Of a stretch of DNA of 64,000 nt, positions 1-64,000 are shown piece by piece (position 1 is the stretch's first letter; each line of letters opens with the position of its first letter). The notes beneath the pieces were generated by a model. The model worked only from the letters and a program-made list of their open reading frames with translations, did not search any database and was not told the origin of the DNA. The stretch is from contig OV277874.1 in NCBI GenBank assembly GCA_922989275.2, forward strand, positions 22,742,154-22,806,153. The letters run 5' to 3'. This stretch comes from Gari tellinella. Its lineage: Eukaryota; Mollusca; Bivalvia; Cardiida; Psammobiidae. A program made the position numbers and the translations under genes.

Positions 1-174
1 ACAGGTCAGAAAAATCGAACAATATCAGCTTGTTAGAAAGAGATAAACTCGAGAATATGAGGTTCGCGTGTTGGAAGATATATTCGCGAAAACTACGACG
101 GCTTCTTGTTGTCAATCATAAAATATCCTGGCATTTCTGTTATCATACGTCAAGAATAATAACGTCAAGGGATA

Positions 175-421
175 TACAGTGGAGAAAACATTATTCTTTC
201 CCGTTTAAACGCAAACGCACGCGAACGCATTGCAATAAAACACAGAAAATGACCTATTGACACTCTTGGCCATTTATTATAATCTGAGTGGCAAACAGTT
301 TTGAGCCTGATTAGACGCCGAGTTACCCGGCGTCTGATCTGGCTCCAAACCGTATGCAATTAAACTAATAGTTTTAGCGTAAACGCGTTTGTTGGGAAAG
401 AATAACGTTTTCTCCACTGTA
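175..421 (+). mobile_element. Family A hairpin miniature element (MITE), older copy
   Basis: Family A definition: about 250 bp, flanked by TA, with terminal inverted repeats beginning CAGTGGAGAATCTGTTATTC. One arm carries repeated ACGCAAACG, the other AACGCGTTTA. The centre is a palindrome of about 60 bp whose left arm runs CAAACAGTTTGGAGCC, then GATCAGACGCC. No coding capacity; TA flanks and CAGTG ends suggest mobilisation by a Tc1/mariner-type transposase. In this copy both ends are readable but the left palindrome arm has mutated. Orientation is set so that the GTTTAAACGCAAACG arm comes first. Confidence 0.8.
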
Positions 422-509
422 CGGTGTCACCCTTATCTAGCAAAACCACCAACTGCTCAAAAAGGCCGTGTTTGACCTTACTGGGTACGGAGATAACCTC
501 TTCATCACA

Positions 510-812
510 TATCTCCCTTCCTACAGCAATTATCCCAATAGCGAGTCCTTACTAACAACAATACTTGTCGCTGTTCCCAAATAAAGACAAGTATGTCTTA
601 CACTTATTATAAACTACTCTAATAAGTTGCCATTTTGACAGAAATATAACGACTACTCACAAACAGCTGGAGTCCAAATCGTGACGCGGCATCAGATCTG
701 GATTCAATATGTTTGCAAGTGTAAGTCAGGTCGTAATTTTCCCTTCCTATAACAACACCCTCAGAGCATCACAAACAGTATTCGGATGTTCTTGTAAAGA
801 GAAAGCACTTTA
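510..812 (+). mobile_element. Family C hairpin element, degraded
   Basis: Family C definition: about 360 bp, TA-flanked, ends CAGTGCTCCCTCCCTACAAC, internal blocks TTGCCGCTGTTCCCC and GTCGTCTGCTG, and a central palindrome with CAGCTTGAATCC and GATCAGACGCC arms. This copy keeps CTTGTCGCTGTTCCC, CATTTTGACAG, the palindrome remnant at about 660-715 and a right end resembling GTAAAGAGAAAGCACT. Boundaries are approximate. Confidence 0.55.
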
Positions 813-821
813 CCAACTATT

Positions 822-1143
822 CTAGCTGTTAAAAACTGTTAGAATTCTCATTAGATGCCAGAAAATGCGACATCTGATAAATATAAAAATTGTTTTAGAA
901 CCGTTTACATATTTCAGTAGAAAACAATCGAAATTAATTAACTTAACAAATAAAGCTGATTTTGTTTAACATGCGCTATCATGACGTTTTAAATGTTTAC
1001 AAACGGACTTTGCCGTCATTGTGATGTCATAAGAGGAAATAAAAGAGCTAACAACAAACTGTTGTTAGCATAAACTTAGCTCCATCTGATCTGGATACAA
1101 AAATGTAAGAAACGTGTTATAAGAATTGGTCTGGAAAGTCTTG
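822..1143. other. No recognisable feature
   Basis: AT-rich sequence without a supportable ORF, clear terminal repeats or RNA gene. It separates a degraded family C copy from a family D copy. Confidence 0.5.
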
Positions 1144-1401
1144 TTAACCCTTTACCTGATAGCCTATTTCTAGTATTGAAGATAGGTGACTACTTAAAGC
1201 AGGTTGAAAGTAAAGCAGAATGCGCCTTAAGGCGCATTCTGCTTTACTTTCAGTCTGCGTTAAGCTATCATGTGCTAGAATGTAGAAAATATTCCTTAAA
1301 ATATATATTCATTACTGATCAAATTGGAACATTTTTCTTCAGCGGAGGAATAAGAATAAATCATATTCGCTAAAAGGCGCTTGTATGGGGGAAAAGGGTA
1401 A
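1144..1401 (-). mobile_element. Family D hairpin element (TTAA type)
   Basis: Family D definition: about 250 bp, flanked by TTAA, ends CCCTTTACCTGATAG, with a central palindrome whose arm reads AAAGCAGGTTGAAAGTAAAG then CAGAATGCGCC. TTAA plus CCCTTT ends resemble piggyBac-type termini (inference). This copy starts at a clear TTAA and has a near-perfect palindrome at about 1194-1262; the right end is diverged (AAAAGGGTAAA). Orientation is opposite to the copy at 26891. Confidence 0.75.
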
Positions 1402-1701
1402 ATGACCAACTAACATGTCGGTGTAGCGTTTCGTGATAAAGTGTCAATATTTGTGTAAATCTAATTCACTGGTTTAAGCCTCTTTAAAATGAGAATACTG
1501 TACGCTAAAACAAGAAGCAACACACAAAATGAATGCAACAACCCGAACGCAATGCACATTTTAAAACTTATAGACTTATAACAATATTAAGAGCTTGTCT
1601 CTATATACATGTATGTGGCAAAGAGTTGTGAACCTACTCAGACGCAAAATTACTCTTCTTCAGACTGATCTGATCCGGCACTGTATGCGATGGACATACA
1701 T

Positions 1702-1953
1702 GTACAGTGGAGAATGTATTATTCTCTCCCAATAAACGCGTTTTCGCTAAAAACTATAATTTCCCATACAAACAGTTTGGAGCCAGATCAGACGCCGGGT
1801 AACCCTGCGTCTGATCAGGCTCCAAACTGTTTGCCACCAAGATAAACATGAAATATCAGAATTGTCCAAAAGTTGTACTTTTCTACGTTTTAGTGCTTTG
1901 CGTTTGCGTACGTTTGCGTTTAAACGGGAAAGAATAACAGATTCTCCACTGTA
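1702..1953 (-). mobile_element. Family A hairpin MITE, well preserved
   Basis: TA-flanked, left end CAGTGGAGAATGTATTATTC, right end the matching GAATAACAGATTCTCCACTG. The central palindrome at about 1770-1832 has full-length arms and a GGGTAACCC apex carrying one mismatch. Confidence 0.9.
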
Positions 1954-1969
1954 ATAATTCAGCGAAAAT

Positions 1970-2526
1970 GCGTTTTTATTGATGCTTTTCGGTGGATTAC
2001 CACGAAATAGCAGTGGATTATCACTTGGTAATCCACTGCAGTGGATTATCACCAATCGCTTTTATTATGAATTTTCCCCGTAGGGCTCCCCAGGAATCGT
2101 AGTCAATCGTGTCTTATCGTTAAATTCCGGCAGTCCGATTTGTCGCGAACTACACACCGGAATAGCACGAATCCAAACTCGGGAGCAACGAAGTAATTCG
2201 GATGACGTCAAATCAATAAATAATTGACGTCATCGTACGGGAAACTGTTTCGAAAATGTGTTCGATATAAAGTTGGGGCTCAACACGGGGTAAATCATTT
2301 ACTTTCGCTTTCTCATTTGTCGAACAATTTCGTTTAAAAAGTGGCTTAAAAGCATAAATAAATAGAATAATTGTATTTTTTCAGTATAAGATCGAATTTA
2401 ATCCATTTCGTGAACATCAGACTGTTATATTTTCACTCGTGGCTTCGCCACTCGCGAAAATATAACGTCTGATGTTCACTCAATGGATTAAATTTCTATC
2501 TTATACTGAAAAAAACAATTATCCTC
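1970..2526 (+). repeat. Foldback repeat unit, copy 1 of a direct duplication
   Basis: Begins TGCTTTTCGGTGGATTAC and includes GAATCGTAGTCAATCGTGTC, a TGACGTCA-rich stretch and a large terminal foldback (about 2362-2524) whose arms read TTTTTCAGTATAAGATCGAA and its complement, with apex CTCGTGGCTTCGCCACTCG. The next 550 bases repeat the same order of blocks. No ORF of note. It may be a foldback transposon; family not recognised. Confidence 0.7.
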
Positions 2527-3081
2527 TATTTATTTATGCTTTTCGGTGGATTACTAGGAAATAGCAGTGGATTATCACTTGAAAAGTTCACTGTTTTAAG
2601 CACTGGGATTATCGTCGCGCGTGCTTCTTTTATGAGTTTTCCCCGTAGGACCCCCCCCCTCCCCAAGAATCGTAGTCAATCGTGTCTTATCGTTTCATTC
2701 CGGAAGTCCGTTTTGTCGCGAACCACTCAACGGAAGAACACGAATCGAAGATCGGAAGTAACGTCGTAATTCCGATGACGTCTAATCAATAATTCAGTGA
2801 CGTCATTGTACCGCCAACTGTCACGCACATGTGTTTGATATAAAAATTGGCCCTCAAAACGGGATAAATAATATACTTTCGCTTTCAATTGTCGAACAAT
2901 TTCGTTTAAAAAGTGGCTAAAAAGCATAAATAAATAGAATAACTGTATTTTTTCAGTTTAAGATTGAATTTAATCAATTTCGTGAACATCAGACTTTTAT
3001 ATTTTCACGCCTGGCTTCGTCTGATGTTCACTCAATGGATGAAATTTCGATCTTACTCTGAAAAAACCAGTTATCCTCTAT
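2527..3081 (+). repeat. Foldback repeat unit, copy 2 of a direct duplication
   Basis: Second copy of the unit at 1970-2526: TGCTTTTCGGTGGATTAC, GAATCGTAGTCAATCGTGTC, AACGGGATAAAT and the terminal foldback are in the same order. Its foldback (about 2938-3075) is shorter because part of the apex is missing: GCCTGGCTTCG runs directly into TCTGATGTTC. Confidence 0.7.
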
Positions 3082-3428
3082 ATTTGAAAGTAATAACAGG
3101 TTTCCTACTTTCATGCGTTTTCAGATCAGACCTCGTAATTTAAACAATACTGACAGACTGCAATTTAGTTGAAATAGGGGAAAAAGAGCACAATTGGCAA
3201 GTTCTCTAATTGGCATATGATAAAAAAATCACAATTTTCCGATATAATATTTGTACGCATTTTGATTTCTTGGCTTTCACAGAATCGGTTATTTTGTCAT
3301 TACTGAGAAGCCCGTAATCTGCTATGAGTCTAGTAATTTGCATGCCAATTTTTCTCCAAATGACGCATGTCAAATGATGTACGACAACACTTAGTATTTC
3401 ACAGTCGTGTTACAAATAGTGCTATTTC

Positions 3429-3680
3429 TACAGTAGAGAAAACGTTATTCTTTCACGTTTAAACGCAAACTAAACGCAAACGCAAACAGCTAGAATGTCG
3501 GAAATAACCATATTTGGACAATTCTAATTATTGCTTTTTTATCTGAGTGGCAAACATTTTGTAGCCTGATCAGACGCCGGGTTACCCGGCGTCTGATCTG
3601 CCTCCAAAATGTGTGTAATAGAAATAATAGTTAAAGCGTAAACGCGTTTATTTGGAAAGAATAACGTTTTCTCCACTGTA
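3429..3680 (+). mobile_element. Family A hairpin MITE
   Basis: Ends TACAGTAGAGAA and TTCTCCACTGTA. The central palindrome at about 3550-3612 has some mismatches. The ACGCAAACG arm carries an extra repeat. Confidence 0.8.
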
Positions 3681-3705
3681 ACAGCGAGGAAGATGATAAA
3701 GCTAT

Positions 3706-4022
3706 TCATACAGGGCTCTCTCCCTACAACGGCCTTCCGAACAACGATTAACTCCCTACAAGAACGATTGCCGCAATTCCCCAAACAAAATAAGTATGTC
3801 TAACGTTTTCACCGCTGCAATATTGTTTGTTTCTAATTGTCGTTTGCAGTTTATTCTCAAAGTTACGTATTGGACATTTTGACAGCGTCTTATCAGAGTT
3901 CAAACTTTCAGCAAATGTACTCTTAGAGTATTAATCGTCCCGCCCTATAACAATTATCTCCGAACAACACACACAATATTTATGTCCCATAGGTGTTGTT
4001 GTAGAGAGGAAGCACTGCATTA
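3706..4022 (+). mobile_element. Family C hairpin element, degraded
   Basis: Left end resembles CTCTCTCCCTACAACGGCC, followed by GATTGCCGCAATTCCCC; right end GTTGTTGTAGAGAGGAAGCA. The central palindrome is largely lost. Confidence 0.65.
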
Positions 4023-4235
4023 TAAATTTACATAAATTACCAAAACTGTTTAGCATTTTGCTCTAACGGAACAGGAATAAATATCAACTAGTTATGACCA
4101 TCTCGCAAACTTTTTCTTACACTTATAACACGTCCTGTTACCGGTTTTTTTAATTAGATGCTTTTCTTAGACAATGGTGAGTTATCTGTCATAAAAACAC
4201 GCTTAAACGATGTTTACAATCAAATCCAATACAAA

Positions 4236-4546
4236 ATTCCCTCCCCACAACAGCCATGTGAACATGGATTTCCTCCTTATAACAACGCTTGTCCATTATA
4301 TCCATTATTTTGACGGCTGCAATATCGTCTGTTTAAATTATCGTCTGCAGTTTTTCTCAAAGTCACTTGTTTAATATTTTAAGAAAGAAAATAATGACGA
4401 GGGAAAAATAGTTTGAATTCAGATCAGACTCCGCGGCATCTGATCTGCAGTCAAACTGTTTTCAAATATAAGCCAATGCCCCTCCCTATAACATACATAC
4501 TCCTTTGTCCCCTCTAGTTGTTGTTGTAGAGAGGGAACAATGTACT
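4236..4546 (+). mobile_element. Family C hairpin element
   Basis: CCCTCCCCACAAC left end, GTCTGCAGTTTTTCTCAAAG internal block, palindrome at about 4412-4462 (AGATCAGACTCCGCGGC apex) and right end TTGTTGTAGAGAGGGA. Confidence 0.65.
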
Positions 4547-4575
4547 CCCTCATACTTTTAACGACAGCCACACTT

Positions 4576-5169
4576 TACACTCAGTACAAAAAGAAACGCA
4601 CATTGTGCTCAGGCGCAGATTAAGAGACTTTTTTAAGATACTAAGACCATATCTCAAGATCAATTTGCGTTATCAATCTGCCACAAGTTTAGAAAAACAT
4701 ATACTTAAAATTACTGTGCTGTATTTTAACCCTTTCACTCTGAATGATGTCAAAAGGCGCGTTTTCAAACAGTTTGGTTCCTGATCAGACGCCGCGTAAC
4801 GCGGCGTCTGATCAGGATCTAAACTGTTTGACACTCGTATATATATACTTTAAGTCATACTACTTTGAATCTTACTTTGAAACGATCTTGCAAACAACAA
4901 AATTGAAGCAGACGACAATGAAACGGTGGTGGGATAAAAATCTCACGATTAATTTGGCAGCGAAAGAGTTAACTAGTGCCTGTTGAAAACACCGCACCGA
5001 TTTGTACAGGTTATGATGATAACAATTCAATGATAAACCTCCCATTTTCAACATTGATAGCCCAATACGGAACTACTGACTGTAATACAAAGATTATTTC
5101 CCAAATATGTTCCTTCTACATACAGATAGTATGGTAATAAAAGTGTGCGTTTCTTTTTGCACTGAGTGT
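4576..5169. mobile_element. Family G element, interrupted by a family B MITE
   Basis: Family G definition: TA-flanked, inverted ends ACACTCAGTGCAAAAAGAAA then CGCAC, with subterminal GTGCTCAGGCGCAGAT. Both ends are present here (4576 and about 5145-5169). A family B copy with its own TTAA sites lies inside, so B inserted after G. There is no ORF of substance. The AAAAAGAAACGCA block also occurs in the ends of the Tc1-like relic at 57423-58295. Confidence 0.75.
4726..4972 (+). mobile_element. Family B hairpin MITE (TTAA type), intact
   Basis: Family B definition: about 245 bp, TTAA at both ends, ends CCCTTTCACTC and (A)AAGGG, central palindrome with arms CAAACAGTTTGGATCC and GATCAGACGCC, then CACTCGT, AAAATTGAAGCAGACGACAA and GGTAAAAATCTCACG. 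Here both TTAA sites and a nearly perfect palindrome (about 4768-4829) are present. Nested in family G. Confidence 0.9.
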
Positions 5170-5223
5170 GCGTGCTATTTCATTACGGGTAATACTGTTA
5201 TAACACTTAATACTGGGCCAGTC

Positions 5224-5302
5224 AGGCCTGCACAAACACTAATGACCCTGATCAGACTTCTATTGAATGAACAGTCTGATCAGGGTCTACACTATTTGCC
5301 AT
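5224..5302. repeat. Isolated hairpin with the shared core layout
   Basis: Imperfect palindrome: CACTAATGACCCTGAT, CAGA, then the complement ending TACACTATTTGCC. It keeps the spacing CAN-N13-CAGA seen in families A-E but no recognisable terminal repeats surround it. Probably a relic related to family E. Confidence 0.55.
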
Positions 5303-5514
5303 TAGGCGTGCATCTTCCTGGCGAATTATTGTGTGATGAAGGCATATAATTGATATTTGTTTATGACAGTTAGTATATATATACATTGTGTCAAATTACG
5401 TTAGACTTTGTTTAGTAATAACGTATTTTGCCATTATATGGCACATGAACAACATCTTATAATACGGTGCATTTTAGATATTGGTTATTAAACCTCAATG
5501 TGCTAATCGCGACA

Positions 5515-5700
5515 TGGCTAACATTTGCAAACAGTTCGATTCAGATCAGACACCTCGTAACGCGGTGTCTGATTTGGAGAAAAAATGTTTGTCACTCATA
5601 TTTTACATTTCTTCAGTTAAAATAATTAAAACAAATTTCTATTTTATTTGTAGACGATATATTTGAGGCAGACGACAATTCAGCATGATAAGTGTTAATG
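5515..5700 (+). mobile_element. Family B element relic
   Basis: Palindrome remnant TTGCAAACAGTTCGATTC ... GATCAGACACC, followed by GTCACTC and GAGGCAGACGACAATT as in other B copies. No clear TTAA at either end. Confidence 0.6.
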
Positions 5701-6080
5701 ATCGAATACATCCGAAGACCGTCCATATTCACGGCGCGACTCCTGTGACAACATATTAAACTGTTGATTAATAAAATAGAAAATTTAATGTATTTTTCTA
5801 GTCAATTGTACCAAAGCATGTAACCAGTACCGAGGAGTTAATATATAAGATACATCTTAATGTAATTATGACAAATATGTATATGTCATACCGTTGTTTG
5901 AGCATTGTAACTATTGTAAATACCTTTTGCTTGATATGTAAGTTTAATTGTTGATTTGTGAACACGATTCTATGAAGGCCCATTGGTAATATTCCCATTC
6001 TCACCAGTTAATGTACTTATGTACAACATACCAGATGACACGAGCGCTGAATAACATTTAGTCTAGTTGTTTATATTTCG

Positions 6081-6372
6081 TACAGTGGAGAATCTGTTAT
6101 TCTTTCCCAATAATTGCGTTTACGCTAAAACTATTATTTTCTCTGCAAACAGTTTGGAGCCAGATCAGACGCCGGGTAACCCGGCGTCTGATCAGGCTCC
6201 AAACTGTTTGCCACCAAGATAAACAAGAATTATCAGAATTGTCCAAAAGTTGTTCTTTTCTACGTTTTAGCGCTTTGCGTTTGCGTACGTTTGCGTTTAA
6301 ACGGGAAAGAATAACATATTCTCCACTGTATGACGTCACCAATGACGTAAGAATAACAGATTTTCCACTGTA
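6081..6372 (-). mobile_element. Family A composite with an extra third terminus
   Basis: A complete family A copy (6081-6330, palindrome about 6148-6210) is followed directly by TGACGTCACCAATGACGT and a second right terminus (AGAATAACAGATTTTCCACT). The whole is 292 bp. The same compound arrangement and length occurs at 43223-43514 with unrelated flanks. Confidence 0.85.
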
Positions 6373-6619
6373 TGCGAGGAAGGAGAGGAACATTGCAGAG
6401 AGGAAAATAAACACTCGGTTGTATTTTGACAATTGATATTCTGAATAAATTATGCGTATTGATGATGATTGCGGTGCACAGAATATTGCACTAATATTCA
6501 CAGGAAAGCATTTCAAAATAATGCATTGCTTTGCTGAAGCATTAACTACGAAGTTTTTGCTAAATAATTTGTCAAATATTATCAAAGTGGAATACGTTAG
6601 CCTACTTTCTCTCAACTAA

Positions 6620-7456
6620 GCCAACATATTTTTAAACTATTTAAACTATTTAAATCTAAATTAGACGTAGAGAGGGCTCAAGATAAGAGGGGGTTCACTT
6701 AACAAATCTAACACTTTTTCACTTATTTCAACACCAAATCCTATTGTGTTACTACTCGAAGAGACACCATAGGGTTTAATGTAGAAATAAAGATTTTATT
6801 GTTTGAAAAAATCCCCTTATCTGGAGTACTTCGAATATTATCAGCAACAGTCGGGTTTGTTTAGACTGTCTAAATTTTGAACTTTGACAATACATTCCAA
6901 AGGCGTTATATTTTTGGAATATTTAGCCTGATTATCGGGATAAGATGGATGCTTTACGAAAAAGAAACCAACAAGTCGACAAAATGCCTTATTCATGTTA
7001 ATTTAGTCTCCTTTACGTGACATTTTGCGCAACGAAATTAAAATCATAGCATATTTCCGTGACGTTTCATGGTCAAAAGATGTAAATAATGGATGCGGGA
7101 TCTTTACAAATTTGGTTTTTAATTGTCATATTAAATTTTATCGGAAGATACCTAAAACGACTGTAAATATTAATCATTAACATGCGACTCAACGGTCTGT
7201 TCAAACCTTTGGAGAAATTGCATAATATACCCTGATTCCATTTTAGGTTTCAGTGAAATCCATTCCATTTTTATGACCACATTTGACAGCTTCTTAAACG
7301 TAAATGCATTATTAATGATACTGAATGATCGGATGTGTAAATTGTAAACTGATTACGGATGTTGTCTAATGTGAGAACAATTACTGGTTCCCGTATTATC
7401 TCGCATTGCAATGGTTATGGTGTCAGGTTTTTGAGATTAATGCAATAACACGTCCG
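6620..7456. other. No recognisable feature
   Basis: AT-rich DNA with no supportable ORF or clear terminal repeats. The word GTAAACTGATTACGGA occurs here at about 7344 and again near 13738, hinting at an old dispersed repeat. Confidence 0.45.
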
Positions 7457-7706
7457 TACAGTGGAGAATCTGTTATTCTTTCCCGTTTAAACGCAAACGT
7501 ACGCAAACGCAAAGCACTAAAACGTAGAAAAGTACAACTTTTTGACAATTCTGATAATTCATGTTTATCTTGGTGGCAAACAGTTTGGAGCCTGATCAGA
7601 CGCCGGGTTACCCGGCGTCTGATCTGGCTCCAAACTGTTTGCACTGTAAATAATAGTTTTATCGTAAACGCGTTTATTGGGAATGAATAACAGTTTCTCC
7701 ACTGTA
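7457..7706 (+). mobile_element. Family A hairpin MITE, intact
   Basis: TA-flanked, both termini and a nearly perfect palindrome (about 7577-7640, apex GGGTTACCC). Very similar to the copies at 44389, 51053 and 61201, so a recent insertion. Confidence 0.92.
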
Positions 7707-7929
7707 CATGTAATAAGAAGCTGAAAACCATAGCTGATATATTTATCGAGTGTTTGACAATTCGGCGAATGCATAAACGACATTTTCATTTCCAATATTA
7801 CATTGATATTTCAAGTTGGACAAATAGGACACGTTGTGGAATTTCTTGAGCAAGAAAAGTCATCGTGGGGTTTAATACTTTTAGAAAATGTATACTCCGT
7901 TGCGACATAGAGTACAATTTGGAAGAAAA

Positions 7930-8302
7930 TACAGTGAAACCCCTCTAAACCGGACATGTGTGGGGACAACAAAAATGTCCGGTTTAAAGGGGTTTCCGGT
8001 TTAGAGGGGTTTTAACTTGTTTCTAGTATGGAAGTTAGTTGACCACTTAAAGAAGGTTGAAAGTAAAGCAGAATGCGCCTTAAGGCGCATTCTGCTTTAC
8101 TTTCAACCGGCTTTAAGCTATCATCTGCTAGAATGTAAAAACTATTTTCTTAGTGTAAGAAAAAACCAATGACGTAATAAGGCGTGTTAATGGCGAAATG
8201 GGTAAAAATAAAAAAAAGGATTGGAAACGGGACCAAAGCTTTTGTCCGGTTTAGAGAGGATTCCGGTATTTAGAGGTTCCGGTTTAGAGGTGTTTCACTG
8301 TA
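7930..8302. mobile_element. Family F element (CCGGTTTAGAGGGG ends), interrupted by family D
   Basis: Ends TACAGTGAAACCCCTCTAAA and CTCTAAACCGG...GTTTCACTGTA (imperfect inverted repeat, TA flanks), with repeated CCGGTTTA(G/A)AGG words inside. A family D sequence occupies 8010-8206. A half copy of F is at 26743. Confidence 0.75.
8010..8206 (-). mobile_element. Family D element nested in family F
   Basis: Perfect central palindrome at about 8049-8115 (AAGGTTGAAAGTAAAG then CAGAATGCGCC, apex TTAAGG). The flanks GTTTCTAGTATGGAAG and TTAATGGCGAAATGGGTAAA match family D but the distal TTAA ends have decayed. Confidence 0.75.
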
Positions 8303-8687
8303 TATTCACTTTCGTTCGAATGAAACTAAGTAGGCGCACATTTCAATATAATTATATGAGCCGTGTCATCAAAAATCTGTTCCACTACCTTGCATTGTGT
8401 TCCGTCTACATTGCAAAATATCGTATATAAAACAGCTACATAAAATGCTTTAGATCAAACTGTGGCATTATCTTGCATTATAATGATCAATCTAAAAGCA
8501 CCATTAAGACATGTCACTTAGAATCTTAGTTTTTTACAAGATTCAAGATTGTATTCGTATCGAACCAGAAGGTCGAAGACCTATGTGGCAACATTTACAT
8601 AATGATATGACGGACAAAGTCACAAACACAAATTCAAATAGATAAATAAATAGGCATACAAAGCTTTTTCTCAATCACAAAACCATG

Positions 8688-9527
8688 TACAGTCAAAGGA
8701 CATAATTATTCGCCACCCGACGAAATTTTGACATTTTTTCCACACATATTTTACATTACTGGCGATGCCACAAAATTGTCGAACACCAAATTGCACAATA
8801 GTGTAGAGCAGTTTAAAGGCTAGGGTGTTGACTTTTCAAATATAGATCTATTCTCAGCTGTTCGGACCCAGAACATCAGTTTCTGTTGCTAGGCAACTTT
8901 AGAATATAAATGAAAAAAGTCGACTCGTTCCGCTAAACTGGTTGCTATGGAAATATTTGGGACAAATATCTAGAATTGAAGAACGTTTTAATTTAAAAAC
9001 ATGTTTTCCCATACAGTATAACGCTTTCAAACGAAAATTAAAGAAAGTTACAGAAAGTGTTAATGTTCAAGTTTACTAACATGCGATAAATGCTAAAATT
9101 AACATGGGAGTCTATGGGAAATCAAATTTACCGACTGAATTTTAGAACTGTGTGGCTAAACATGAAGTAACAGAGCTTTAGAATGACATTTTCTTATTTT
9201 ACTTTTAATCGCACATGTAAGGTGTTCGTCAATCGGGTGAAGTTTTAAATAGTTTTCATCTATTGTTACCATGGCAACCATATACTGTGCACATGGTTCA
9301 TTTTTTGCATGTACGTTCTAAAATTACCTAGCAACAAGAACCAAAGAATCACATGCTCCATTCTAGACTAGAAAACATTTTACGGATCTTTGCTCCAACT
9401 CTTAAAAACCAAACAGAAGTACATTGAATGTTTGCTAGAGTTTTAATTCTAATAAACAGTTGAGAAAGACTGATAAAAATAACCAACTTTTTCGCAGGGT
9501 GGCGAATAATTATGTCCCATGACTGTA
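8688..9527. mobile_element. Family L non-autonomous TA element, 840 bp
   Basis: Inverted termini of about 38 bp: TACAGTCAAAGGACATAATT then ATTCGCCACCC on the left, and the complement GGGTGGCGAATAATTATGTC then CCATGACTGTA on the right. TA flanks fit Tc1/mariner-type mobility. The interior has no significant ORF and no large palindrome, unlike the hairpin families. Confidence 0.85.
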
Positions 9528-10544
9528 TGTCTTATGTAGACTAAGTACATGCAGCATTTGCGCAAATACTTAGGAACAGTGCCTATACTTGAGGCACGTG
9601 ACTAAAGACAATCTGCCCCATGTTAGACAAAATATCCTCCTTAAAAGGCGACATTACCACTGGTTCATTTCAATTACTGCAAACAAATACATAATGTGTA
9701 AATAATATGATAACTAATCAGCGCCGTAAATCAAACCTACATACTAGGTTTCATTTATGTTCGACCACCAGTTATAAGTTTGACTAATTCTTTAGTAAGC
9801 TTTTGAAATAGCAGATACAACGCACCCAGTGTACGTGTAAACACGCTTTAGGATAGAAAACCATACACTGTAATAGCCTCTTTGACATATTCTACATCCT
9901 TTTTTCTACTCTGTCCATAATGTTCTCTCTACTGTACACTGCGTACAATAAACACAGCAATTCGTATCTCTTGCTGGCTTTAGGAATTGTTGAGTACGAT
10001 ACTCATCCCTTTTAAAGTGTTAGAATGTTCCAAACGAAAGATAACTCGAATAAGTCAGAAGAAAACACTAATAGCTATAATCAGCCTCTGCCTTCGGTTG
10101 ACTGCTATATTAAGCGCGAAATACCAATGTTCATCCCACTGTTAATGCTTATATTAACGTGCACTAGACCTTTTCTAATCGGGTAATAATTGGTTTCCCA
10201 CGGCCTATATGTATATGCCTTATTAGAAGTTAATTGCAATATGAAAAACAAGTTGCACTACATATGAAATCGCACAAACCAAATACCGGAGTAATTAAAA
10301 ACAAATTGATTTACTAATTATAATTCTCGATGAAAGATGACAATACTTTTTTCAGTAGCATAAATATGATTAACGTTACATAAAAACATGTATTTCACGC
10401 TCATAATAACTTTACGGTTAATAGAGAATGGACTATATTGACAAACCTAATCCTTGGTACTGACAGCCAAGTTTCCAAAAAAGCGCGTTTATGGTCAAAC
10501 GTATGTCAATGGTAAACTGTTTGAAGTCCGGTCATACGACGTAT
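9528..10544. other. No recognisable feature
   Basis: About 1 kb of AT-rich DNA without a credible ORF, RNA gene or obvious terminal repeats. A family B/A-like fragment (TGTCAATGGTAAACTGTTTG ... GTATAGTGGAGAATACGTTA) begins near 10505. Confidence 0.45.
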
Positions 10545-10925
10545 AGTGGAGAATACGTTATTATTTATGCTTTTCGGGGGATAACTGGGAAATACAATCA
10601 TGACTATCTCTTGATAATCTCACTGTTTCAACAGTGGGACTATCGTCACGCGTGCTACTATTACATATAATCTATTAGACCGATATTACCCCCTCTGCCA
10701 AGAGCTAAAAGGAAGGCATGTCAGTGGTTTTGATCCTATACAAAGAATGAGATTAGCCAAATTCATCTTTCTGAAATCATTTTCATCTCATCTCATCATC
10801 CTTCATCATTCATCGGTGCTATTTGACCTATATTTGACCACAGTGTCGTAAAACTCAACTTATCCATAAACCCATCAATTGTCAAACGATTTAGTTCCAA
10901 AATTGGTTTAAAAGCATAAAACTAC
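10545..10925 (+). repeat. Fragment of the 1970-3081 foldback unit
   Basis: A family A-like left end (AGTGGAGAATACGTTATT) runs directly into ATGCTTTTCGGGGGATAACT and then CGTCACGCGTGCTACTATTA, matching the start of the duplicated unit at 1970/2527. The rest diverges, and the terminal foldback is missing. Confidence 0.55.
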
Positions 10926-10930
10926 GTTTT

Positions 10931-10962
10931 TATGCCCCCAGAATCTACGATTCGGGGGCATA
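10931..10962. repeat. Terminal hairpin of the pearl-like element
   Basis: Arms TATGCCCCC and GGGGGCATA with inner GAATC/GATTC and a 3-base loop. Its position beside the element edge fits a Helitron-type 3' hairpin (inference). Confidence 0.75.
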
Positions 10963-10986
10963 TAATTTTTGTCATGTCTGTTGGTT

Positions 10987-11014
10987 TGTCCGTCCGTCCG
11001 TCCGTCCGTCCGCG
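10987..11014. repeat. (CCGT)n tetranucleotide microsatellite
   Basis: Six or so uninterrupted GTCC/CCGT units. Further imperfect units occur at 11168-11195, on the other side of a MITE insertion, showing that the original tract was longer and has been split. Confidence 0.9.
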
Positions 11015-11024
11015 CCACTAAAGT

Positions 11025-11155
11025 GGGTTAGAGGGCCAGATAACGGTAAATATAACAAAAGAAGATAATAGAGTTCATTCCGTAACAATACACTAAGGGA
11101 CCGTGGCCCGTTATTCGAACAAAAGAAAATAACAAAAGAAAAGGCCCTCTAACCC
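11025..11155. mobile_element. Short MITE (family K) splitting the microsatellite
   Basis: 131 bp with perfect 13-bp inverted ends GGGTTAGAGGGCC and GGCCCTCTAACCC; the interior has AACAAAAGAA repeated. It lies between two parts of the CCGT tract of the pearl-like element. Target duplication not clear. Confidence 0.8.
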
Positions 11156-11199
11156 AATTCGGTGGCACGTCCGTCCGTCTGTCCGTCCGTCTGTTTGTG

Positions 11200-13330
11200 C
11201 CAAAAACCTTAACCTTGGCTATAACTCTTGCATTTTTGTACCTGAACCTTTTATACTTGACATGTGTCTTCCCTGTATCAAGACCTTTCCATCCATACAA
11301 ACCTTTTTGACCTTGTGACCTTGACCTTGACATTTGCCCTACTTTTGGAAAAATCTTTAAATGGCTATAACATTTGCACCAGTAGGCCCAGGGCTTTCAT
11401 ACTTTGTATGTATATTTCTTTTGTCAAGACCTTTTCAACCATAACAACATCTTTGACCATGTGACCTTGACCTTGACCTTTGACCTATTTAATCAAACTT
11501 TAACCAAAAACCTTAACCTTGGCTATAACTTTTGAATTTTTAAACCTTGGCCTTTTATACTTGGCATGTGTATTTCTCATGGCAAGACCTATCCAACCAT
11601 ATAAAACTTTTTGACCTTGTGACCTTGACCTTGACATTTGACCTACTTTTGTAAAAATCTTTAAATGGCTATAACATTTACACCAATAGGCCCAGGGCTT
11701 TCATATTTTGTATGTATATTTCTTTTGCCAAGACCTTTCCAACCATACCAACATCTTTGACCATGTGACCTTGACCTTGACCTTTGACCTATTTAATCAA
11801 ACTTTAACCAAAAACCTTAACCTTGGCTATAACTTTTGAATTTTTAAAACTGGGCCTTTTATATTTCGCATGTGTATTCCTCATGGCAAGACCTTTCCAA
11901 CCATATAACACTCTTTGACCATGTGACCTTGACCTTGACCTAGGACCTATTTAATCAAACTTTAACCAAAAACCTTAACCTTGGCTATAACTTTTGAATT
12001 TTTAAACCTGGGCCTTTTATACTTGGCATGTGTATTCCTCATGGCAAGACCTTTCCAACCATATAAAACTTTTTGACCTTGTGACCTTGACCTTGACATT
12101 TGACCTACTTTTGTAAAAATCTTTAAATGGCTATAACATTTGCACCAATAGGCCCAGGGCTTTCATATTTTGTATGTATATTTCTTTAGCCAAGACCTTT
12201 TCAACCATACCAACATCTTTGACCATGTGACCTTGACCTTGACCTTTGACCTATTTAATCAAACTTTAACCAAAAACCTTAACCTTGGCTATAACTGTTG
12301 AATTTTTAAAACTGGGCCTTTTATATTTCGCATGTGTATTCCTCATGGCAAGACCTTTCCAACCATATAACACTCTTTGACCTTGTGACCTTGACCTTGA
12401 CATTTGACCTACTTTTGTAAAAATCTTTAAATGGCTATAACCTTTGCACCAGTAGGCCCAGGGCTTTCATAATTTGTATGCATATTTCTTTTGTCAAGAC
12501 CTTTCCAACCATATCAACATCTTTGACCATGTGACCTTGACCTTGACCTTTGACCTATTTAATCAAACTTTAACCAAAAACCTTAACATTGGCTATAACT
12601 TTTGCATTTTTAAACCTGGGCCTTTTTATACTTGGCATGTGTATTCCTCATGGCAAGACTTTTCCAACCATATAAAACTGTTTGACCTTGTGACCTTGAC
12701 CTTGACATTTGACCTACTTTTGTAAAAATCTTTAAATGGCTATAACATTTGCACCAGTTGGCCCAAGGCTTTCATATTTTGTATACATATTTCTTGTGTT
12801 AAGACCGTTCCAACTATACCAAATTCTTTGACCATGTGACCTTGACCTCGACCTTTGACCTATTTAATCAAACTTTAACCAAAAACCTTAACCTTGGCTA
12901 TAACTTTTGCATATTTGCACCTGGGCCTTTTATACTTGGCAGGTGTCTTCCCTGTGGCGAGACCTTTCCAACCATACAAAACTTTTTGACATTGTGACCT
13001 TGACATTTGACCTACTTTTGTTAAAATCTTTAAATGGCTATAATATTTGCCCCAGTAGGCCTACGGCTTTCATATTTTGTTTATATATTTCTTGTGTCAA
13101 GACCTTTCCAACCATATCTACGCTTTTGCCCTTGTGACCTTGACCTTTGACCGGCTTTTGTATAAATCTTTATATGCCTATAACATTTGAACCAGTAGGC
13201 CTAGAGCTTCCATACTTTGTATGTACATGTACATTGTATGTTTCTTGTGTTAAGACTTGTTCAACCATGCCAATGTTTCATTTACCATGCGACCATGACT
13301 TTTGACCTACTTTTGCAAATAAGCATTACA
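11200..13330. repeat. Tandem core array: 304-bp dimers of two ~152-bp subunits
   Basis: The phrase CTTTGACCATGTGACCTTGA occurs at 11451, 11755, 12217, 12521 and (nearly) 12826, giving steps of 304 or 305; the gap between 11755 and 12217 contains an extra hybrid half unit at 11913. Subunit 1 has TTTAATCAAACTTTAACC, subunit 2 has CTACTTTTGTAAAAATCTTT. Each subunit carries TGACCTTGACCTTGACC. The units at the right end are more diverged. No coding potential. Confidence 0.9.
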
Positions 13331-13599
13331 TTACAGAACATGACGCTGGCTGTGGGCATTTGTGTTTCACAAACACATTGCTTTTCATCTGATCTTCACC
13401 AAACTTTCTGAAAATGTTTGTTGACATAAAATGGAGACCAAGTTGGATAACAAGCGGCGCCAATTTATGCTAGGCTCTTTGGAGTAATGGCCCTTGAATT
13501 CCTCAAAATGGCGCTTTTATGGCGCTCCATGACAGTTTCTGCTCTCTAACTTGAGTGTGCTAAGATTTGTTTAAATTAAAGTTATGTTCTGTTCTGTTT

Positions 13600-13635
13600 A
13601 AATGAGACAGAGAGGCAGAGAGACAGAGAGAGAGT
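13600..13635. repeat. (AG)n-rich simple repeat
   Basis: Imperfect GAGACAGAGAGGCAGAGAG tract ending in AGAGAGAGAG. Confidence 0.85.
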
Positions 13636-13855
13636 AACGTCTCTACTACTGTAAGAGAAATTCGATCGATTTTTGTGAGCACATCTGACAATTTAAAATA
13701 AGGAAATGCATTTACAAATGATCGGAGTAGTTATTTGTAAACTGATTACGGAGGTCTTCTAATGGAAGATCAGTTACAAATTTGTACAAAATTCTGAAAT
13801 CTGGAAACTGGTCGTTAATTCACATACAGACAGACTAATGCAAAACAGATGATAT

Positions 13856-14313
13856 TTAACCCTTGTACTCTTAATGACTACTTAAAGCGCGTTTGCAAAC
13901 AGTTTTGGGTCTAATCAGGACCCAAACTGTTTTGACACTCTTATCGATAGTTATTTAGTCATACAACTTACTTTAAAACGTGTCTTGCATACAACAATAC
14001 TGCAGCAAACGACAATAAAGCGGAGGGGTACAGTGGAGAAACTGTTATTCTTTCCCAATAAACGCGTTTACGCTACAACTATTATTTCTATTGCAAACAG
14101 TTTGGAGCCAGATCAGACGCCGGGTTACCCGGCGTCTGATCTGGCTCCAAACTGTTTGCCACCAAGATAAACATGAATTATCAGAATTGTCCAAAAGTTG
14201 CACTTTTCTACGTTTTAGTGCTTTGCGTTTGCGTACGTTTGCGTTTAAACGGGAAAGAATAACAGATTCTCCACTGTAAACATATTCCACATAAATGATC
14301 ATGAAAGGGTTAA
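13856..14313 (+). mobile_element. Family B MITE interrupted by family A
   Basis: TTAA at both ends. The palindrome has lost its apex: CAAACAGTTTTGGGTC joins almost directly to GGACCCAAACTGTTTT (about 13896-13933). A complete family A copy sits inside the right half at 14029-14278, so the TTAA element is the older. Confidence 0.88.
14029..14278 (-). mobile_element. Family A hairpin MITE nested in family B
   Basis: Both termini, TA flanks and a perfect palindrome (about 14094-14157, apex GGGTTACCC). Target is the GGGGTA of the host family B copy. Confidence 0.92.
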
Positions 14314-14441
14314 ACAAGTTTGCCTGTATCATAGAGTTTAGATTTATGACATCAAGTGCACGAATGTTACTAGCAGAGTTTACTGTAAAAGTTACCTAAA
14401 TGCTTATAAATAAACCTGATTAAATGTTTCTATTCATATTT

Positions 14442-14691
14442 TACAGTGGAGAATCTGTTATTCTTTCCCGTTTAAACGCAAACGTACGCAAACGCAAAAC
14501 ACTAAAATGTAGAAAATAACAACTTCTTGACAATTCTGACTATTGATATTTAGCTGAGTGGCAAACAGTTTGAAGCCTGATCAGACGCCGGGTTACCCGG
14601 CGTCTGATCTGGCTCCAAACTGTTTGCACTGGAAATAATAGTTTTACCGTAAACGCGTTTATTGGGAAAGAATAACAGATTCTCCACTGTA
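14442..14691 (+). mobile_element. Family A hairpin MITE, well preserved
   Basis: Termini CAGTGGAGAATCTGTTATTC and complement, full palindrome at about 14562-14625. Its right TA abuts AACCCTTTACC, the left end of a family D copy. Confidence 0.9.
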
Positions 14692-14828
14692 ACCCTTTAC
14701 CCCATAGCCTGTTACTGGTATAGAATACATTTGACCATTTAAAACAGATTGAACGAAAACCATAAATAAATACGAAAGAAGACTCAAGCAGGAAACGCAA
14801 CACAAACAATACACCCATCTCTAAAGCA

Positions 14829-14895
14829 GAACACACACACACAGCCATACGATAACAAACACATACACACACACACACACACAACCACACACACG
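14829..14895. repeat. (CA)n microsatellite
   Basis: Runs of ACACACAC interrupted by AGCCATACGATAACA; the longest uninterrupted run is near 14860-14882. Confidence 0.9.
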
Positions 14896-14958
14896 CAATA
14901 CCATTCCTTCATCTACACACTAAATAGAAAACAACACGCAAGACAAACATAAAGCTAA

Positions 14959-15094
14959 GTGAATATAGGAGCCCGCCTTGGTACGGTCAGTAGCAATCAA
15001 TAATCAATTATAAATTAATTAATTATTAACAACCACTGGGGGGTTAAACCTGGGTTTAGGGGCGCCCAACCTCACACTTATCTCCTATATTCAC
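14959..15094. repeat. 136-bp segment with perfect 13-bp inverted ends
   Basis: GTGAATATAGGAG and CTCCTATATTCAC bound a segment with AATTAATTAATTATTAA and a G-rich GGGGGGTTAAACC stretch. Could be a small element or an RNA-capable foldback; unrecognised. Confidence 0.5.
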
Positions 15095-15597
15095 CTATAA
15101 AGACGAACAGTGTACATAAAATATAAACCCTGGTCCACAACCTTACAATCAAAATGACCGCCAGCACAGTAAGTAAATACATGTAAAACATCTAACAAAA
15201 TTCTCTGACAGGATTATTAGTAACACGGGAAAGAATTAAACATTCAAGCCCGTGCTAAAAATAACCCACTATGGCAACGGTCAAATTGTACTCAAGCGAA
15301 TAGTCTGTAGTCACGAGTAACTGTAAGACATGGGAGGGTTTAGGTTACGACAGAGAGGGAGAGAAAAAACAAAGCACGAAAATCCGACATAACTCTCCCC
15401 CTTAAGGGGGACATTCTGCTTTCATTTCAACCTGCTTTAAGCTACCATCTGCTACAATAAAGAAACTATTTCTTACAATACATACTCATGATTGTATCAA
15501 TAGGAACCATTTTCTTCAGCGGAGGAATAAATGGGGGCTTCTATGGGGGGAAATGTTAACCATTACCCAAGACTAAGGTTTAAACACAGATGGTCAA

Positions 15598-15680
15598 ATA
15601 AAGCAGGTTGAAAGCCTTAAGGTTCATTCTTCTTTAAATGCAGTCTGCTTTGAGCTACAATCTTTTTTAATATAGAAAAT
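15598..15680 (-). mobile_element. Family D palindrome relic
   Basis: AATAAAGCAGGTTGAAAG, CCTTAAGG and TGCAGTCTGCTTTGAGC are remnants of the family D core. No ends preserved. Confidence 0.5.
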
Positions 15681-15734
15681 ATGTATTTTGACAAATGCTA
15701 ATGACTTCATAAATTGAAACTAGTGTGTTTATTT

Positions 15735-15870
15735 TGTTTTACAGTCTTAAATTGTAGGTATCTTAACTAAAATAAATATGGAATAGAGTGTCAAACTGTT
15801 TGGGTCCTGATCAGACCTCGTGTTACACGACTTTTGGTAAGGATCAAACTTGACTTCAAATAATCACTGT
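15735..15870 (+). mobile_element. Family B relic
   Basis: GTCAAACTGTTTGGGTCCTG then ATCAGACCTCGTGTTACACG, followed by AGGATCAAACTTGA. Palindrome decayed; ends not found. Confidence 0.45.
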
Positions 15871-16430
15871 TCTCCGGATATTCATGTCATTGGGCATTTT
15901 GAACCTCGTACGCTGGCAGGAGTATGCTTAGATATAGCACGCAATATAAGTGTTAGTGGTCTTAACAATTTCTCAGTTGTAATAATTATCGCAAATTACC
16001 TGTCTGGTATTGTTATCTGGAACCAGTGTGCCAGTCAGCCTGTTTATACGCACATCTGTAAGTTTCAGATGGCCATTCAAATATCCCGAGTGAACTGAAC
16101 CAGTGTTTTGTTGTCTGTGATCTATAGTTCAAAAGTTTATACTGTTCACATGTTGTCGCCATTTGATGGAAGTTCGAATACAATATAGGATAATACGCCA
16201 TTCTTTCCAGATACACTTATTTTTTATATACCTATAGATGATTTATAGAGATTTCTCAGTTAGGTGAATTCAATGCGTCACAGTTGATACAATCACTAAT
16301 GACGATATCACTAGTGACGATATCATTTTTGTGACGTCATGTCACGCTATCTTTTGTGACATCGTGCGTTAACAATTAATTGTGTGTGTTTCCTCTGTAA
16401 CACGTCATGAGATGTATATATAATAAATAG
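15871..16430. other. No recognisable feature
   Basis: No credible ORF. Several TGACGTCA- and TCACTAATGACGATATCA-type short direct repeats near 16290-16330. Confidence 0.4.
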
Positions 16431-16434
16431 AATA

Positions 16435-16565
16435 GTCAATTTGGATAAATACGAAAAATATATCACTCGAAAGTGTTGTTACCTGGTTAAAAAAAACTCA
16501 TCCTGCGGACTCACTTTTTAACCAAATAACAACCCATTATCGTGATATATTTTTTCATGTCAATC
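16435..16565. repeat. Large imperfect hairpin
   Basis: AATATATCACTCGAAAG...GTTGTTACCTGGTTAAAAA faces TTTTTAACCAAATAACAAC...CGTGATATATT around an apex ACTCATCCTGCGGACTCAC. It resembles the other apex-with-CTC hairpins at 2362, 31540, 40965 and 59786. Confidence 0.6.
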
Positions 16566-16609
16566 CAAAGGAATTGAGTATCCTTTATTTACACTAAAAC
16601 TTTTTTTTC

Positions 16610-16804
16610 TATACATGTAATAGAAAACAGCCCAAGTTCAGACATCGGGTTATTTGATGTCTGATCAGGACAAATATTGTTTGTTACTGAGTTGAATCCG
16701 AAACAAATGTCGAGAAGTTGTGAGTTTCTACATGTACATTTTAGTGCACTTCATTTACGTTTTGTTTGTGTTAAGACGGGAAAGAATAACGTCTTCGCCA
16801 CTGT
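16610..16804. mobile_element. Family A relic
   Basis: A palindrome remnant (AGACATCGGGTTATTTGATG) and a right end GACGGGAAAGAATAACGTCT then TCGCCACTGT. Left end lost. Confidence 0.55.
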
Positions 16805-16967
16805 GCGTTTTGATCTTGCAAGGGCATAGAAATATAGCAAATGTGTTATAGTGCATTATCGGTTACCCAATGTCTGACACTTTAACCAGACAAAAAGTCG
16901 AATTATCTCGACAATGCGTATAATAGACGATATAATACACACGAGGTAATCAATTGTTTAAGTTACA

Positions 16968-17160
16968 TTCTACAGTGCTTTCTCCTTTAAGCGGCGCTCC
17001 AAACAACGAGTGCCTTCTTACAACGACCCTTGCCGCTGTTCCCCAAACAAGACACTTTTCTTTCCATGGCTGCAGTACCGTCTGCTTAAATTTGTCGTCT
17101 GCTGTTACATAAAAGTGGATATTTTGATAGAATTAATATAATGACGAGTAACAAACAAAT
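16968..17160 (+). mobile_element. Family C left half
   Basis: TACAGTGCTTTCTCC, then ACGACCCTTGCCGCTGTTCC, GTCTGCTTAAATTTGTCGTC and AATATAATGACGAGT. The palindrome and right half are missing. Confidence 0.6.
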
Positions 17161-17284
17161 CTGTAAAACTTAAACAGCGTTTTAGGTTGATGTATCCAAA
17201 ATTCTCAGGGCAATGTTATTTATTCACAGGGTGTCTCAATTGCGAAGTTTGTATGCAGAGACATCCTATGCTTTTCGAAAAAAA

Positions 17285-17455
17285 ACAGTTTTCCTTATTG
17301 GAGAAGACATCATCTTCATGATATTATGAATAACAAATGGATGCTAGAATTTGCAACAGGGAATCATTTCACTGTTTGATAGATGCAGCTATCAGTTCTG
17401 GCGATTAAGATATCGATTTGGTAAATACGTGATGATTTAACCGACAAATATTTCT
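17285..17455 (+). repeat. Direct repeat, left copy, flanking the LINE
   Basis: TATTGGAGAAGACATCATCT, ATTTCACTG, GATAGATGCAGCTATCAGTT and ATTTAACCGACAA are matched in order by 21662-21826. The pair brackets the LINE-bearing segment. Confidence 0.75.
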
Positions 17456-19586
17456 CATACAGTGGAGAACCTTCGTAGAAGGATGAATAATCATCACAAT
17501 GCTTAATACACATTTTAACTATTGAATACATTTCTTTAATGATCCGTAACATTTTACCCTTAATACCTACCCTAAACAATTTCAGCCAAAGACCATGGTG
17601 ATACACACTGTCAAATGCCTTTTTCAAATCAACAAAGGCGCAAAATAATTTCCCCTTATTACGCAATATTTTTTGAATTGTTGCATTCAACACAAATATA
17701 GCGTCTGTTGTTGAGCGGCCCTTTCTAAACCCAAATTGGGCGTCTGTCAGAATATCATTGTTTTCAGCCCAAGATGAAATGCGATTGTTTAAAACGCCTG
17801 TGAAAATCTTTGAGAAACAGCTCACCAACGAAATGCCCCTGTAGTTATTAACGTTACTTTTATCACCCTTCTTAAATAACGGTACAATAATACCCTCACA
17901 CCATTTCTCTGGGAAAACACCCGATTCAAATATACAATTAAATATGTCAACTAAATGAGCAGACAGAATATCAAAAGATTCCAAAAAATACTCGTTAATA
18001 AGTTGATCACCGGCATATGCCTTGTTCCTTTTCAATTTTCTAACAACAGCTTCAATTTCAGATTGTGTAATCGGAGAATCAAGCTCCTCAAAAGACACAT
18101 TTTGTGAATCAAAATCATTATTCACAAAGAAATCTTCTGAATCACTATCATGTGGATTTGGTAAATCATCATTTAGTTTTGAAAAGTATTCAAAAAATTC
18201 ATCTAGCGATATGTCCCGTGCACTGCTTTCATCATTTCGCTTACTAAAATGCCGCCAAAAGTCCCTCGGCTTTCTATGTCTCAATCTTTCGACCTCTGTC
18301 ATTTTATTAAGCTCAAAACGTCTTTTCTTTTTTTTAATCAAGTTCTTGTATATCTTTTTCTTATCCAACATTGATATTCTGTTTGCATCATTCTTACATT
18401 TATCAAAAACATGCAAATACTGTTGGTAAATACGCTTAGCTTCTAAACATTCACTATCAAACCAGTCTGCCTTTTTAATAAAGGACTTTATATAACTATT
18501 CGATCGAGATTTATACATGCGTTTTAAAAACAATGGACTAGCTACTTCATTTAATATCTGTGTAAAGTCATTAATGCCTTTATTAACACTCTCTTTGCCA
18601 TTTAACACCATGTCATCAGTAATTCTATTTAATACAGGTAACTGTGCAATAAGTCGACGCCTAAAGTCGTCTTTCAAATCCGGGTCCCATTTAACAAAAT
18701 TAAACACATTTCCCTTTCCAACACATTCATTGTTTAGCGCCGTATTACACCTTAACCCAAAACACACAGGCGCATGGTCAGACCATTCATTAAATTTACC
18801 TATTTCAAAATTACACAAGATACCGAAATCACTATTCCGTAACAATAAGTAATCAATAACACTGCTACCGTTTATGCTAGTATAAGTGTAATCACCTATC
18901 GAATTATCTTTAAACAGCCTGCCATTCGCAAGCCTAAAGCCGCTAGACTTGCATAAGTCTAACAGCTTTAGCCCGTGCGAATTGCAACCTTTATCCATGG
19001 AAACACGAGATAACGGTACACCAGGGGTATAGTCATCATAATCAATAATATCAGAGTTGGAATCGCAAACAATGTAGTCAGGTCGAGATCCATTGCCAAC
19101 ACGTGCATTCCAGTCACCACACAGCAGTACACTACCTGCGGACTCGTAACAGTTAATGTCATTCTGTATAAGTTGAAACAAATCAATGTCATGTACATCA
19201 TAAGCTGGTGAATTCTCAACCCAAATATAAATTCCTGCTAAATAAACATCATTTTCAAAATTAAAAAACTGCTTATCTAATTTCAACCATATCACCGTGT
19301 CCAAATGGTTTTTAGCAACTGTAACACCCTTAACCAATGATTCTTTTATGAAAACAACTGTACCGCCACTACAACGTCTCGCCCGTCGATTCTGAAACTG
19401 TCTAGGAAAATTGAAACTCTTGTAACCTTTAATGTTAATCTTTGACGATTTGTTTGCCCATGTCTCAAAAAGAAATATAATATCATACTGCTCTAATACA
19501 CGTAGTAAGTCACAATCGCTCAACTTATCACTGCCTAGCCCATGAATGTTCCATGACAAAACTTTCAGCTCAGCCCCATCGCATCC
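17364..19586 (-). pseudogene. LINE ORF2: endonuclease plus partial reverse transcriptase
   Basis: Open for 731 codons from a TTG at 19559; the frame is open back to the UAG of ORF1, nine codons upstream. Residues (from the TTG): APE-type endonuclease 1-265 with SWNIHG 2-7, FETW 31-34, GDWNAR 148-153, IDY 235-237 and SDH 260-262; then a basic linker; reverse transcriptase from about 500 with PLFKKGD 560-566, NYRGISL 572-578, FRKGRST 611-617 and motif A FVDLKKAFDS (Asp644). The Y/FADD motif, thumb and C-terminus are absent: about 35 residues after position 696 are read from unrelated DNA. No in-frame AUG precedes Met188. Not functional as it stands, though the endonuclease looks intact. Confidence 0.9.
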
Positions 19587-20600
19587 CTAACTGTTCATTC
19601 CCTGATCACGCACTGGCCTTCCATCAATATATAGAGTATCATAACTCAGCCATGCTGATTTCCCCTGCCTTCGAGCTTCTTTGAGTTTTGGTAGTAAGCT
19701 CTTCCGCCTCTGTGCGATTACAGGTGGGTACTGCTCGTACATGGAGTAGTTGGTACCGGCTAGTTTCCTTCCCTGATTACGTACGGTCTCGCGATCTTTG
19801 AACAGCGAAAATTTTGCGACGGTTTTTCTAGGATTTCTTGTAGCATTCAGTTTTTGACCAACCCTATGTACACGCTCAAATTTGATCTCATTAATGACAT
19901 CCTGTGCTAGTTTTAGTTTGGCGTGCATGAAATCACGCACCAACTGTTCCGTTTGGACCGGTGTCTCGCGCTCCTCTTCTTCAATATTCGCAAACATAAG
20001 GTTATTACGCATGGATTGCGACTGTAGGTATAATAAATTGTCTTGCATATGCATCTTGTCTTTATGCAGCTGCGCAAGTTGGTCCTGTGTCGTACCAAGT
20101 GAGAATTCCAGAGTATCAACCCTGTCGGAAACTTTATTAACGTTCTCATTATTCTTATAAATGCTGTCTTGTACGTACAGCCTCAACGCCCGTAATTCCT
20201 TATCAAATTCTCCTACTTTCTTTTCAAGTGTATCTAATTTATCCAGCTTCTTGTCAACTACGTCAATCTTCTTGTCTAGCCTTTTCAGAGAGACCAGGAT
20301 TTCAAGATTTGATGTACCCCCCACCGACTTAAGTTCCGTTTCATCACTGACACCAGTGTCCTGGGCTGCACAAGATTTACCAGCTTTATCTGCTGCACGA
20401 GGCATTTTGGTTTTTTCTTTTATAACATTACCTTTCACGGTCTTTGGTAGCTTACCCCCTTTCTCTCCGCTCATGATTCGATTAAAAACTTTGGAAAGAT
20501 TAAGCACTATCCTTTGTCACCCGGCAAACATACGAAGCGCGTGACGTCATGAATCTGCAGATGACGACACAATGTTGTTAAATGTGGGAGGGGTAAACAA
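17465..20600 (-). mobile_element. Non-LTR retrotransposon (LINE), 3'-truncated
   Basis: Minus-strand LINE containing a presumed 5' UTR (about 20475-20600), complete ORF1 and an ORF2 that stops being LINE-like around 17470, inside the reverse transcriptase. The junction carries GTTCTCCACTGTA (17458-17470 on the other strand), the terminus of family A. Target-primed integration normally loses 5' ends; here the 5' part is kept and the 3' half lost, so a later rearrangement is likely. Clade uncertain: ORF1 is L1/Tx1-like. The left boundary at 20600 is approximate. Confidence 0.85.
19587..20474 (-). CDS. LINE ORF1 protein (coiled coil, RRM, C-terminal domain)
   Basis: The first AUG is at 20474 with A at -3, giving 295 residues; the frame extends 11 codons upstream without AUG. 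Residues 57-150 form long charged heptads (LDKKIDVVDKKLDKL region), followed by an RRM-like NNLMFANIEEEE (157-168), ERVHRVG (200-206), and a CTD with RNQGRKLAGTNYSMYEQYPP and LLPKLKEARRQGKSA. This is the Transposase_22/L1 ORF1p layout: a trimeric nucleic-acid chaperone binding the LINE RNA. No zinc knuckle or esterase. It ends with UAG followed by GGA and continues in frame into ORF2. The open frame suggests a fairly recent insertion. Confidence 0.88.
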   Translation of the reverse strand: MSGEKGGKLPKTVKGNVIKEKTKMPRAADKAGKSCAAQDTGVSDETELKSVGGTSNLEILVSLKRLDKKIDVVDKKLDKLDTLEKKVGEFDKELRALRLYVQDSIYKNNENVNKVSDRVDTLEFSLGTTQDQLAQLHKDKMHMQDNLLYLQSQSMRNNLMFANIEEEERETPVQTEQLVRDFMHAKLKLAQDVINEIKFERVHRVGQKLNATRNPRKTVAKFSLFKDRETVRNQGRKLAGTNYSMYEQYPPVIAQRRKSLLPKLKEARRQGKSAWLSYDTLYIDGRPVRDQGMNS

Positions 20601-21289
20601 GACACTTTAAAAAATCAATATCAATGCCACAAAATTGCATCACTGACCCAAGTGTAGTGTCCATCGTCACTCTAGAACAGTTCCTGATCCTAGCCTATAA
20701 CTTTCATGCGCGTGAATTACGACTAACTGACGAAAAAAAATAAAATGACTATTTTTTTAACGCTCGATAGATAAACACGTCTTATGTATTCGCAAGGGAT
20801 AGATCTATCTTATAGCATAGTGGAAGAGTAAAATGTTGTCCTCTCTTTAGAGATTTTCTTAAACCCTTTTCGTGATGTTTTAAGCAATAATGCATCTATT
20901 TTAACTCTGTTTCACAGAATCAGGATGTATTCGAGGAAAATAGAAAATGTCTGTCATCGGAGACGACATTATTCTTCCCCAGTTAAATGAACCAAAAGGA
21001 CATCACAATGCTCTTAAATGAAACAAATACCATTTTTGAAAATGATGACGGATCGTTGCCATCTGAGTGGCAAATAGTTTCACCCCTGGCGAAACGTCAG
21101 AAAACCTGACGTTTGATCGGGCTCAAAAACGGTTTGCCTAGCCTTTAGCAAGAACTAATATACGTTTGATTTTAGGGATGAAAGGTACAGTTCCGTATTA
21201 TATCGTTTTTGTCCGATACTTTAAACATAGATAAATACAATTTATGCATGTAGCCATATCATATACTGTGCTACCTGTCTAAAACAGCT
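20601..21289. other. Mostly unassigned, with a family A relic
   Basis: A decayed family A copy occupies about 20950-21130 (CGGAGACGACATTATTCTTC; palindrome remnant GTTTCACCCCTGGCGAAACG to GTTTGATCGGGCTC). The rest has no recognisable feature. Confidence 0.45.
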
Positions 21290-21632
21290 CTCAATGGGAG
21301 ACAAAGATTGCGTGTGTTGTTCGGAAGATGTTGATATAGGGATGGGGAAATAAGATTTGGCTTACATTTGCAAACAACTTGAATCCAGCGGCGTCTGTTC
21401 TTGATTCAAGCTGGATGTCACTCGCCATTATATTTCTTCTGTCAAAATGTCCGCTAACATGTAACTTTGAGAAAACCAACAGAGGATTTATTTAAGCAGA
21501 CGGTAGTTAATCCATGAAAATGTTGGACATAAATGTCTTGATTAGGGAATAGCGGCATTGGTCGTTGTTAGGAGGGATTCGTTGTTGAGAGGGTCGTTGT
21601 AGGGAAGGAGCGCTGTATTTGGTAGTATCGGA
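21290..21632 (-). mobile_element. Family C element
   Basis: Left CTCAATGGGAGACAAAGATT and TGTTGTTCGGAAG, partial palindrome near 21365-21415, then AGCAGACGGTAG and right end GTCGTTGTAGGGAAGGAGCG then CTGTA. The left terminal TA is decayed. Confidence 0.65.
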
Positions 21633-21661
21633 ACGTGTTCAAGGGAAATAAGAGCTGTGTT

Positions 21662-21826
21662 CTGTTATTGGAGAAGACATAACCGTTATGATATTAGGAG
21701 TGATTAATGAACACATGAGAGCACAGTGGGGAAACATTTCACAGTGTGATAAATGCAGCTATCAGTCCACACGATTAGAGTATCAATTGGGTGAAGAGGT
21801 GATATATTAACCGACGATAATGTCTG
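21662..21826 (+). repeat. Direct repeat, right copy, flanking the LINE
   Basis: Diverged second copy of 17285-17455: TATTGGAGAAGACATAACCG, ATTTCACAGTGTGATAAATG, CAGCTATCAGTCC and ATTAACCGACGA in the same order and orientation, about 4.4 kb away. Confidence 0.75.
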
Positions 21827-22011
21827 GTCTAAGGCCTATCACATGTTTTGCCCATTTAAGTAGAAGTTCCTAATAAAGCGTCTGGAGAGACACAGCAGAA
21901 AGCTCATGTACACGTACATTCGGCTTCGGTCGGCTTATGTTGTCTTAAATATCCAGCAACTAGAAACAGTTTAGAACATTTCGTTTCACTGTACTTTTAG
22001 CTAGTTTAAAG

Positions 22012-22193
22012 TACAGTCGAACTTCGATATATCGAACTTGGTCAAGTCGTACATACCCCTATTTCAAAGTTAAAACCTGGCTAAGCCAGGTTTTAACTTT
22101 GAAATACGGATATGTTCGACTAAACCGAACATAAAATAATGAAGTTAATGTGTCGACATATCCGATAGTTCGAGATATCGAAGTTCGACTGTA
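22012..22193. mobile_element. Family M MITE, TA type, ends CAGTCGAACTTCGATAT
   Basis: 182 bp. Inverted ends TACAGTCGAACTTCGATATA and its complement. Central perfect palindrome CAAAGTTAAAACCTGGCT / AGCCAGGTTTTAACTTTG at about 22056-22101. It is a nested foldback like families A-E, but the core does not share their layout. Confidence 0.88.
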
Positions 22194-22439
22194 TAAGCAA
22201 TAAATTGTATTCCATGTCTCCCGATTTTACTTAATGTGGCACATGTTAATTGAAGAGTCTTGGGAATAAATAACGAAATAGGATTTCGAAATTCAGAGTA
22301 AATAACTATACACGCACGCAAGATTCTACGACATTTCCTCATTACATTCGCGTTCTGTGAAGAGTGATACATGGATTCCATGATGGGAACATAGCTTGTC
22401 GTTTTTATCCTTTCCCCAAGTGAATTAGAATATTTAACT

Positions 22440-23990
22440 ATATTGTTATTGGTTTTAAAATAAAGTTTTCCCTCCCTACAAAGATCCTCCAATCAACGAC
22501 TATTTCCGCAGTTTCTTACCATGGCAGTTATGTCCAAACTTTTCTCGACTGCAATATATTCTGTTTAAAATCTTATCGTCTGCTGTTTTTTCTCAAAGTT
22601 ATATTTAGGCGGACATTTTGATAGATTAAATATAATGACGAGTGACGAGTGGCAAACAGCTTGATCTTGATTTAAGTTGTTTGCAGATAAATTCTTAATG
22701 TTCCCTCTCTATAACAACTCTTTCCGAACAATACACACAATTTGTGTCTCCCATTGAATGTCGTTGTAGAGAAGGCGAACTGTTTATCGTAATCGGATTT
22801 AAAATAACAGTAGAATCTCGATTACCTAGTTTTAAAATTTATATACAAAGTTCCCTCGCTACAATGGCGAATTGAACAACGATTCTCTCCTTACAATAAC
22901 GTTTGCCGCTAACGCTTTCACTGCTGCTTTATCGCCTGTTTAAAATAGTCGTCTGCTTTTCCCTCAAAGTTAAATGTAAGCGGACATTTTGATAGAATAA
23001 ATATAATGACGAGTGACAAACAGCTTGATTACGCGGCGTCTGATCTGAATTCAAACTGTTTGTAAATGTAAAACACGTCCTAATTGTCTCTCCCTATAAC
23101 GAGTTACATATAAGCGGATATTTTGATAAAATGAATATAATAACGAATGACAGACAGCTTGAATCCAGACCATACGCCGGGTAATCCTCTTCCTATAACG
23201 ACTCCCTCCGGACAACAAACACAATGTGTGTCTCCCATTCGGTAGAGTGGGAGCGTTGTATATATAGTAATAGTAATCGGTTTTAAAATAAAAGTAGTTT
23301 TTAAAGGTATATACGGTGCTCCATCCCTACAACCGCCCTTCGAACAACGATTCCCTCCTTCCAACAGTACTTACCGCTTAAGCGTTCAAAGCTGCATTAT
23401 CGTCTGTTTAAAACTGTCGTCTGCTGTTTTTTTCTTTAAGTTACATATAAGCGGTCATTTTGACAAACTAAATACAATGACGAGTGACAAAAAGCTTGAA
23501 TCCAGACCAGACGCCGCGTTACGCGGCATCTGTTCTGCATTTCAGCTGTTTGCAAAACAAAGATCATTTCCTTCCATATAACGACTCCCTCCGAACAACG
23601 AACACAATTTATGTATCCTACTGGGTGTCGTTACAGAGAGGAAGTGTTGTATACTGTACTCGGTTTTAAAATAACAGTAGCATCTCGACAACCTAGTTTT
23701 AAAATTTATATACGGTGCTCCCTCCCTACACCCGCCTCAGAACAACGATTCCCTTTTTACAAACAACGCTTGCCGCTAAAGCTTTCACTGTTGCATTATC
23801 GCCTGCTTAAAATAGTCGTCTGCTGAATTTTCTAAATGTTAGGTATTGAACAATTTTAAGACGATTGACAAACAGTTTGAAGCCAGAACAAACGCAACGT
23901 TACGCCGCGTCTGACTTGGTTTCAATTGTTTTGCAAATGCAACTAAATCCATACTCAGAAGTCTAATGGTATTAAATGTTCCCTCCCTAT
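22440..23990 (+). repeat. Tandem array of family C elements with a shared spacer
   Basis: At least four units begin with CCCTCCCTACA-type ends near 22470, 22853, 23320 and 23720. Between them a spacer recurs: CGGTTTTAAAATAACAGTAG, ACCTAGTTTTAAAATTTATA and TACGGTGCTCCCTCC. Each unit has a palindrome remnant with CAGCTTGAAT...GACGCCGCGT. The second unit has an internal partial duplication (23085-23260). The shared spacer shows tandem duplication rather than independent insertions. Confidence 0.8.
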
Positions 23991-24200
23991 AATACTAATA
24001 TTAATTCTATTATATTAAAAAATATTATTATATTATTAGGACCCCCAAACATGTTTTCTCCTCTATACTAAGACACCGTTTATGTATCAAGTAATTTACA
24101 CAAATGTCGTAAGACGCCTATGTTAAGTGGTAATTTTGACTACAATACATGCGAGTAAAATAGGATAATTGTGATAATATAAACATTCACTTACATGAAC

Positions 24201-24509
24201 ATCAAACTAACAACAGGGGGGCCTCCGTGGCCTAGTGGTATAGTCACTGTGACTTACATCACTAAGCTCCTCACCGCTGTGAGTTCGAATCCCAGTAGGG
24301 TCGTTCGGATTTTTCATGTGGGGAAGCCTTCCAGCTGGCTTGCGGAAGGTCGGTGGTTCTACCCAGTTGCCGATTTGTGCCTGAAACAGTGTATAAAGGG
24401 CTTCTGGGGTCTTCCTCCACCTATGATTAGCTGGACGTCGTGATATGACTGATATACTGTTGAAAGCGACGTAAAATCAAAACAAATCAAATCAAATCAA
24501 ACTAACAAC
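24201..24509 (+). mobile_element. tRNA-derived SINE with 14-bp target duplications
   Basis: The body (24215-24495) starts with a tRNA-like head: GGCCTCCGTGGCCTAGTGG (A box) and GTTCGAATCCCAG (B box). The middle region reads TTCCAGCTGGCTTGCGGAAG, GTCGGTGGTTCTACCCAG and GGGGTCTTCCTCCACC, a block widespread in bivalve SINEs, and the 3' tail is (AAATC)n. ATCAAACTAACAAC flanks it at 24201-24214 and 24496-24509 with no mismatch, so insertion was recent. Such SINEs are transcribed by RNA polymerase III and moved by a partner LINE. Confidence 0.93.
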
Positions 24510-24603
24510 CGTTTTACTCTTTATTTCATTCAAGGTAGCATCTGAAGTCATTTGTTCCGAGTGGATTCTTCCATGCTTATATGTAGTCGATTTGTTAAAA
24601 AAA

Positions 24604-24740
24604 AGGACGTCAAACAGTTTGGAGCCTGATCAGACATCGGGTTACCCGGTGGCTGAACAGGTTCTATACTGTTTGTAATGGGTGTAAGATGGTAGCACGA
24701 ACACGATTATTGGGAATGAATAACGTCTTTATTAGTGTTT
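24604..24740. mobile_element. Family A relic
   Basis: Palindrome CAAACAGTTTGGAGCCTGAT then CAGACATCGGGTTACCCGG, partly degraded on the right, followed by CACGATTATTGGGAATGAAT. Ends missing. Confidence 0.6.
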
Positions 24741-24867
24741 TCTTCTGACCTGTCAGAGTTATTTTTAGATTGGAACATTCTAAAATTTTGAAAGGGATGA
24801 TCACCGTACTCGCTGATTTCCGTACGGTCAGCCAGGGATACGAAAAGCTGTATTTATTGTGTGTAAT

Positions 24868-25045
24868 GTACAGAAGAGAAGACATTATTATTTCCCGAAT
24901 AAACGCAAACACACTGCACTAAACTGTAGAAAATGAATTTTATCTTTTTAATCTGGGTTACTCGGCGTCTGATCTGGCTTCAACCTGTTTGCGATTTATA
25001 TAATAGTTTTTAGCATGAACACGTTTATTGAGAATGAATAACATA
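24868..25045 (+). mobile_element. Family A relic
   Basis: GTACAGAAGAGAAGACATTA left end, ACGCAAACACACTGCACTAA arm, half palindrome (ACTCGGCGTCTGATCTGGCT), then ACACGTTTATTGAGAATGAA. Left palindrome arm deleted. Confidence 0.6.
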
Positions 25046-25615
25046 TCAGTAAGATTAGCGCAGCTGTCTCGTGCTGCACGAGGATTGTGCTTATCTCAAG
25101 TTGGAAAGTGTACGATTATTTTTTTTACCTTGATTACCTATTTACCATTATTAACTATTCTGTTCTAAAAATAACTCGGACAGTTCTGAAAAATCGGACA
25201 ATACCACTGTATCACTATTTACAATGAACATTGATGCTTTGATCACAAGCAATATTGTTTGGAAATATTACAATTAATCTCCCAGCTATGAGGCTATCAA
25301 TGCAGTAGAGAATTCAAGAAACAAATTTATCTGTATTGCTACAAGATATGACACAATTGTGTAACATTTGACGACAACAAGCAATATCATTGGGAGGATA
25401 TATGATAATAGGGAACAACAAAGCCGAGAGCCACCATCGTTTAATAAAAACAGTTGTCAATCCATGTGATATTGATATCGAATTTTAGCGTATGTGATAT
25501 ATCAACCAAGCTGAATGATATTCTGAAATTTAATGATGGAAATCTTAATATTTCTACAACCGATTGAATAACTAATAAGGCGGCTATTTCAATCTTGACA
25601 GTGCTGCCTGTTTAC

Positions 25616-25830
25616 CACAACTCCCGTTTGGAGATAAACAGTGTATGTGTTGTTCGGAGGGAGTTGTAATAGGGAGGGGGAAAAAATTGGTTTATATTAA
25701 ACATTTTGCAAACAGCTTTGATACAGATCAGACGCCGCGTCAGATTAAGATTCTAGCTGTTTCTCTCTCGTAATTTTATTTTTTCTATCACAATGTCAAG
25801 AAATATGTAACTTTGAGATAAAAACAGACA
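25616..25830 (-). mobile_element. Family C element, partial
   Basis: CAACTCCCGTTTGGAGATAA, TGTTGTTCGGAGGGAGTTG, palindrome with apex loss (CAGACGCCGCGTCAGATTAA) and AACTTTGAGATAAAAACAGA. Right terminus absent. Flanked by diverged direct repeats (ACCGATTGAATAAC / GCCGATTGAATAAC near 25558 and 26584). Confidence 0.6.
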
Positions 25831-25868
25831 AGTATGCCACAGTGAACAAAAAACCTTGAATAACAGGT

Positions 25869-26190
25869 GCAATACTCCCTCCCTACAACGTCCCTCCCAG
25901 CAACGTATCCCTCCTGACAACGACCCTTGCCACAGTTCCCTAAACAGGACAACTCTGTCTTACACGTTTACTCCTCCAATATCGTTTAAAAATTGTGGTC
26001 TGCTGTGTTTCTCAAAGTTACAGAATTTACATTTTGACAAAAACACCTAAATGGCGGTACTCGGCGTCTGATCTGGATTCAAGCTGTTTGCAATTGTACG
26101 CCAATTGCCCTCGCTATAACGACTCCCTCTGAACAACGCACACAATTTTGTCTCCCAATGGATGTCGTAGTAGAGAGGGAGCATCGTATG
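25869..26190 (+). mobile_element. Family C element
   Basis: ACTCCCTCCCTACAACG left end, CGACCCTTGCCACAGTTCCC, half palindrome (ACTCGGCGTCTGATCTGGAT), and right GTCGTAGTAGAGAGGGAGCA. Confidence 0.7.
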
Positions 26191-26742
26191 TCATTTTATT
26201 GCATCTGAGAGGCACCTAGTTTAGAGCGTAATAAGACGATCTCTCCAAACCGAATTCCTTATAACCATGACCCTTATTTATTATATGCATGAGCATTGAT
26301 TGTTTTATTCAAAAATGCTTGATTTTGATATTAACGCATATCCCCTAGATGAGACATAAGTTTATTGTTATGGTACGAGCTACGACAAGATTCAATAGCA
26401 TTCTGCTTTGATAAAAAATGTATGCGTGGTGATAAATGACAATGCTGAATAACATGACACTACAACCGGCATCGTTTGCTAAAAATAGTTCACAACTGAT
26501 GTGCTTATGGTATAAAGTTTTGGAAAATTTGTGTATCAGCTATTTGATTGATGCTCTAAAATGTAATATCTTGACATTGCTAGAGCCGATTGAATAACAA
26601 ATGAGGTATTTATTCTATTGCACAGTTTTTCGTTTTGTCGCACGGGTTTTTCTTTTCGTTTTTATGAAGTGGGGAATAGATGAGAAACGACGTTTAGCAT
26701 GAAATACTAGCCAGGAATCAATTTTAAATGGAACAGACATTA
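26191..26742. other. No recognisable feature apart from a diverged direct repeat
   Basis: Around 26440-26630 the order CATCGTTTGCTAAAAATAG, GCCGATTGAATAAC mirrors 25430-25590 on the other side of the two C elements; otherwise unassigned AT-rich DNA. Confidence 0.4.
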
Positions 26743-26880
26743 TACAGTGAATCCTCTCTTAACCCGACATGTGTTGGGGCAACAACACATATGGTTTAGA
26801 GGGATTTCTAGTTTAGAGGGTTTTAATGCATTACCAAATTAGCTTGTTTCTAGTATGGGATATAGATGTCCACTTAATGT
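26743..26880 (+). mobile_element. Family F, left half
   Basis: TACAGTGAATCCTCTCTTAA, CGACATGTGTTGGGGCAACA and GGTTTAGAGGGATTTC match the copy at 7930. The right half is missing; a family D copy lies next to it, the same pairing as at 7930-8302. Confidence 0.65.
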
Positions 26881-26890
26881 TGGTTGACGG

Positions 26891-27143
26891 TTAACCCTTT
26901 ACCTTATAGAAGCGACTTTTAGCACGTTCATTTTATTCATCCGCTGAAGAAAATAGTTCCAAATTATACCGTTATGAATATGTGTCATATTTAATACTTT
27001 CCTTATTCTAGTAGTTAATAGCTTAAAGCAGGCTGAAAGTAAAGCAGAATGCGCCTAAGGGCGCATTCTGCTTCACTTTCAACCTACTTTAAGTAGTCAC
27101 ATATCCTCAGTACTAGAAACAATGCTATCAGGTAAAGGGTTAA
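26891..27143 (+). mobile_element. Family D hairpin MITE, intact
   Basis: Reference orientation. TTAA at both ends, CCCTTTACCTTATAGAAGCG left end, TATCAGGTAAAGGG right end, palindrome at about 27022-27093 (AAAGCAGGCTGAAAGTAAAG then CAGAATGCGCC). Confidence 0.92.
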
Positions 27144-27474
27144 GCATACTGTGCCTTAAGATGTATTCTGCTTTGCTCTCAACCTGGACCTAATTGATTG
27201 CAATGTGAATAGGTGTTCTCTCGATGTTATAATCTAATTGCATCGGAATTAGTATTAAAACAACAATGTCTCTTTTAGAACATACAATTTGAAGGAACAG
27301 ATAAAAGCCAGCTTATAAGATAACAGTATGTATTTTGATCAAACAGTATGCTCCATTAATTATTCTATCGTCTTAAAGTCGGTTTAACAATAATCGACAA
27401 AATAAAAAAAAAAAGGATATATATATTTGTTTTAAAAAGCCTTTGTTGTAATCAAACTATATATATATATATAA
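27144..27474. other. Unassigned, ends in an (AT)n tract
   Basis: No ORF or element recognised. A short D-like fragment (CCTTAAGATGTATTCTGCTT) lies near 27152; the ATATATATATATAT tract near 27458-27473 belongs to the tail of the SINE-like element that follows. Confidence 0.45.
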
Positions 27475-27725
27475 AAAGTAATATACCAAGTTAAAGTCTA
27501 CTTTCAGTCCGAATGACCGCTCAGCCGACTGTACATATACTCCCCTGATCATTGAGCCATCTTGCCTATGAGCACTGCTAACATATGGCGCAGTCAAATG
27601 CAGCCGCAGTACCGACTTAGACCCTTCACAGGTACCCATTTTAACCCCTGGGTGGAGAGGAGCAATTCGCGGTACATGTCTTGCTCAAGGACATTCCTGT
27701 ACATCATCGGGGATTTAGAAAAAAA
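27475..27725 (-). mobile_element. SINE-like element (family N), minus copy
   Basis: Reverse-complement match to 39945-40195. On its own strand: GATGATGTACAGGAATGT, TTGAGCAAGACATGTACCGC, GAATTGCTCCTCTCCACCCA, AAAATGGGTACCTG, GGCTGAGCGGTCATTCGGAC, then TATTACTTTTT and an (AT)n tail. The GAGCAAG...AATTGCTCC...TGGGTACC blocks resemble conserved central parts of some metazoan SINEs (from memory, unverified). Confidence 0.6.
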
Positions 27726-28130
27726 AACAAGTAGTTAAATTCCTTACCTTAGTTTAGAAATAAGTTATTTCAAAATAACGCCAAAATGGCACTTTCGCAC
27801 CAAAGTGTCAAAGTTTATGACGTTTAATGTTTACAATGGAACGTTATTTTGCTGTGTTGTAATATTTAGTTATGTGGTGATGGCTATTCCTTTCAGTGGA
27901 CACAATAATCGTGTAAACACCCTCTAAGAAGGATTCAAATATGTGCATACTAGTATAGTTTTCATTATATTTTTTTTAAATTACAGCAAATATAATGTAA
28001 TTCATGTATTTGACTATCATCTTGCGTCTTTGCTTTCGCGTGGACATTGAAATGATTCAGTTTAATTCTAAAATACAGTCGGTAAATGTGGAGCAGTGCC
28101 TGATTAATTTCTGAATTCAGTAGTTTTCAC
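27726..28130. other. No recognisable feature
   Basis: AT-rich, no ORF, no terminal repeats noticed. Confidence 0.45.
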
Positions 28131-28381
28131 TTAACTCTTTCCTCCCTGAAACTTTAAATGGACAATTCCAGTTTCCATTTTAGTCTAGTCCATTTCTGAC
28201 TTTTAAGGGTTGTTTTTGTTATTGTTTGGCATTGTGACAAACAGTGAAGACCCTGATCAGAGGGCTCCTTTCGGAGCCCTCTGATCTGGGTCTTCACTGT
28301 TTGCATAGGACATGTTTACTATTCACATGTACATTGTTTGAAAAGGACGCCTATATGCGGGACTAGGGTTCAAAGAGTTAA
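28131..28381 (-). mobile_element. Family E hairpin MITE (TTAA type), intact
   Basis: Family E definition: about 250 bp, TTAA ends, CCCTTTGAACCCTAGTCC at one end and CTTTCCTCCCTGAAACTT at the other, palindrome with arms CAAACAGTGAAGACCCTGAT and CAGAGGGCTCC. Here the palindrome is at about 28239-28304, apex CCTTTCGG, with one arm mismatch. Confidence 0.9.
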
Positions 28382-28637
28382 GCAATATTACCCTGTTTCC
28401 CGATATTGCATGAAAGACTGAGAATCACTTGCTGACCAATTTCTGTCAATTGATTCTTTCATTGCACTCGGTCCTTTCAGAATGTGTATTAATCAAACTG
28501 TGGCAATGAAATAAGCACAGCAGATATGTCGTCATATAAAATGCATGTGCCATACACTTAGTACAATTACAGATGTAAAAATTAGTCCAAATAAACCAAA
28601 TTGAACATAAATGCCATGCAACGAGGTATATCGGTAT

Positions 28638-28848
28638 TCAATGACGTCATAAAGCGCATTTAAAAACAGTTTTGATCCTGACCAGATAAGGATCAAATTT
28701 GATTGCCATTTGTTGTCAAAATGCATCAGTAAAACTGCTTTAAAACTTATTTTAAAAATATATTGCAGACAACATTATTGAAGCAGACGACAATATGGCG
28801 GTAAAGGGGTAAAATCCTCACGATAAATTTGATCATGAAAGGGTTGAA
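28638..28848 (+). mobile_element. Family B relic with collapsed palindrome
   Basis: AATGACGTCATAAAGCGC left part, AAACAGTTTTGATCCTGACC joined to AGATAAGGATCAAATTTGAT, then GAAGCAGACGACAATATGGC and TCATGAAAGGGTT. Apex lost. Confidence 0.65.
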
Positions 28849-29279
28849 ACATGTATTTCTTTTCAGAGAGATTATGTCTGCTCTAAACTGTGTGCAAACA
28901 AATTGATGACAAAGTGGAGTTCTGCTTTAACTCTTTTAACACTAAATAACTATTGTGTTATTATGTTACCTTGTGGATCATTTTAGTTAAAAGTTATAAA
29001 ATTATGAAAGAGTCCACTGGGGATTAAGAGCGGTTTAGTACAAACTGCTTTAAATTATCAAACGGTGTAGGTCTGATCAAAGGGCTCCTATCGAGTTGGC
29101 ATGACATTGACCTAAATGTAAATATGTAATGCTTTAAATGTTCTACATCTCGGTCTACCAGGTTTTACTTACTAGACTGATAAGATACTTAATCAGTCGT
29201 TGACGATCCTGGGTTCATCGATATAAATAACACTCGACTTTAGCTTAAGTATCACATAACTTTGACTTAGGATATGTTA

Positions 29280-29472
29280 ATCCTTCCACTGCCTTACCCC
29301 GAGTACACTAGTAATTTCAAAACAGTTTGAAAGCGGCGTCTGATCAGGATACAAACTGGTTTACAGTCATTTCAATATTCTATAAGTCAAAATAACTAAA
29401 TATTTAATTTTAGAAATAAAAGTAGACGACAATTGTTTAAATTTGACGACGTCAGAGCAGCGAATGTGTTAA
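29280..29472 (+). mobile_element. Family B subfamily (B'), degraded
   Basis: CACTGCCTTACCCCGAGTAC left part and AGTAGACGACAATTGTTTAA then ATTTGACGACGTCAGAGCAG on the right match the copy at 63518. Only the right palindrome arm is well kept (AGCGGCGTCTGATCAGGAT). Confidence 0.6.
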
Positions 29473-29542
29473 GATTCTATTGTCAAGTATGTAAAAATTG
29501 AAATAGTATTGTGCAAGCTTGGACAAGATAATGCATACGATA

Positions 29543-29773
29543 TACAGTGAAGAAGACGTTTCATCTACCTGTTTCAACGCAAACGCAAATTACGTATATG
29601 TTAAGTATCACGTTCGGTGTTATATTTTTTTATATCTAAGTAGCAAAGAGCTTTGAGCCAAATCAGACGATGGGGTACCAAGCGTCTAATTTGGCTCCAA
29701 ACTGGTTGCAATGAAAATAATAGTTTTATTGCAAACGCGTTTTTTTGGAAAGAATAATGTCTTATCAACTGTA
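29543..29773 (+). mobile_element. Family A, older copy
   Basis: TACAGTGAAGAAGACG and TTATCAACTGTA ends, palindrome remnant at about 29645-29710 (AATCAGACGATGGGGTACCA). Confidence 0.7.
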
Positions 29774-30137
29774 TTGGCAAGGAAGTGGTTGTTTTGTATT
29801 TTACCGCTATTCGTCTGAGATTAGTGCAGCCCTCGATCTCCACAAGCACACTTCCTTTGCAAAAGTTAAAGACACTATCTTCATATATTTTGTCTCTCAT
29901 TTCGAAAATCTAATATAGACGACATAGGCGTTCACCGAATTTTAGTATGACAGGCCTTTCAGACAGATTTCTATTAACATCTGAACTGTCTTATAGTTCA
30001 GCTGAAATGCGTCCTAGATGAGTGACAATTATTCATGCAGACATTGAATTTAAGATTGGAAAACTTCAGCCGCGAATAAGTGAATAACGTACCGGCTAGA
30101 CTTCTCAAGACTTTCTATGTGTTCCTTTATTTGCTAG

Positions 30138-30498
30138 TACAGTGTTACCTCCCTAAAACGGCCCTCCGATACGAGCAAAGTCTCCCTCTTTACAACGACC
30201 CTTGTCGCTTTTCCCCAAACAATACAGTTATATGTCTAATACTTTCCCTTTTGCAAAATCGTCTGCTTAAAACTGTCGTCTGCTGTTTTTTCAAAAGTCA
30301 CACATTGGACATTTGGACAGAAAAAGAACAAAATGACGAGTGACAAACAGCTTGAATCCAGATCAGACGCCGCGTACCTGATTTGGATTCAAGCTGTTTG
30401 CTATTGAAAGCCAAATTCCCTCCCTATAACGACTCCTTCCGAACATGGCACACACATTTGTGTCCCACTGGATGTCGTTGTAGAGAGGGAGCGCTGTA
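30138..30498 (+). mobile_element. Family C hairpin element
   Basis: TACAGTGTTACCTCCC left, CGACCCTTGTCGCTTTTCCC, GTCTGCTTAAAACTGTCGTC, palindrome CAGCTTGAATCCAGATCAGA / TTGGATTCAAGCTG (about 30345-30402, right apex shortened), TCGTTGTAGAGAGGGAGCGC right end. Confidence 0.85.
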
Positions 30499-30725
30499 TT
30501 TGTACGATTTTGAATTTCTTCTGGATTACGCGTCATGAATATTTCGCGTAATGCGATTTTGTATTAATTCGCGACATCATGCAATATTTCTTGCAGGTGG
30601 TAGCTTAAAGCAGGCTGAAAATAAAGCAGATTATGCCTTAAAGAGGCTCACAACGAATACAGTTTCCTTATTCGCGAATAAATCATATTCTCGCGAATAA
30701 AACCGGTTTTACAGTATTCAAAATT
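30499..30725. mobile_element. Mixed relics (family D core; TTTTACAGTA-ended element)
   Basis: TAGCTTAAAGCAGGCTGAAA is a family D fragment (30600-30640). ATTCGCGAATAAATC and CGCGAATAAAACCGGTTTTA then CAGTA look like one end of a TA element; ATTACGCG/CGCGTAAT near 30530-30560 is a short inverted pair. No complete element. Confidence 0.4.
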
Positions 30726-31232
30726 TGCCCCTTTACATATTTGTTAGCTGAAAATAACTGTATTTCACTTTGGCCAAGTGTAGCCAAATACCAAGTTAAC
30801 AATGTTCTGTATACATGTATAAACTATTTAGGTTTCACTTGAAAACAGTTTGTAACAAGATTTACAATCCGATGTCTAATAATAATCTAACTGTTTGCTA
30901 CTCAGAGCAAATTGAGGAGTTACAAGCGAATAATAGAATTAAAATTCGCAGAAAAAGTTAGCATAGTTTTTACAATTAGTGATATATTATTTATAGAAAT
31001 ACTTGCTTAAGCACACACATATGTACTGGTATCGGGAATGAATATTGTCTGTACAGTGTTGTATGGCCAACCAATCGTATTGGACTTTTAGCATCGCTGC
31101 TTTTGATTTATTATCCACTAGCAAGGCCAATAAAACTATTTGTTTGTATATATTGGAAATAGTTCCATTCATACCAGTCGATGAGTGTACTAGACTACTT
31201 CCGATATTGAACTCCAATGGAACAATGGGGAA

Positions 31233-31443
31233 TACAGTAAAACATCTCTATTACGGTCATTAAGAAAGTTAATTGAATGTATAAAAGACGTGTGACATCT
31301 TAAAGCAAAGTGAACGTAAAACAGAAAGCTCCCATAGGAGTTGTCTGAATAACGTTTACCTTGCTTTAAGTAGTTACATGTACATGTCTGAAACACAAGA
31401 TAATTAGCACAATATAGTGGTAGTAATAGAGAGTTTTTACTGT
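31233..31443. mobile_element. Family J MITE (TA type) with D/E-like core hairpin
   Basis: 211 bp. Ends TACAGTAAAACATCTCTATT and AATAGAGAGTTTTTACTGTA. Imperfect central hairpin: CTTAAAGCAAAGTGAACGTA, AAACAGAAAGCTCC, apex, then TTTACCTTGCTTTAAG. The CAN-N13-CAGA spacing equals that of families A-E. Confidence 0.75.
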
Positions 31444-31539
31444 ACTTTATTAATTCCCATTGCGACCACTTAAACGACATATGACAGCTTAAAAATTTCT
31501 AAGTACGACAGGGAGCCAGACTATGGTTGAATTTGCTCG

Positions 31540-31595
31540 AGAAGAAACAAGTTACCGCTCGGCAAAGCCTCGCGGTAATTGGTTTCTCCCCTCAC
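31540..31595. repeat. Hairpin with CTCGGCAAAGCCTCG apex
   Basis: GAGAAGAAACAAGTTACCG pairs imperfectly with CGGTAATTGGTTTCTC around the apex CTCGGCAAAGCCTCG. Confidence 0.7.
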
Positions 31596-31960
31596 AGAAT
31601 AAACCAGTCCTAGCTCATGCAATGGCATATCAGTCTCTGTATCTTTGGAATAAAGGTGTAACTGTACTTGGTCCGTTGTAAGGTGTCGTTAATACATTGT
31701 ATCCATCTCTTCCGATGTTATTCCATGTGACATATGTTAATTGGAACGCCTTGGGAATTAATGGCCGAAAAAAATGTAATCGAAAATTCGGTACGAATAG
31801 GCACATGTCACGCAAAGGTCGGTGAAGTTTTGTCTTTCTCCGTAATCTGATTCCTATAGGCACAACATTGTAATGTGCCGGTGTTGCAAACCACCGTTTT
31901 GATCCTGAAATATAATTCTACAACTATGATAGCATTGTGAATAATTATCTAGATATTACG

Positions 31961-32209
31961 TACAGTGGAGAAACGTTATTCTTTCCCAATAAACGCATTT
32001 ACGCAAAAACTATTATTTCTAATGCAAACAGTTTGGAGCCTGATCAGACACCGGGTAACCCGGCGTCTGATCAGGCTCCAAACTGTTTGCCACTCAGATA
32101 AAAATGAATAGTTAGAATTATCAAAAGTTGTCATTTTCTACATTTTAGTGCATTGCGTGTGCGTTTCGTTTGCGTTTAAATGGGAAAGAATAACGTTTCA
32201 TCCACTGTA
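31961..32209 (-). mobile_element. Family A hairpin MITE
   Basis: TACAGTGGAGAAACGTTATT and complementary right end with ATCCACTGTA; nearly perfect palindrome at about 32025-32089 (one arm substitution, CAGACACCGGG). Confidence 0.88.
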
Positions 32210-32838
32210 TCATATGGACATCTACAATCTCTCATTATCTCTCATACAATAAAAGAGAGAAGAATGCGCTTCGAAGGACGCTGCTGGATAAGTAAATACT
32301 AGCTTACCAGCAATGTCCTGGCCACATATCTCCTTCTGTACATATTGTGCAAGAGTTATTTCGTAAAGATCGATTTTATTGCAAAAAAAACTTAGTTTTT
32401 AGTGTTACTTAGGTCACTGATTGTCATGGAAACAGTGAGATTAACGTTTCGGTGTTATCCATACAGCATAAAAAACACTAATAATTCGGCATTTATGTCA
32501 TAAATGCCTATCATGACGTAGATAAATAACACAAGTACACAATGAGGTCCAGTGGACCCCAACAATTTAAAAACGGTATTGTTTAACGGTCCGGATGAGA
32601 GTTAAACGGGAAAGTAAAACATATTCTACACTTTAGTAACATCATTCCTTTAACTGCATGTATATTTTGTTATTTTCAAAATAATCCGATTATCTATAAC
32701 CCTGTAAAAAGCTGAAACAACGGATAGTCAACTATTTACTCATCAAAAGTGTCGTAGGGCACATACATGTATAACACTTTCTCAAAATAAGCAACATTGA
32801 TTAATATGCAATGATGCTGTTTAATACAGAAAGCAGCT

Positions 32839-33089
32839 TTAACCCTTTGAACCCTAGTCCCGCATATTGGCGTCTTTAGCAAACAGTGTACATTTGAATA
32901 GAACACTTGTCCTATGCAAACAGTGAAGACCCCGATCAGAGGGCTCCTTTGGAGCCCTCTGATCAGGGTCTTCACTGTTTGTCATAATGGCAAACATTGA
33001 CAAAAACAAGCCTTAAAAGTCAGAAATGGACTAGACTTAAATCGGAAGCTTGAAGTGTCCATTTGAAGTTTCAGGGAGGAAAGAGTTAA
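32839..33089 (+). mobile_element. Family E hairpin MITE, intact
   Basis: Reference orientation. TTAA at both ends, CCCTTTGAACCCTAGTCC, palindrome at about 32918-32983 (arms CAAACAGTGAAGACC, GATCAGAGGGCTCC), right end GTTTCAGGGAGGAAAGAG. Confidence 0.92.
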
Positions 33090-33430
33090 ACAATATGAAG
33101 GGGAACACTCTTAATTTTGTTCTGCTCTAAAGATATTTCACTTACCTACTTTTAATGATAACACCTAGTCAGGCAGTTCCCATGTATATATTATGTTTTT
33201 GTGCCTACCTATATTACTGTGAACTAGTGAAGCATCTCATGTGAGACCCGACTGTTATATTTGATTGTTTGGTTAGAAATATCGATTGAAAAAGTATGAG
33301 TATTCCATGACCTCACTAGGGAAAATGAGATTGCTGTGACATGTGCTGCATGGTTTTACAGTTACTTTCACTCCAATCGAGGACAATGAGGGAAGGGGGT
33401 CCGCCAAAGGACTGATGAAATGTCTTTAGA

Positions 33431-33731
33431 TACACTTAGTGCAAAAGAAAAACCAAACATCGTGCTCAGGCGCAGATAAAGGTACTTTTATTGAAGATCT
33501 CAGGATTATACTACATTTAATCTTACTTTGAAACATTCTTGCAAACAACAACGTTGTAGCATATATTTGTGCATGTTATGGTGCTACCGATTAAATATTA
33601 CATCTCCATTTTTTCCAACATTGATAATCCCAGACAGAACTACGGACTTGAATGAACATATTAATTGACAAATGCGTTCCTTAAAATAATATTGTGATAA
33701 AAAGTGTGCGTTTCTTTTTGCATTGAGTGTA
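33431..33731. mobile_element. Family G element, without internal MITE
   Basis: TACACTTAGTGCAAAAG left and AGTGTGCGTTTCTTTTTGCA then TTGAGTGTA right, subterminal CGTGCTCAGGCGCAGATAAA. About 301 bp; the copies at 4576 and 60226 are longer because each contains a family B insertion. Confidence 0.75.
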
Positions 33732-34228
33732 GTATCCTGCCTTAAATTATTTCGATATGTTGACAACTGATTTGCCGATATGACGATCGTAAAAAAGTTT
33801 AATCAAAACTCAGAGAGATAAATAATCAAATATGGACTCCAGCATAAAAGTAAGCGCAGATGATTTCGCATTTCAACTCTTAAAATTTCGTATCTCATTT
33901 CTACCTTACAGCACTGTTAAATGATAATGTGCATATTTCCCAAGGCGCACATATCAAATGAAACAGTACGAAATATAATACCATTCTTAATATTTGTGTT
34001 TGCTTTCAAGCAATTTACTGATGAAATTTACTTTAAATTACATGAAGTTCACATTAACTTTTTAATTAAATGCATCGGAGACCGGCATAACAGTTCACAC
34101 TAACCTACATTAATGTTTTAATATTTCAATTTGGAAAATGAAATCAAGCCCACCTTGACTGAGTTTATCTCATATGAATTCACTTCTTTGAAACGGGATT
34201 TGTATCCAAAAGTACGAGAGACGTCACA
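33732..34228. other. No recognisable feature
   Basis: AT-rich DNA. Short ORFs here have no recognisable similarity. Confidence 0.45.
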
Positions 34229-34464
34229 TACAGTGGAGAATCTGTTATTCTTTCCCAATAAACGCGTTTACGCTAAAACTATTATTTGCCGTGCAAACAG
34301 TTTGGAGCCAGATCAGACGCCGGGACCAGGCTCCAAACTGTTTGCCACCAAGATAAACAAGAATTATCAGAATTGTCCAAAAATTGTTCTTTTCTACGTT
34401 TTAGTGCTTTGCGTTTGCGTACGTTTGCGTTTAAACGGGAAAAAATAACAGATTCTCCACTGTA
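34229..34464 (-). mobile_element. Family A hairpin MITE with shortened palindrome
   Basis: Both termini preserved. Right palindrome arm lacks about 14 bases: GATCAGACGCCGGG joins ACCAGGCTCCAAACTG (34293-34344). Confidence 0.88.
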
Positions 34465-34487
34465 CATGTATATTATAATGGAACAGA

Positions 34488-34734
34488 AACAGTGGAAACG
34501 ACGTTATTGTTTCCCGCTTAAACGCAGCGAAGCGCAAACGCATTACAATAAAAAGTAGAAAACGATAAATGTTCGACAATTTTGAATAATCGTGTGAATC
34601 TAAATGATAATCAGTTTGGCGCCTGATCAGACGGGTAACCCGATGTCTGATCTGGCTTAAAATTGTTTGCAATGTAGATATTAGTTTTAGCGTAATCACG
34701 TTTAATGTTACGGAATAACGGCTTATTCACTGTA
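34488..34734 (+). mobile_element. Family A, older copy
   Basis: ACAGTGGAAACGACGTTATT left, GGCTTATTCACTGTA right, partly reduced palindrome (GATCAGACGGGTAACCCG). The LINE fragment begins within about 15 bases of its right end. Confidence 0.75.
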
Positions 34735-34754
34735 ACAGTAATAGTGTAACATAT

Positions 34755-35672
34755 ATGAATATCTTGTACACAAAACCTGTCGGCTCAATTTGCAGAAATC
34801 ATGATCTGGATCATCATTTCTATGCAGATGATTCACAGTTATACTTGTCATTTAAGCCTAAAGACACATCTAGTCAACAAGAAGCCCTTTCAAAAGTCGA
34901 AGGATGTCTAAGAGACAAAGTCTCATGGATGCACCAGAATATGTTGAAGCTGAACACTGACAAAACTGAGGTCATACTGTTTCATTCAAAAAAGGTTAAT
35001 GTTCCCGGAGATTTTCATGTTCAAGTGGGAAACTCTAAAATCAAACCGTCATTATGGGTGAACAACCTTGGTGCTAGAGTTGATTCCCAAATGGATATGA
35101 CACAGCACATCAACACTGTGTGCAGGTCTAGCTACGCACAGCTGCGGCAAATAGGTCATATTAGACAGTACCCTTCTCCAGAAGCTACAAAGACTTTGGT
35201 CAATTCTCTGGTCACATCAAAAATTGACTACAGCAACTCACTGCTATATGGGATTCCCCAAAACTCACTACGAAAACTACAGCGTGTGCAAAATACAGCA
35301 GCCCGCATCATTACCAGGACTCCTCGGTACAATCACATCACTCCAGTCTTGAAGGAGCTTCACTGGCTTCCAGTTCAACACAGAGTTGAATTCAAAATTC
35401 TGACACTCACATACAAAGCCATGTGCAATGATTCTCCAAGGTACATTGTTAGTATGCTGGACGTGTATAGACCTCGAAGAGAGTTGCGGTCTGCGAGTAA
35501 ATCAGTATCGCTGGTTGTGCCGAGAAGTCGTTTAGTGAAGTTTGGAGATAGAAGTTTTATGCATGCAGCCCCAAAGCTCTGGAACTCTCTACCATCAGAC
35601 ATCAGAGATGCGAGCTCAGTTGCAGTCTTCAAAAAACGTCTGAAAACACACTTCTTTAATATGTATTATTAG
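34755..35672 (+). pseudogene. LINE ORF2 C-terminal fragment (reverse transcriptase)
   Basis: 305 codons with no internal stop. Residues 1-12 fit the strand before motif C; the catalytic FYADD box is at 22-26, followed by TDKTEVILF, the thumb, and a C-terminal region HWLPVQHRVEFKI, APKLWNSLP and a final FKKRLKTHFF typical of L2/CR1/jockey-group LINEs. Palm motifs A and B and any endonuclease are missing (5' truncation), so it cannot be active. The Met at 34755 is chance, not the native start. The undamaged frame suggests recent insertion. Confidence 0.9.
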
Positions 35673-35688
35673 AGCACATTAGGAAATG

Positions 35689-36110
35689 GATGACTGCTAC
35701 CTCCGGGCTATGTTCTTGCTGTAGATATTGTGGGTCTAAATGGGAGTTCTGGAATTGTACCGTTTGCCCATGCCTGTTCGGTGGATCTTGATGGTAGGGA
35801 TTGCCCTGATCTCTTTGAAACCGACTGGCTTGGGGTTTGCGGTATAATTCAGGGACATCTTCTTATCTTGATGTTTTATAAAGTAAGGGTGTAATTTCAG
35901 CCATGGAACATGTAGGTCCCGCGGGTGTGGGGTGGGGAGAGTAGATGACTGCTACCCTAGGGCTGTGTTCATTCTGTATATGTTATGGGTCTAATTTTTA
36001 GTTCTGGGGTTGAACCGTTGACCAATGCCTCTCTGGTGGATCTTTGATCGTAGGGATATGGCTCTGATCTCTTTTGAAAACAGCTGGCGGGGTATGTGGT
36101 ATAATTCTTG
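35689..36110 (+). repeat. Duplicated block in the LINE 3' region, period 255
   Basis: GATGACTGCTACC, GGTGGATCTT, CTGATCTCTTTTGAAA-type blocks occur at 35689 and again at 35944. A second duplication follows: GGCCTGCATTGGGCGCTCT at 36203 and 36371 (step 168). Confidence 0.85.
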
Positions 36111-36202
36111 GACAGCTTTCACCAATTTTAATCATGTCATTGATCTTCTATAGAGTTTTTAGTTATGGTCGCATGCTATTTTTCCTAGTTATGTTACATT
36201 AG

Positions 36203-36530
36203 ATGGCCTGCATTGGGCGCTCTGCTATTATTTCTCTTGGTCGGCAATCTTTAGCCGGTTGGTTCATTGCTGATTGATGGGGGTAGTGTGATCGACGTTT
36301 TGGGGGCTGTCTTCTGTATGTTTATTCTTATTTATTTTAGATCTAATTATAGTTATTTGTGTTTTGTCGATGGCCTGCATTGGGCGCTCTACCATTATTT
36401 ATATCAGTCGGCAATACTTAGCCGGTCGGTTCATTGCTGATTGATGGGGGTAATGTGATCGCCGTTTTGGGGGACTGTCTTTTATATGTTTATTCATGTT
36501 TTATTTCAGATCTAATTGTAGTTATTTTGT
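36203..36530 (+). repeat. Second tandem duplication in the LINE 3' region, period 168
   Basis: GGCCTGCATTGGGCGCTC, GTTCATTGCTGATTGATGGG and TTAGATCTAATTATAG / TCAGATCTAATTGTAG recur in order. Confidence 0.85.
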
Positions 36531-36629
36531 CTTTTCTCGATCTTTAGGTACATATGTGTTATTTCATGTAAAGCGCTTTTGAACGCACAATCCCTGTGTG
36601 AAAAGAACGCTATATAAATCTGGTATAAT

Positions 36630-36655
36630 AATAATAATAATAATATTTCCCTTTT
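36630..36655. repeat. (ATA)n LINE tail
   Basis: Six or seven AAT units directly after TATATAAATCTGG, the usual tail of this LINE group. Confidence 0.85.
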
Positions 36656-36659
36656 AAAA

Positions 36660-37019
36660 TACCGTGCTCCCTCTTTACAACGACACCCAATGGGATTATA
36701 TATTGTGTTAATTGTTCGGAGGGAGTCGTTATAGGGAGGGCAATTGGCTTAAATTTGCATACAGCTTGAATCTAGATCAGACGCCGCGTGACGTGGTGTC
36801 TTATCTGCCTTCAAGCTGTTTGTCACTCGTCATTAAGGTTTTTTATGTCAATTGTCAATTATGTAACTGTGAGAAAAAACAGCAAACGACAATTTTAAGC
36901 AGACGATATTGCAGCAGTAAAAGTGTAAGACATAACTTACCTGTTTAGGGAACTGCGTCAAGAGTCGTTGTAAGAAGGGATCGTTGTTGGGAAGGACGTT
37001 GTAGAAAGGGAGCACTGTA
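36660..37019 (-). mobile_element. Family C hairpin element, well preserved
   Basis: TACCGTGCTCCCTC left end, AACGACACCCAATGGG, TGTTCGGAGGGAGTCG, palindrome at about 36761-36823 (one arm mutated at the apex) and GTTGTAGAAAGGGAGCACTG right end. Confidence 0.88.
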
Positions 37020-37098
37020 TATGATAATTTCTCAATAATAACACATACACGCAAACGAAATGTATTCAAATTTGGAACATGGGAGGTTCTTGTAAACA

Positions 37099-37350
37099 TT
37101 AACCCTTTCCCTGATAGAAGCGACTTTTAGCACATGCATTTTATTCATCCGCTGAAGAAAATAGTTCCAATATAAACCGTACTGAATATGTGTCATATTT
37201 AATACTTTCCTTATTCTATCTTGTAATAGCTTAAAGCAGGCTGAAAGTAAAGCAGAATGCGCCTTAGGGCGCATTCTGCTTTACTTTCAACCTGCTTTAA
37301 GTAATCACCTATCTTCAATAGTATAACTAGCCTATCAGGTAAAGGGTTAA
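37099..37350 (+). mobile_element. Family D hairpin MITE, intact
   Basis: TTAA at both ends, CCCTTTCCCTGATAGAAGCG left, TATCAGGTAAAGGG right, palindrome at about 37230-37300. Confidence 0.92.
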
Positions 37351-37412
37351 TGATTTATTAATATATAAAATGAAATCGTGGTCCCAACACTATATAGAGT
37401 AACAGTAATGTA

Positions 37413-37450
37413 ATTAACCCTTTCACTCTGAACTACGTCATAAAGGCAGA
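37413..37450 (+). mobile_element. Family B left-end fragment
   Basis: TTAACCCTTTCACTCTGAAC then TACGTCATAAAGG; nothing further of family B follows. Confidence 0.6.
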
Positions 37451-37654
37451 TGTGTGAATGATACAATGGCCACATCCTCATTCCTTTATAATAAACGATA
37501 TGTGTGCAAACTAGATCTAAATTGCAGTGTAGGACCAAAAAAGACACGAGGTCACTGAATATGTTCCAGTATTCCATGTTCTTTTAACAAAGACTTCGTC
37601 AAACAACATAACAAAGTTGTCGTCAATTTCTATACAGTTGATAAATAAAATTTC

Positions 37655-37920
37655 CACTAAACGCGATCATGCTTAAAACCTTATGCCCTTTGTAATCAGT
37701 GTGAGCCAGAGCAGACGCCAGGCTCCGAGATTATAAAGCGTTTAAGTTGAGTCTTAGTGTGTTCCCAAGCATTTAATTGGTCAGATTTGAGACTCGGCTC
37801 AAATCTGACTAATCAAATGATTAGAAACGAGCTTAGAATAAAGTCACAAGCTTTATAACCTCGGGGCCAGGTTACCCAGCGCCTGATTAGGCTCCAATTT
37901 ATTTGCAGCTCATATAAAAA
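37655..37920 (-). mobile_element. Family A relic with a foldback inserted in its palindrome
   Basis: A-type arm AAACGCGATCATGCTTAAAA, then half palindrome AGCCAGAGCAGACGCC; the other half (CAGCGCCTGATTAGGCTCC) resumes at 37878. Between them (about 37722-37868) lies a foldback with ends CCGAGATTATAAAGC and GCTTTATAACCTCGG and inner arms TCAGATTTGAG / CTCAAATCTGA. TCTCAGACTCAACT-AAAAGC fragments near 47360 and 47750 resemble this insert. Confidence 0.65.
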
Positions 37921-37999
37921 GGAAGTGTCAGAATTTCAAACAATCCATCGTTTTAAGGACTAAACAACATGTTTTTGCCGTTTACAGAAGTATAAACCC

Positions 38000-39270
38000 G
38001 ATAGCTTCGCTGGATGTACGTTTCGTAAACGCACGAGGCATTTACGATAAACTTACCAAGCAAAGCTAATGATATTTGTTTTCATTCGTCCTTGTCCAAT
38101 AAAATTGTATCTTGACAAAATGTACATGAGTATATCAAATACCGGCCAAATGTTCTTGATAGATGTAATCCTGGATACGATATCTATTTATGGTACGAAT
38201 AGAAGTCTCAAATACATGTTTTGGAATTGCATTACAAATTAAGACTTTTACCCAGTAAACTGTCTCTGTGTGTTTAACGAACACTTATAAGACATTAAAA
38301 ATAAACAATGAAACTTCAACATATTGTATTAAAGCATATCTTACAAAATTAGGTCGCGGATGTGTATTACAGCCCAATTACAGTACAGGCCATAGACACC
38401 ATCATCTGTAGCGCATTCTGTTACCATATCGATGGCCATCGATTGCATCGTAAACGTAACAATTTGACTACTACGACCTGTTTGGACGATATCGATTGCA
38501 AACGGAGCGAACGTCTCATGGATAGTTAGCCAACAAGGAACACAAAATGGCGACCAAACAGCGAACAGACCGGAGTTTATTTCTCATCAATAAACCAACA
38601 TTTTTCAAACCTTAATGTATCAAATTTAAGTGGCTTACATCTAAGCAACTTAATCTTATTTTTATATGCGGTGAAATTGATGCATTTCAGCTGATTAGTA
38701 AACTTTTGCGTGCGTTATTCCGAGTCGTACATAAATCGTTCATACCCTTGAAAAGTAAATAAACATGGGGGCGCAATGAGTTATAATTGGAAAGTATTGG
38801 AGAACGTAAGATGTCGTACAATAAGGGTCGTTTGCATCGGTTATCGTTATTGTTTCCGTTAAGGTACTTGAACGCGCTACTGGTCGCTAGGTCTGTATAT
38901 CTCCGGTGGAGACTCCGCTCTCTTTCTTACTGACTGGAACCAGTTTCGGTTTGTAGGTTCACTGAAAAATTAAACTCCAAAATTTTAATACGGTTATACT
39001 GAGTGAATGTAAATATTTTCGTTTAAACAAATACCGACTTGTTCACTGTAATACACACCCGATTTGCATTTATTTTCACCTAAACTGAGAAAGAAAAGCC
39101 ATGTCCCTGTTGAATATAAATTAAGTTATATGGATATTTAATATCAATGTGTAAGATTAGTTATATCAGAACAGCTTTTGGCAAAAACTTAATATTATGA
39201 GCAAGCTTATCTATATTACAGCTGTATTGTTTTCTACGTGTAGGGTACGTCTGCTAATTAAAAACATCGA
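38000..39270. other. No recognisable feature
   Basis: About 1.3 kb with no ORF or clear element. A 14-bp palindrome, ATCGATGGCCATCGAT-like, near 38432-38447 recurs in similar context at about 55722-55740 (both followed by TGC or TGCG). Confidence 0.4.
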
Positions 39271-39508
39271 TACAGTAGAGAGAACGTTAAAACGTAAAAG
39301 AAACGCAAACACATCGCAGTAAAATAGAAAAAATGACAACCTTTTGACAATTCTAAGAGTTGATTTTGAGCTTGACGGCAAACATTTTGGAGCCCGATCA
39401 GACGCCTGGTTTCCCAGCGTCTGATCTAACTCCAAACAGTTTGCACTGAACATAACATATTTAGCGTAAACGCGTTTATTGGGAAAGAATAACGTTTTCT
39501 CCACTGTA
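39271..39508 (+). mobile_element. Family A hairpin MITE, older copy
   Basis: TACAGTAGAGAGAACGTTA left, GAATAACGTTTTCTCCACTG right, palindrome at about 39380-39445 with a few mismatches. Confidence 0.8.
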
Positions 39509-39535
39509 TTGTTTTCCAAATAAACGCCTTTACGC

Positions 39536-39788
39536 TTAACCTTTTCCCTTATAGAAGCGACTTTTAGCACATTCATTTTATTCATCCGCTGAAGAAAATA
39601 GTTCCAAATTATACCGTAATGAATATGTGTCATATTTAATACTTTCCTTATCCTAGCAGTTAATAGCTTGAAGCAGGCTGAAAGTAAAGCAGAATGCGCC
39701 TTAGGGCGCATTCTGCTTTACTTTCAACCTGCTTTAAGTAGTCACATATCTTCAATACTAGAAACAAAGCTATCAGGTAAAGGGTTAA
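39536..39788 (+). mobile_element. Family D hairpin MITE, intact
   Basis: TTAA at both ends, CTTATAGAAGCGACTTTTAG, palindrome at about 39671-39738, TATCAGGTAAAGGG right end. Very close to the copies at 26891 and 37099. Confidence 0.92.
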
Positions 39789-39944
39789 ACTACAATTTAC
39801 ATTGCAAACTGTTTGGCCAGATCACACGCCGTTCAAACCAGCTCTAAGCTGCTTGTCATTCAAATTGAAATAAATAGAAATTTCAAAAAGTTGTCATTTT
39901 TTGACATAATGGTGCTTGACGTTTCAGCAGTCAATACACAGGCT

Positions 39945-40195
39945 ACTTCCTCCCCGATGATGTACAGGAATGTTCTTGAGCAAGATATGTACCGCGAATT
40001 GCTCCTCTATACCCAGTGGTTAAAATGGGTACCTGGGAAGGGTCTGAACCGTTACTATGGCTGCCTACGCGCCATATGTTAGCAATGCTCAATAGTGTAG
40101 GCAAGTTAGCTCAATGATCAGGGGATTAAATGTAAAGTCGGCTGAGCGGTCATTTGGACTGAAATTAGACTATAACTTGGAATATTACTTTTTTT
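39945..40195 (+). mobile_element. SINE-like element (family N), plus copy
   Basis: Same blocks as 27475-27725: GATGATGTACAGGAATGTTC, TTGAGCAAGATATGTACCGC, GAATTGCTCCTC, AAAATGGGTACCTGGG, CGGCTGAGCGGTCATTTGGA and TATTACTTTTTTTATTATTA tail. No A/B-box head was recognised, so it may be 5'-truncated. Confidence 0.6.
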
Positions 40196-40242
40196 ATTAT
40201 TACTTCAAAAAGTGAAGTGTTTTGCTCTACTCACGCACCCCT

Positions 40243-40620
40243 GAAACTTCCAACGGGCAATTCCAGTTTCGTTATCATTAACATCAAATCACAGGTGGAC
40301 TAAATATGTTTGCAATCTATTTAAAGAATACAAACAGTTTGGACTCTGAACAGTGGGCGTCTTCTTGGTGCCCTCTGCTATAGGTATGTAGTGTTTTCAT
40401 AGGACAAGTGCTCCCCTCTTTAGGAAGACAACCAATGGGAGACAAATAATGTGTTTGTTGTTCGGAGGGAGTTTTGATAGGGAGAGGGAAAGTAATGCCC
40501 TGGGAGTGCTGGGCATGACTTAACTAACATGTGCAAACAATATAGTATCACGGCATCTGATCTAGGCTCAAACTGTTTGTCACCTGTCGTTTTGTTTCTT
40601 TTGTCAAAATGTCCAATTTT
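40243..40620. mobile_element. Adjacent relics of families E and C
   Basis: 40243-40410 has CCTGAAACTTCCAACGGGCA, ACAAACAGTTTGGACTCTGA and TTCATAGGACAAG (family E, opposite strand). 40410-40620 has CTCCCCTCTTTAGGAAGACA, TGTTGTTCGGAGGGAGTTTT and a half palindrome (family C, minus). Confidence 0.55.
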
Positions 40621-40964
40621 AAATTAGTATAACAATATTCCAGATAGGGAATTAAAATAGTATTATCACAAAACTTGCGGTCTGGAAGTGATTTTAAGCC
40701 ATTATGTAGATAACGTAATCCACTAGTGGAATATCGTTTTTTGGGATCCGATCCAACCTGTTCGTCCACAAGCGCTGCATGTAGCGGGACGCCAAATGAC
40801 GTAATTTGCGACGACGTTAACGTAAACACTAAACAACGTAACGTTTTGGCGACAAATCTATAAAGCGGCGGGTCTACAAACTACGGCTTCAGTCAATTTG
40901 ATAGGTGCTTAAACTTGTTATGTGATAAATTGAATCTCACATTCGTGTTTATTATTTATCATTT

Positions 40965-41060
40965 TTAATAAACTCGTGGACTAAAATGAATATGACGCTC
41001 GCAAAGGCTCGCGTCACATTATTTTAGTCAACTCATTTATAAAAAATAATAAATAATAAG
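40965..41060. repeat. Hairpin with CTCGCAAAGGCTCG apex
   Basis: TGGACTAAAATGAATATGACG pairs with CGTCACATTATTTTAGTCA around CTCGCAAAGGCTCG; outer arms AATAAACTCGT / ACTCATTTATAAAAA weaker. Confidence 0.7.
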
Positions 41061-41199
41061 CATTTATACAAGATCCTCTATTTAATATATAAACTGCTAT
41101 TTTCTAATATTTCGACCTCTGAGGGCCTTTTTCAAAGAAAATCACGTATTCTCTTTTGTGGCTGAATGCATGCAACAAAAACGACGAAAAATATGATAA

Positions 41200-41367
41200 T
41201 TATGTTATGTGTTTGTATTTGTGTAGGGCGAAGAACGTCTCTAATGTTGAAAGAACGTGTGGCCCGAGCTCATGCAAATTACATGTATGAATATGGAATA
41301 AAACATGTATAAAATAAACTCAACTATTTGCAAATTACGATGAAACTCGTTGCTAGGGTTGTATAGG
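41200..41367 (+). repeat. Duplicated locus, copy 1, left flank
   Basis: GTTGAAAGAACGTGTGGCCC, GGAATAAAACATGTATAAAA, TCGTTGCTAGGGTTGTATAG. Matched by 41740-41916. The right flank of copy 1 (41600-41690) continues the same homology beyond a family B MITE. Confidence 0.88.
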
Positions 41368-41599
41368 TTAACACTTTCACTCTTAATGACGCTTAAAAGC
41401 GCGTTTGCAAACAGTTTGGGTCCTGATCGTTACGCGGCGTCCGGATCCAAACTGTTTGACACTCGTATCGATATGTTTAAAGTCATACTACATTGAATCT
41501 TACTTTGAAACGGTCTTGCAAACAACAAATTTAAAACAGACGGCGATGAAACGGTGGAGGTGTAAAAATCTGACAAAATGTTGGCAGTAAACGGGTTAA
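41368..41599 (+). mobile_element. Family B MITE at the duplicated TTAA (copy 1)
   Basis: TTAACACTTTCACTC left end (unusual AACAC instead of AACCC), palindrome CAAACAGTTTGGGTCC with shortened apex, AAACAGACGGCGATGAAACG, right end AACGGGTTAA. Confidence 0.9.
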
Positions 41600-41739
41600 T
41601 ACAGGTTTTACTGTACCATAAAGAAAACCCCGAACTGTTTAGCCTTCTATTATATGTCTGCTGACGATACTAGTCGGGACATGCGGTAGGGAGGGATCAC
41701 TGTACACTATATTCTTTCATTTTGTGCTACTTGTAATAT

Positions 41740-41916
41740 ACAACATATCATTTTTATATCGCAATGAGATATGATTTGTAGGGGGAGGGCATATTTAATG
41801 TTGAAAGAACATGTGACCCGACCCCATTCAAATTAGGAATGTGGAATAAAACATGTATAAACTAAACTACACTTTTTGCTAATTACGAGGATACTCGCTG
41901 CTAGGGTTGTATTGAT
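41740..41916 (+). repeat. Duplicated locus, copy 2, left flank
   Basis: GTTGAAAGAACATGTGACCC, GGAATAAAACATGTATAAAC, TCGCTGCTAGGGTTGTATTG. The right flank (42286-42375: ACTGGTTTTACTGTATCATA, CCCGAACTGTTTAGCCTTCC) matches 41600-41690. Confidence 0.88.
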
Positions 41917-42285
41917 TTAACACATTGAACCCTAGGGACAAGTATACTCGTGATTTTCAAACACTGTACGTCCATGTGATGATTTCACTTGTCCTATGCA
42001 AACAAGGAGCCCTCTGATCAGGGTCAACACTGTTTGTCATTTGGAAATTTAGTGTTAAAATCAAATAAATCTGAATAAGGGGAGATCCTTTGAAAGCACA
42101 GAAAACAAAGCAAATACTGAAAATTACAGACTCGGTTTAATTGAGTCTGTTCATTATAATACTGAAATATGCAACAGTGCTCACGCCCCCTAGCACCAGC
42201 TTAAGCGGAACCTTTATTAATTTAGTCAAAAATGGACTACACTTTTTTCATTGTTCATTTAAAGTTTCGGGAGGGAATGGGTTAA
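41917..42285 (+). mobile_element. Family E MITE at the duplicated TTAA (copy 2)
   Basis: TTAACACATTGAACCC left end (AACAC, as in copy 1), ACTTGTCCTATGCAAACA, half palindrome GGAGCCCTCTGATCAGGGTC, right end AAAGTTTCGGGAGGGAATGG then GTTAA. About 118 bp longer than intact E copies, with extra sequence near 42060-42200. Confidence 0.8.
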
Positions 42286-42511
42286 TACTGGTTTTACTGT
42301 ATCATAAAGCAACCCCCGAACTGTTTAGCCTTCCATTGCATGTCTACTGACGGTACCGGTCGTGACGCGCAGTAATTGAGGCGTCTCGGGAATTACCGAA
42401 TGCCGAGAAAGAAGAAGAAGTGCTGTCTACTCAATAACTGAAAACACGCAAACAACATCACAGTGTTTTGTCCCTATGCAACAAAACCTCTTAGGTCTTC
42501 ACCCATGATAC

Positions 42512-42760
42512 GTTTTGAGAAGACCTTATTCTGTCTTGTTTTAACGCAAACGAAACGCAATCGCAAATCACTAACACGATGAAAATTTAGAATTTCTCGA
42601 CAATTCTGACAATTCGTATAAGCTGAGTGGCAAACAGTTTGGAGCCTGATCAGACACTGGGTTACCCGGCGTCTGATCTGGCACTAAACTGTTTGCAAAT
42701 GGAAATATTGTTTTAGAATAAACGCGTTTATTGGGTAAGAATAACGTGTTCTCCAATGTA
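42512..42760 (+). mobile_element. Family A, older copy
   Basis: GAGAAGACCTTATTCTGTCT left, GAATAACGTGTTCTCCAATG right, good palindrome at about 42632-42695 (GATCAGACACTGGGTTACCC). Confidence 0.75.
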
Positions 42761-42944
42761 AGGAGATAGTTTTACTGCACAGTACTTCAAATACGCAAGA
42801 CAAAACACACACTACACAAAACAAGGCAGAACAATGGGAAAATGACAGCTCATATACTTGGTTAAACCAGTGTCAGTATGGTATGTACGGTTTATTTATA
42901 ACAACAATAATAAAGTTAGCAAATACACTTTCCGGAGTGATATA

Positions 42945-43215
42945 TACTCCCTGTCTACAACAACACCCAATGGGAGACCGAGAACTAGTGTGTTGTTTGG
43001 AGAGAGTTGTTATAGTAGTGTCAATTAATACCATTAGATTACATTTTCAAACAGTTTGAACCCAGATCAGACGCCGCATTACGCGGCATCTGATCTTGGT
43101 TTAATCTGTTTTTCACCTATCCTCAGGTTTCTTCTGCCAAAATGTCAAGTACGTAATTTTGAGAAAAAAGGCAAAATACATTTTTAAGCAGACAATGTCG
43201 CAGCGATTAATATGT
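42945..43215 (-). mobile_element. Family C element, right end lost
   Basis: ACTCCCTGTCTACAACAACA, CCAATGGGAGACCGAGAA, TGTTGTTTGGAGAGAGTTGT, palindrome at about 43047-43112, AAGCAGACAATGTCGCAGCG; a family A composite follows. Confidence 0.75.
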
Positions 43216-43222
43216 TTAAACA

Positions 43223-43514
43223 TACAGTGGTGAATCTGTTATTCTTTCCCAATAAACGCGTTTACGCTAAAACTATTATTTGCAGTGCAAACAGTTTGGA
43301 GCCAGATCAGACGCCGGATAACCCGGCGTCTGATCAGGCTCCAAACTGTTTGCCACCAAGATAAACATGAATTATCAGAATTGTCCAAAAGTTGTACTTT
43401 TCTACGTTTTAGTGCTTTGCGTTTGCGTACGTTTGCGTTTAAACGGGAAAGAATAACAGATTCTCTACTGTATGACGTCACTAATGACGTCAGAATAACA
43501 GATTCTCCACTGTA
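43223..43514 (-). mobile_element. Family A composite with a third terminus, second locus
   Basis: Complete A copy (43223-43472, full palindrome about 43288-43351 with one mismatch) followed by TGACGTCACTAATGACGTCA and another right terminus GAATAACAGATTCTCCACTG. Same 292-bp length and order as 6081-6372. Confidence 0.88.
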
Positions 43515-43606
43515 GGGGAGAAGTGTATTAGAAAGTATAATGAAATTGACATGGCTATAGAGAACAGGGAGCTGTCTTATGAAACGTCGTACGATAAAAG
43601 CGGTCG

Positions 43607-43802
43607 TACAGTGGTGAATATGTTATTATTTCCCGTTTAAACGCAAACGTACGCAAACGCAAAGCAATAAAACGTAGAAAAGAACAACTTTTGGACAATT
43701 CTGATAATTCTTGTTTATCTTGGTGGCAAACAGTTTGCACTGCAAATAATGGTTTTAGCGTAAACGCGTTTATTGGGAAAGAATAACAGATTCTCCACTG
43801 TA
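43607..43802 (+). mobile_element. Family A MITE with the palindrome fully collapsed
   Basis: Both termini and both side arms are well preserved, but the 60-bp palindrome is reduced to CAAACAGTTTG (43727-43737); total 196 bp. Confidence 0.88.
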
Positions 43803-43996
43803 AGTCAAACCTTGAAAATACGCCTGAATTCTTTTTTCTCTATATAATCCTGTATTGTAACATCTTTGGAATTTTCTGTTCAAGACGATTCCAAAAAGAT
43901 GTGACAAGACAGGATACGATGAAGAAATAAACAGTAATTGAGAATTTTAGAAACTGACTTACGATAACATTTGTCGTACGACGTTACGTAAGACAG
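43803..43996. mobile_element. Foldback element, family H
   Basis: GTCAAACCTTGAAAATACGC, inner imperfect hairpin (TGTAACATCTTTGGAAT / ATTCCAAAAAGATGTGACA), AATTGAGAATTTTAGAAACT and CATTTGTCGTACGACG. Related copy at 59168-59386. Confidence 0.6.
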
Positions 43997-44189
43997 ACCC
44001 AAGGAGGCCAAAAAGTGTCTTGTGTATTGGTGTAATATACGGATACATGTACATGTACAACTGTCTAGAATAGTACTGTGATCCAAGGAAACCAACCATG
44101 TCCCGCCAATATTAACCTGTCTTATAGTTTCTGCTTACGATTTTATTTCTCCCCAGAAACTTGCTTTGAATGCTGATCGCAATAAAAAC

Positions 44190-44388
44190 ATACATTGGGG
44201 GAGACGTTATTGTTTTCCCTTTTAAACCCAAGCGAAACGCAACAGCAGTCATAAAAAAGGGTGAACTATGAATGTTAAACAATTTCAAGCGTGATTAGAC
44301 GTCAGGTTACGCGGCGTCTGGTCTGGCTTCAAACTGCGTGTTTATTAGGAAATAATACTGTATATTTCCTTAGCCTTATCCAGTGTAG
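44190..44388 (+). mobile_element. Family A relic
   Basis: CATTGGGGGAGACGTTATTG left, CAAGCGTGATTAGACGTCAG and GCGGCGTCTGGTCTGGCTTC palindrome parts, CTTATCCAGTGTA right end abutting the next copy. Confidence 0.6.
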
Positions 44389-44638
44389 TACAGTGGAGAA
44401 TCTGTTATTCTTTACCGTTTAAACGCAAACGTACGCAAACGCAAAGCACTAAAACGTAGAAAAGAACAACTTTTAGACAATTCTGATAATTCATGTTTAT
44501 CTTGGTGGCAAACAGTTTGGAGCCTGATCAGACGCCGGGTTACCCGGCGTCTGATCTGGCTCCAAACTGTTTGTATTGTAAATAATAGTTTTAGCGTAAA
44601 CGCGTTTATTGGGAAAGAATAACACATTCTCCACTGTA
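44389..44638 (+). mobile_element. Family A hairpin MITE, intact
   Basis: TA flanks, both termini, near-perfect palindrome at about 44509-44572 (apex GGGTTACCC). Inserted at the edge of an older A copy. Confidence 0.92.
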
Positions 44639-44679
44639 AGAAGAGTAGAGTATTTCAAATAACTAAATATTAAAAGAAT

Positions 44680-45071
44680 TTAACCCTTCACCGCCTTGCC
44701 CAATATAAAATAAAAATCCAATCTGTTTTACACTCATAACGATAATAGCGCTTGCATCAATTTACCTTTACAGTACTGAACCTTGTTAAATTAAATTGAT
44801 AATCGCAAGCGAATTGCCATCGAATCGCGCGCTTCAAAAAACAAATCCTACGTTTGAATATTTTAACGCGAATTTTCCGAAGCGGTTGTGACAAAAATGG
44901 AATCGAAAACATTAACGAAGGCATATGTGCGAACATTTGTGAGATACACCATTCAAGAAAACTTACCCAAAGGTAAAGTTAGTACTTTGAATCGCAAGCG
45001 AATTGCCATCGAATTGCAAGCGAATTGTAAGCGAATCGCAAAAATTGTTAATTTAATAAGATTCATTACTG
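44680..45071. other. Family B' end fragment and GCAAGCGAATT reiterations
   Basis: AACCCTTCACCGCCTTGCCC near 44684 is a B'-type end. AATCGCAAGCGAATTGCCAT occurs at about 44800 and 44993, with GCAAGCGAATTGTAAGCGAA following the second. No gene recognised. Confidence 0.5.
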
Positions 45072-45310
45072 TAACCCTTTCACACTAAATGACGCGCGTT
45101 TACAAACAGTTTGGATCCTGATCAGACGCCGCGTAACGCGGCGTCTGATCAGGATCCAAACTGTTTGACAATCGTTTTGAAATTTCCTCAGCCATACTGC
45201 CATATCTTTTAAATTTGAATCAACATTGCAGACTTCAAAATTGAAGCAGACGACAATGAAACAGTGATGAGGTTAAAATCTCACGAACTATTTGGTAGGG
45301 AAAGGGTTAA
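45072..45310 (+). mobile_element. Family B hairpin MITE, intact core
   Basis: AACCCTTTCACACTAAATGA left (the left TTAA reads GTAA), perfect palindrome at about 45104-45167 (apex GCGTAACGC), AAATTGAAGCAGACGACAAT, right GGGAAAGGGTTAA. Confidence 0.9.
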
Positions 45311-45689
45311 AGTATATCTGAGAAATCAGACGTTAATTGCTTGTATTATGACTTTACGATTAAAGAGACGGGTAAAAATGGTATAGGTAGATTTACACAC
45401 TACAAAATGTGATTCGCTGTCTCACTGTAGAAAACTTTCTACGGATCCGTCTTTGAGTGAAGAAGACGTTATTATTTCCAAATGTTCATTATTATACAAA
45501 ACATACATTTTCTTATTACAAACAGGTACTAACTAGACCAGACACCAATAAGCATGGCCTCAAAGATGATTGACACTCAAATTTAAAAGAAAACAAACCT
45601 TCATTTTGTTGAGGAACTATGTCATCTCTGTTTGTAAATCTCGTAATATCAATGTGTGCGTAAGGTAATGAACGGGGTTTGTCTTTCAT

Positions 45690-46030
45690 AGTACAATGCT
45701 CCCTCACAACGACATGACAGGTATGTTGCTCAATGGGAGTTGATATGGAGGGACTAACATAAAATCCGGATAGAATCTGGTCTGGATTCAGGCTGTTTGT
45801 CAATCGTCATCATATTTCTTCTGTCAAAAGTTCCTCTAATAATTATGTAAATTTGAAATACGCAGGCAGTCGACAATTCTAAGAAGACGATATTGCAGTA
45901 ATAAAGGTGTAAGATATAACCGTCTTTTTTTTGGGGGGGGGATAGAGGGCGGGGCAGCGACAAGCGTTGCTGTTACAATGTAAGAGGGACTCATTGTTTG
46001 GAAGGGAGTTTGTAGAGAGGGAAGACTGTA
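45690..46030 (-). mobile_element. Family C element
   Basis: GTACAATGCTCCCTC left, CTCAATGGGAGTTGATATGG, half palindrome (TGGTCTGGATTCAGGCTGTT), AAGAAGACGATATTGCAGTA and TTTGTAGAGAGGGAAGACTG right. Confidence 0.7.
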
Positions 46031-46355
46031 ATGATTAATTTCTGTTGCGGTGTTTGAGTTATCCATATTCATTTCCCAAGGAATTATTTTCTATCTCTTT
46101 CGTTCCACTTTGTCAATTAATAGGATAATTGTGTGCATTTATCCTATTAAATAACATTCACAGCTTTGTAATTGTAATTAATGGGTTTTGATCGTTTCTT
46201 CGGTATTTTGTCATTGTCATTTTTATTTGTTTTTAAAGTTTTAGGAGATAAAGATTCTAAAACAATTATACAGTTTTATGAGTCTCTTCTAGCTTATCCT
46301 AGCACGCATTAAGACCACTGTCCTTACGGTTTAGTTGAGGAGGATCATACGTTAT

Positions 46356-46610
46356 TACAGTGGAGAAAACATTAATATTTTCCGTTTAACCAATTATCCC
46401 ATAAATACGCCTTTTGACAAATTTGATTTATTCCTCTACAGAAGAAAATAGTTCCACTTTAAACACTCATGGATATGCTCCATAAGAAATAATTTCAACA
46501 GTCTAGCAGTTTGTAACTTAAAGCAAGCTAAAAGCAACGCAGACTTTAAACCGTGCTCTGAGTAATCACCTATCTTAAAAAAACTAGAAACAGGGTAATT
46601 GATAATAGCA
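46356..46610. mobile_element. Family A terminus joined to a family D relic
   Basis: TACAGTGGAGAAAACATTAA then directly CATAAATACGCCTTTTGACA, CTACAGAAGAAAATAGTTCC and AACTTAAAGCAAGCTAAAAG, and CTAGAAACAGGGTAATTGAT at the right. Both are incomplete. Confidence 0.55.
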
Positions 46611-46616
46611 TAAATG

Positions 46617-46866
46617 TACAGTGGAGAATCTGTTATTCTTTCCCAATAAACGCGTTTACGCTAAAACTATTATTTGCAGTGCAAACAGTTTGGAGCCAGA
46701 TCAGACGCCGGGTAACCCGGCGTCTGATCAGGCTCCAAACTGTTTACCACCAAGATAAACAAGAATTATCAGAATTGTCCAAACATTGTTCTTTTCTACG
46801 TTTTAGTGCTTTGCGTTTGCGTACGTTTGCGTTTAAACGGGAAAGAATAACAGATTCTCCACTGTA
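46617..46866 (-). mobile_element. Family A hairpin MITE, intact
   Basis: TA flanks, both termini, perfect palindrome at about 46681-46744 (apex GGGTAACCC). It replaces or interrupts the left end of an older A copy that continues to 47056. Confidence 0.92.
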
Positions 46867-47056
46867 CGAACGGCAAAGGCATAACAATAAAATATAGACA
46901 ATGGAAACTTGTTTTACAATTCTGACTATTCATTTTAATCTGAGTAGCAAACAGTTTGATCAGACGCCAGGTTACTCCAAACTGTTTGCAATGGAACTAA
47001 TAGTTTAAGCGTAAAATGCGTTTATTTGGGGACAGAATAACGCCTTCTCCACTGTA
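46867..47056 (+). mobile_element. Family A, left end lost to a younger A copy
   Basis: CATAACAATAAAATATAGAC, reduced palindrome (CAAACAGTTTGATCAGACG, then GTTACTCCAAACTGTTTG), then AATAACGCCTTCTCCACTG. Confidence 0.7.
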
Positions 47057-47245
47057 AGTTGCAATATGTTTAAACCATTATGCCCATTGAGAAAAGTATG
47101 GAGGCATATCAGAAACTTTAATTGTTGTTGACCTTTGAAAGAAGGTGTCAAATAATATATTTTATTTCATTAGATTGCTTTTAATTTTGTTAAAAAACCG
47201 AAAGTATTAACGGCTAACCAATGTACCCTTGTGACTATAGCGGTC

Positions 47246-47560
47246 CCACCCCCATAACGGCCCTCTGAACAATTATTCCCTCCTTACAACAACTATTCCT
47301 TAAACAAGTATAAGATATGTGATTATGCCATAGTTCAGCAGAATGCTTAGTAATGTTCTCAGACTCAACTCAAAAGCTTTATAGCATGGATCCAGGTGTC
47401 AGGATTTGCAGTCTAGAAGGTGTTACATATTTCCATGTAAAAGCAAACAAAACGCAAACGCGTCGCTATGAATTGTAGAAGATGGCAAATACTCAACAAG
47501 TCTTACTGTTCATGTTAAGATGAGAAGCAAACTGGTTGGGGCCCGATCAGACGCCGGGGT
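47246..47560. mobile_element. Fragments of families C and A
   Basis: 47246-47310: CGGTCCCACCCCCATAACGG, CCTCTGAACAATTATTCCCT (C). 47440-47560: AAACGCAAACGCGTCGC and GAAGCAAACTGGTTGGGGCC then CGATCAGACGCCGGGGTACC (A). Confidence 0.5.
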
Positions 47561-47869
47561 ACCCCTGCTGGATGAAAGCAAGGCAGAATGCTACTGCTCA
47601 TACTATCTACAATGAGTTAGGTATAGTTCACATGTAGATCTAACATATTCTTGATGGTATTTGTGCTGATAAATTGTTTGAGATAAGTATCATGTCGTTC
47701 GTTCGCAAGCATTTGATTTGCCAAGTTTGAGCTGAATGCTTAATAACGTTCTCAGACTCAACTGAAAAGCTTTATTCAGTCGAAAAAAACGTTATTATGT
47801 CCCAATAAAAGTGTTAACGCTTACATTAATATTGTCTTTGCAAACAGTTTGAAGCCCGATCAGACGCCG

Positions 47870-48069
47870 GTGTAACGTAGTAGAATGACCCATCCCTGCT
47901 GAAATTATGTAAAACAATGACCCGGGTAATGTTACTACGTAAATAAATGACACCAGACCATAGAAACGGGACTCGATGGGGTCCTTTATTTACGGTATGG
48001 TGTCATTTCTCTACGTAGTATAAAGACCCGGGTCATTTTGCACGGGTGCGTCATTCTACTGCGTTACAC
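47870..48069. mobile_element. Family I MITE inserted in the palindrome apex
   Basis: About 200 bp; inverted ends GTGTAACGTAGTAGAATGAC and GTCATTCTACTGCGTTACAC, inner arms TAAATGACACCA / TGGTGTCATTTC and two ACCCGGGT sites. It sits at the apex of the old family A palindrome. Confidence 0.8.
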
Positions 48070-48186
48070 CGGCGTATGACCAGGCTCCAAAATATTTGCC
48101 AGTAAGATTAACACGAATAGCCCGAATTGACTTAAAGTTGTTCTTTTCTACCATTGAGTTCAATACGTTTGAGTTTAAACAGGACA

Positions 48187-48404
48187 TACAGTGGAGAATG
48201 TGCTATTCTTTCCCAATAAACGCGTTTACGCTAAAACTAATATTCCATATACAAACAGTTTGGAGCCAGGCTCCAAACTGTTTGCCACCAAGATAAACAA
48301 GAATTATCAGAATTGTCCAAAAGTTGTTCTTTTCTACGTTTTAGTGCTTTGCGTTTGCGTACGTTTGCGTTTAAACGGGAAAGAATAACAGATTCTCTAC
48401 TGTA
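48187..48404 (-). mobile_element. Family A MITE with symmetric apex loss
   Basis: Termini preserved. Palindrome reduced to a 33-base perfect hairpin, CAAACAGTTTGGAGCC-A-GGCTCCAAACTGTTTG (48252-48284). Nested in an older A copy. Confidence 0.88.
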
Positions 48405-48526
48405 ATAACGTCTTCTCCACTGTAAAGATGAATTTAGGTTTCATGATTTAATAAACCACTGTGCCTGATCTGTATCCAAACTGTTTTGGATTCATGACGA
48501 TGTGACCCTTACCATTTTAACAAATA

Positions 48527-48892
48527 CAGTGCTTCCTCTCTTCAACAACACCAAAAGGATGACACAGATTGTGTGTATGGTTCAGGGGTGTTGTTATATG
48601 GACGGTCCACATTCGCTTACATTTGCAAACTGCTTGAATCAAAATCAGACGCCGCGTAACGCGGCATCTGATTTTGATTCAAGGTGCTTGTCATTCGTTA
48701 TATTGTTTAAATATCAAGATGTCTAATATATGATTTTGAGAAAAGCAGCCGATACGACAATTATAAGCAAATGATAATGCAGCCGTGGTAAGGTTGGACA
48801 TGCTTGATTTGTTTTGGGACTACCGACAAACTTTGTTGTAAGAACGGAATCGTTATTCAGAGTTGAAGTGAATGGACACTATATATTAAACT
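48527..48892 (-). mobile_element. Family C hairpin element
   Basis: TACAGTGCTTCCTCTCTTCA left, TGTTGTTATATGGACGGTCC, near-perfect palindrome at about 48627-48692 (AATCAGACGCCGCGTAACGC), ATACGACAATTATAAGC, right end decayed (TGGACACTATA). Confidence 0.8.
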
Positions 48893-49207
48893 TTAAAGAT
48901 TCAAAGCAGATGCCAGGTTTTAATAAAGATGACGCTATGACAGCGAATGGTTTAACCTATATATGCTACTTTAATGGAGTAAACGTTTAAAGAATGATTA
49001 ACTGTATATTGATAAACATGAACGGTAACTCCTTCATCCAACTTGGTACAGGTTTGTAGCATTGATGTCCCCTGACATCAAATAACCAAAATACATGTTG
49101 TAGGGGAGGTTAGTCTTGCAAGAATATTATATACATACTTGCAAAGTTGTCTCTCTTTGCATTTGAATATTTTCAATACAGTTTAAGCTCCCATTAGTTT
49201 CGTTACG

Positions 49208-49457
49208 TACAGTAGAGAATGTGTTATTCTTTCCCAATAAACGCGTTTACGCTAAAACTAATATTCCATATACAAACAGTTTGGAGCAAGATCAGACGCC
49301 GGGTAACCCGGCGTCTGATCAGGCTCCAAACTGTTTGCCACCAAGATAAACAAGAATTATCAGAATTGTCCAAAAGTTATTCTTTTCTACGTTTTAGTGC
49401 TTTGCGTTTGCGTACGTTTGCGTTTAAACGAGAAAGAATAACAGATTCTCTACTGTA
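49208..49457 (-). mobile_element. Family A hairpin MITE, intact
   Basis: TA flanks, termini with CAGTAGAGAATG and ATTCTCTACTG, near-perfect palindrome at about 49274-49337. Confidence 0.9.
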
Positions 49458-49525
49458 GCCTAAGGTAATGGCTTGTCATTCTAAATTATCTTTTACGTTC
49501 AGTGCCTTACCCCGACTACTTAAAC

Positions 49526-49741
49526 TACAGTGGAGAAAGCATTATTCTTTTCCAATAAACGCATTTACGCTAAAATGTTATTTCAATCGCAGACAGTTTG
49601 GGGCTGATCAGACGCCGGGTTACCGAGCGTCTGGCCAGGCTCCAATCTGTTTGCCACTCAGATTACCATGACTAGTCAGAATTGTTGAACAAATGTTTTT
49701 TTCTTAGTTGTATTGCGACGCGATCGTGTTTCGTTTGCGTT
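49526..49741 (-). mobile_element. Family A, right terminus replaced by family B
   Basis: TACAGTGGAGAAAGCATTAT left, palindrome at about 49592-49652, right arm ends CGTTTGCGTTTAA and then TTAACCCTTTCATTC (family B) begins; the last 25 bp of A are missing. Confidence 0.75.
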
Positions 49742-50024
49742 TAACCCTTTCATTCTTATTGACGTTTGCAAACAGTTTGAACCATGATCAGACACCGCCT
49801 TACGCGGCGTCAAATCAGGATCCAAACTGTTTGATACTCGTTTTTCAACTTTGAAACGACATTGCAGACAACAAAATTGAAGCAAAATTAAGGCAGTATG
49901 ACTGGATACATTTCAAAACGCGTTTCAAACAGTTTGGATCCTGGTCAGATGCCGCATAACGCGACGTCTGATCAGGATCCAAAAATTGTTTGCAAACGCG
50001 CGTTTGGGCGTCATTGAGAGTTAA
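49739..50024. mobile_element. Double-core family B element (inverted dimer)
   Basis: Left TTAACCCTTTCATTCTTATT and core 1 (CAAACAGTTTGAACCATG..., about 49766-49833), then AACAAAATTGAAGC; then core 2 (about 49925-49992) in a second half, ending GGCGTCATTGAGAGTTAAAG then GGTGAA, which is a left end in reverse. Two palindromes bounded by two left-type ends. Confidence 0.7.
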
Positions 50025-50282
50025 AGGGTGAACCCCTCACTGCAATGACATCATCAATTTAAAACTTCATGTACTTGTTACTTACAAAATTGTAAATTTC
50101 AAGCATACACGTGTCATGAGCACATATATTGACTAAAGAAACCATTTGATCAGGGTCTACACTGCTGATAAATGGGCAATATATTGTTATAAAAACTATT
50201 TTAGGTAAGAATGACTCGATATAAGTGTAAATTACACGTGTTCACATGAGCAGAGGAGCATAATTTAATGGCGCTTAACTGC

Positions 50283-50638
50283 TTCGCTCCCTCCCATCAA
50301 CGGCCTTCCTAACAACGACTTCTTCCTTACAACGACCCTTGCCGCAGTTCCCTTAACAATACAAATATGCCTAACGCTTTTACTGCTGCAATATCGTCTG
50401 CTTACAATTGTCGTCTGCTGTTTGTTCTCATAGTGACATTTAAATGGACATTTTGATAGAATAAATATAACAGCTTGAATCCAGATCAGACGCCGCGATA
50501 CGCGGCGTCTGATCTGTGTTCAAGCTGTTTGCAAATGTAAGCAAAGTCTTAATTTTTCACTCCCTATAACGACTCCCTCCGAACAACACACAATATGTGT
50601 CTCCCATTGAGTGTCGTTGAAGAAAGGGAGCGCTGTAT
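50283..50638 (+). mobile_element. Family C hairpin element, well preserved
   Basis: CTTCGCTCCCTCCCATCAAC left, ACGACCCTTGCCGCAGTTCC, ATTGTCGTCTGCTG, near-perfect palindrome at about 50465-50528 (apex GCGATACGC), GTCGTTGAAGAAAGGGAGCG right. Confidence 0.88.
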
Positions 50639-50739
50639 ATAATGTGCCATACTTCTGCATCACACTACAGTGACACTCACTTATAACTAACTCCTCGGGC
50701 TGCCCGATTTATTTCATTATATCCAAATTACGTCACATT

Positions 50740-50989
50740 TACAGTGGAGAATGTGTTATTCTTTCCCAATAAACGCGTTTACGCTAAAACTATTATTTGC
50801 AGTGCAAATAGTTTGGAGCCAGATCAGACGCCGGGTAACCCGGCGTCTGATCAAGCTCCAAACTGTTTGCCACCAAGATAAACAAAAAATATCAGAATTG
50901 TCCAAAAGTTGTTCTTTTCTACGTTTTAGTGCTTTGCGTTTGCGTACGTTTGCGTTTAAACGGGAAAGAATAACAGATTCTTCACTGTA
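50740..50989 (-). mobile_element. Family A hairpin MITE with 13-bp flanking repeat
   Basis: Termini and near-perfect palindrome (about 50805-50869). Unlike other copies, TACGTCACATTTA lies on both sides (50729-50741 and 50988-51000), longer than the usual TA duplication. Confidence 0.9.
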
Positions 50990-51052
50990 CGTCACATTTA
51001 GCCCATTTTACTATAAAGTGAGTAGGGATAGGGAATTCAATTCAGTTTGTTA

Positions 51053-51302
51053 TACAGTGGATAATCTGTTATTCTTTCCCGTTTAAACGCAAACGTACGC
51101 AAACGCAAAGCACTAAAACGTAGAAAAAAACAACCTTTGGACAATTCTGATATTTCTTGTTTATCTTGGTGGCAAACAGTTTGGAGCCTGATCAGACGCC
51201 GGGTTACCCGGCGTCTGATCTGGTTCCAAACTGTTTGCACTGCAAATAATAGTTTTAGGGTAAACACGTTTATTGGGAAAGAATAACAGATTCTCCACTG
51301 TA
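51053..51302 (+). mobile_element. Family A hairpin MITE with a matching empty site
   Basis: Intact termini and near-perfect palindrome (about 51172-51236). The flanks GGGAATTCAATT...GTTA and TCTAAAACTTAGTGATTTCG match uninterrupted sequence at 52962-53048, where no element is present. Confidence 0.92.
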
Positions 51303-51433
51303 TCTAAAACTTAGTGATTTCGAATTTCCTTCTAGGTGACCTCATAGATAAAACGCCTTGATAAGTTTCATTTTCAGCGTTTGCCCCTACAACAAAACCA
51401 AACGAGAGCGTTGTTCGGAGGGCAGACATGGGG

Positions 51434-51693
51434 TACAGTGGAGAATCTGTTATTCTTTCCCGTTTAAACGCAAACGTACGCAAACGTACGCAAACGCAAA
51501 GCACTTAAACGCAGAAAAGAACAACTTTTGGACAATTATGATATTTCATGTTTGTCTTGGTGGCAAACAGTTTGGAGCCTGATCAGACGCCGGGTTACCC
51601 GGCGTCTGATCTGGCTCCAAACTGTTTGCACTGCAAATAATAGTTTTAGCGTAAACGCGTTTATCGGGAAAGAATAACAGATTCTTCACTGTA
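51434..51693 (+). mobile_element. Family A hairpin MITE with a 10-bp internal duplication
   Basis: Intact termini and perfect palindrome (about 51563-51626). The arm has CGCAAACGTACGCAAACGTA then CGCAAACGC, one extra unit relative to other copies, making it 260 bp. Confidence 0.92.
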
Positions 51694-51738
51694 TCAATCG
51701 ATTAATAATTCTCTATTAATCAGGTTTAATCATTAATC

Positions 51739-52068
51739 ATGCATTTTGCTGATTACTTGCTGAAAACAAAAACTGACTGGAATTACTTGAAAAATGGAAT
51801 TCCCCGATTAAAACATTCCAGAGTGGATGTGTTAAAAGAATATGTCTCACTGTCTAAGTACATTTGTCAACTGAAACAGCCTGTTTATTTTACCCATAAC
51901 TCTCCAAAAATCAGAAATCCGGAATCTAATTATATAAAATCTACTGACACTGATAATAGACTGAATCATTTGATTGTGAATATGTATGTTTTGTCTATGT
52001 ATATTATTTTTTCCTCATGTTTTGTCTATGTACATAAGCTGTTCCTCATGTTTTCATGTAAATCATGA
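51739..52068 (+). CDS. Uncertain 109-codon ORF
   Basis: Open from ATG at 51739, contains DYLLKTKTDWNYLKNGIPRL and YVSLSKYICQL, then a hydrophobic tail (VLSMYIIFSSCFVYVHKLFL). A possible AATAAA lies at about 52077. No family recognised; codon usage gives no clear support and it could be chance, an exon or a transposon relic. It lies in unassigned DNA bounded by ATTAATCAATC/TAATCGATTACT-rich sequence (51694-51735 and 52535-52625). Confidence 0.15.
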   Translation: MHFADYLLKTKTDWNYLKNGIPRLKHSRVDVLKEYVSLSKYICQLKQPVYFTHNSPKIRNPESNYIKSTDTDNRLNHLIVNMYVLSMYIIFSSCFVYVHKLFLMFSCKS

Positions 52069-52639
52069 GCTGAGATAAATAAAGGAAAATTAAATATTGA
52101 AAATAGTTATTATGGTACATATTTATATTTGTATTCAATGGAACAAATTTATTCAGTAAAGGAATAATCTAAGCTGTTAAAATGTGTCTTTATTCAGTAT
52201 TGGGTTAACTCACATCGTTTTAGCTATTGATATTAAAGATTTGTGTACTTATTTATTGAGGCCACATAACATTTGTAGCTTAATCTTGATCCAAATAACA
52301 TATAACTGAGTTATGAACTCAACCTCGACATGAAATTTAACAACTTGTCACTCAGAGTCACTCTGAAGAAATGGTGTGTCTGCATGTAATGAAATAGCCG
52401 AATTAACACAAGTAATGTCAAGTAGGACAGAATTGACAATATGGAACAAAAATATTTTATCATTTGCAGCTTAGAATGGTCTACTTTCTGTTTTTTTGCA
52501 AATAAAACTGGATACAGATACAAGTACTCATAGTTAATCGAATACTGGCAAAATATGCAATAACCATGAAGTAATCGATTACTGCTATAATGTCAAATAA
52601 TCATAACTTAATCGATTACTTTTTTTAAGTTATCGCCTC
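52069..52639. other. No recognisable feature
   Basis: AT-rich; repeated AATCGATTACT words at about 52572 and 52610. Confidence 0.4.
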
Positions 52640-52950
52640 ATGTCTGTCGGAGGGCGTCGTTACATTGAGATAAATTGGCTTGCATTTGCAAACAGCTTGA
52701 ATCCTGACCAGACGCCACAAAACGCGGCGTCTGATCTGTATTCAAGTTGTTAGTCACTCGTCATTATATCAATTATATCAAAATGTCAACTTACATGTAA
52801 CTTTGAGAAAAAACAGTAGCCGAAAATTTCAAGCGGACGATATTGCAGCAGTTCAAGCGTTACACATACTTGACTTGTTTAGGGAACTGTGGCAACAATC
52901 GTTGAAAGAGGGAGACGTTGCTGGGAGGGCCGTTGTAGAACATCGTATAA
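52640..52950 (-). mobile_element. Family C element
   Basis: TGTCGGAGGGCGTCGTTACA, palindrome at about 52689-52752 (CAGACGCCACAAAACGCGGC), TTCAAGCGGACGATATTGCA, GGGAGGGCCGTTGTAGAACA right. Confidence 0.75.
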
Positions 52951-52961
52951 GTTTTAGAGAT

Positions 52962-53048
52962 GGGGAATTCAATTTATTTTCTTACATCTAAAACTTAGTT
53001 ATTTCAAATTTCCTTATAGGTAACCTCATAGATATAACGCCTTGATCA
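52962..53048 (+). repeat. Paralogous empty site for the A copy at 51053
   Basis: GGGGAATTCAATTTATTTTC, TTACATCTAAAACTTAGTTA and ACCTCATAGATATAACGCCT correspond to 51030-51052 plus 51303-51360 without the MITE. Confidence 0.8.
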
Positions 53049-53344
53049 GTTTAGTATATCATTAAAAGTTATTGCAATAGGTAAATAACTGTATTTTCGC
53101 ACGATAACTAAGCATGTATCAAGAACAATATATAGGACCTACTTGTCAGTAAAGAATTTATTGATTAATTTATGTGCTTTGATAAATCCATGGCAACACT
53201 CTTAATATTGTTTTATCGATATTACTTATGGTATTCTGCTTTCCTGACCAAGAATCCTTCACCATCGTTTTCAAAATGAAGAAGTACAGTCTTTGTTAAA
53301 TGATATGTGAGGAAGTGGGAAAAAATCGGGACAGCAACAATGGC

Positions 53345-53600
53345 TTGTTTTGATAAACAGTGGAGAAGACGTTACTTTTTCCCAATAAACACGTTTACGC
53401 TAAAACTATGATTTCAATTGCAAACAATCAGAAGCCTGATCAGACGACGGGAAATCAAATTGCTTCAAGCGTTTTGACACTCAGATTAAAATTAATCGTG
53501 AGAAATGTCAAAAAGTTATAGTTTTCTACAGCTTAGTGCAATGTATATGCGTTCTATATGCTTTAAAACGGAAGGAATAACGTCGTATTACTGCCTCTAC
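53345..53600 (-). mobile_element. Family A relic
   Basis: ACAGTGGAGAAGACGTTACT left, AACACGTTTACGCTAAAACT, palindrome remnant (AGCCTGATCAGACGACGGG), GGAATAACGTCGTATTACTG right. Confidence 0.6.
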
Positions 53601-53989
53601 TGAAGATATATGTAATCTGACAGTAGATGTCATTTTAGATAAACACTTATCAAACGAGTCTAGCTAAGACTATTAAAGCTTAAAAGTGTTCTGCGAGACG
53701 GGTTTAATCAATCACAAGAGCAAGACGGGGAGCCTTTACATGTCTCAGAGAACATATATTGACGGTATCTTAGGTTATCGACATAATAATAATATCAATA
53801 CATAGACTAAACCTGTAGTAGTTTATCGTATGTTTATAAAAGGTTTTTGAAAGCCCCCTTCAGATATATCAATCAGTGTTAAGGTTGAACGTAGCCTTTT
53901 CATAGTCGGAACCTCTGTCTATGCAAAACGGTGAAAACATGGAAGTATATTTGTGCAACCAGTCAAAATGCATTGTCTGTGCATGTCTA

Positions 53990-54130
53990 CAAATTTTATT
54001 TTAAGCAGACGATTTTGCAGCAGTGAAGGCGTTTGGCATAATTGTCTTGTTAAGGGAGCAGCGACAATGGTCGTTGTAATGAGGGAGTCGTTCTTTGGGG
54101 CCGTTGTAGGAGGGAACATTGTATATCACT
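53990..54130 (-). mobile_element. Family C, distal half
   Basis: TTTTAAGCAGACGATTTTGC, GGGAGCAGCGACAATGGTCG, GGCCGTTGTAGGAGGGAACA. The palindrome and other half are absent. Confidence 0.6.
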
Positions 54131-54531
54131 TGAGATGCCTATATAGTACGTTCAGTTTAAGTGCAAAGATTGCCATGTTAGATTAAGTGCATTTCAAGAC
54201 GAACCGATCAGCAGTTAATAATGCAAAGAACTATGATATATGTAGTCAGACACAATTTACTTAACTGAATGAGGTATCAGCGATACTCCATGGAGGATAA
54301 TCAATGCTCATAGATATCTTATTCCACTCGAGAGTTGATAACGACCACATTTAGCGTCGAAAGTCTAGACGGTTTAAGACAAATGGTAATTCAACTCAAA
54401 ACACCATGACCGTGCAATGATTTAGATAATCCCCCACTGATCTGCATGGATAATATGATGAAGGATGTATCGGCGTTGCATATTTTTATTTGTGAATTTG
54501 TTTTGCAGAAAGGTCAATATTTAGATGTGTA

Positions 54532-54792
54532 TATGGTGGTCCCTCTTGTCAACAATATCCAATGGGAGACAAAGATTGTGTGTGTTGTTCAAAAGGAGTT
54601 GTTAAGAGGGAGATTGGCTTACATTTACAAACAGTTTGAATCAAGATCAGACGCCACGTAACGTTGTTATGTTGTTTCTGTTATTGCAGCAGTGAAAGCG
54701 TTAGACATAATTGTTTTGTTTAGGGAACAGCGACAATAATTGTTGTAATGAGGGCATCGTTTTAGGGCCGTTATACGGAGGGATCACTGTAA
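54532..54792 (-). mobile_element. Family C element, palindrome reduced
   Basis: TGGTGGTCCCTCTTGTCAAC, CAATGGGAGACAAAGATTGT, half palindrome CAGTTTGAATCAAGATCAGA, GGGATCACTGTA right. Bracketed by diverged direct repeats (GTATCGGCGTTGCATA... at 54467 and GTATCGTCATTGCATA... at 54858). Confidence 0.7.
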
Positions 54793-55211
54793 TTAAACGC
54801 AGACACTATGACTGTTCAATTACTTATATACTTAATATAATTTAGATTGATAAAGATAGTATCGTCATTGCATACTTCATGTGTGATTTTGCTTTGCAGA
54901 GAATAAAATATGTAGTTGTGTATATGTTGTCGCTCTCTACTGCTAGAACTTACAGAACGTGTTTCTAGATACGACGTGCAAACGGTTAGCAACGGATATC
55001 GGCCTTGACAAAACGTTCAAGGTGATTTAGAAACAAAATTATGTATTAATTTACGTAATTAGTTAACACGTCGTGTAAGGCAATTAAATATATTACTTAA
55101 GCTGTACATAAAACACTTATTGTTTTTACATAGCTCAATAATTAAAATTAATGTTGTGATTTCTTTGAAAATAGACTGAAACTACAAAGTCTATTTGCAA
55201 CAAAAACATAT

Positions 55212-55576
55212 ACAGTTCTCTTTCTGAACATCATCATCCAATGGGAGACAATGTTTATGAGTTTTGTTTGGAGAGAGTTGTTATAGGGAAGGCAATTGTA
55301 TTACTTTTGCATACAGCTTGAATCCAAACCAGACGCTATATAACGCGGCGTCTGATCTTGAACCAAGATGTTTGTCACTCGTCATTTTGTTGTTTTTTTC
55401 TGACAAAATGTCCAATATTTGATTTAAAAAAAAGTATTGGACGACAATTTTAAGCTGGCGAAATTGAAACCGTGAAAGGTTGGATAGAATTGTTTTGTTT
55501 AGGGAACAACCTCAAGCGTTGTTGTAAGGGGATTATCGTTTTTGGATGGGCCGTTGTAGGGAGTGAGCGCTGTATA
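55212..55576 (-). mobile_element. Family C hairpin element
   Basis: TACAGTTCTCTTTCTGAAC left, CCAATGGGAGACAATG, GTTTGGAGAGAGTTGTTATA, palindrome at about 55313-55376 with several mismatches, GCCGTTGTAGGGAGTGAGCG right. A family A-like left end (TACAGTAGATAAGAAATAG) follows at 55579. Confidence 0.78.
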
Positions 55577-55763
55577 ATATACAGTAGATAAGAAATAGTT
55601 ATTTGCCGTTTGAAAGCAAACAAAATGCAAACGGATTGCAACAAAAACAAATTCATTAGCACATGCACTCCTTAAATGTTGTCCAAATCGCAATGTTAAG
55701 TTCAGTAAAGAAATGAATGGCCGTCGATGGCCATCGATTGCGAGTAGGCTGGCTACCGATCTG

Positions 55764-56001
55764 AAATACAGATGAGAATTGTAATTCTTCCGTTCAAACG
55801 CAAACGCATTGCAATTGATACAGAAAATGACAATGATTTGACAATGCCGACTACCAGTTTTGTTTTGAGTGGCAAATAGTTTGGAGCCTGATCAGATGCC
55901 GGGTTATCCGGCGTCTGATCTGGCGTCAAACTGTTTGCAATGAAATTTATAGTTGAAGCGTAACTGGGGTTATTTAGAAAGAAAACGTTTTATCTTCTAT
56001 A
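55764..56001 (+). mobile_element. Family A relic
   Basis: ATACAGATGAGAATTGTAAT left, TTCAAACGCAAACGCATTGC, good palindrome at about 55874-55938 (GATCAGATGCCGGGTTATCC), right end decayed. Confidence 0.65.
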
Positions 56002-56462
56002 CTCCGCACGCTGCACACGGGGCACAAACTGCTAACCTAAACAGCAAACAATGGTGGTAATTGAACACGCTGCAGGTGACCTGTATTATTTAACCGAAAT
56101 ATATGTGTTATATTGTTAGAGACATCGTGGTTTAAGCATCGTGGCTACAATTAAAATAGTATGAGGTCTTATTCAAAATGTGTCAACATTATCATCACCA
56201 CTTCCTCATTTCTCGGCGCCATATGACCATTTCATGTGTCGCGGTGCCGTAAAACCCAACGCAATCAAACCACTTCCTCATTTAATGCATTCATCCCGGA
56301 GCTTTTAATTAACTAGTCAAGTTTCAGAATGAGTCTTGCCTATTTTTGACTTTTCATAAGTTAACCATTTTCTGTTTAACCTTTCTGTTTTAAACGATTA
56401 TTCAAAATAAACGAGTAGAGGTTGGAGTCTGATTTTAGTCTACTTCAAATGTATAAAGCAAA

Positions 56463-56840
56463 TACAGTTTCTTCTTTTGTACAACAACACTTATGAGTAC
56501 AGTGGAGAATGTGTTATTCTTTCCCAATAAACGCGTTTACGCTAAAACTATTTTTTGCAGTGCAAACAGTTTGGAGCCAGATCAGACGCCGGGAAACCCG
56601 GCGTCTGATCAGGCTCCAAACTGTTTGCCACCAAGATAAACAAGAATTATCAGAATTGTCAAAAAGTTGTTCTTTTCTACGTTTTAGTGCTTTGCGTTTG
56701 CGTACGTTTGCGTTTAAACGGGAAAGAATAACAGATTCTCCACTGTATGTGTGTTGTTCGGAGTTATAGGGGGAGAAAGTAATATCCTCAGAGAACATTT
56801 GAACACAGCTTGAACCAAGATCAATGTTTTATAAATCAAG
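56463..56840 (-). mobile_element. Family C element interrupted by family A
   Basis: TACAGTTTCTTCTTTTGTAC and AACAACACTTATGAG on the left, and TGTGTGTTGTTCGGAG, ACAGCTTGAACCAAGATCAA on the right, make one C copy with a family A insertion at 56498. Confidence 0.65.
56498..56747 (-). mobile_element. Family A hairpin MITE, intact
   Basis: TA flanks, both termini, near-perfect palindrome (about 56563-56627, apex GGGAAACCC). Inserted in a family C copy. Confidence 0.92.
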
Positions 56841-57422
56841 ATTACGCAGCGCGTTGCAAAATGAGAGTGTTCATACTAGTTTAAAGCAGTTGATATCTGT
56901 TTTTAATGTCAATATTCTTTTTGAGGTGCAATTTCGGTAATATACCATTAAAACAAGCCTACACTGCACGACAAACTTATCGACATAACTCAGAATATGT
57001 TATTACGTAAATGTTAATTGACAAGTCTTTACCCATAACAAACCGCCTAAAGCATGATTTCCATTGCGACAACAACGAACCATATAATCCATTATGAGCT
57101 TTGTTTTTCTCCGCACAATGGTTGATTAGGTATTTTGTATGCTCCGACAAACATAGAGGAAAGCAGTTTCATGCTTTGTTAAGTCAGCAAACACATCATG
57201 AATGGTGCATTGTTGTCGCCTCGAATAGTCAAGTGTTTTTATTCAACTGATATGAGAAATGCACCAGTGCAAACACGTATCAAGAATGGATGGAGTAAAT
57301 TACAGACGGTGAAATTCAAGAAGTAAGATACAGATTATTGTATCTTATTGTGCATATACACGCGGAAAAACTAGATATCACGGGAAGGCATATAATAAAA
57401 TAAAGAAAGTCTCGATATGTAA
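56841..57422. other. No recognisable feature
   Basis: AT-rich, no ORF or terminal repeats noticed. Confidence 0.45.
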
Positions 57423-58295
57423 TATACTAAGACGAAAAAGAAACGCAGGGTACATAAAATATTCAATATTTTTTTTATTACTCGGCCTAAATTTATGAAA
57501 ATCGGCAGATTTAAAATCTTGGCTAATGTCCACAATTTCCGTCGGATAAAATTACGCTATCTCGTTAGAGTTCGCCGTACGCGGAGAAGGTGTGAAAATG
57601 CAAAATACCATGTAAAATTTTGATGACGAGATATTCAATTGTCAAAATCAGTCAATGGTGTACGTTTGAAGTTGAAACATTGATTTACGGATTTAAAAAT
57701 TCCTTTCAACATCTTCGAAGTATGGTACGCTTAATCAAAGTTCAGAGGGGGCAAGCTGTTGCACCACTATTGGTACATCGAGACTAACAACAGGCTGTTG
57801 CCCAGTTCAATGAGCATTTCTCGACTATAGAACGTCTTGTCAGACGCATGCGAGAGATGGAAAGCCTTGCAGACCGACCGCGAGCGGGACGTCTGTACGT
57901 CACGACGTCACGTTAAGACAGGACTATCTACCCATCCCACCTACGCAATCGCCACCGTACTGCCAGTTAAACCACTGATAACACGTTAGGAAATCATAGT
58001 CAACATATCCATGCCGACAATTTACGGAACTGGTTACGTGTCAACGGTAGATGCGAGTCTGACGTCTTTACGTTGGTTTGCCACTTGCCGCTCAGCGTCG
58101 CGCACGCCGTAGCGGTGATTAGCGACACATTCGCTCAACAACTTTCCACTGATGTAGTGGTGACAGGTTCCTTGTCAATATATTTAATAATGATAAGTTG
58201 TCAACATCAAATAATCGTTCTGAATATTCAATTACATGATACCATTTAAAACTACCTTGAAAGGTAACCCTGTGTTTCTTTTTCGTCTTAGTATA
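57423..58295 (+). mobile_element. Tc1-like transposon, internally deleted
   Basis: 873 bp with inverted ends TATACTAAGACGAAAAAGAA then ACGCAGGGT on the left and the complement ACCCTGTGTTTCTTTTTCGT then CTTAGTATA on the right. Contains a decayed N-terminal transposase segment. Full-length relatives would be larger, so the catalytic part has been deleted. Confidence 0.8.
57720..58175 (+). pseudogene. Tc1-like transposase relic (DNA-binding region)
   Basis: Conceptual reading with stops and frameshifts gives fragments such as RGQAVA, then ERLVRRMREMESLADRPRAG followed by R, then SHLRNRHRTA and DNLRNWLRVNG. These resemble the paired helix-turn-helix and the GRPR-like linker of Tc1-type transposases. 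No DDE/DDD catalytic region is visible. Non-functional. Confidence 0.75.
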
Positions 58296-58969
58296 TATGA
58301 TTATATTTAATGGGAACTATTTTCCTAATAGGCACGTTTGTGCTGAAATTAGTATTTCATTTACATGTACAAATGCTTTTGAACCAGATACAACGCCAGA
58401 TAATGTAATCTTACTTACACTAAAACACCGTCTTTCTTACTTCATCATTGATTATCCATTAATATAACCACCCATATAAATGAGTGTCTTGATTTATGAA
58501 GCTTTGGAGTGTTAAAGAAATATAAGATCTAATACCACTGTAGAAATAAATGAATATGAAATGTGTGTAGTGAAAGCTATTAAGCAACCATTTAGGATAT
58601 AGTTTGATTAAAGTTTAATCCCAAGTCACTAATTGTGTATTTCCCCTAAAATACATTTAGTGTGAAAAAAATTACCCTTTCAATAGATAGCATTGGTAGA
58701 AAATTGTGATGTTTATCATTATAGAAATCCATACTAATAGTTTTCACCTTATTGACCTGTACAACGAGTTTTGAATCATTATTTTGAATCATGGCATTGC
58801 TCTTACGATTATTTGACTCATTTTAAAGTTTATGTTTACAAACTAATGATTATTGTTTTTAGAATCTTGGTAATACTATTGAAATAATGTCCCTTTTTGC
58901 GGAATTTGTTTCCATGTAAACCCATAATGTATCATGTTTATTGTGACTGAAGTTATTTGTCTTTTCTCG
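58296..58969. other. No recognisable feature
   Basis: A weak A-like fragment lies near 58340-58400 (CACGTTTGTGCTGAAATTAG, GAACCAGATACAACGCCAGA); otherwise unassigned. Confidence 0.4.
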
Positions 58970-59110
58970 CATTTTAGGTTTATATTATTTCATGTGAAAC
59001 ACTTTAGAACGCACAACTCCTATGTGAAAAGATCGCAGTAAACATCTGGCATAAAAATAATGTTAATAATAAAAGTAATATAATTAATAATAATAATTAT
59101 AGTATTTAGA
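58970..59110 (+). mobile_element. L2/CR1-like LINE 3'-end fragment
   Basis: GTCTTTTCTCGCATTTTAGG, TATTTCATGTGAAACACTTT, GAACGCACAACTCCTATGTG, AAAAGATCGCAGTAAACATC and an AAT-rich tail parallel 36529-36655 in order. Only the last ~140 bp are kept. Confidence 0.8.
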
Positions 59111-59167
59111 CTTTTTGAAGGAAGGGAGCACTGTATTTGTTTGTGTCTGTATCGGTTTCTGTATCCT

Positions 59168-59386
59168 TGGGCCCGTCTAACGAAACGTACGACAAAACCG
59201 CGTAAGTCAAAACTTTGAAATACATCTTAATTTCTCCATCTAATCCGGTCTTGTGACATCTTTTCGAAACAATTCTAAATAGATGTCATAATACATGATT
59301 AGATGGAGAAATAAATAATAAATGAGAATTTTATAACTTCATTTACGACAATATTTGTCGTAAGACGCAACCCTGTATCTCAAGTT
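59168..59386. mobile_element. Foldback element, family H
   Basis: GTACGACAAAACCGCGTAAG, GTCAAAACTTTGAAATAC, hairpin arms TTTCTCCATCTAATC / GATTAGATGGAGAAA around GACATCTTTTCG...AGATGTC, then ATAAATGAGAATTTTATAAC and TTGTCGTAAGACG. Parallels 43803-43996. Confidence 0.65.
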
Positions 59387-59785
59387 TATGCTACAAGGGA
59401 TGATATATTATGTTATTACACCTCGCTTTGAGTTACAATGTTAAATTCCCATAGACCTACAGTTAACATTTTGCATGTCTTTTACATCTATTCAAAATAT
59501 ACTGTCACTCTTTATGATATTCTTTTTGTGACGTCACTCTAAAAGACATTACTTTTTTACTCCGTCCGAAAACGTACTGTCAGCATTGACATTGAGTTCG
59601 CTATTGGATACATTGGAACGTTATAAAGAGTGGTAACATAATTATAAACAATATGACGTCATAGACGGCGACGTCGTTTCCCGCGTTACGTACATGTCTG
59701 CGCTAAATTAGTATTCACAACACATTTTATAAAATACAAATGAGACGATTCTAAAGATAGAATTGATAAGCTCGGTGTAATAAAA

Positions 59786-59935
59786 TAAATATTAGATGTC
59801 AGTTTGCGTGACATTCAAATTGTCAACCCTCGAAAACAAGAATGTCACCCTCGGCTACGCCTCGGGGTGACATGCTGTTTCTCGGGCTGACAATTTGAAT
59901 GTCACGCAAACTGCCATCTAATATTTATATATTAT
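59786..59935. repeat. Long hairpin with CTCGGCTACGCCTCG apex
   Basis: Arms AATATTAGATGTCAGTTTGC, GTGACATTCAAATTGTCA and the complementary TGACAATTTGAATGTCACGC, AAACTGCCATCTAATATT; inner arms GAATGTCACC / GGTGACATG around CTCGGCTACGCCTCG. No ORF. Unrecognised foldback element. Confidence 0.8.
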
Positions 59936-60225
59936 TATATCCCTTTCAAACGAAACTATTTGTATCTGTTATTGATCATTGTAATTGTATGACTATTTCC
60001 AAAACGAGAACAATTCATGACACGAGCTTATTTACCAAACTTTTAATAGAACTTTATCTTCAACAAAAGTATACATTCAGTATCTGTGTAGACCTTGTGA
60101 AATTTGTATTACAAAATTTACTCTGTCTTTATGATATGATCTGTCATATGGACAATTACTGCTGTGTATCTAGATCATCCATTTGTATAGTATCTATAAT
60201 GAAATCAATAATCACGTATGGAACA

Positions 60226-60774
60226 TACACTCAGTACAAAAAGAAACGCACATTTTGTATCACAATCTTATTTTATGTAGAAGGAACGTATTTGTGAATT
60301 ATTATTGAATCATTATTGAATTGGTAGCATCACAACCTGCACTAATCGGTGCGGTCATTTAAACAAGCTGTAGTTAATTCTTTCGCTGCCAAATTAATCG
60401 TGAGGTTGTTACCCCTTCACCGTCTTATTGTCGTCTGCTTCAATTTTGTTGTTTGGAAGATCGTTTCAAAGTACAATTCAATGTAGAATGACTTAAATTA
60501 AATCGATAAGAGTGTCAAACAGTTTGGATCCTAATCAGACGCCGCGATACGCGGCGTCTGATCAGGATCCAAACTGTTTGCAAACGCATTTTGGCGTCAT
60601 TAGGATGGAAATCGTTAAAAGGCAGCACAATGTTTTTTGAGTATTTTTTTTCTGAACTTGTTGCAGAATTAAATAAATCTTGAGATATGGTCTTTCTTTT
60701 CTAATTTTCCTAAAAATAAATGTATTCTAATCTGCGCCTGAACACGATGTGCGTTTCTTTTTGCACTGAGTGTA
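60226..60774. mobile_element. Family G element, interrupted by a family B MITE
   Basis: TACACTCAGTACAAAAAGAA left and TGTGCGTTTCTTTTTGCACT then GAGTGTA right, with subterminal ATCTGCGCCTGAACACGATG. Contains a reversed family B copy; the copy at 4576 also contains B, in the opposite relative orientation or position. Confidence 0.78.
60374..60618 (-). mobile_element. Family B hairpin MITE, intact
   Basis: TTAA at both ends, CTTTCGCTGCCAAATTAATC, GTCGTCTGCTTCAATTTTGT, near-perfect palindrome at about 60514-60580 (apex GCGATACGC; one arm change), GGCGTCATTAGGATGGAAAT. Confidence 0.88.
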
Positions 60775-61200
60775 CTGTGCTTGTTGTTTTAATGTAGTGT
60801 ATCACTTAATGCTATATAGTGTCAGGGTCTATTTAGGATATGTGGCAAACGTCAAGTATAACTCCCCATCGGCACATTCTATATTTGTACATCAAGACTG
60901 AAAGTGGTCTGATTATCGGTGTCATATTGTTGTAAATATTTTCCCGAAAGCATCATAAAACACATGTAATTATCACATACTATACATATCTAATGGAACC
61001 TTTATTGATAGAGACGTGTATTACTTCAGCATTTAGATGGCAAGCGACATGTAACCAGTTACACATTCAGTTTGATATTGATATATACTCATATATATAT
61101 TATAGTCAAGTGTGTAGTAAATACATTTCTAAAATTAATATCTAACCAGCTGTTAGAAAGAAATCCCAAAGAGAATGGACAAACAAATCCATGCTAATCA
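60775..61200. other. No recognisable feature
   Basis: AT-rich, no ORF or element recognised. Confidence 0.45.
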
Positions 61201-61450
61201 TACAGTGGAGAATCTGTTATTCTTTCCCGTTTAAACGCAAACGTACGCAAACGCAAAGCACTAAAACGTAGAAAAGAACAACTTTTGGACAATTCTGATA
61301 ATTCTTGTTTATCTTGGTGGCAAACAGTTTGGAGCCTGATCAGACGCCGGGTCACCCGGCGTCTGATCTGGCTTCAAACTGTTTGCACTGCAAATAATAG
61401 TTTTAGCGTAAACGCGTTTATTGGGAAAGAATAACAGATTCTCCACTGTA
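61201..61450 (+). mobile_element. Family A hairpin MITE, intact
   Basis: TA flanks, both termini, palindrome at about 61319-61383 with apex GGGTCACCC and one arm change. A typical young copy of 250 bp. Confidence 0.93.
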
Positions 61451-61497
61451 AACACAATGAATGCATATGAACCGTGCTGTGAAAAAAAAAGTCTGTC

Positions 61498-62556
61498 TTA
61501 AGGTGGTTCGACAGCGGGCGGCCCGCATCTCAAATTACGGAAATTCTGATGACTTTTACATGATCTTTTCGGCACGTGCTTATAGTAGACAATTTACATA
61601 ATTATAGAACATTTTGATAAGCTTCAGTGTCTTCTTTGTTAGCGCAGTTGGCAAAGTGATTGACTAGCAAACCAAAGGTTCCAGGTTCGATTTCCACTCG
61701 CTACAAATCTTTCTTTTTTAATAAATTGTCAGATTTTTATTGACTAGTCATTTCATAACGCAGTGACCAAAGGACAGGCTATGTTTAGTCACGTAATAAT
61801 GAATAATATCAGATGCAAGTATTGTCAAGTGACAACTAAACTGTGTAAGGATTAATAGCCTATATGACAGATATCATCTTAACACAGGACAAAAGTAATG
61901 ATAAAATATATATCTTAATACTTTTGTGATGCATTAAGCAGTCACCTGTCTTGAAAGATCTACAGGCTACATGTACCGTATTCAATGGTCCTTTATTCCA
62001 GGTTTGACTTTTGGTATTATTTTGAGCTGACGGCATGTTAAAGTTGAACTCAAGGGAGGTAGCTCGTTTTGTGTAACATTTTGTCAGAACTTCTGGAAAT
62101 CATGTATAAAATGTAAATTCCACTATAGATTTTCATTAATTTTTTGTGACTAGTAGAATTAAGTTATATCTATCTAATAAGAGTAAAATTAGTGTATGTT
62201 TAACAGCTAGAAATTTTGTAATTTGAGATTTAGTGACTCTTTCAGAATTTGACTTTTTTTTAAATATTGATATTTCCAGAAAATATGTCATGAAATATTT
62301 TTGTTTGCACAATATCTTATAGTCTCTGTACAGTTTACTTGAATATACAGAAACTCTTGAGTTATATCATTTTATAAAGAAAATATTTCTGTTCACAAAA
62401 AAAGGTGCTTTTCTCGACAAATGGTCCTGTCAGAAAAAACGGCACTGTAATATTTTTTATTTTAACGATTTTTCACTTTCCATATGGTATATTTCAATTT
62501 AATCAAGGTTTCAAAGAATTCTGACACGAAATAAGTTGACCCGAGAACCACCTTAA
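61498..62556. mobile_element. TTAA-flanked element, 1.06 kb, ends AAGGTGGTTC
   Basis: TTAAGGTGGTTC at the left and GAACCACCTTAA at the right form short inverted ends with TTAA at each edge. The interior is AT-rich, has no significant ORF, and includes a tRNA-like segment. TTAA suggests piggyBac-type mobility (inference from the target site only). Confidence 0.7.
61638..61708 (+). other. tRNA-like sequence (probable pseudogene or SINE head)
   Basis: TTAGCGCAGTTGGCAAAGTG matches an A box and GGTTCGATTTCC a B box at suitable spacing, with AGC in the position of the anticodon. Stems pair poorly, so a functional tRNA is unlikely. It lies inside the TTAA-flanked element. Confidence 0.55.
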
Positions 62557-62997
62557 TGCATTGCACACGGTGTATATCGACGCTAGCTGCCGCGCTAAAG
62601 ACGCGACGACTGGTCTTGATCTCCACTGTTTGGCACCCACATGCGTCTAAAGCATTGTATTTAGCTGTATTATATATGCTAATTGACAATGTAGACATAA
62701 CGCATATGTAGAGCCAGTGCTTTGTCTGTACAATGATTCAATGGAACAAGGCAGACTTTGTCATGACACGGTTCAATAATGTTTTTATACCACAAAACTA
62801 CATGTTTCGCCTTGTTTACGCAAGTACAATGTGCATTAACTTTAGATTTACTAACTGTATGTGTTCACTTCGGATGATCTGACACTACGAACTCTTCATG
62901 CAATAATAAAAAATAGAAAATGAAAACTGTTGACTGTTTATCTGATCTGAGTGGCCGACCGTCTGCTTAACTCGGTGCCTATTCATACATCAAACTG
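62557..62997. other. No recognisable feature
   Basis: A weak palindrome-arm fragment (GGCCGACCGTCTGCTTAACT, CATCAAACTGTTTGCAATTG) near 62952-63005 recalls families A/B. Otherwise unassigned. Confidence 0.4.
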
Positions 62998-63375
62998 TTT
63001 GCAATTGAATTATAGTGTTCGCTCTCTATTTAAACACCCAATGGGAGACAAAGTGTGTGTGTGTTGATCGGAGTGAGTTGTTTTAAGGAAGGAATATACA
63101 TATTTTTACAGTGAAAATAGTTTTAATCCAAACCAGACGCCGCGTAACGAGGCGTATGATCTGGATTCAAAATGTGTGTCACTCGTCATTATAATTTGTT
63201 TGTTCAATTGGCCACTTTGTTGATTTGAAAAATCTCCAAGCAACTATTTTAGCCAAAAACAGACGATATTGCAGCAATGAAAAAGTAACGGCACATTTGT
63301 CTTGTTTAGGAAAGAACATCAATCATTGTTGTATGAAGGGAATCGTTGTTAGGAGGTTAGTAAAACAAAACACTA
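62998..63375 (-). mobile_element. Family C hairpin element
   Basis: TTCGCTCTCTATTTAAACAC, CCAATGGGAGACAAAGTG, TGATCGGAGTGAGTTG, palindrome at about 63117-63177 with mismatches (CAGACGCCGCGTAACGAGGC), CAGACGATATTGCAGCAATG; right end decayed. Confidence 0.75.
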
Positions 63376-63517
63376 TAATTGTTTAAGCACAAGAGCATTT
63401 ATTCGGAAAGTGCAACGTCTGTTCCGCTGTTTGCAACGCCTTGCCAATTGTTGTGATAAATAGGAAATAGAAAGTTAGAATGTATACACGATATATCTAA
63501 TCTTATTGCATCTCGTC

Positions 63518-63735
63518 TTAAACCCCTTCACTGCCTTACCCCGAGTACCATAGTTTTTTTGCAAACAGTTTGGATCCTGATCAGACGCCGCGTAACGCGG
63601 CGTCTGATTAGGATCTAAACTGTTTGATACTCGTTTCAATATTTCGTAAGTCGAACTACCTAAAAATTGTTTTTTAGAAATAGAAGCAGACGACAATTGT
63701 TTAAATTTGATGACGTCATGACAGTGAAGGGTTAA
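63518..63735 (+). mobile_element. Family B' hairpin MITE, intact
   Basis: TTAA at both ends, CCCCTTCACTGCCTTACCCC left, near-perfect palindrome at about 63562-63625 (apex GCGTAACGC), AAGCAGACGACAATTGTTTA, TGACGTCATGACAGTGAAGG right. Reference for the subfamily seen decayed at 29280. Confidence 0.92.
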
Positions 63736-64000
63736 AATGGTAATATGCTAGTGAGAAATCTGCTATCGAAACCAACCCCAAACCATTTGCCGTAAAAGGC
63801 TGACACGTCGCAGCTTAAAGCACGGAGGAGAAATAACCGAAAATGCATTCTCTCTTTTATTAATGAACCCGCCTACCGAACATGCTAATTATTAATGTCA
63901 AGAGTCACAAAAACGCAAAAGGGTGAATTGTAATTTATAAAACAGTTAAACATTAAAATTTGAATACATTTTAATGAGATTGTCAAGGATTTATGCCAAT

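Follow-up and report, generated by a model that had tools for sequence, protein, structure and literature searches.

A hairpin core of 65-72 bases lies at the centre of several small, gene-less transposon families in the 64-kb stretch of Gari tellinella DNA analysed here (hereafter the window), and its sharing between carriers with TA and carriers with TTAA target sites was confirmed by our analysis, a shared interior under different ends being already known from the CMITEs of corals. In our reading, this hairpin is probably an inherited core of non-autonomous DNA transposons (MITEs) that changed their ends.

The first-pass annotation of this DNA had named six palindromes, one for each of families A, B, C, D, E and J, and all six were found within about 10 bases of where it had placed them. 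A palindrome scan of the 64-kb window put the first five at 7576-7642, 45103-45167, 50469-50529, 37230-37301 and 32917-32981, respectively, and J, which falls below the cut-off of that scan, was read at its coordinates (31299-31370). The shared core is present in 32 of the 34 palindromes scanned; the other two are a long weak palindrome at 47916 and a hairpin at 22045, used as a control and called K, which has none of the core layout, so a central hairpin does not by itself entail that layout. By profile search, 85 core loci were found in the 64 kb, many of them decayed (75 of the A/B/C/E type and 10 of the D/J type; eight score below 15 bits and may include chance matches), a density of one locus per ~750 bases. 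Seventy-four of these lie within assigned arms, and the other 11 are decayed or belong to families F and J. The layout said to be common to the six examples, namely CAG, 13 bases and CAGA, holds in all of them for the spacing and for CAGA, but the outer position in J reads CAA, and not CAG, in both arms.

A TA target site with CAG-type ends is the mark of the pogo and mariner end types. Such sites and TIRs are found in A, C, J and F (some C ends are mutated), which in this resemble Tc1/mariner and pogo-type MITEs, while B, D and E have TTAA sites and CC[C/T]T-type ends like piggyBac-type MITEs, a motif given for piggyBac-type elements in PMC2872659. Deviating ends in the TTAA group read GTAA at 45071 and TAAA at 1402, or have CTCTTT, TTCTTT or CGATTT in place of CCCTTT. 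The carriers are short, non-coding, uniform in length and present in many copies with terminal inverted repeats, as MITEs are; they are far too short to hold a transposase gene, and none was found in the 64-kb window, so the superfamily names rest on ends and target sites. The outer ends had been called unrelated, and this stands across the TA/TTAA divide. Inside the two groups it does not, as a CCCTTT-type motif is common to the ends of B, D and E (a comparison run with 200 shuffles), and the ends of J and F are alike to a degree reached by only 3 and 26 of 1000 shuffles.

Family A, 248 bp long with one TA counted, has 29 near full-length copies in the window; a representative lies at 6081..6330 (+ strand; ends CAGTGGAGAATCTGTTATTC; core 6145-6211), and the copy holding the example core at 7457..7706 (- strand; bounds and palindrome scan). 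Family C, of ~350-360 bp with 15 near full-length copies, includes its example at 50288..50637 (- strand; TA; ends TACAGTGCTCCCTCTCTACAACGAC; far end mutated) and a copy with both ends recognisable at 36660..37019 (+ strand; model match 36660-37011 plus terminal GCACTGTA). The example of D lies at 37099..37350 (- strand; TTAA; ends CCCTTTACC / CCCTTTCCC), that of E at 32838..33089 (+ strand; TTAA), with a second E copy at 28130..28381 (- strand; core 28238-28303), and that of J at 31233..31444 (+ strand; TA; pogo-like ends CAGTAAAACATCTCTATTAC). Family profiles were built from full-length copies. For the count of centre bases given below, locus 49769, which had scored as A, was reassigned by hand to B, as its A-like left score adjoins a neighbouring A element and its right arm is B-like.

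That carriers with different target sites are present agrees with the insertion traces, as joined flanks are consistent with a TA insertion site for A and a TTAA one for D, the two families to which empty-site evidence is limited among the seven (A by a paralogue, D inside A and inside F; none of B, C, E, J and F in this way). For the A copy at 51053..51302 (- strand), a paralogous empty site lies at 52955-53046, which is matched at 88% by the flanks joined through a single TA and reads CA in place of the expected TA. The D element at 39536..39788 (- strand) sits inside a decayed A-type element: once joined through a single TTAA, its flanks are matched across the junction by 30 A-type stretches, of which the majority read TAAA at the site and 46977-47029 reads TTAA. 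By its joined flanks, the D element at 26891..27143 (- strand) lies inside the core of the second F copy.

The half-core of A, anchored at the apex, matches that of B at 30 of 32 positions, that of C at 27 and that of E at 22, against null maxima of 18, 19 and 21 in 2000 shuffles, and D matches J at 28 of 36 positions (null maximum 23, 2000 shuffles); in this in-window test, the resemblance of the A, B and C cores proposed earlier lies above all 2000 shuffles and is not that of chance palindromes. Full-core identities, for which A, B and C were hand-written consensus letters and E was copy 32917, are 60/65 for A-B, 59/65 for B-C, 56/65 for A-C and 44/65 for A-E. When D and J were set jointly against A/B/C/E, their likeness was reached by 0-4 of 5000 column or block permutations (0 for consensus D alone, 4 for the two J arms as read from the window), a test in which the A, B, C, E, D and J half-cores were hand-written consensus and which may favour matches slightly; the control hairpin K does not fit, its value being reached by 1587 of 5000. 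Both this joint result and the far greater D-J likeness contradict the earlier statement that D and J keep only the spacing and CAGA. The sequences thus show homology of the cores inside each of two groups, one made up of A, B, C and E and the other of D, J and F, and the two groups look distantly related. It is extremely improbable that the likeness is due to chance or to convergence of GC-rich palindromes. Such a reading could draw on the weaker link between D/J and A/B/C/E, as single pairs give p from 0 (C-D) to 0.04 when apex-anchored and 0.02-0.32 in local alignment (the observed value being the best of four arm pairings and the null one pairing), but it is at odds with the half-core matches inside both groups and with the joint test and its K control, and chance similarity inside the core groups is ruled out by the 2000 shuffles and the 5000 permutations.

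Homology between B (TTAA) and C (TA) extends beyond the core, as they have ~100 nt of the inner right arm in common, collinear with it. A profile built from B arms only matches 12 of 15 C arms, each of them at a higher score (7.7-20.6 bits) than the best decoy (2.8), and the C profile matches all four B arms, three above its best decoy of 9.3 (19.3, 17.1 and 9.7) and the fourth at 9.2. For the B copies at 4726..4972 (+ strand; TTAA ends; core 4766-4830; right arm homologous to C), 60374..60618 (- strand; core 60516-60580) and 45071..45310 (+ strand; the B example, with GTAA at its left end), none of 1000 shuffles reaches the arm score against C 50469; against C 43049 the arms of B are not significant on strict scoring, and against C 48633 only those of the element B2 are significant on both scorings. 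B2 (63519..63735, + strand) combines a B-type core and inner arm with another right TTAA end (GACAGTGAAGGGTTAA), which falls at a site occupied, in the right arms of two out of three B copies, by a relict internal terminus, GACGGTGAAGGGGTAA in the copy at 60516 and a counterpart in that at 45103 (reached by 2 and 1 of 5000 shuffles). In the arm profiles, no other family matched the arms of A above decoys, so that capture of the core by A is something we infer, and J arms were not significant against D in shuffles.

These arms bear on the possibility that all carriers stem from one element whose ends drifted or shifted through cryptic ends, whose arms diverged beyond recognition and whose core evolved slowly. 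The core and inner arm common to B and C would fit such a history, as would the shifted right end of B2 at the B relict terminus and the bases just outside the core, which to the eye resemble one another in B, C and the older copies of A (on one side NCACTC). We nevertheless consider it rather unlikely: the A and B cores are as close as those of B and C, yet arms can be aligned (over 100 nt) for B and C and not for A and B, a pattern not expected if divergence were uniform; B 4766 has no significant relict terminus (713 of 5000 shuffles); and family F, described below, shows end replacement by nesting. That one core sits in carriers with different ends and target sites is supported, but the initial view that common descent of whole elements is unlikely has to be tempered by the core and ~100-nt arm shared by the B and C interiors and by the D-like element enclosed in F, from which it follows that interiors can descend together while ends get replaced. 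A separate proposal, that C is a nested TTAA element, was not established: 121 of 5000 shuffles and 186 of 2000 random stretches scored at least as well as its candidate right terminus, and the window yielded no empty host for C.

In family F, pogo-like TA ends surround a D-like TTAA element whose own ends are relicts. Its first copy (7930..8302, + strand; TA; ends CAGTGAAACCCCTCTAAACCGGA; core 8046-8117) has a shortened left inner end and a relict GGGTAAA at the right one; the second (26743..27187, + strand), the right end of which was not found, is interrupted by the D element at 26891-27143 and has its junction of outer arm and inner terminus at 26823. The two copies, on which the family rests in this single window, align from the outer end through the core with a score of 193, whereas the 60 bases upstream score 13; as they share the left junction and their upstream flanks are unrelated, the composite probably moved. 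The left inner terminus of the second copy resembles four D termini to a degree reached by 4, 4, 19 and 0 of 10000 shuffles (58-399 of 10000, and hence weaker, when TTAA is left out). The right inner terminus of the first was compared with three D elements, and is matched to D 1193 at a level reached by none of 3000 shuffles, the junction not being significant against D 39667 or D 27022 (188 and 358 of 3000). The core at 8046 had been considered as an ordinary D element and as a private nested insertion; the former was dropped as it belongs to the pogo-like TA family F, the latter as the second copy has the same left junction and another upstream flank.

We read F as a fossil of the core changing carrier by nested insertion, amplification through the outer ends and decay of the inner ends. 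By such a route, a core-bearing TTAA element would land in a TA element, or the reverse, the composite would be copied by a transposase recognising the outer ends, and decay of the inner ends would leave the core riding a different superfamily. This would account directly for F; it is likely also for the B/C pair, with its core and ~100-nt arm, though relict ends are not established there, and it could by extension apply to A and J, in which all that is left is the core with a few shoulder bases. The suggestion that the core is a module acquired repeatedly fits F directly, and would reach A and J only by the same extension. No clear swapped core of the present day is found among the 85 core loci, so the exchange would be old or rare. 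That A ceases so sharply to resemble the other families near the core edges could also be taken to mean that the hairpin is itself a small mobile element inserting into the middle of MITEs. We regard this as very improbable, as inspection by eye shows no duplicated target bases next to the core in A, B, C and E, no clean solo core occurs among the 85 loci, and the B/C homology continues beyond the core edge; a separate mobile core was rejected on the first two grounds.

The hairpin changes symmetrically over time: among 26 intact cores (24 distinct), 16 of 33 pairs are altered on both sides, in 43 cells, against 3-6 pairs and 4-8 cells for slid partners. Of the 57 copies in which the centre base can be read, 12 have its complement, compared to 64 of 3492 complement-type changes in the other columns (Fisher 1.3e-9), and in the A copy at 14029..14278 (+ strand) alignment shows a core right arm matched to the left together with an inverted centre base. 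Homogenisation of inverted-repeat arms and inversion of a spacer of a few bases by template switching, recurrent and reversible, are described in PMC8604942, and the complementing seen here is as would be expected of that process. Folding of the DNA, with one arm serving as template for repair of the other, is probably at least part of what keeps the palindrome symmetric, and would also invert the centre base. The cores are, in addition, less diverged than their arms: 18/1054 vs 151/2926 sites in 16 A copies (Fisher 4e-7), and 96.4% identity vs 57.6% and 68.9% for the arms in four B copies, samples that came from the palindrome scan, which favours intact cores, in an identity table that omits J, F, the decayed 42630 copy and the truncated 48252 copy. 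The core is the less diverged part in 25 of 29 A and 13 of 15 C copies. The first-pass annotation had offered maintenance for a function; the lower divergence and the paired changes are real and may reflect such a function, but arm-to-arm template switching can yield paired changes without selection.

It is conceivable, albeit on balance unlikely, that the core is a functional module under selection, a binding site or structure for transposase, host factor or replication, and that coreless carriers fail to amplify. Low divergence relative to the arms in A, B and C and the presence of homologous cores in seven or more families, spread over two types of target site, speak in its favour, and the authors of the coral CMITE study speculate likewise (PMC2872659). 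However, the A and B samples are biased toward intact cores as noted, K is a MITE-like element with an unrelated hairpin, and older, presumably dead A copies (arms diverged by at least 10%) are also low in core divergence (106/780 vs 501/2151 in the arms), which selection on transposition does not explain and arm subfamily structure or arm-to-arm repair may. On our preferred reading of an inherited core that changed ends, some extra selection, for instance favouring synapsis or excision, is possible. Only tentatively would we go as far as a transferable, selected module that aids MITEs of unrelated superfamilies, spreads by nested insertion with bursts in copy number of the new carriers, and would correspond, among DNA transposons, to the conserved central domains known in SINEs.

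Predicted folds of -50 to -61 kcal/mol in five of six cores, and -34 in J (z -9 to -15), could suggest a source of double-stranded or small RNA, miRNA-like or siRNA, protecting or regulating the elements. The core loops of 3-4 nt are, however, short for a miRNA precursor, and the inverted centre base points to folding of DNA. A dedicated siRNA pathway was moreover not found in a survey of 32 molluscs, according to the available text of PMC12479628. Rfam gave no match at gathering score in the 64 kb, and the core was rejected as a known structured RNA on that count. Small-RNA production, less favoured in our analysis, therefore appears improbable. Exact core patterns had no match in viral contigs, and a scan of genome contigs returned six stretches, prokaryotic as judged by title. 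A protein-database search with the translated A core yielded no candidate with three words in common, at least one of four core strings turned up in each of 15 papers, on unrelated subjects by title, and no hairpin core common to TA and TTAA MITEs appeared in titles or abstract beginnings among the matches listed.

The closest precedent is that of the Acropora CMITEs, which have different TIRs around a ~75-base internal region more conserved than those TIRs, resemble B, D and E in their CCCTTT-type ends and TTAA sites, and include in CMITE-IN a new element made by one element inserting into another (PMC2872659). Here too, the internal region is conserved across TIR families, but all CMITEs are described as TTAA/piggyBac-like, while our core is also in the TA carriers A, C, J and F. 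That paper does not contain the words palindrome or secondary structure, and gives the internal sequence only in a figure, so we set it beside our cores by description. In another bivalve, Lucina pectinata, the MITE-like repeat 1 of the haemoglobin genes, with a 210 bp consensus and 30 bp imperfect terminal repeats, has a 77 bp central palindrome (96%) like the cores seen here; its sequence, too, is only in a figure, and the likeness is again one of description. It is a single family, however, with its target site not identified and no sharing across end types described in the available text (PMC4732748). The highly conserved domain of MER6 and V-SINEs passed to a Tc1/mariner MITE by nested insertion followed by outer-end amplification; its source is a SINE and not a TTAA element, and no hairpin is mentioned in the available text (PMC6887750).

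MITEs are classed mainly by ends and target sites (PMC2872659), and as the interior crosses TA and TTAA carriers, a genealogy drawn from ends alone would be wrong. The F composite suggests how this crossing could happen, by nesting, amplification and decay in turn, and the route is open to testing. With a core at the density found here, this genome is a natural experiment on internal hairpins and MITE success. Arm homogenisation and spacer inversion were reported for coding genes of yeast (PMC8604942), while for transposon cores they are deduced here from variation among copies; the recurrent flips of the centre base also hint at folding of perfect palindromes in the chromosomes of animals, accompanied by template switching from one arm to the other.

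The first-pass annotation had placed one hairpin core at the centre of families A, B, C, D, E and J in spite of their differing termini and target sites. All six palindromes named there are present in the window, and the sharing of a core across families is real. Of 34 palindromes listed by a scan of the window, 32 hold the core, while a profile search (E ≤ 0.01, matches merged) located 85 core loci; cores of the A/B/C/E type account for 75 of them and cores of the D/J type for 10, and eight of the 85 score under 15 bits. Profiles of the arms placed 74 of these loci in a family (36 in A, 19 in C, 8 in B, 7 in D and 4 in E), the remaining 11 staying unassigned; one A-scored locus (49769) was transferred to B after that assignment. 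Near-full-length elements, as listed, occupy 14,857 of the 64,000 bases. An E-like core remnant (5233-5298, CACTAATGACCCTGATCAGAC...) lies outside every assigned family, and at 30604-30716 half a D/J-type core (CTTAAAGCAGGCTGAAAATAAAGCAGATTATGCC) adjoins a pogo-like end, TACTGTAAAACCGGTTTTATTCGCG, with no left end found; this is possibly one further TA carrier.

The superfamily names used for these families are based solely on ends and target sites. Family A measures 248 bp counting one TA, with ends CAGTGGAGAATCTGTTATTC, and is represented by 17 copies with both bounds set and 29 near full length by profile; family C, also flanked by TA, is about 350-360 bp long, with ends CAGTGCTCCCTCTCTACAACGAC and 15 copies near full length. 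Families B, D and E span 240-259 bp with both TTAA included and have CCCTTT-like ends, some of them mutated, and a variant, B2 (63519-63735), joins the core and inner arm of B to a different right end. Family J (31233-31444) is a TA element with pogo-like ends, as is K (22010-22191, ends CAGTCGAACTTCGATATATCGAA), whose 77-bp central hairpin is unrelated to the shared core; K is thus a useful control, showing that a hairpin at the centre of an element need not belong to this family of cores. After two of the A copies a near-identical short stretch (6330-6372 and 43472-43514, TGACGTCACYAATGACGT) comes before a further A-type end, a hint that A units may occur in tandem or as composites.

Likeness between cores was tested on a single arm per core, to avoid counting the palindrome twice. 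Among A, B, C and E, the likeness claimed earlier held against chance: apex-anchored matches over 32 positions were 30 for A-B, 27 for A-C, 22 for A-E, 27 for B-C, 23 for B-E and 21 for C-E, none reached by any of 2000 shuffles, and the D and J half-cores matched at 28 of 36 positions, again reached by 0 of 2000, in a test slightly biased toward the observed value, which is the best of four arm pairings as opposed to one in the null. Homology of the cores within each group is thus shown at the sequence level. Single-pair tests between the two groups gave p values from 0 (C-D) to 0.04 when apex-anchored and from 0.02 to 0.32 by local alignment. When columns were permuted jointly, with D and J kept together, 5000 permutations yielded 0 hits for the consensus D with J, 0 for D alone, 4 for the two J arms and 2 for all three; permuting blocks of 2, 3 and 4 columns yielded 0, 0 and 4, and the control hairpin K 1587. 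The cores of the two groups are therefore likely to be homologous as well.

Outside the core, profiles built from the arms alone and set against 20 decoys for each arm left a single cross-family relation above decoys, that between the right arms of B and C, collinear over about 100 nt. The B profile matched 12 of 15 C arms, all 12 exceeding the best decoy, and the C profile matched all four B arms, three exceeding it and one falling just under. The arms of B 4766, 60516 and 45103 against that of C 50469 were each reached by 0 of 1000 shuffles; against C 43049 no B arm was significant on strict scoring, and against C 48633 B2 alone was significant on both scorings. Arms of A and E matched no other family's arms above decoys, and J showed no significant similarity to D outside the core in a shuffle test. 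The A and B cores (60/65) are as close as those of B and C (59/65), yet an arm is common to B and C only.

In A, B and C the core is also the better conserved part. In copies drawn from the palindrome scan, A differed at 18 of 1054 core positions versus 151 of 2926 in the arms, and four B copies were 96.4% identical in the core versus 57.6% and 68.9% in the arms; counted copy by copy, divergence was lower in the core than in the arms for 25 of 29 copies of A (Wilcoxon 0.0003) and for 13 of 15 copies of C (Wilcoxon 0.02). Because old copies share this lower divergence, it does not simply reflect selection on mobile copies. Inspected by eye, the assigned cores of the window accompany their own arms, the only apparent exception (49769) having been reassigned, and provide no clear case of present-day core swapping; decayed copies, among them those at 44277, 40545 and 23869, carry single foreign-looking bases in the core.

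The symmetry analysis was given 26 intact A/B/C/E cores, of which 24 were distinct; among these 24, paired cells made up 92.7%, a share inflated by the selection of the copies as good palindromes. Changes on both sides affected 16 of 33 pairs (43 cells), versus 3-6 pairs and 4-8 cells with partners slid, and none of five symmetry measures was reached by any of 500 shuffles. What separates B, C and E from A is for the most part shared by a whole family. Inside a family, changes on one side are more numerous than changes on both (104 vs 17 in A, 20 vs 0 in B, 82 vs 12 in C), which indicates that the decay of individual copies goes uncompensated; some of the double changes seen in old A copies lie on CpG sites and may be coincident decay. 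Complementation of the centre base was seen in A (6 of 34 copies), B (3 of 7) and C (3 of 16), whereas at the other positions complement-type changes numbered 64 of 3492 (Fisher 1.3e-9). A matched right arm and an inverted centre occur together in one copy, A 14093, a pattern that resembles the products of template switching between inverted repeats, for which the pertinent part of PMC8604942 reports arm homogenisation and spacer inversion. Deletions of at least 5 nt spanned the centre five times in the 15 C copies, compared with a mean of 0.7 and a maximum of 3 at points in the arms; in the 29 A copies they did so twice, the arm mean being 0.37 and the arm maximum 3. This suggests central fragility in C only. 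In one A element (48187-48404) the core lacks its apex and a 33-bp palindrome remains, as expected of a hairpin-tip deletion.

Evidence of movement came from flanks joined over one target-site copy and matched within the window. A 51053-51302 has an empty paralogue (52955-53046, 88%) reading CA where TA is expected. D 39536-39788 sits inside an A element, all 30 cross-junction matches being A-type, most reading TAAA and one (46977-47029) TTAA. Joined flanks of A 14029 and A 56498 match B-like and C-like sequence, suggesting additional nesting; those of A 48187 had many matches, set aside as merely reflecting an adjoining A-like arm. Two of three B copies contain a relict of the B2 right end (60516, 2/5000 shuffles; 45103, 1/5000), the third, B 4766, giving 713/5000. 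A similar relict terminus considered in C was not significant (121/5000 shuffles, 186/2000 random stretches), and the window yielded no empty C host.

D 26891-27143, by its joined flanks, sits inside another core-II element, copy 2 of family F. This host begins at 26743 with TACAGTGAATCCTCTCTTAACCCGACATGTG, a pogo-like end that it has in common with the element around core 8046 (copy 1, 7930-8302, TACAGTGAAACCCCTCTAAACCGGACATGTG); aligned from end through core the two copies score 193, and over the 60 bases upstream 13. The copy 2 junction, TTAATGCATTACCAAATTAGC, resembles the D left end, TTAACCCTTTACCTGATAGC, with 4, 4, 19 and 0 of 10,000 shuffles reaching the match to four D copies, and 58-399 once TTAA is removed. 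On the right side of copy 1, the inner sequence agrees with the right end of D 1193 as far as GGGTAAA (0/3000), and more weakly with D 39667 and D 27022 (188 and 358 of 3000). From the shared alignment and these inner-terminus matches in two copies, we conclude that F is a pogo-like TA element with a D-like TTAA element inside it; the composite has probably been copied as a unit, although copy 2 has no visible right end.

The likeliest history, held with moderate confidence, is that homologous hairpin-bearing interiors would have persisted while new ends took the place of the old, in at least one case through nested insertion and probably amplification, with symmetry maintained partly through template switching. 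That confidence was slightly reduced on two grounds: the best decoy narrowly outscored one of the four B arms, and no clean TA is present in the A paralogue. Partial parallels are described in the portions of the literature consulted: coral CMITEs, at TTAA only, in which differing TIRs surround about 75 conserved internal bases (PMC2872659); a 77-bp central palindrome in Lucina pectinata repeat 1 (PMC4732748); and MER6, a mariner MITE that has captured a domain from a SINE (PMC6887750). A bivalve transposon survey credits MITEs with a considerable genome share and, in the part concerned, leaves them unclassified (PMC10294476).

Elsewhere in the window, a LINE-like element (17364-20507, minus strand) encodes an endonuclease-reverse transcriptase (Pfam RVT_1 and Exo_endo_phos), with an upstream 306-aa ORF that has no Pfam match. 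For its LINE-type ORF (17367-19559, minus) the strongest named matches come from Candidatus Thiodiazotropha MAGs, Mercenaria, Mactra and Ruditapes, by which the window resembles the DNA of a heterodont bivalve; since Thiodiazotropha are lucinid symbionts, the matching MAG sequence is perhaps host DNA. A tandem array at 11200-13152 has periods of 158, 304 and 462 bases and a GACCTTGACCTTTGACC motif, and a 305-aa ORF (34755-35672, plus strand), with no Pfam match at 0.001, looks to be part of a reverse transcriptase element.
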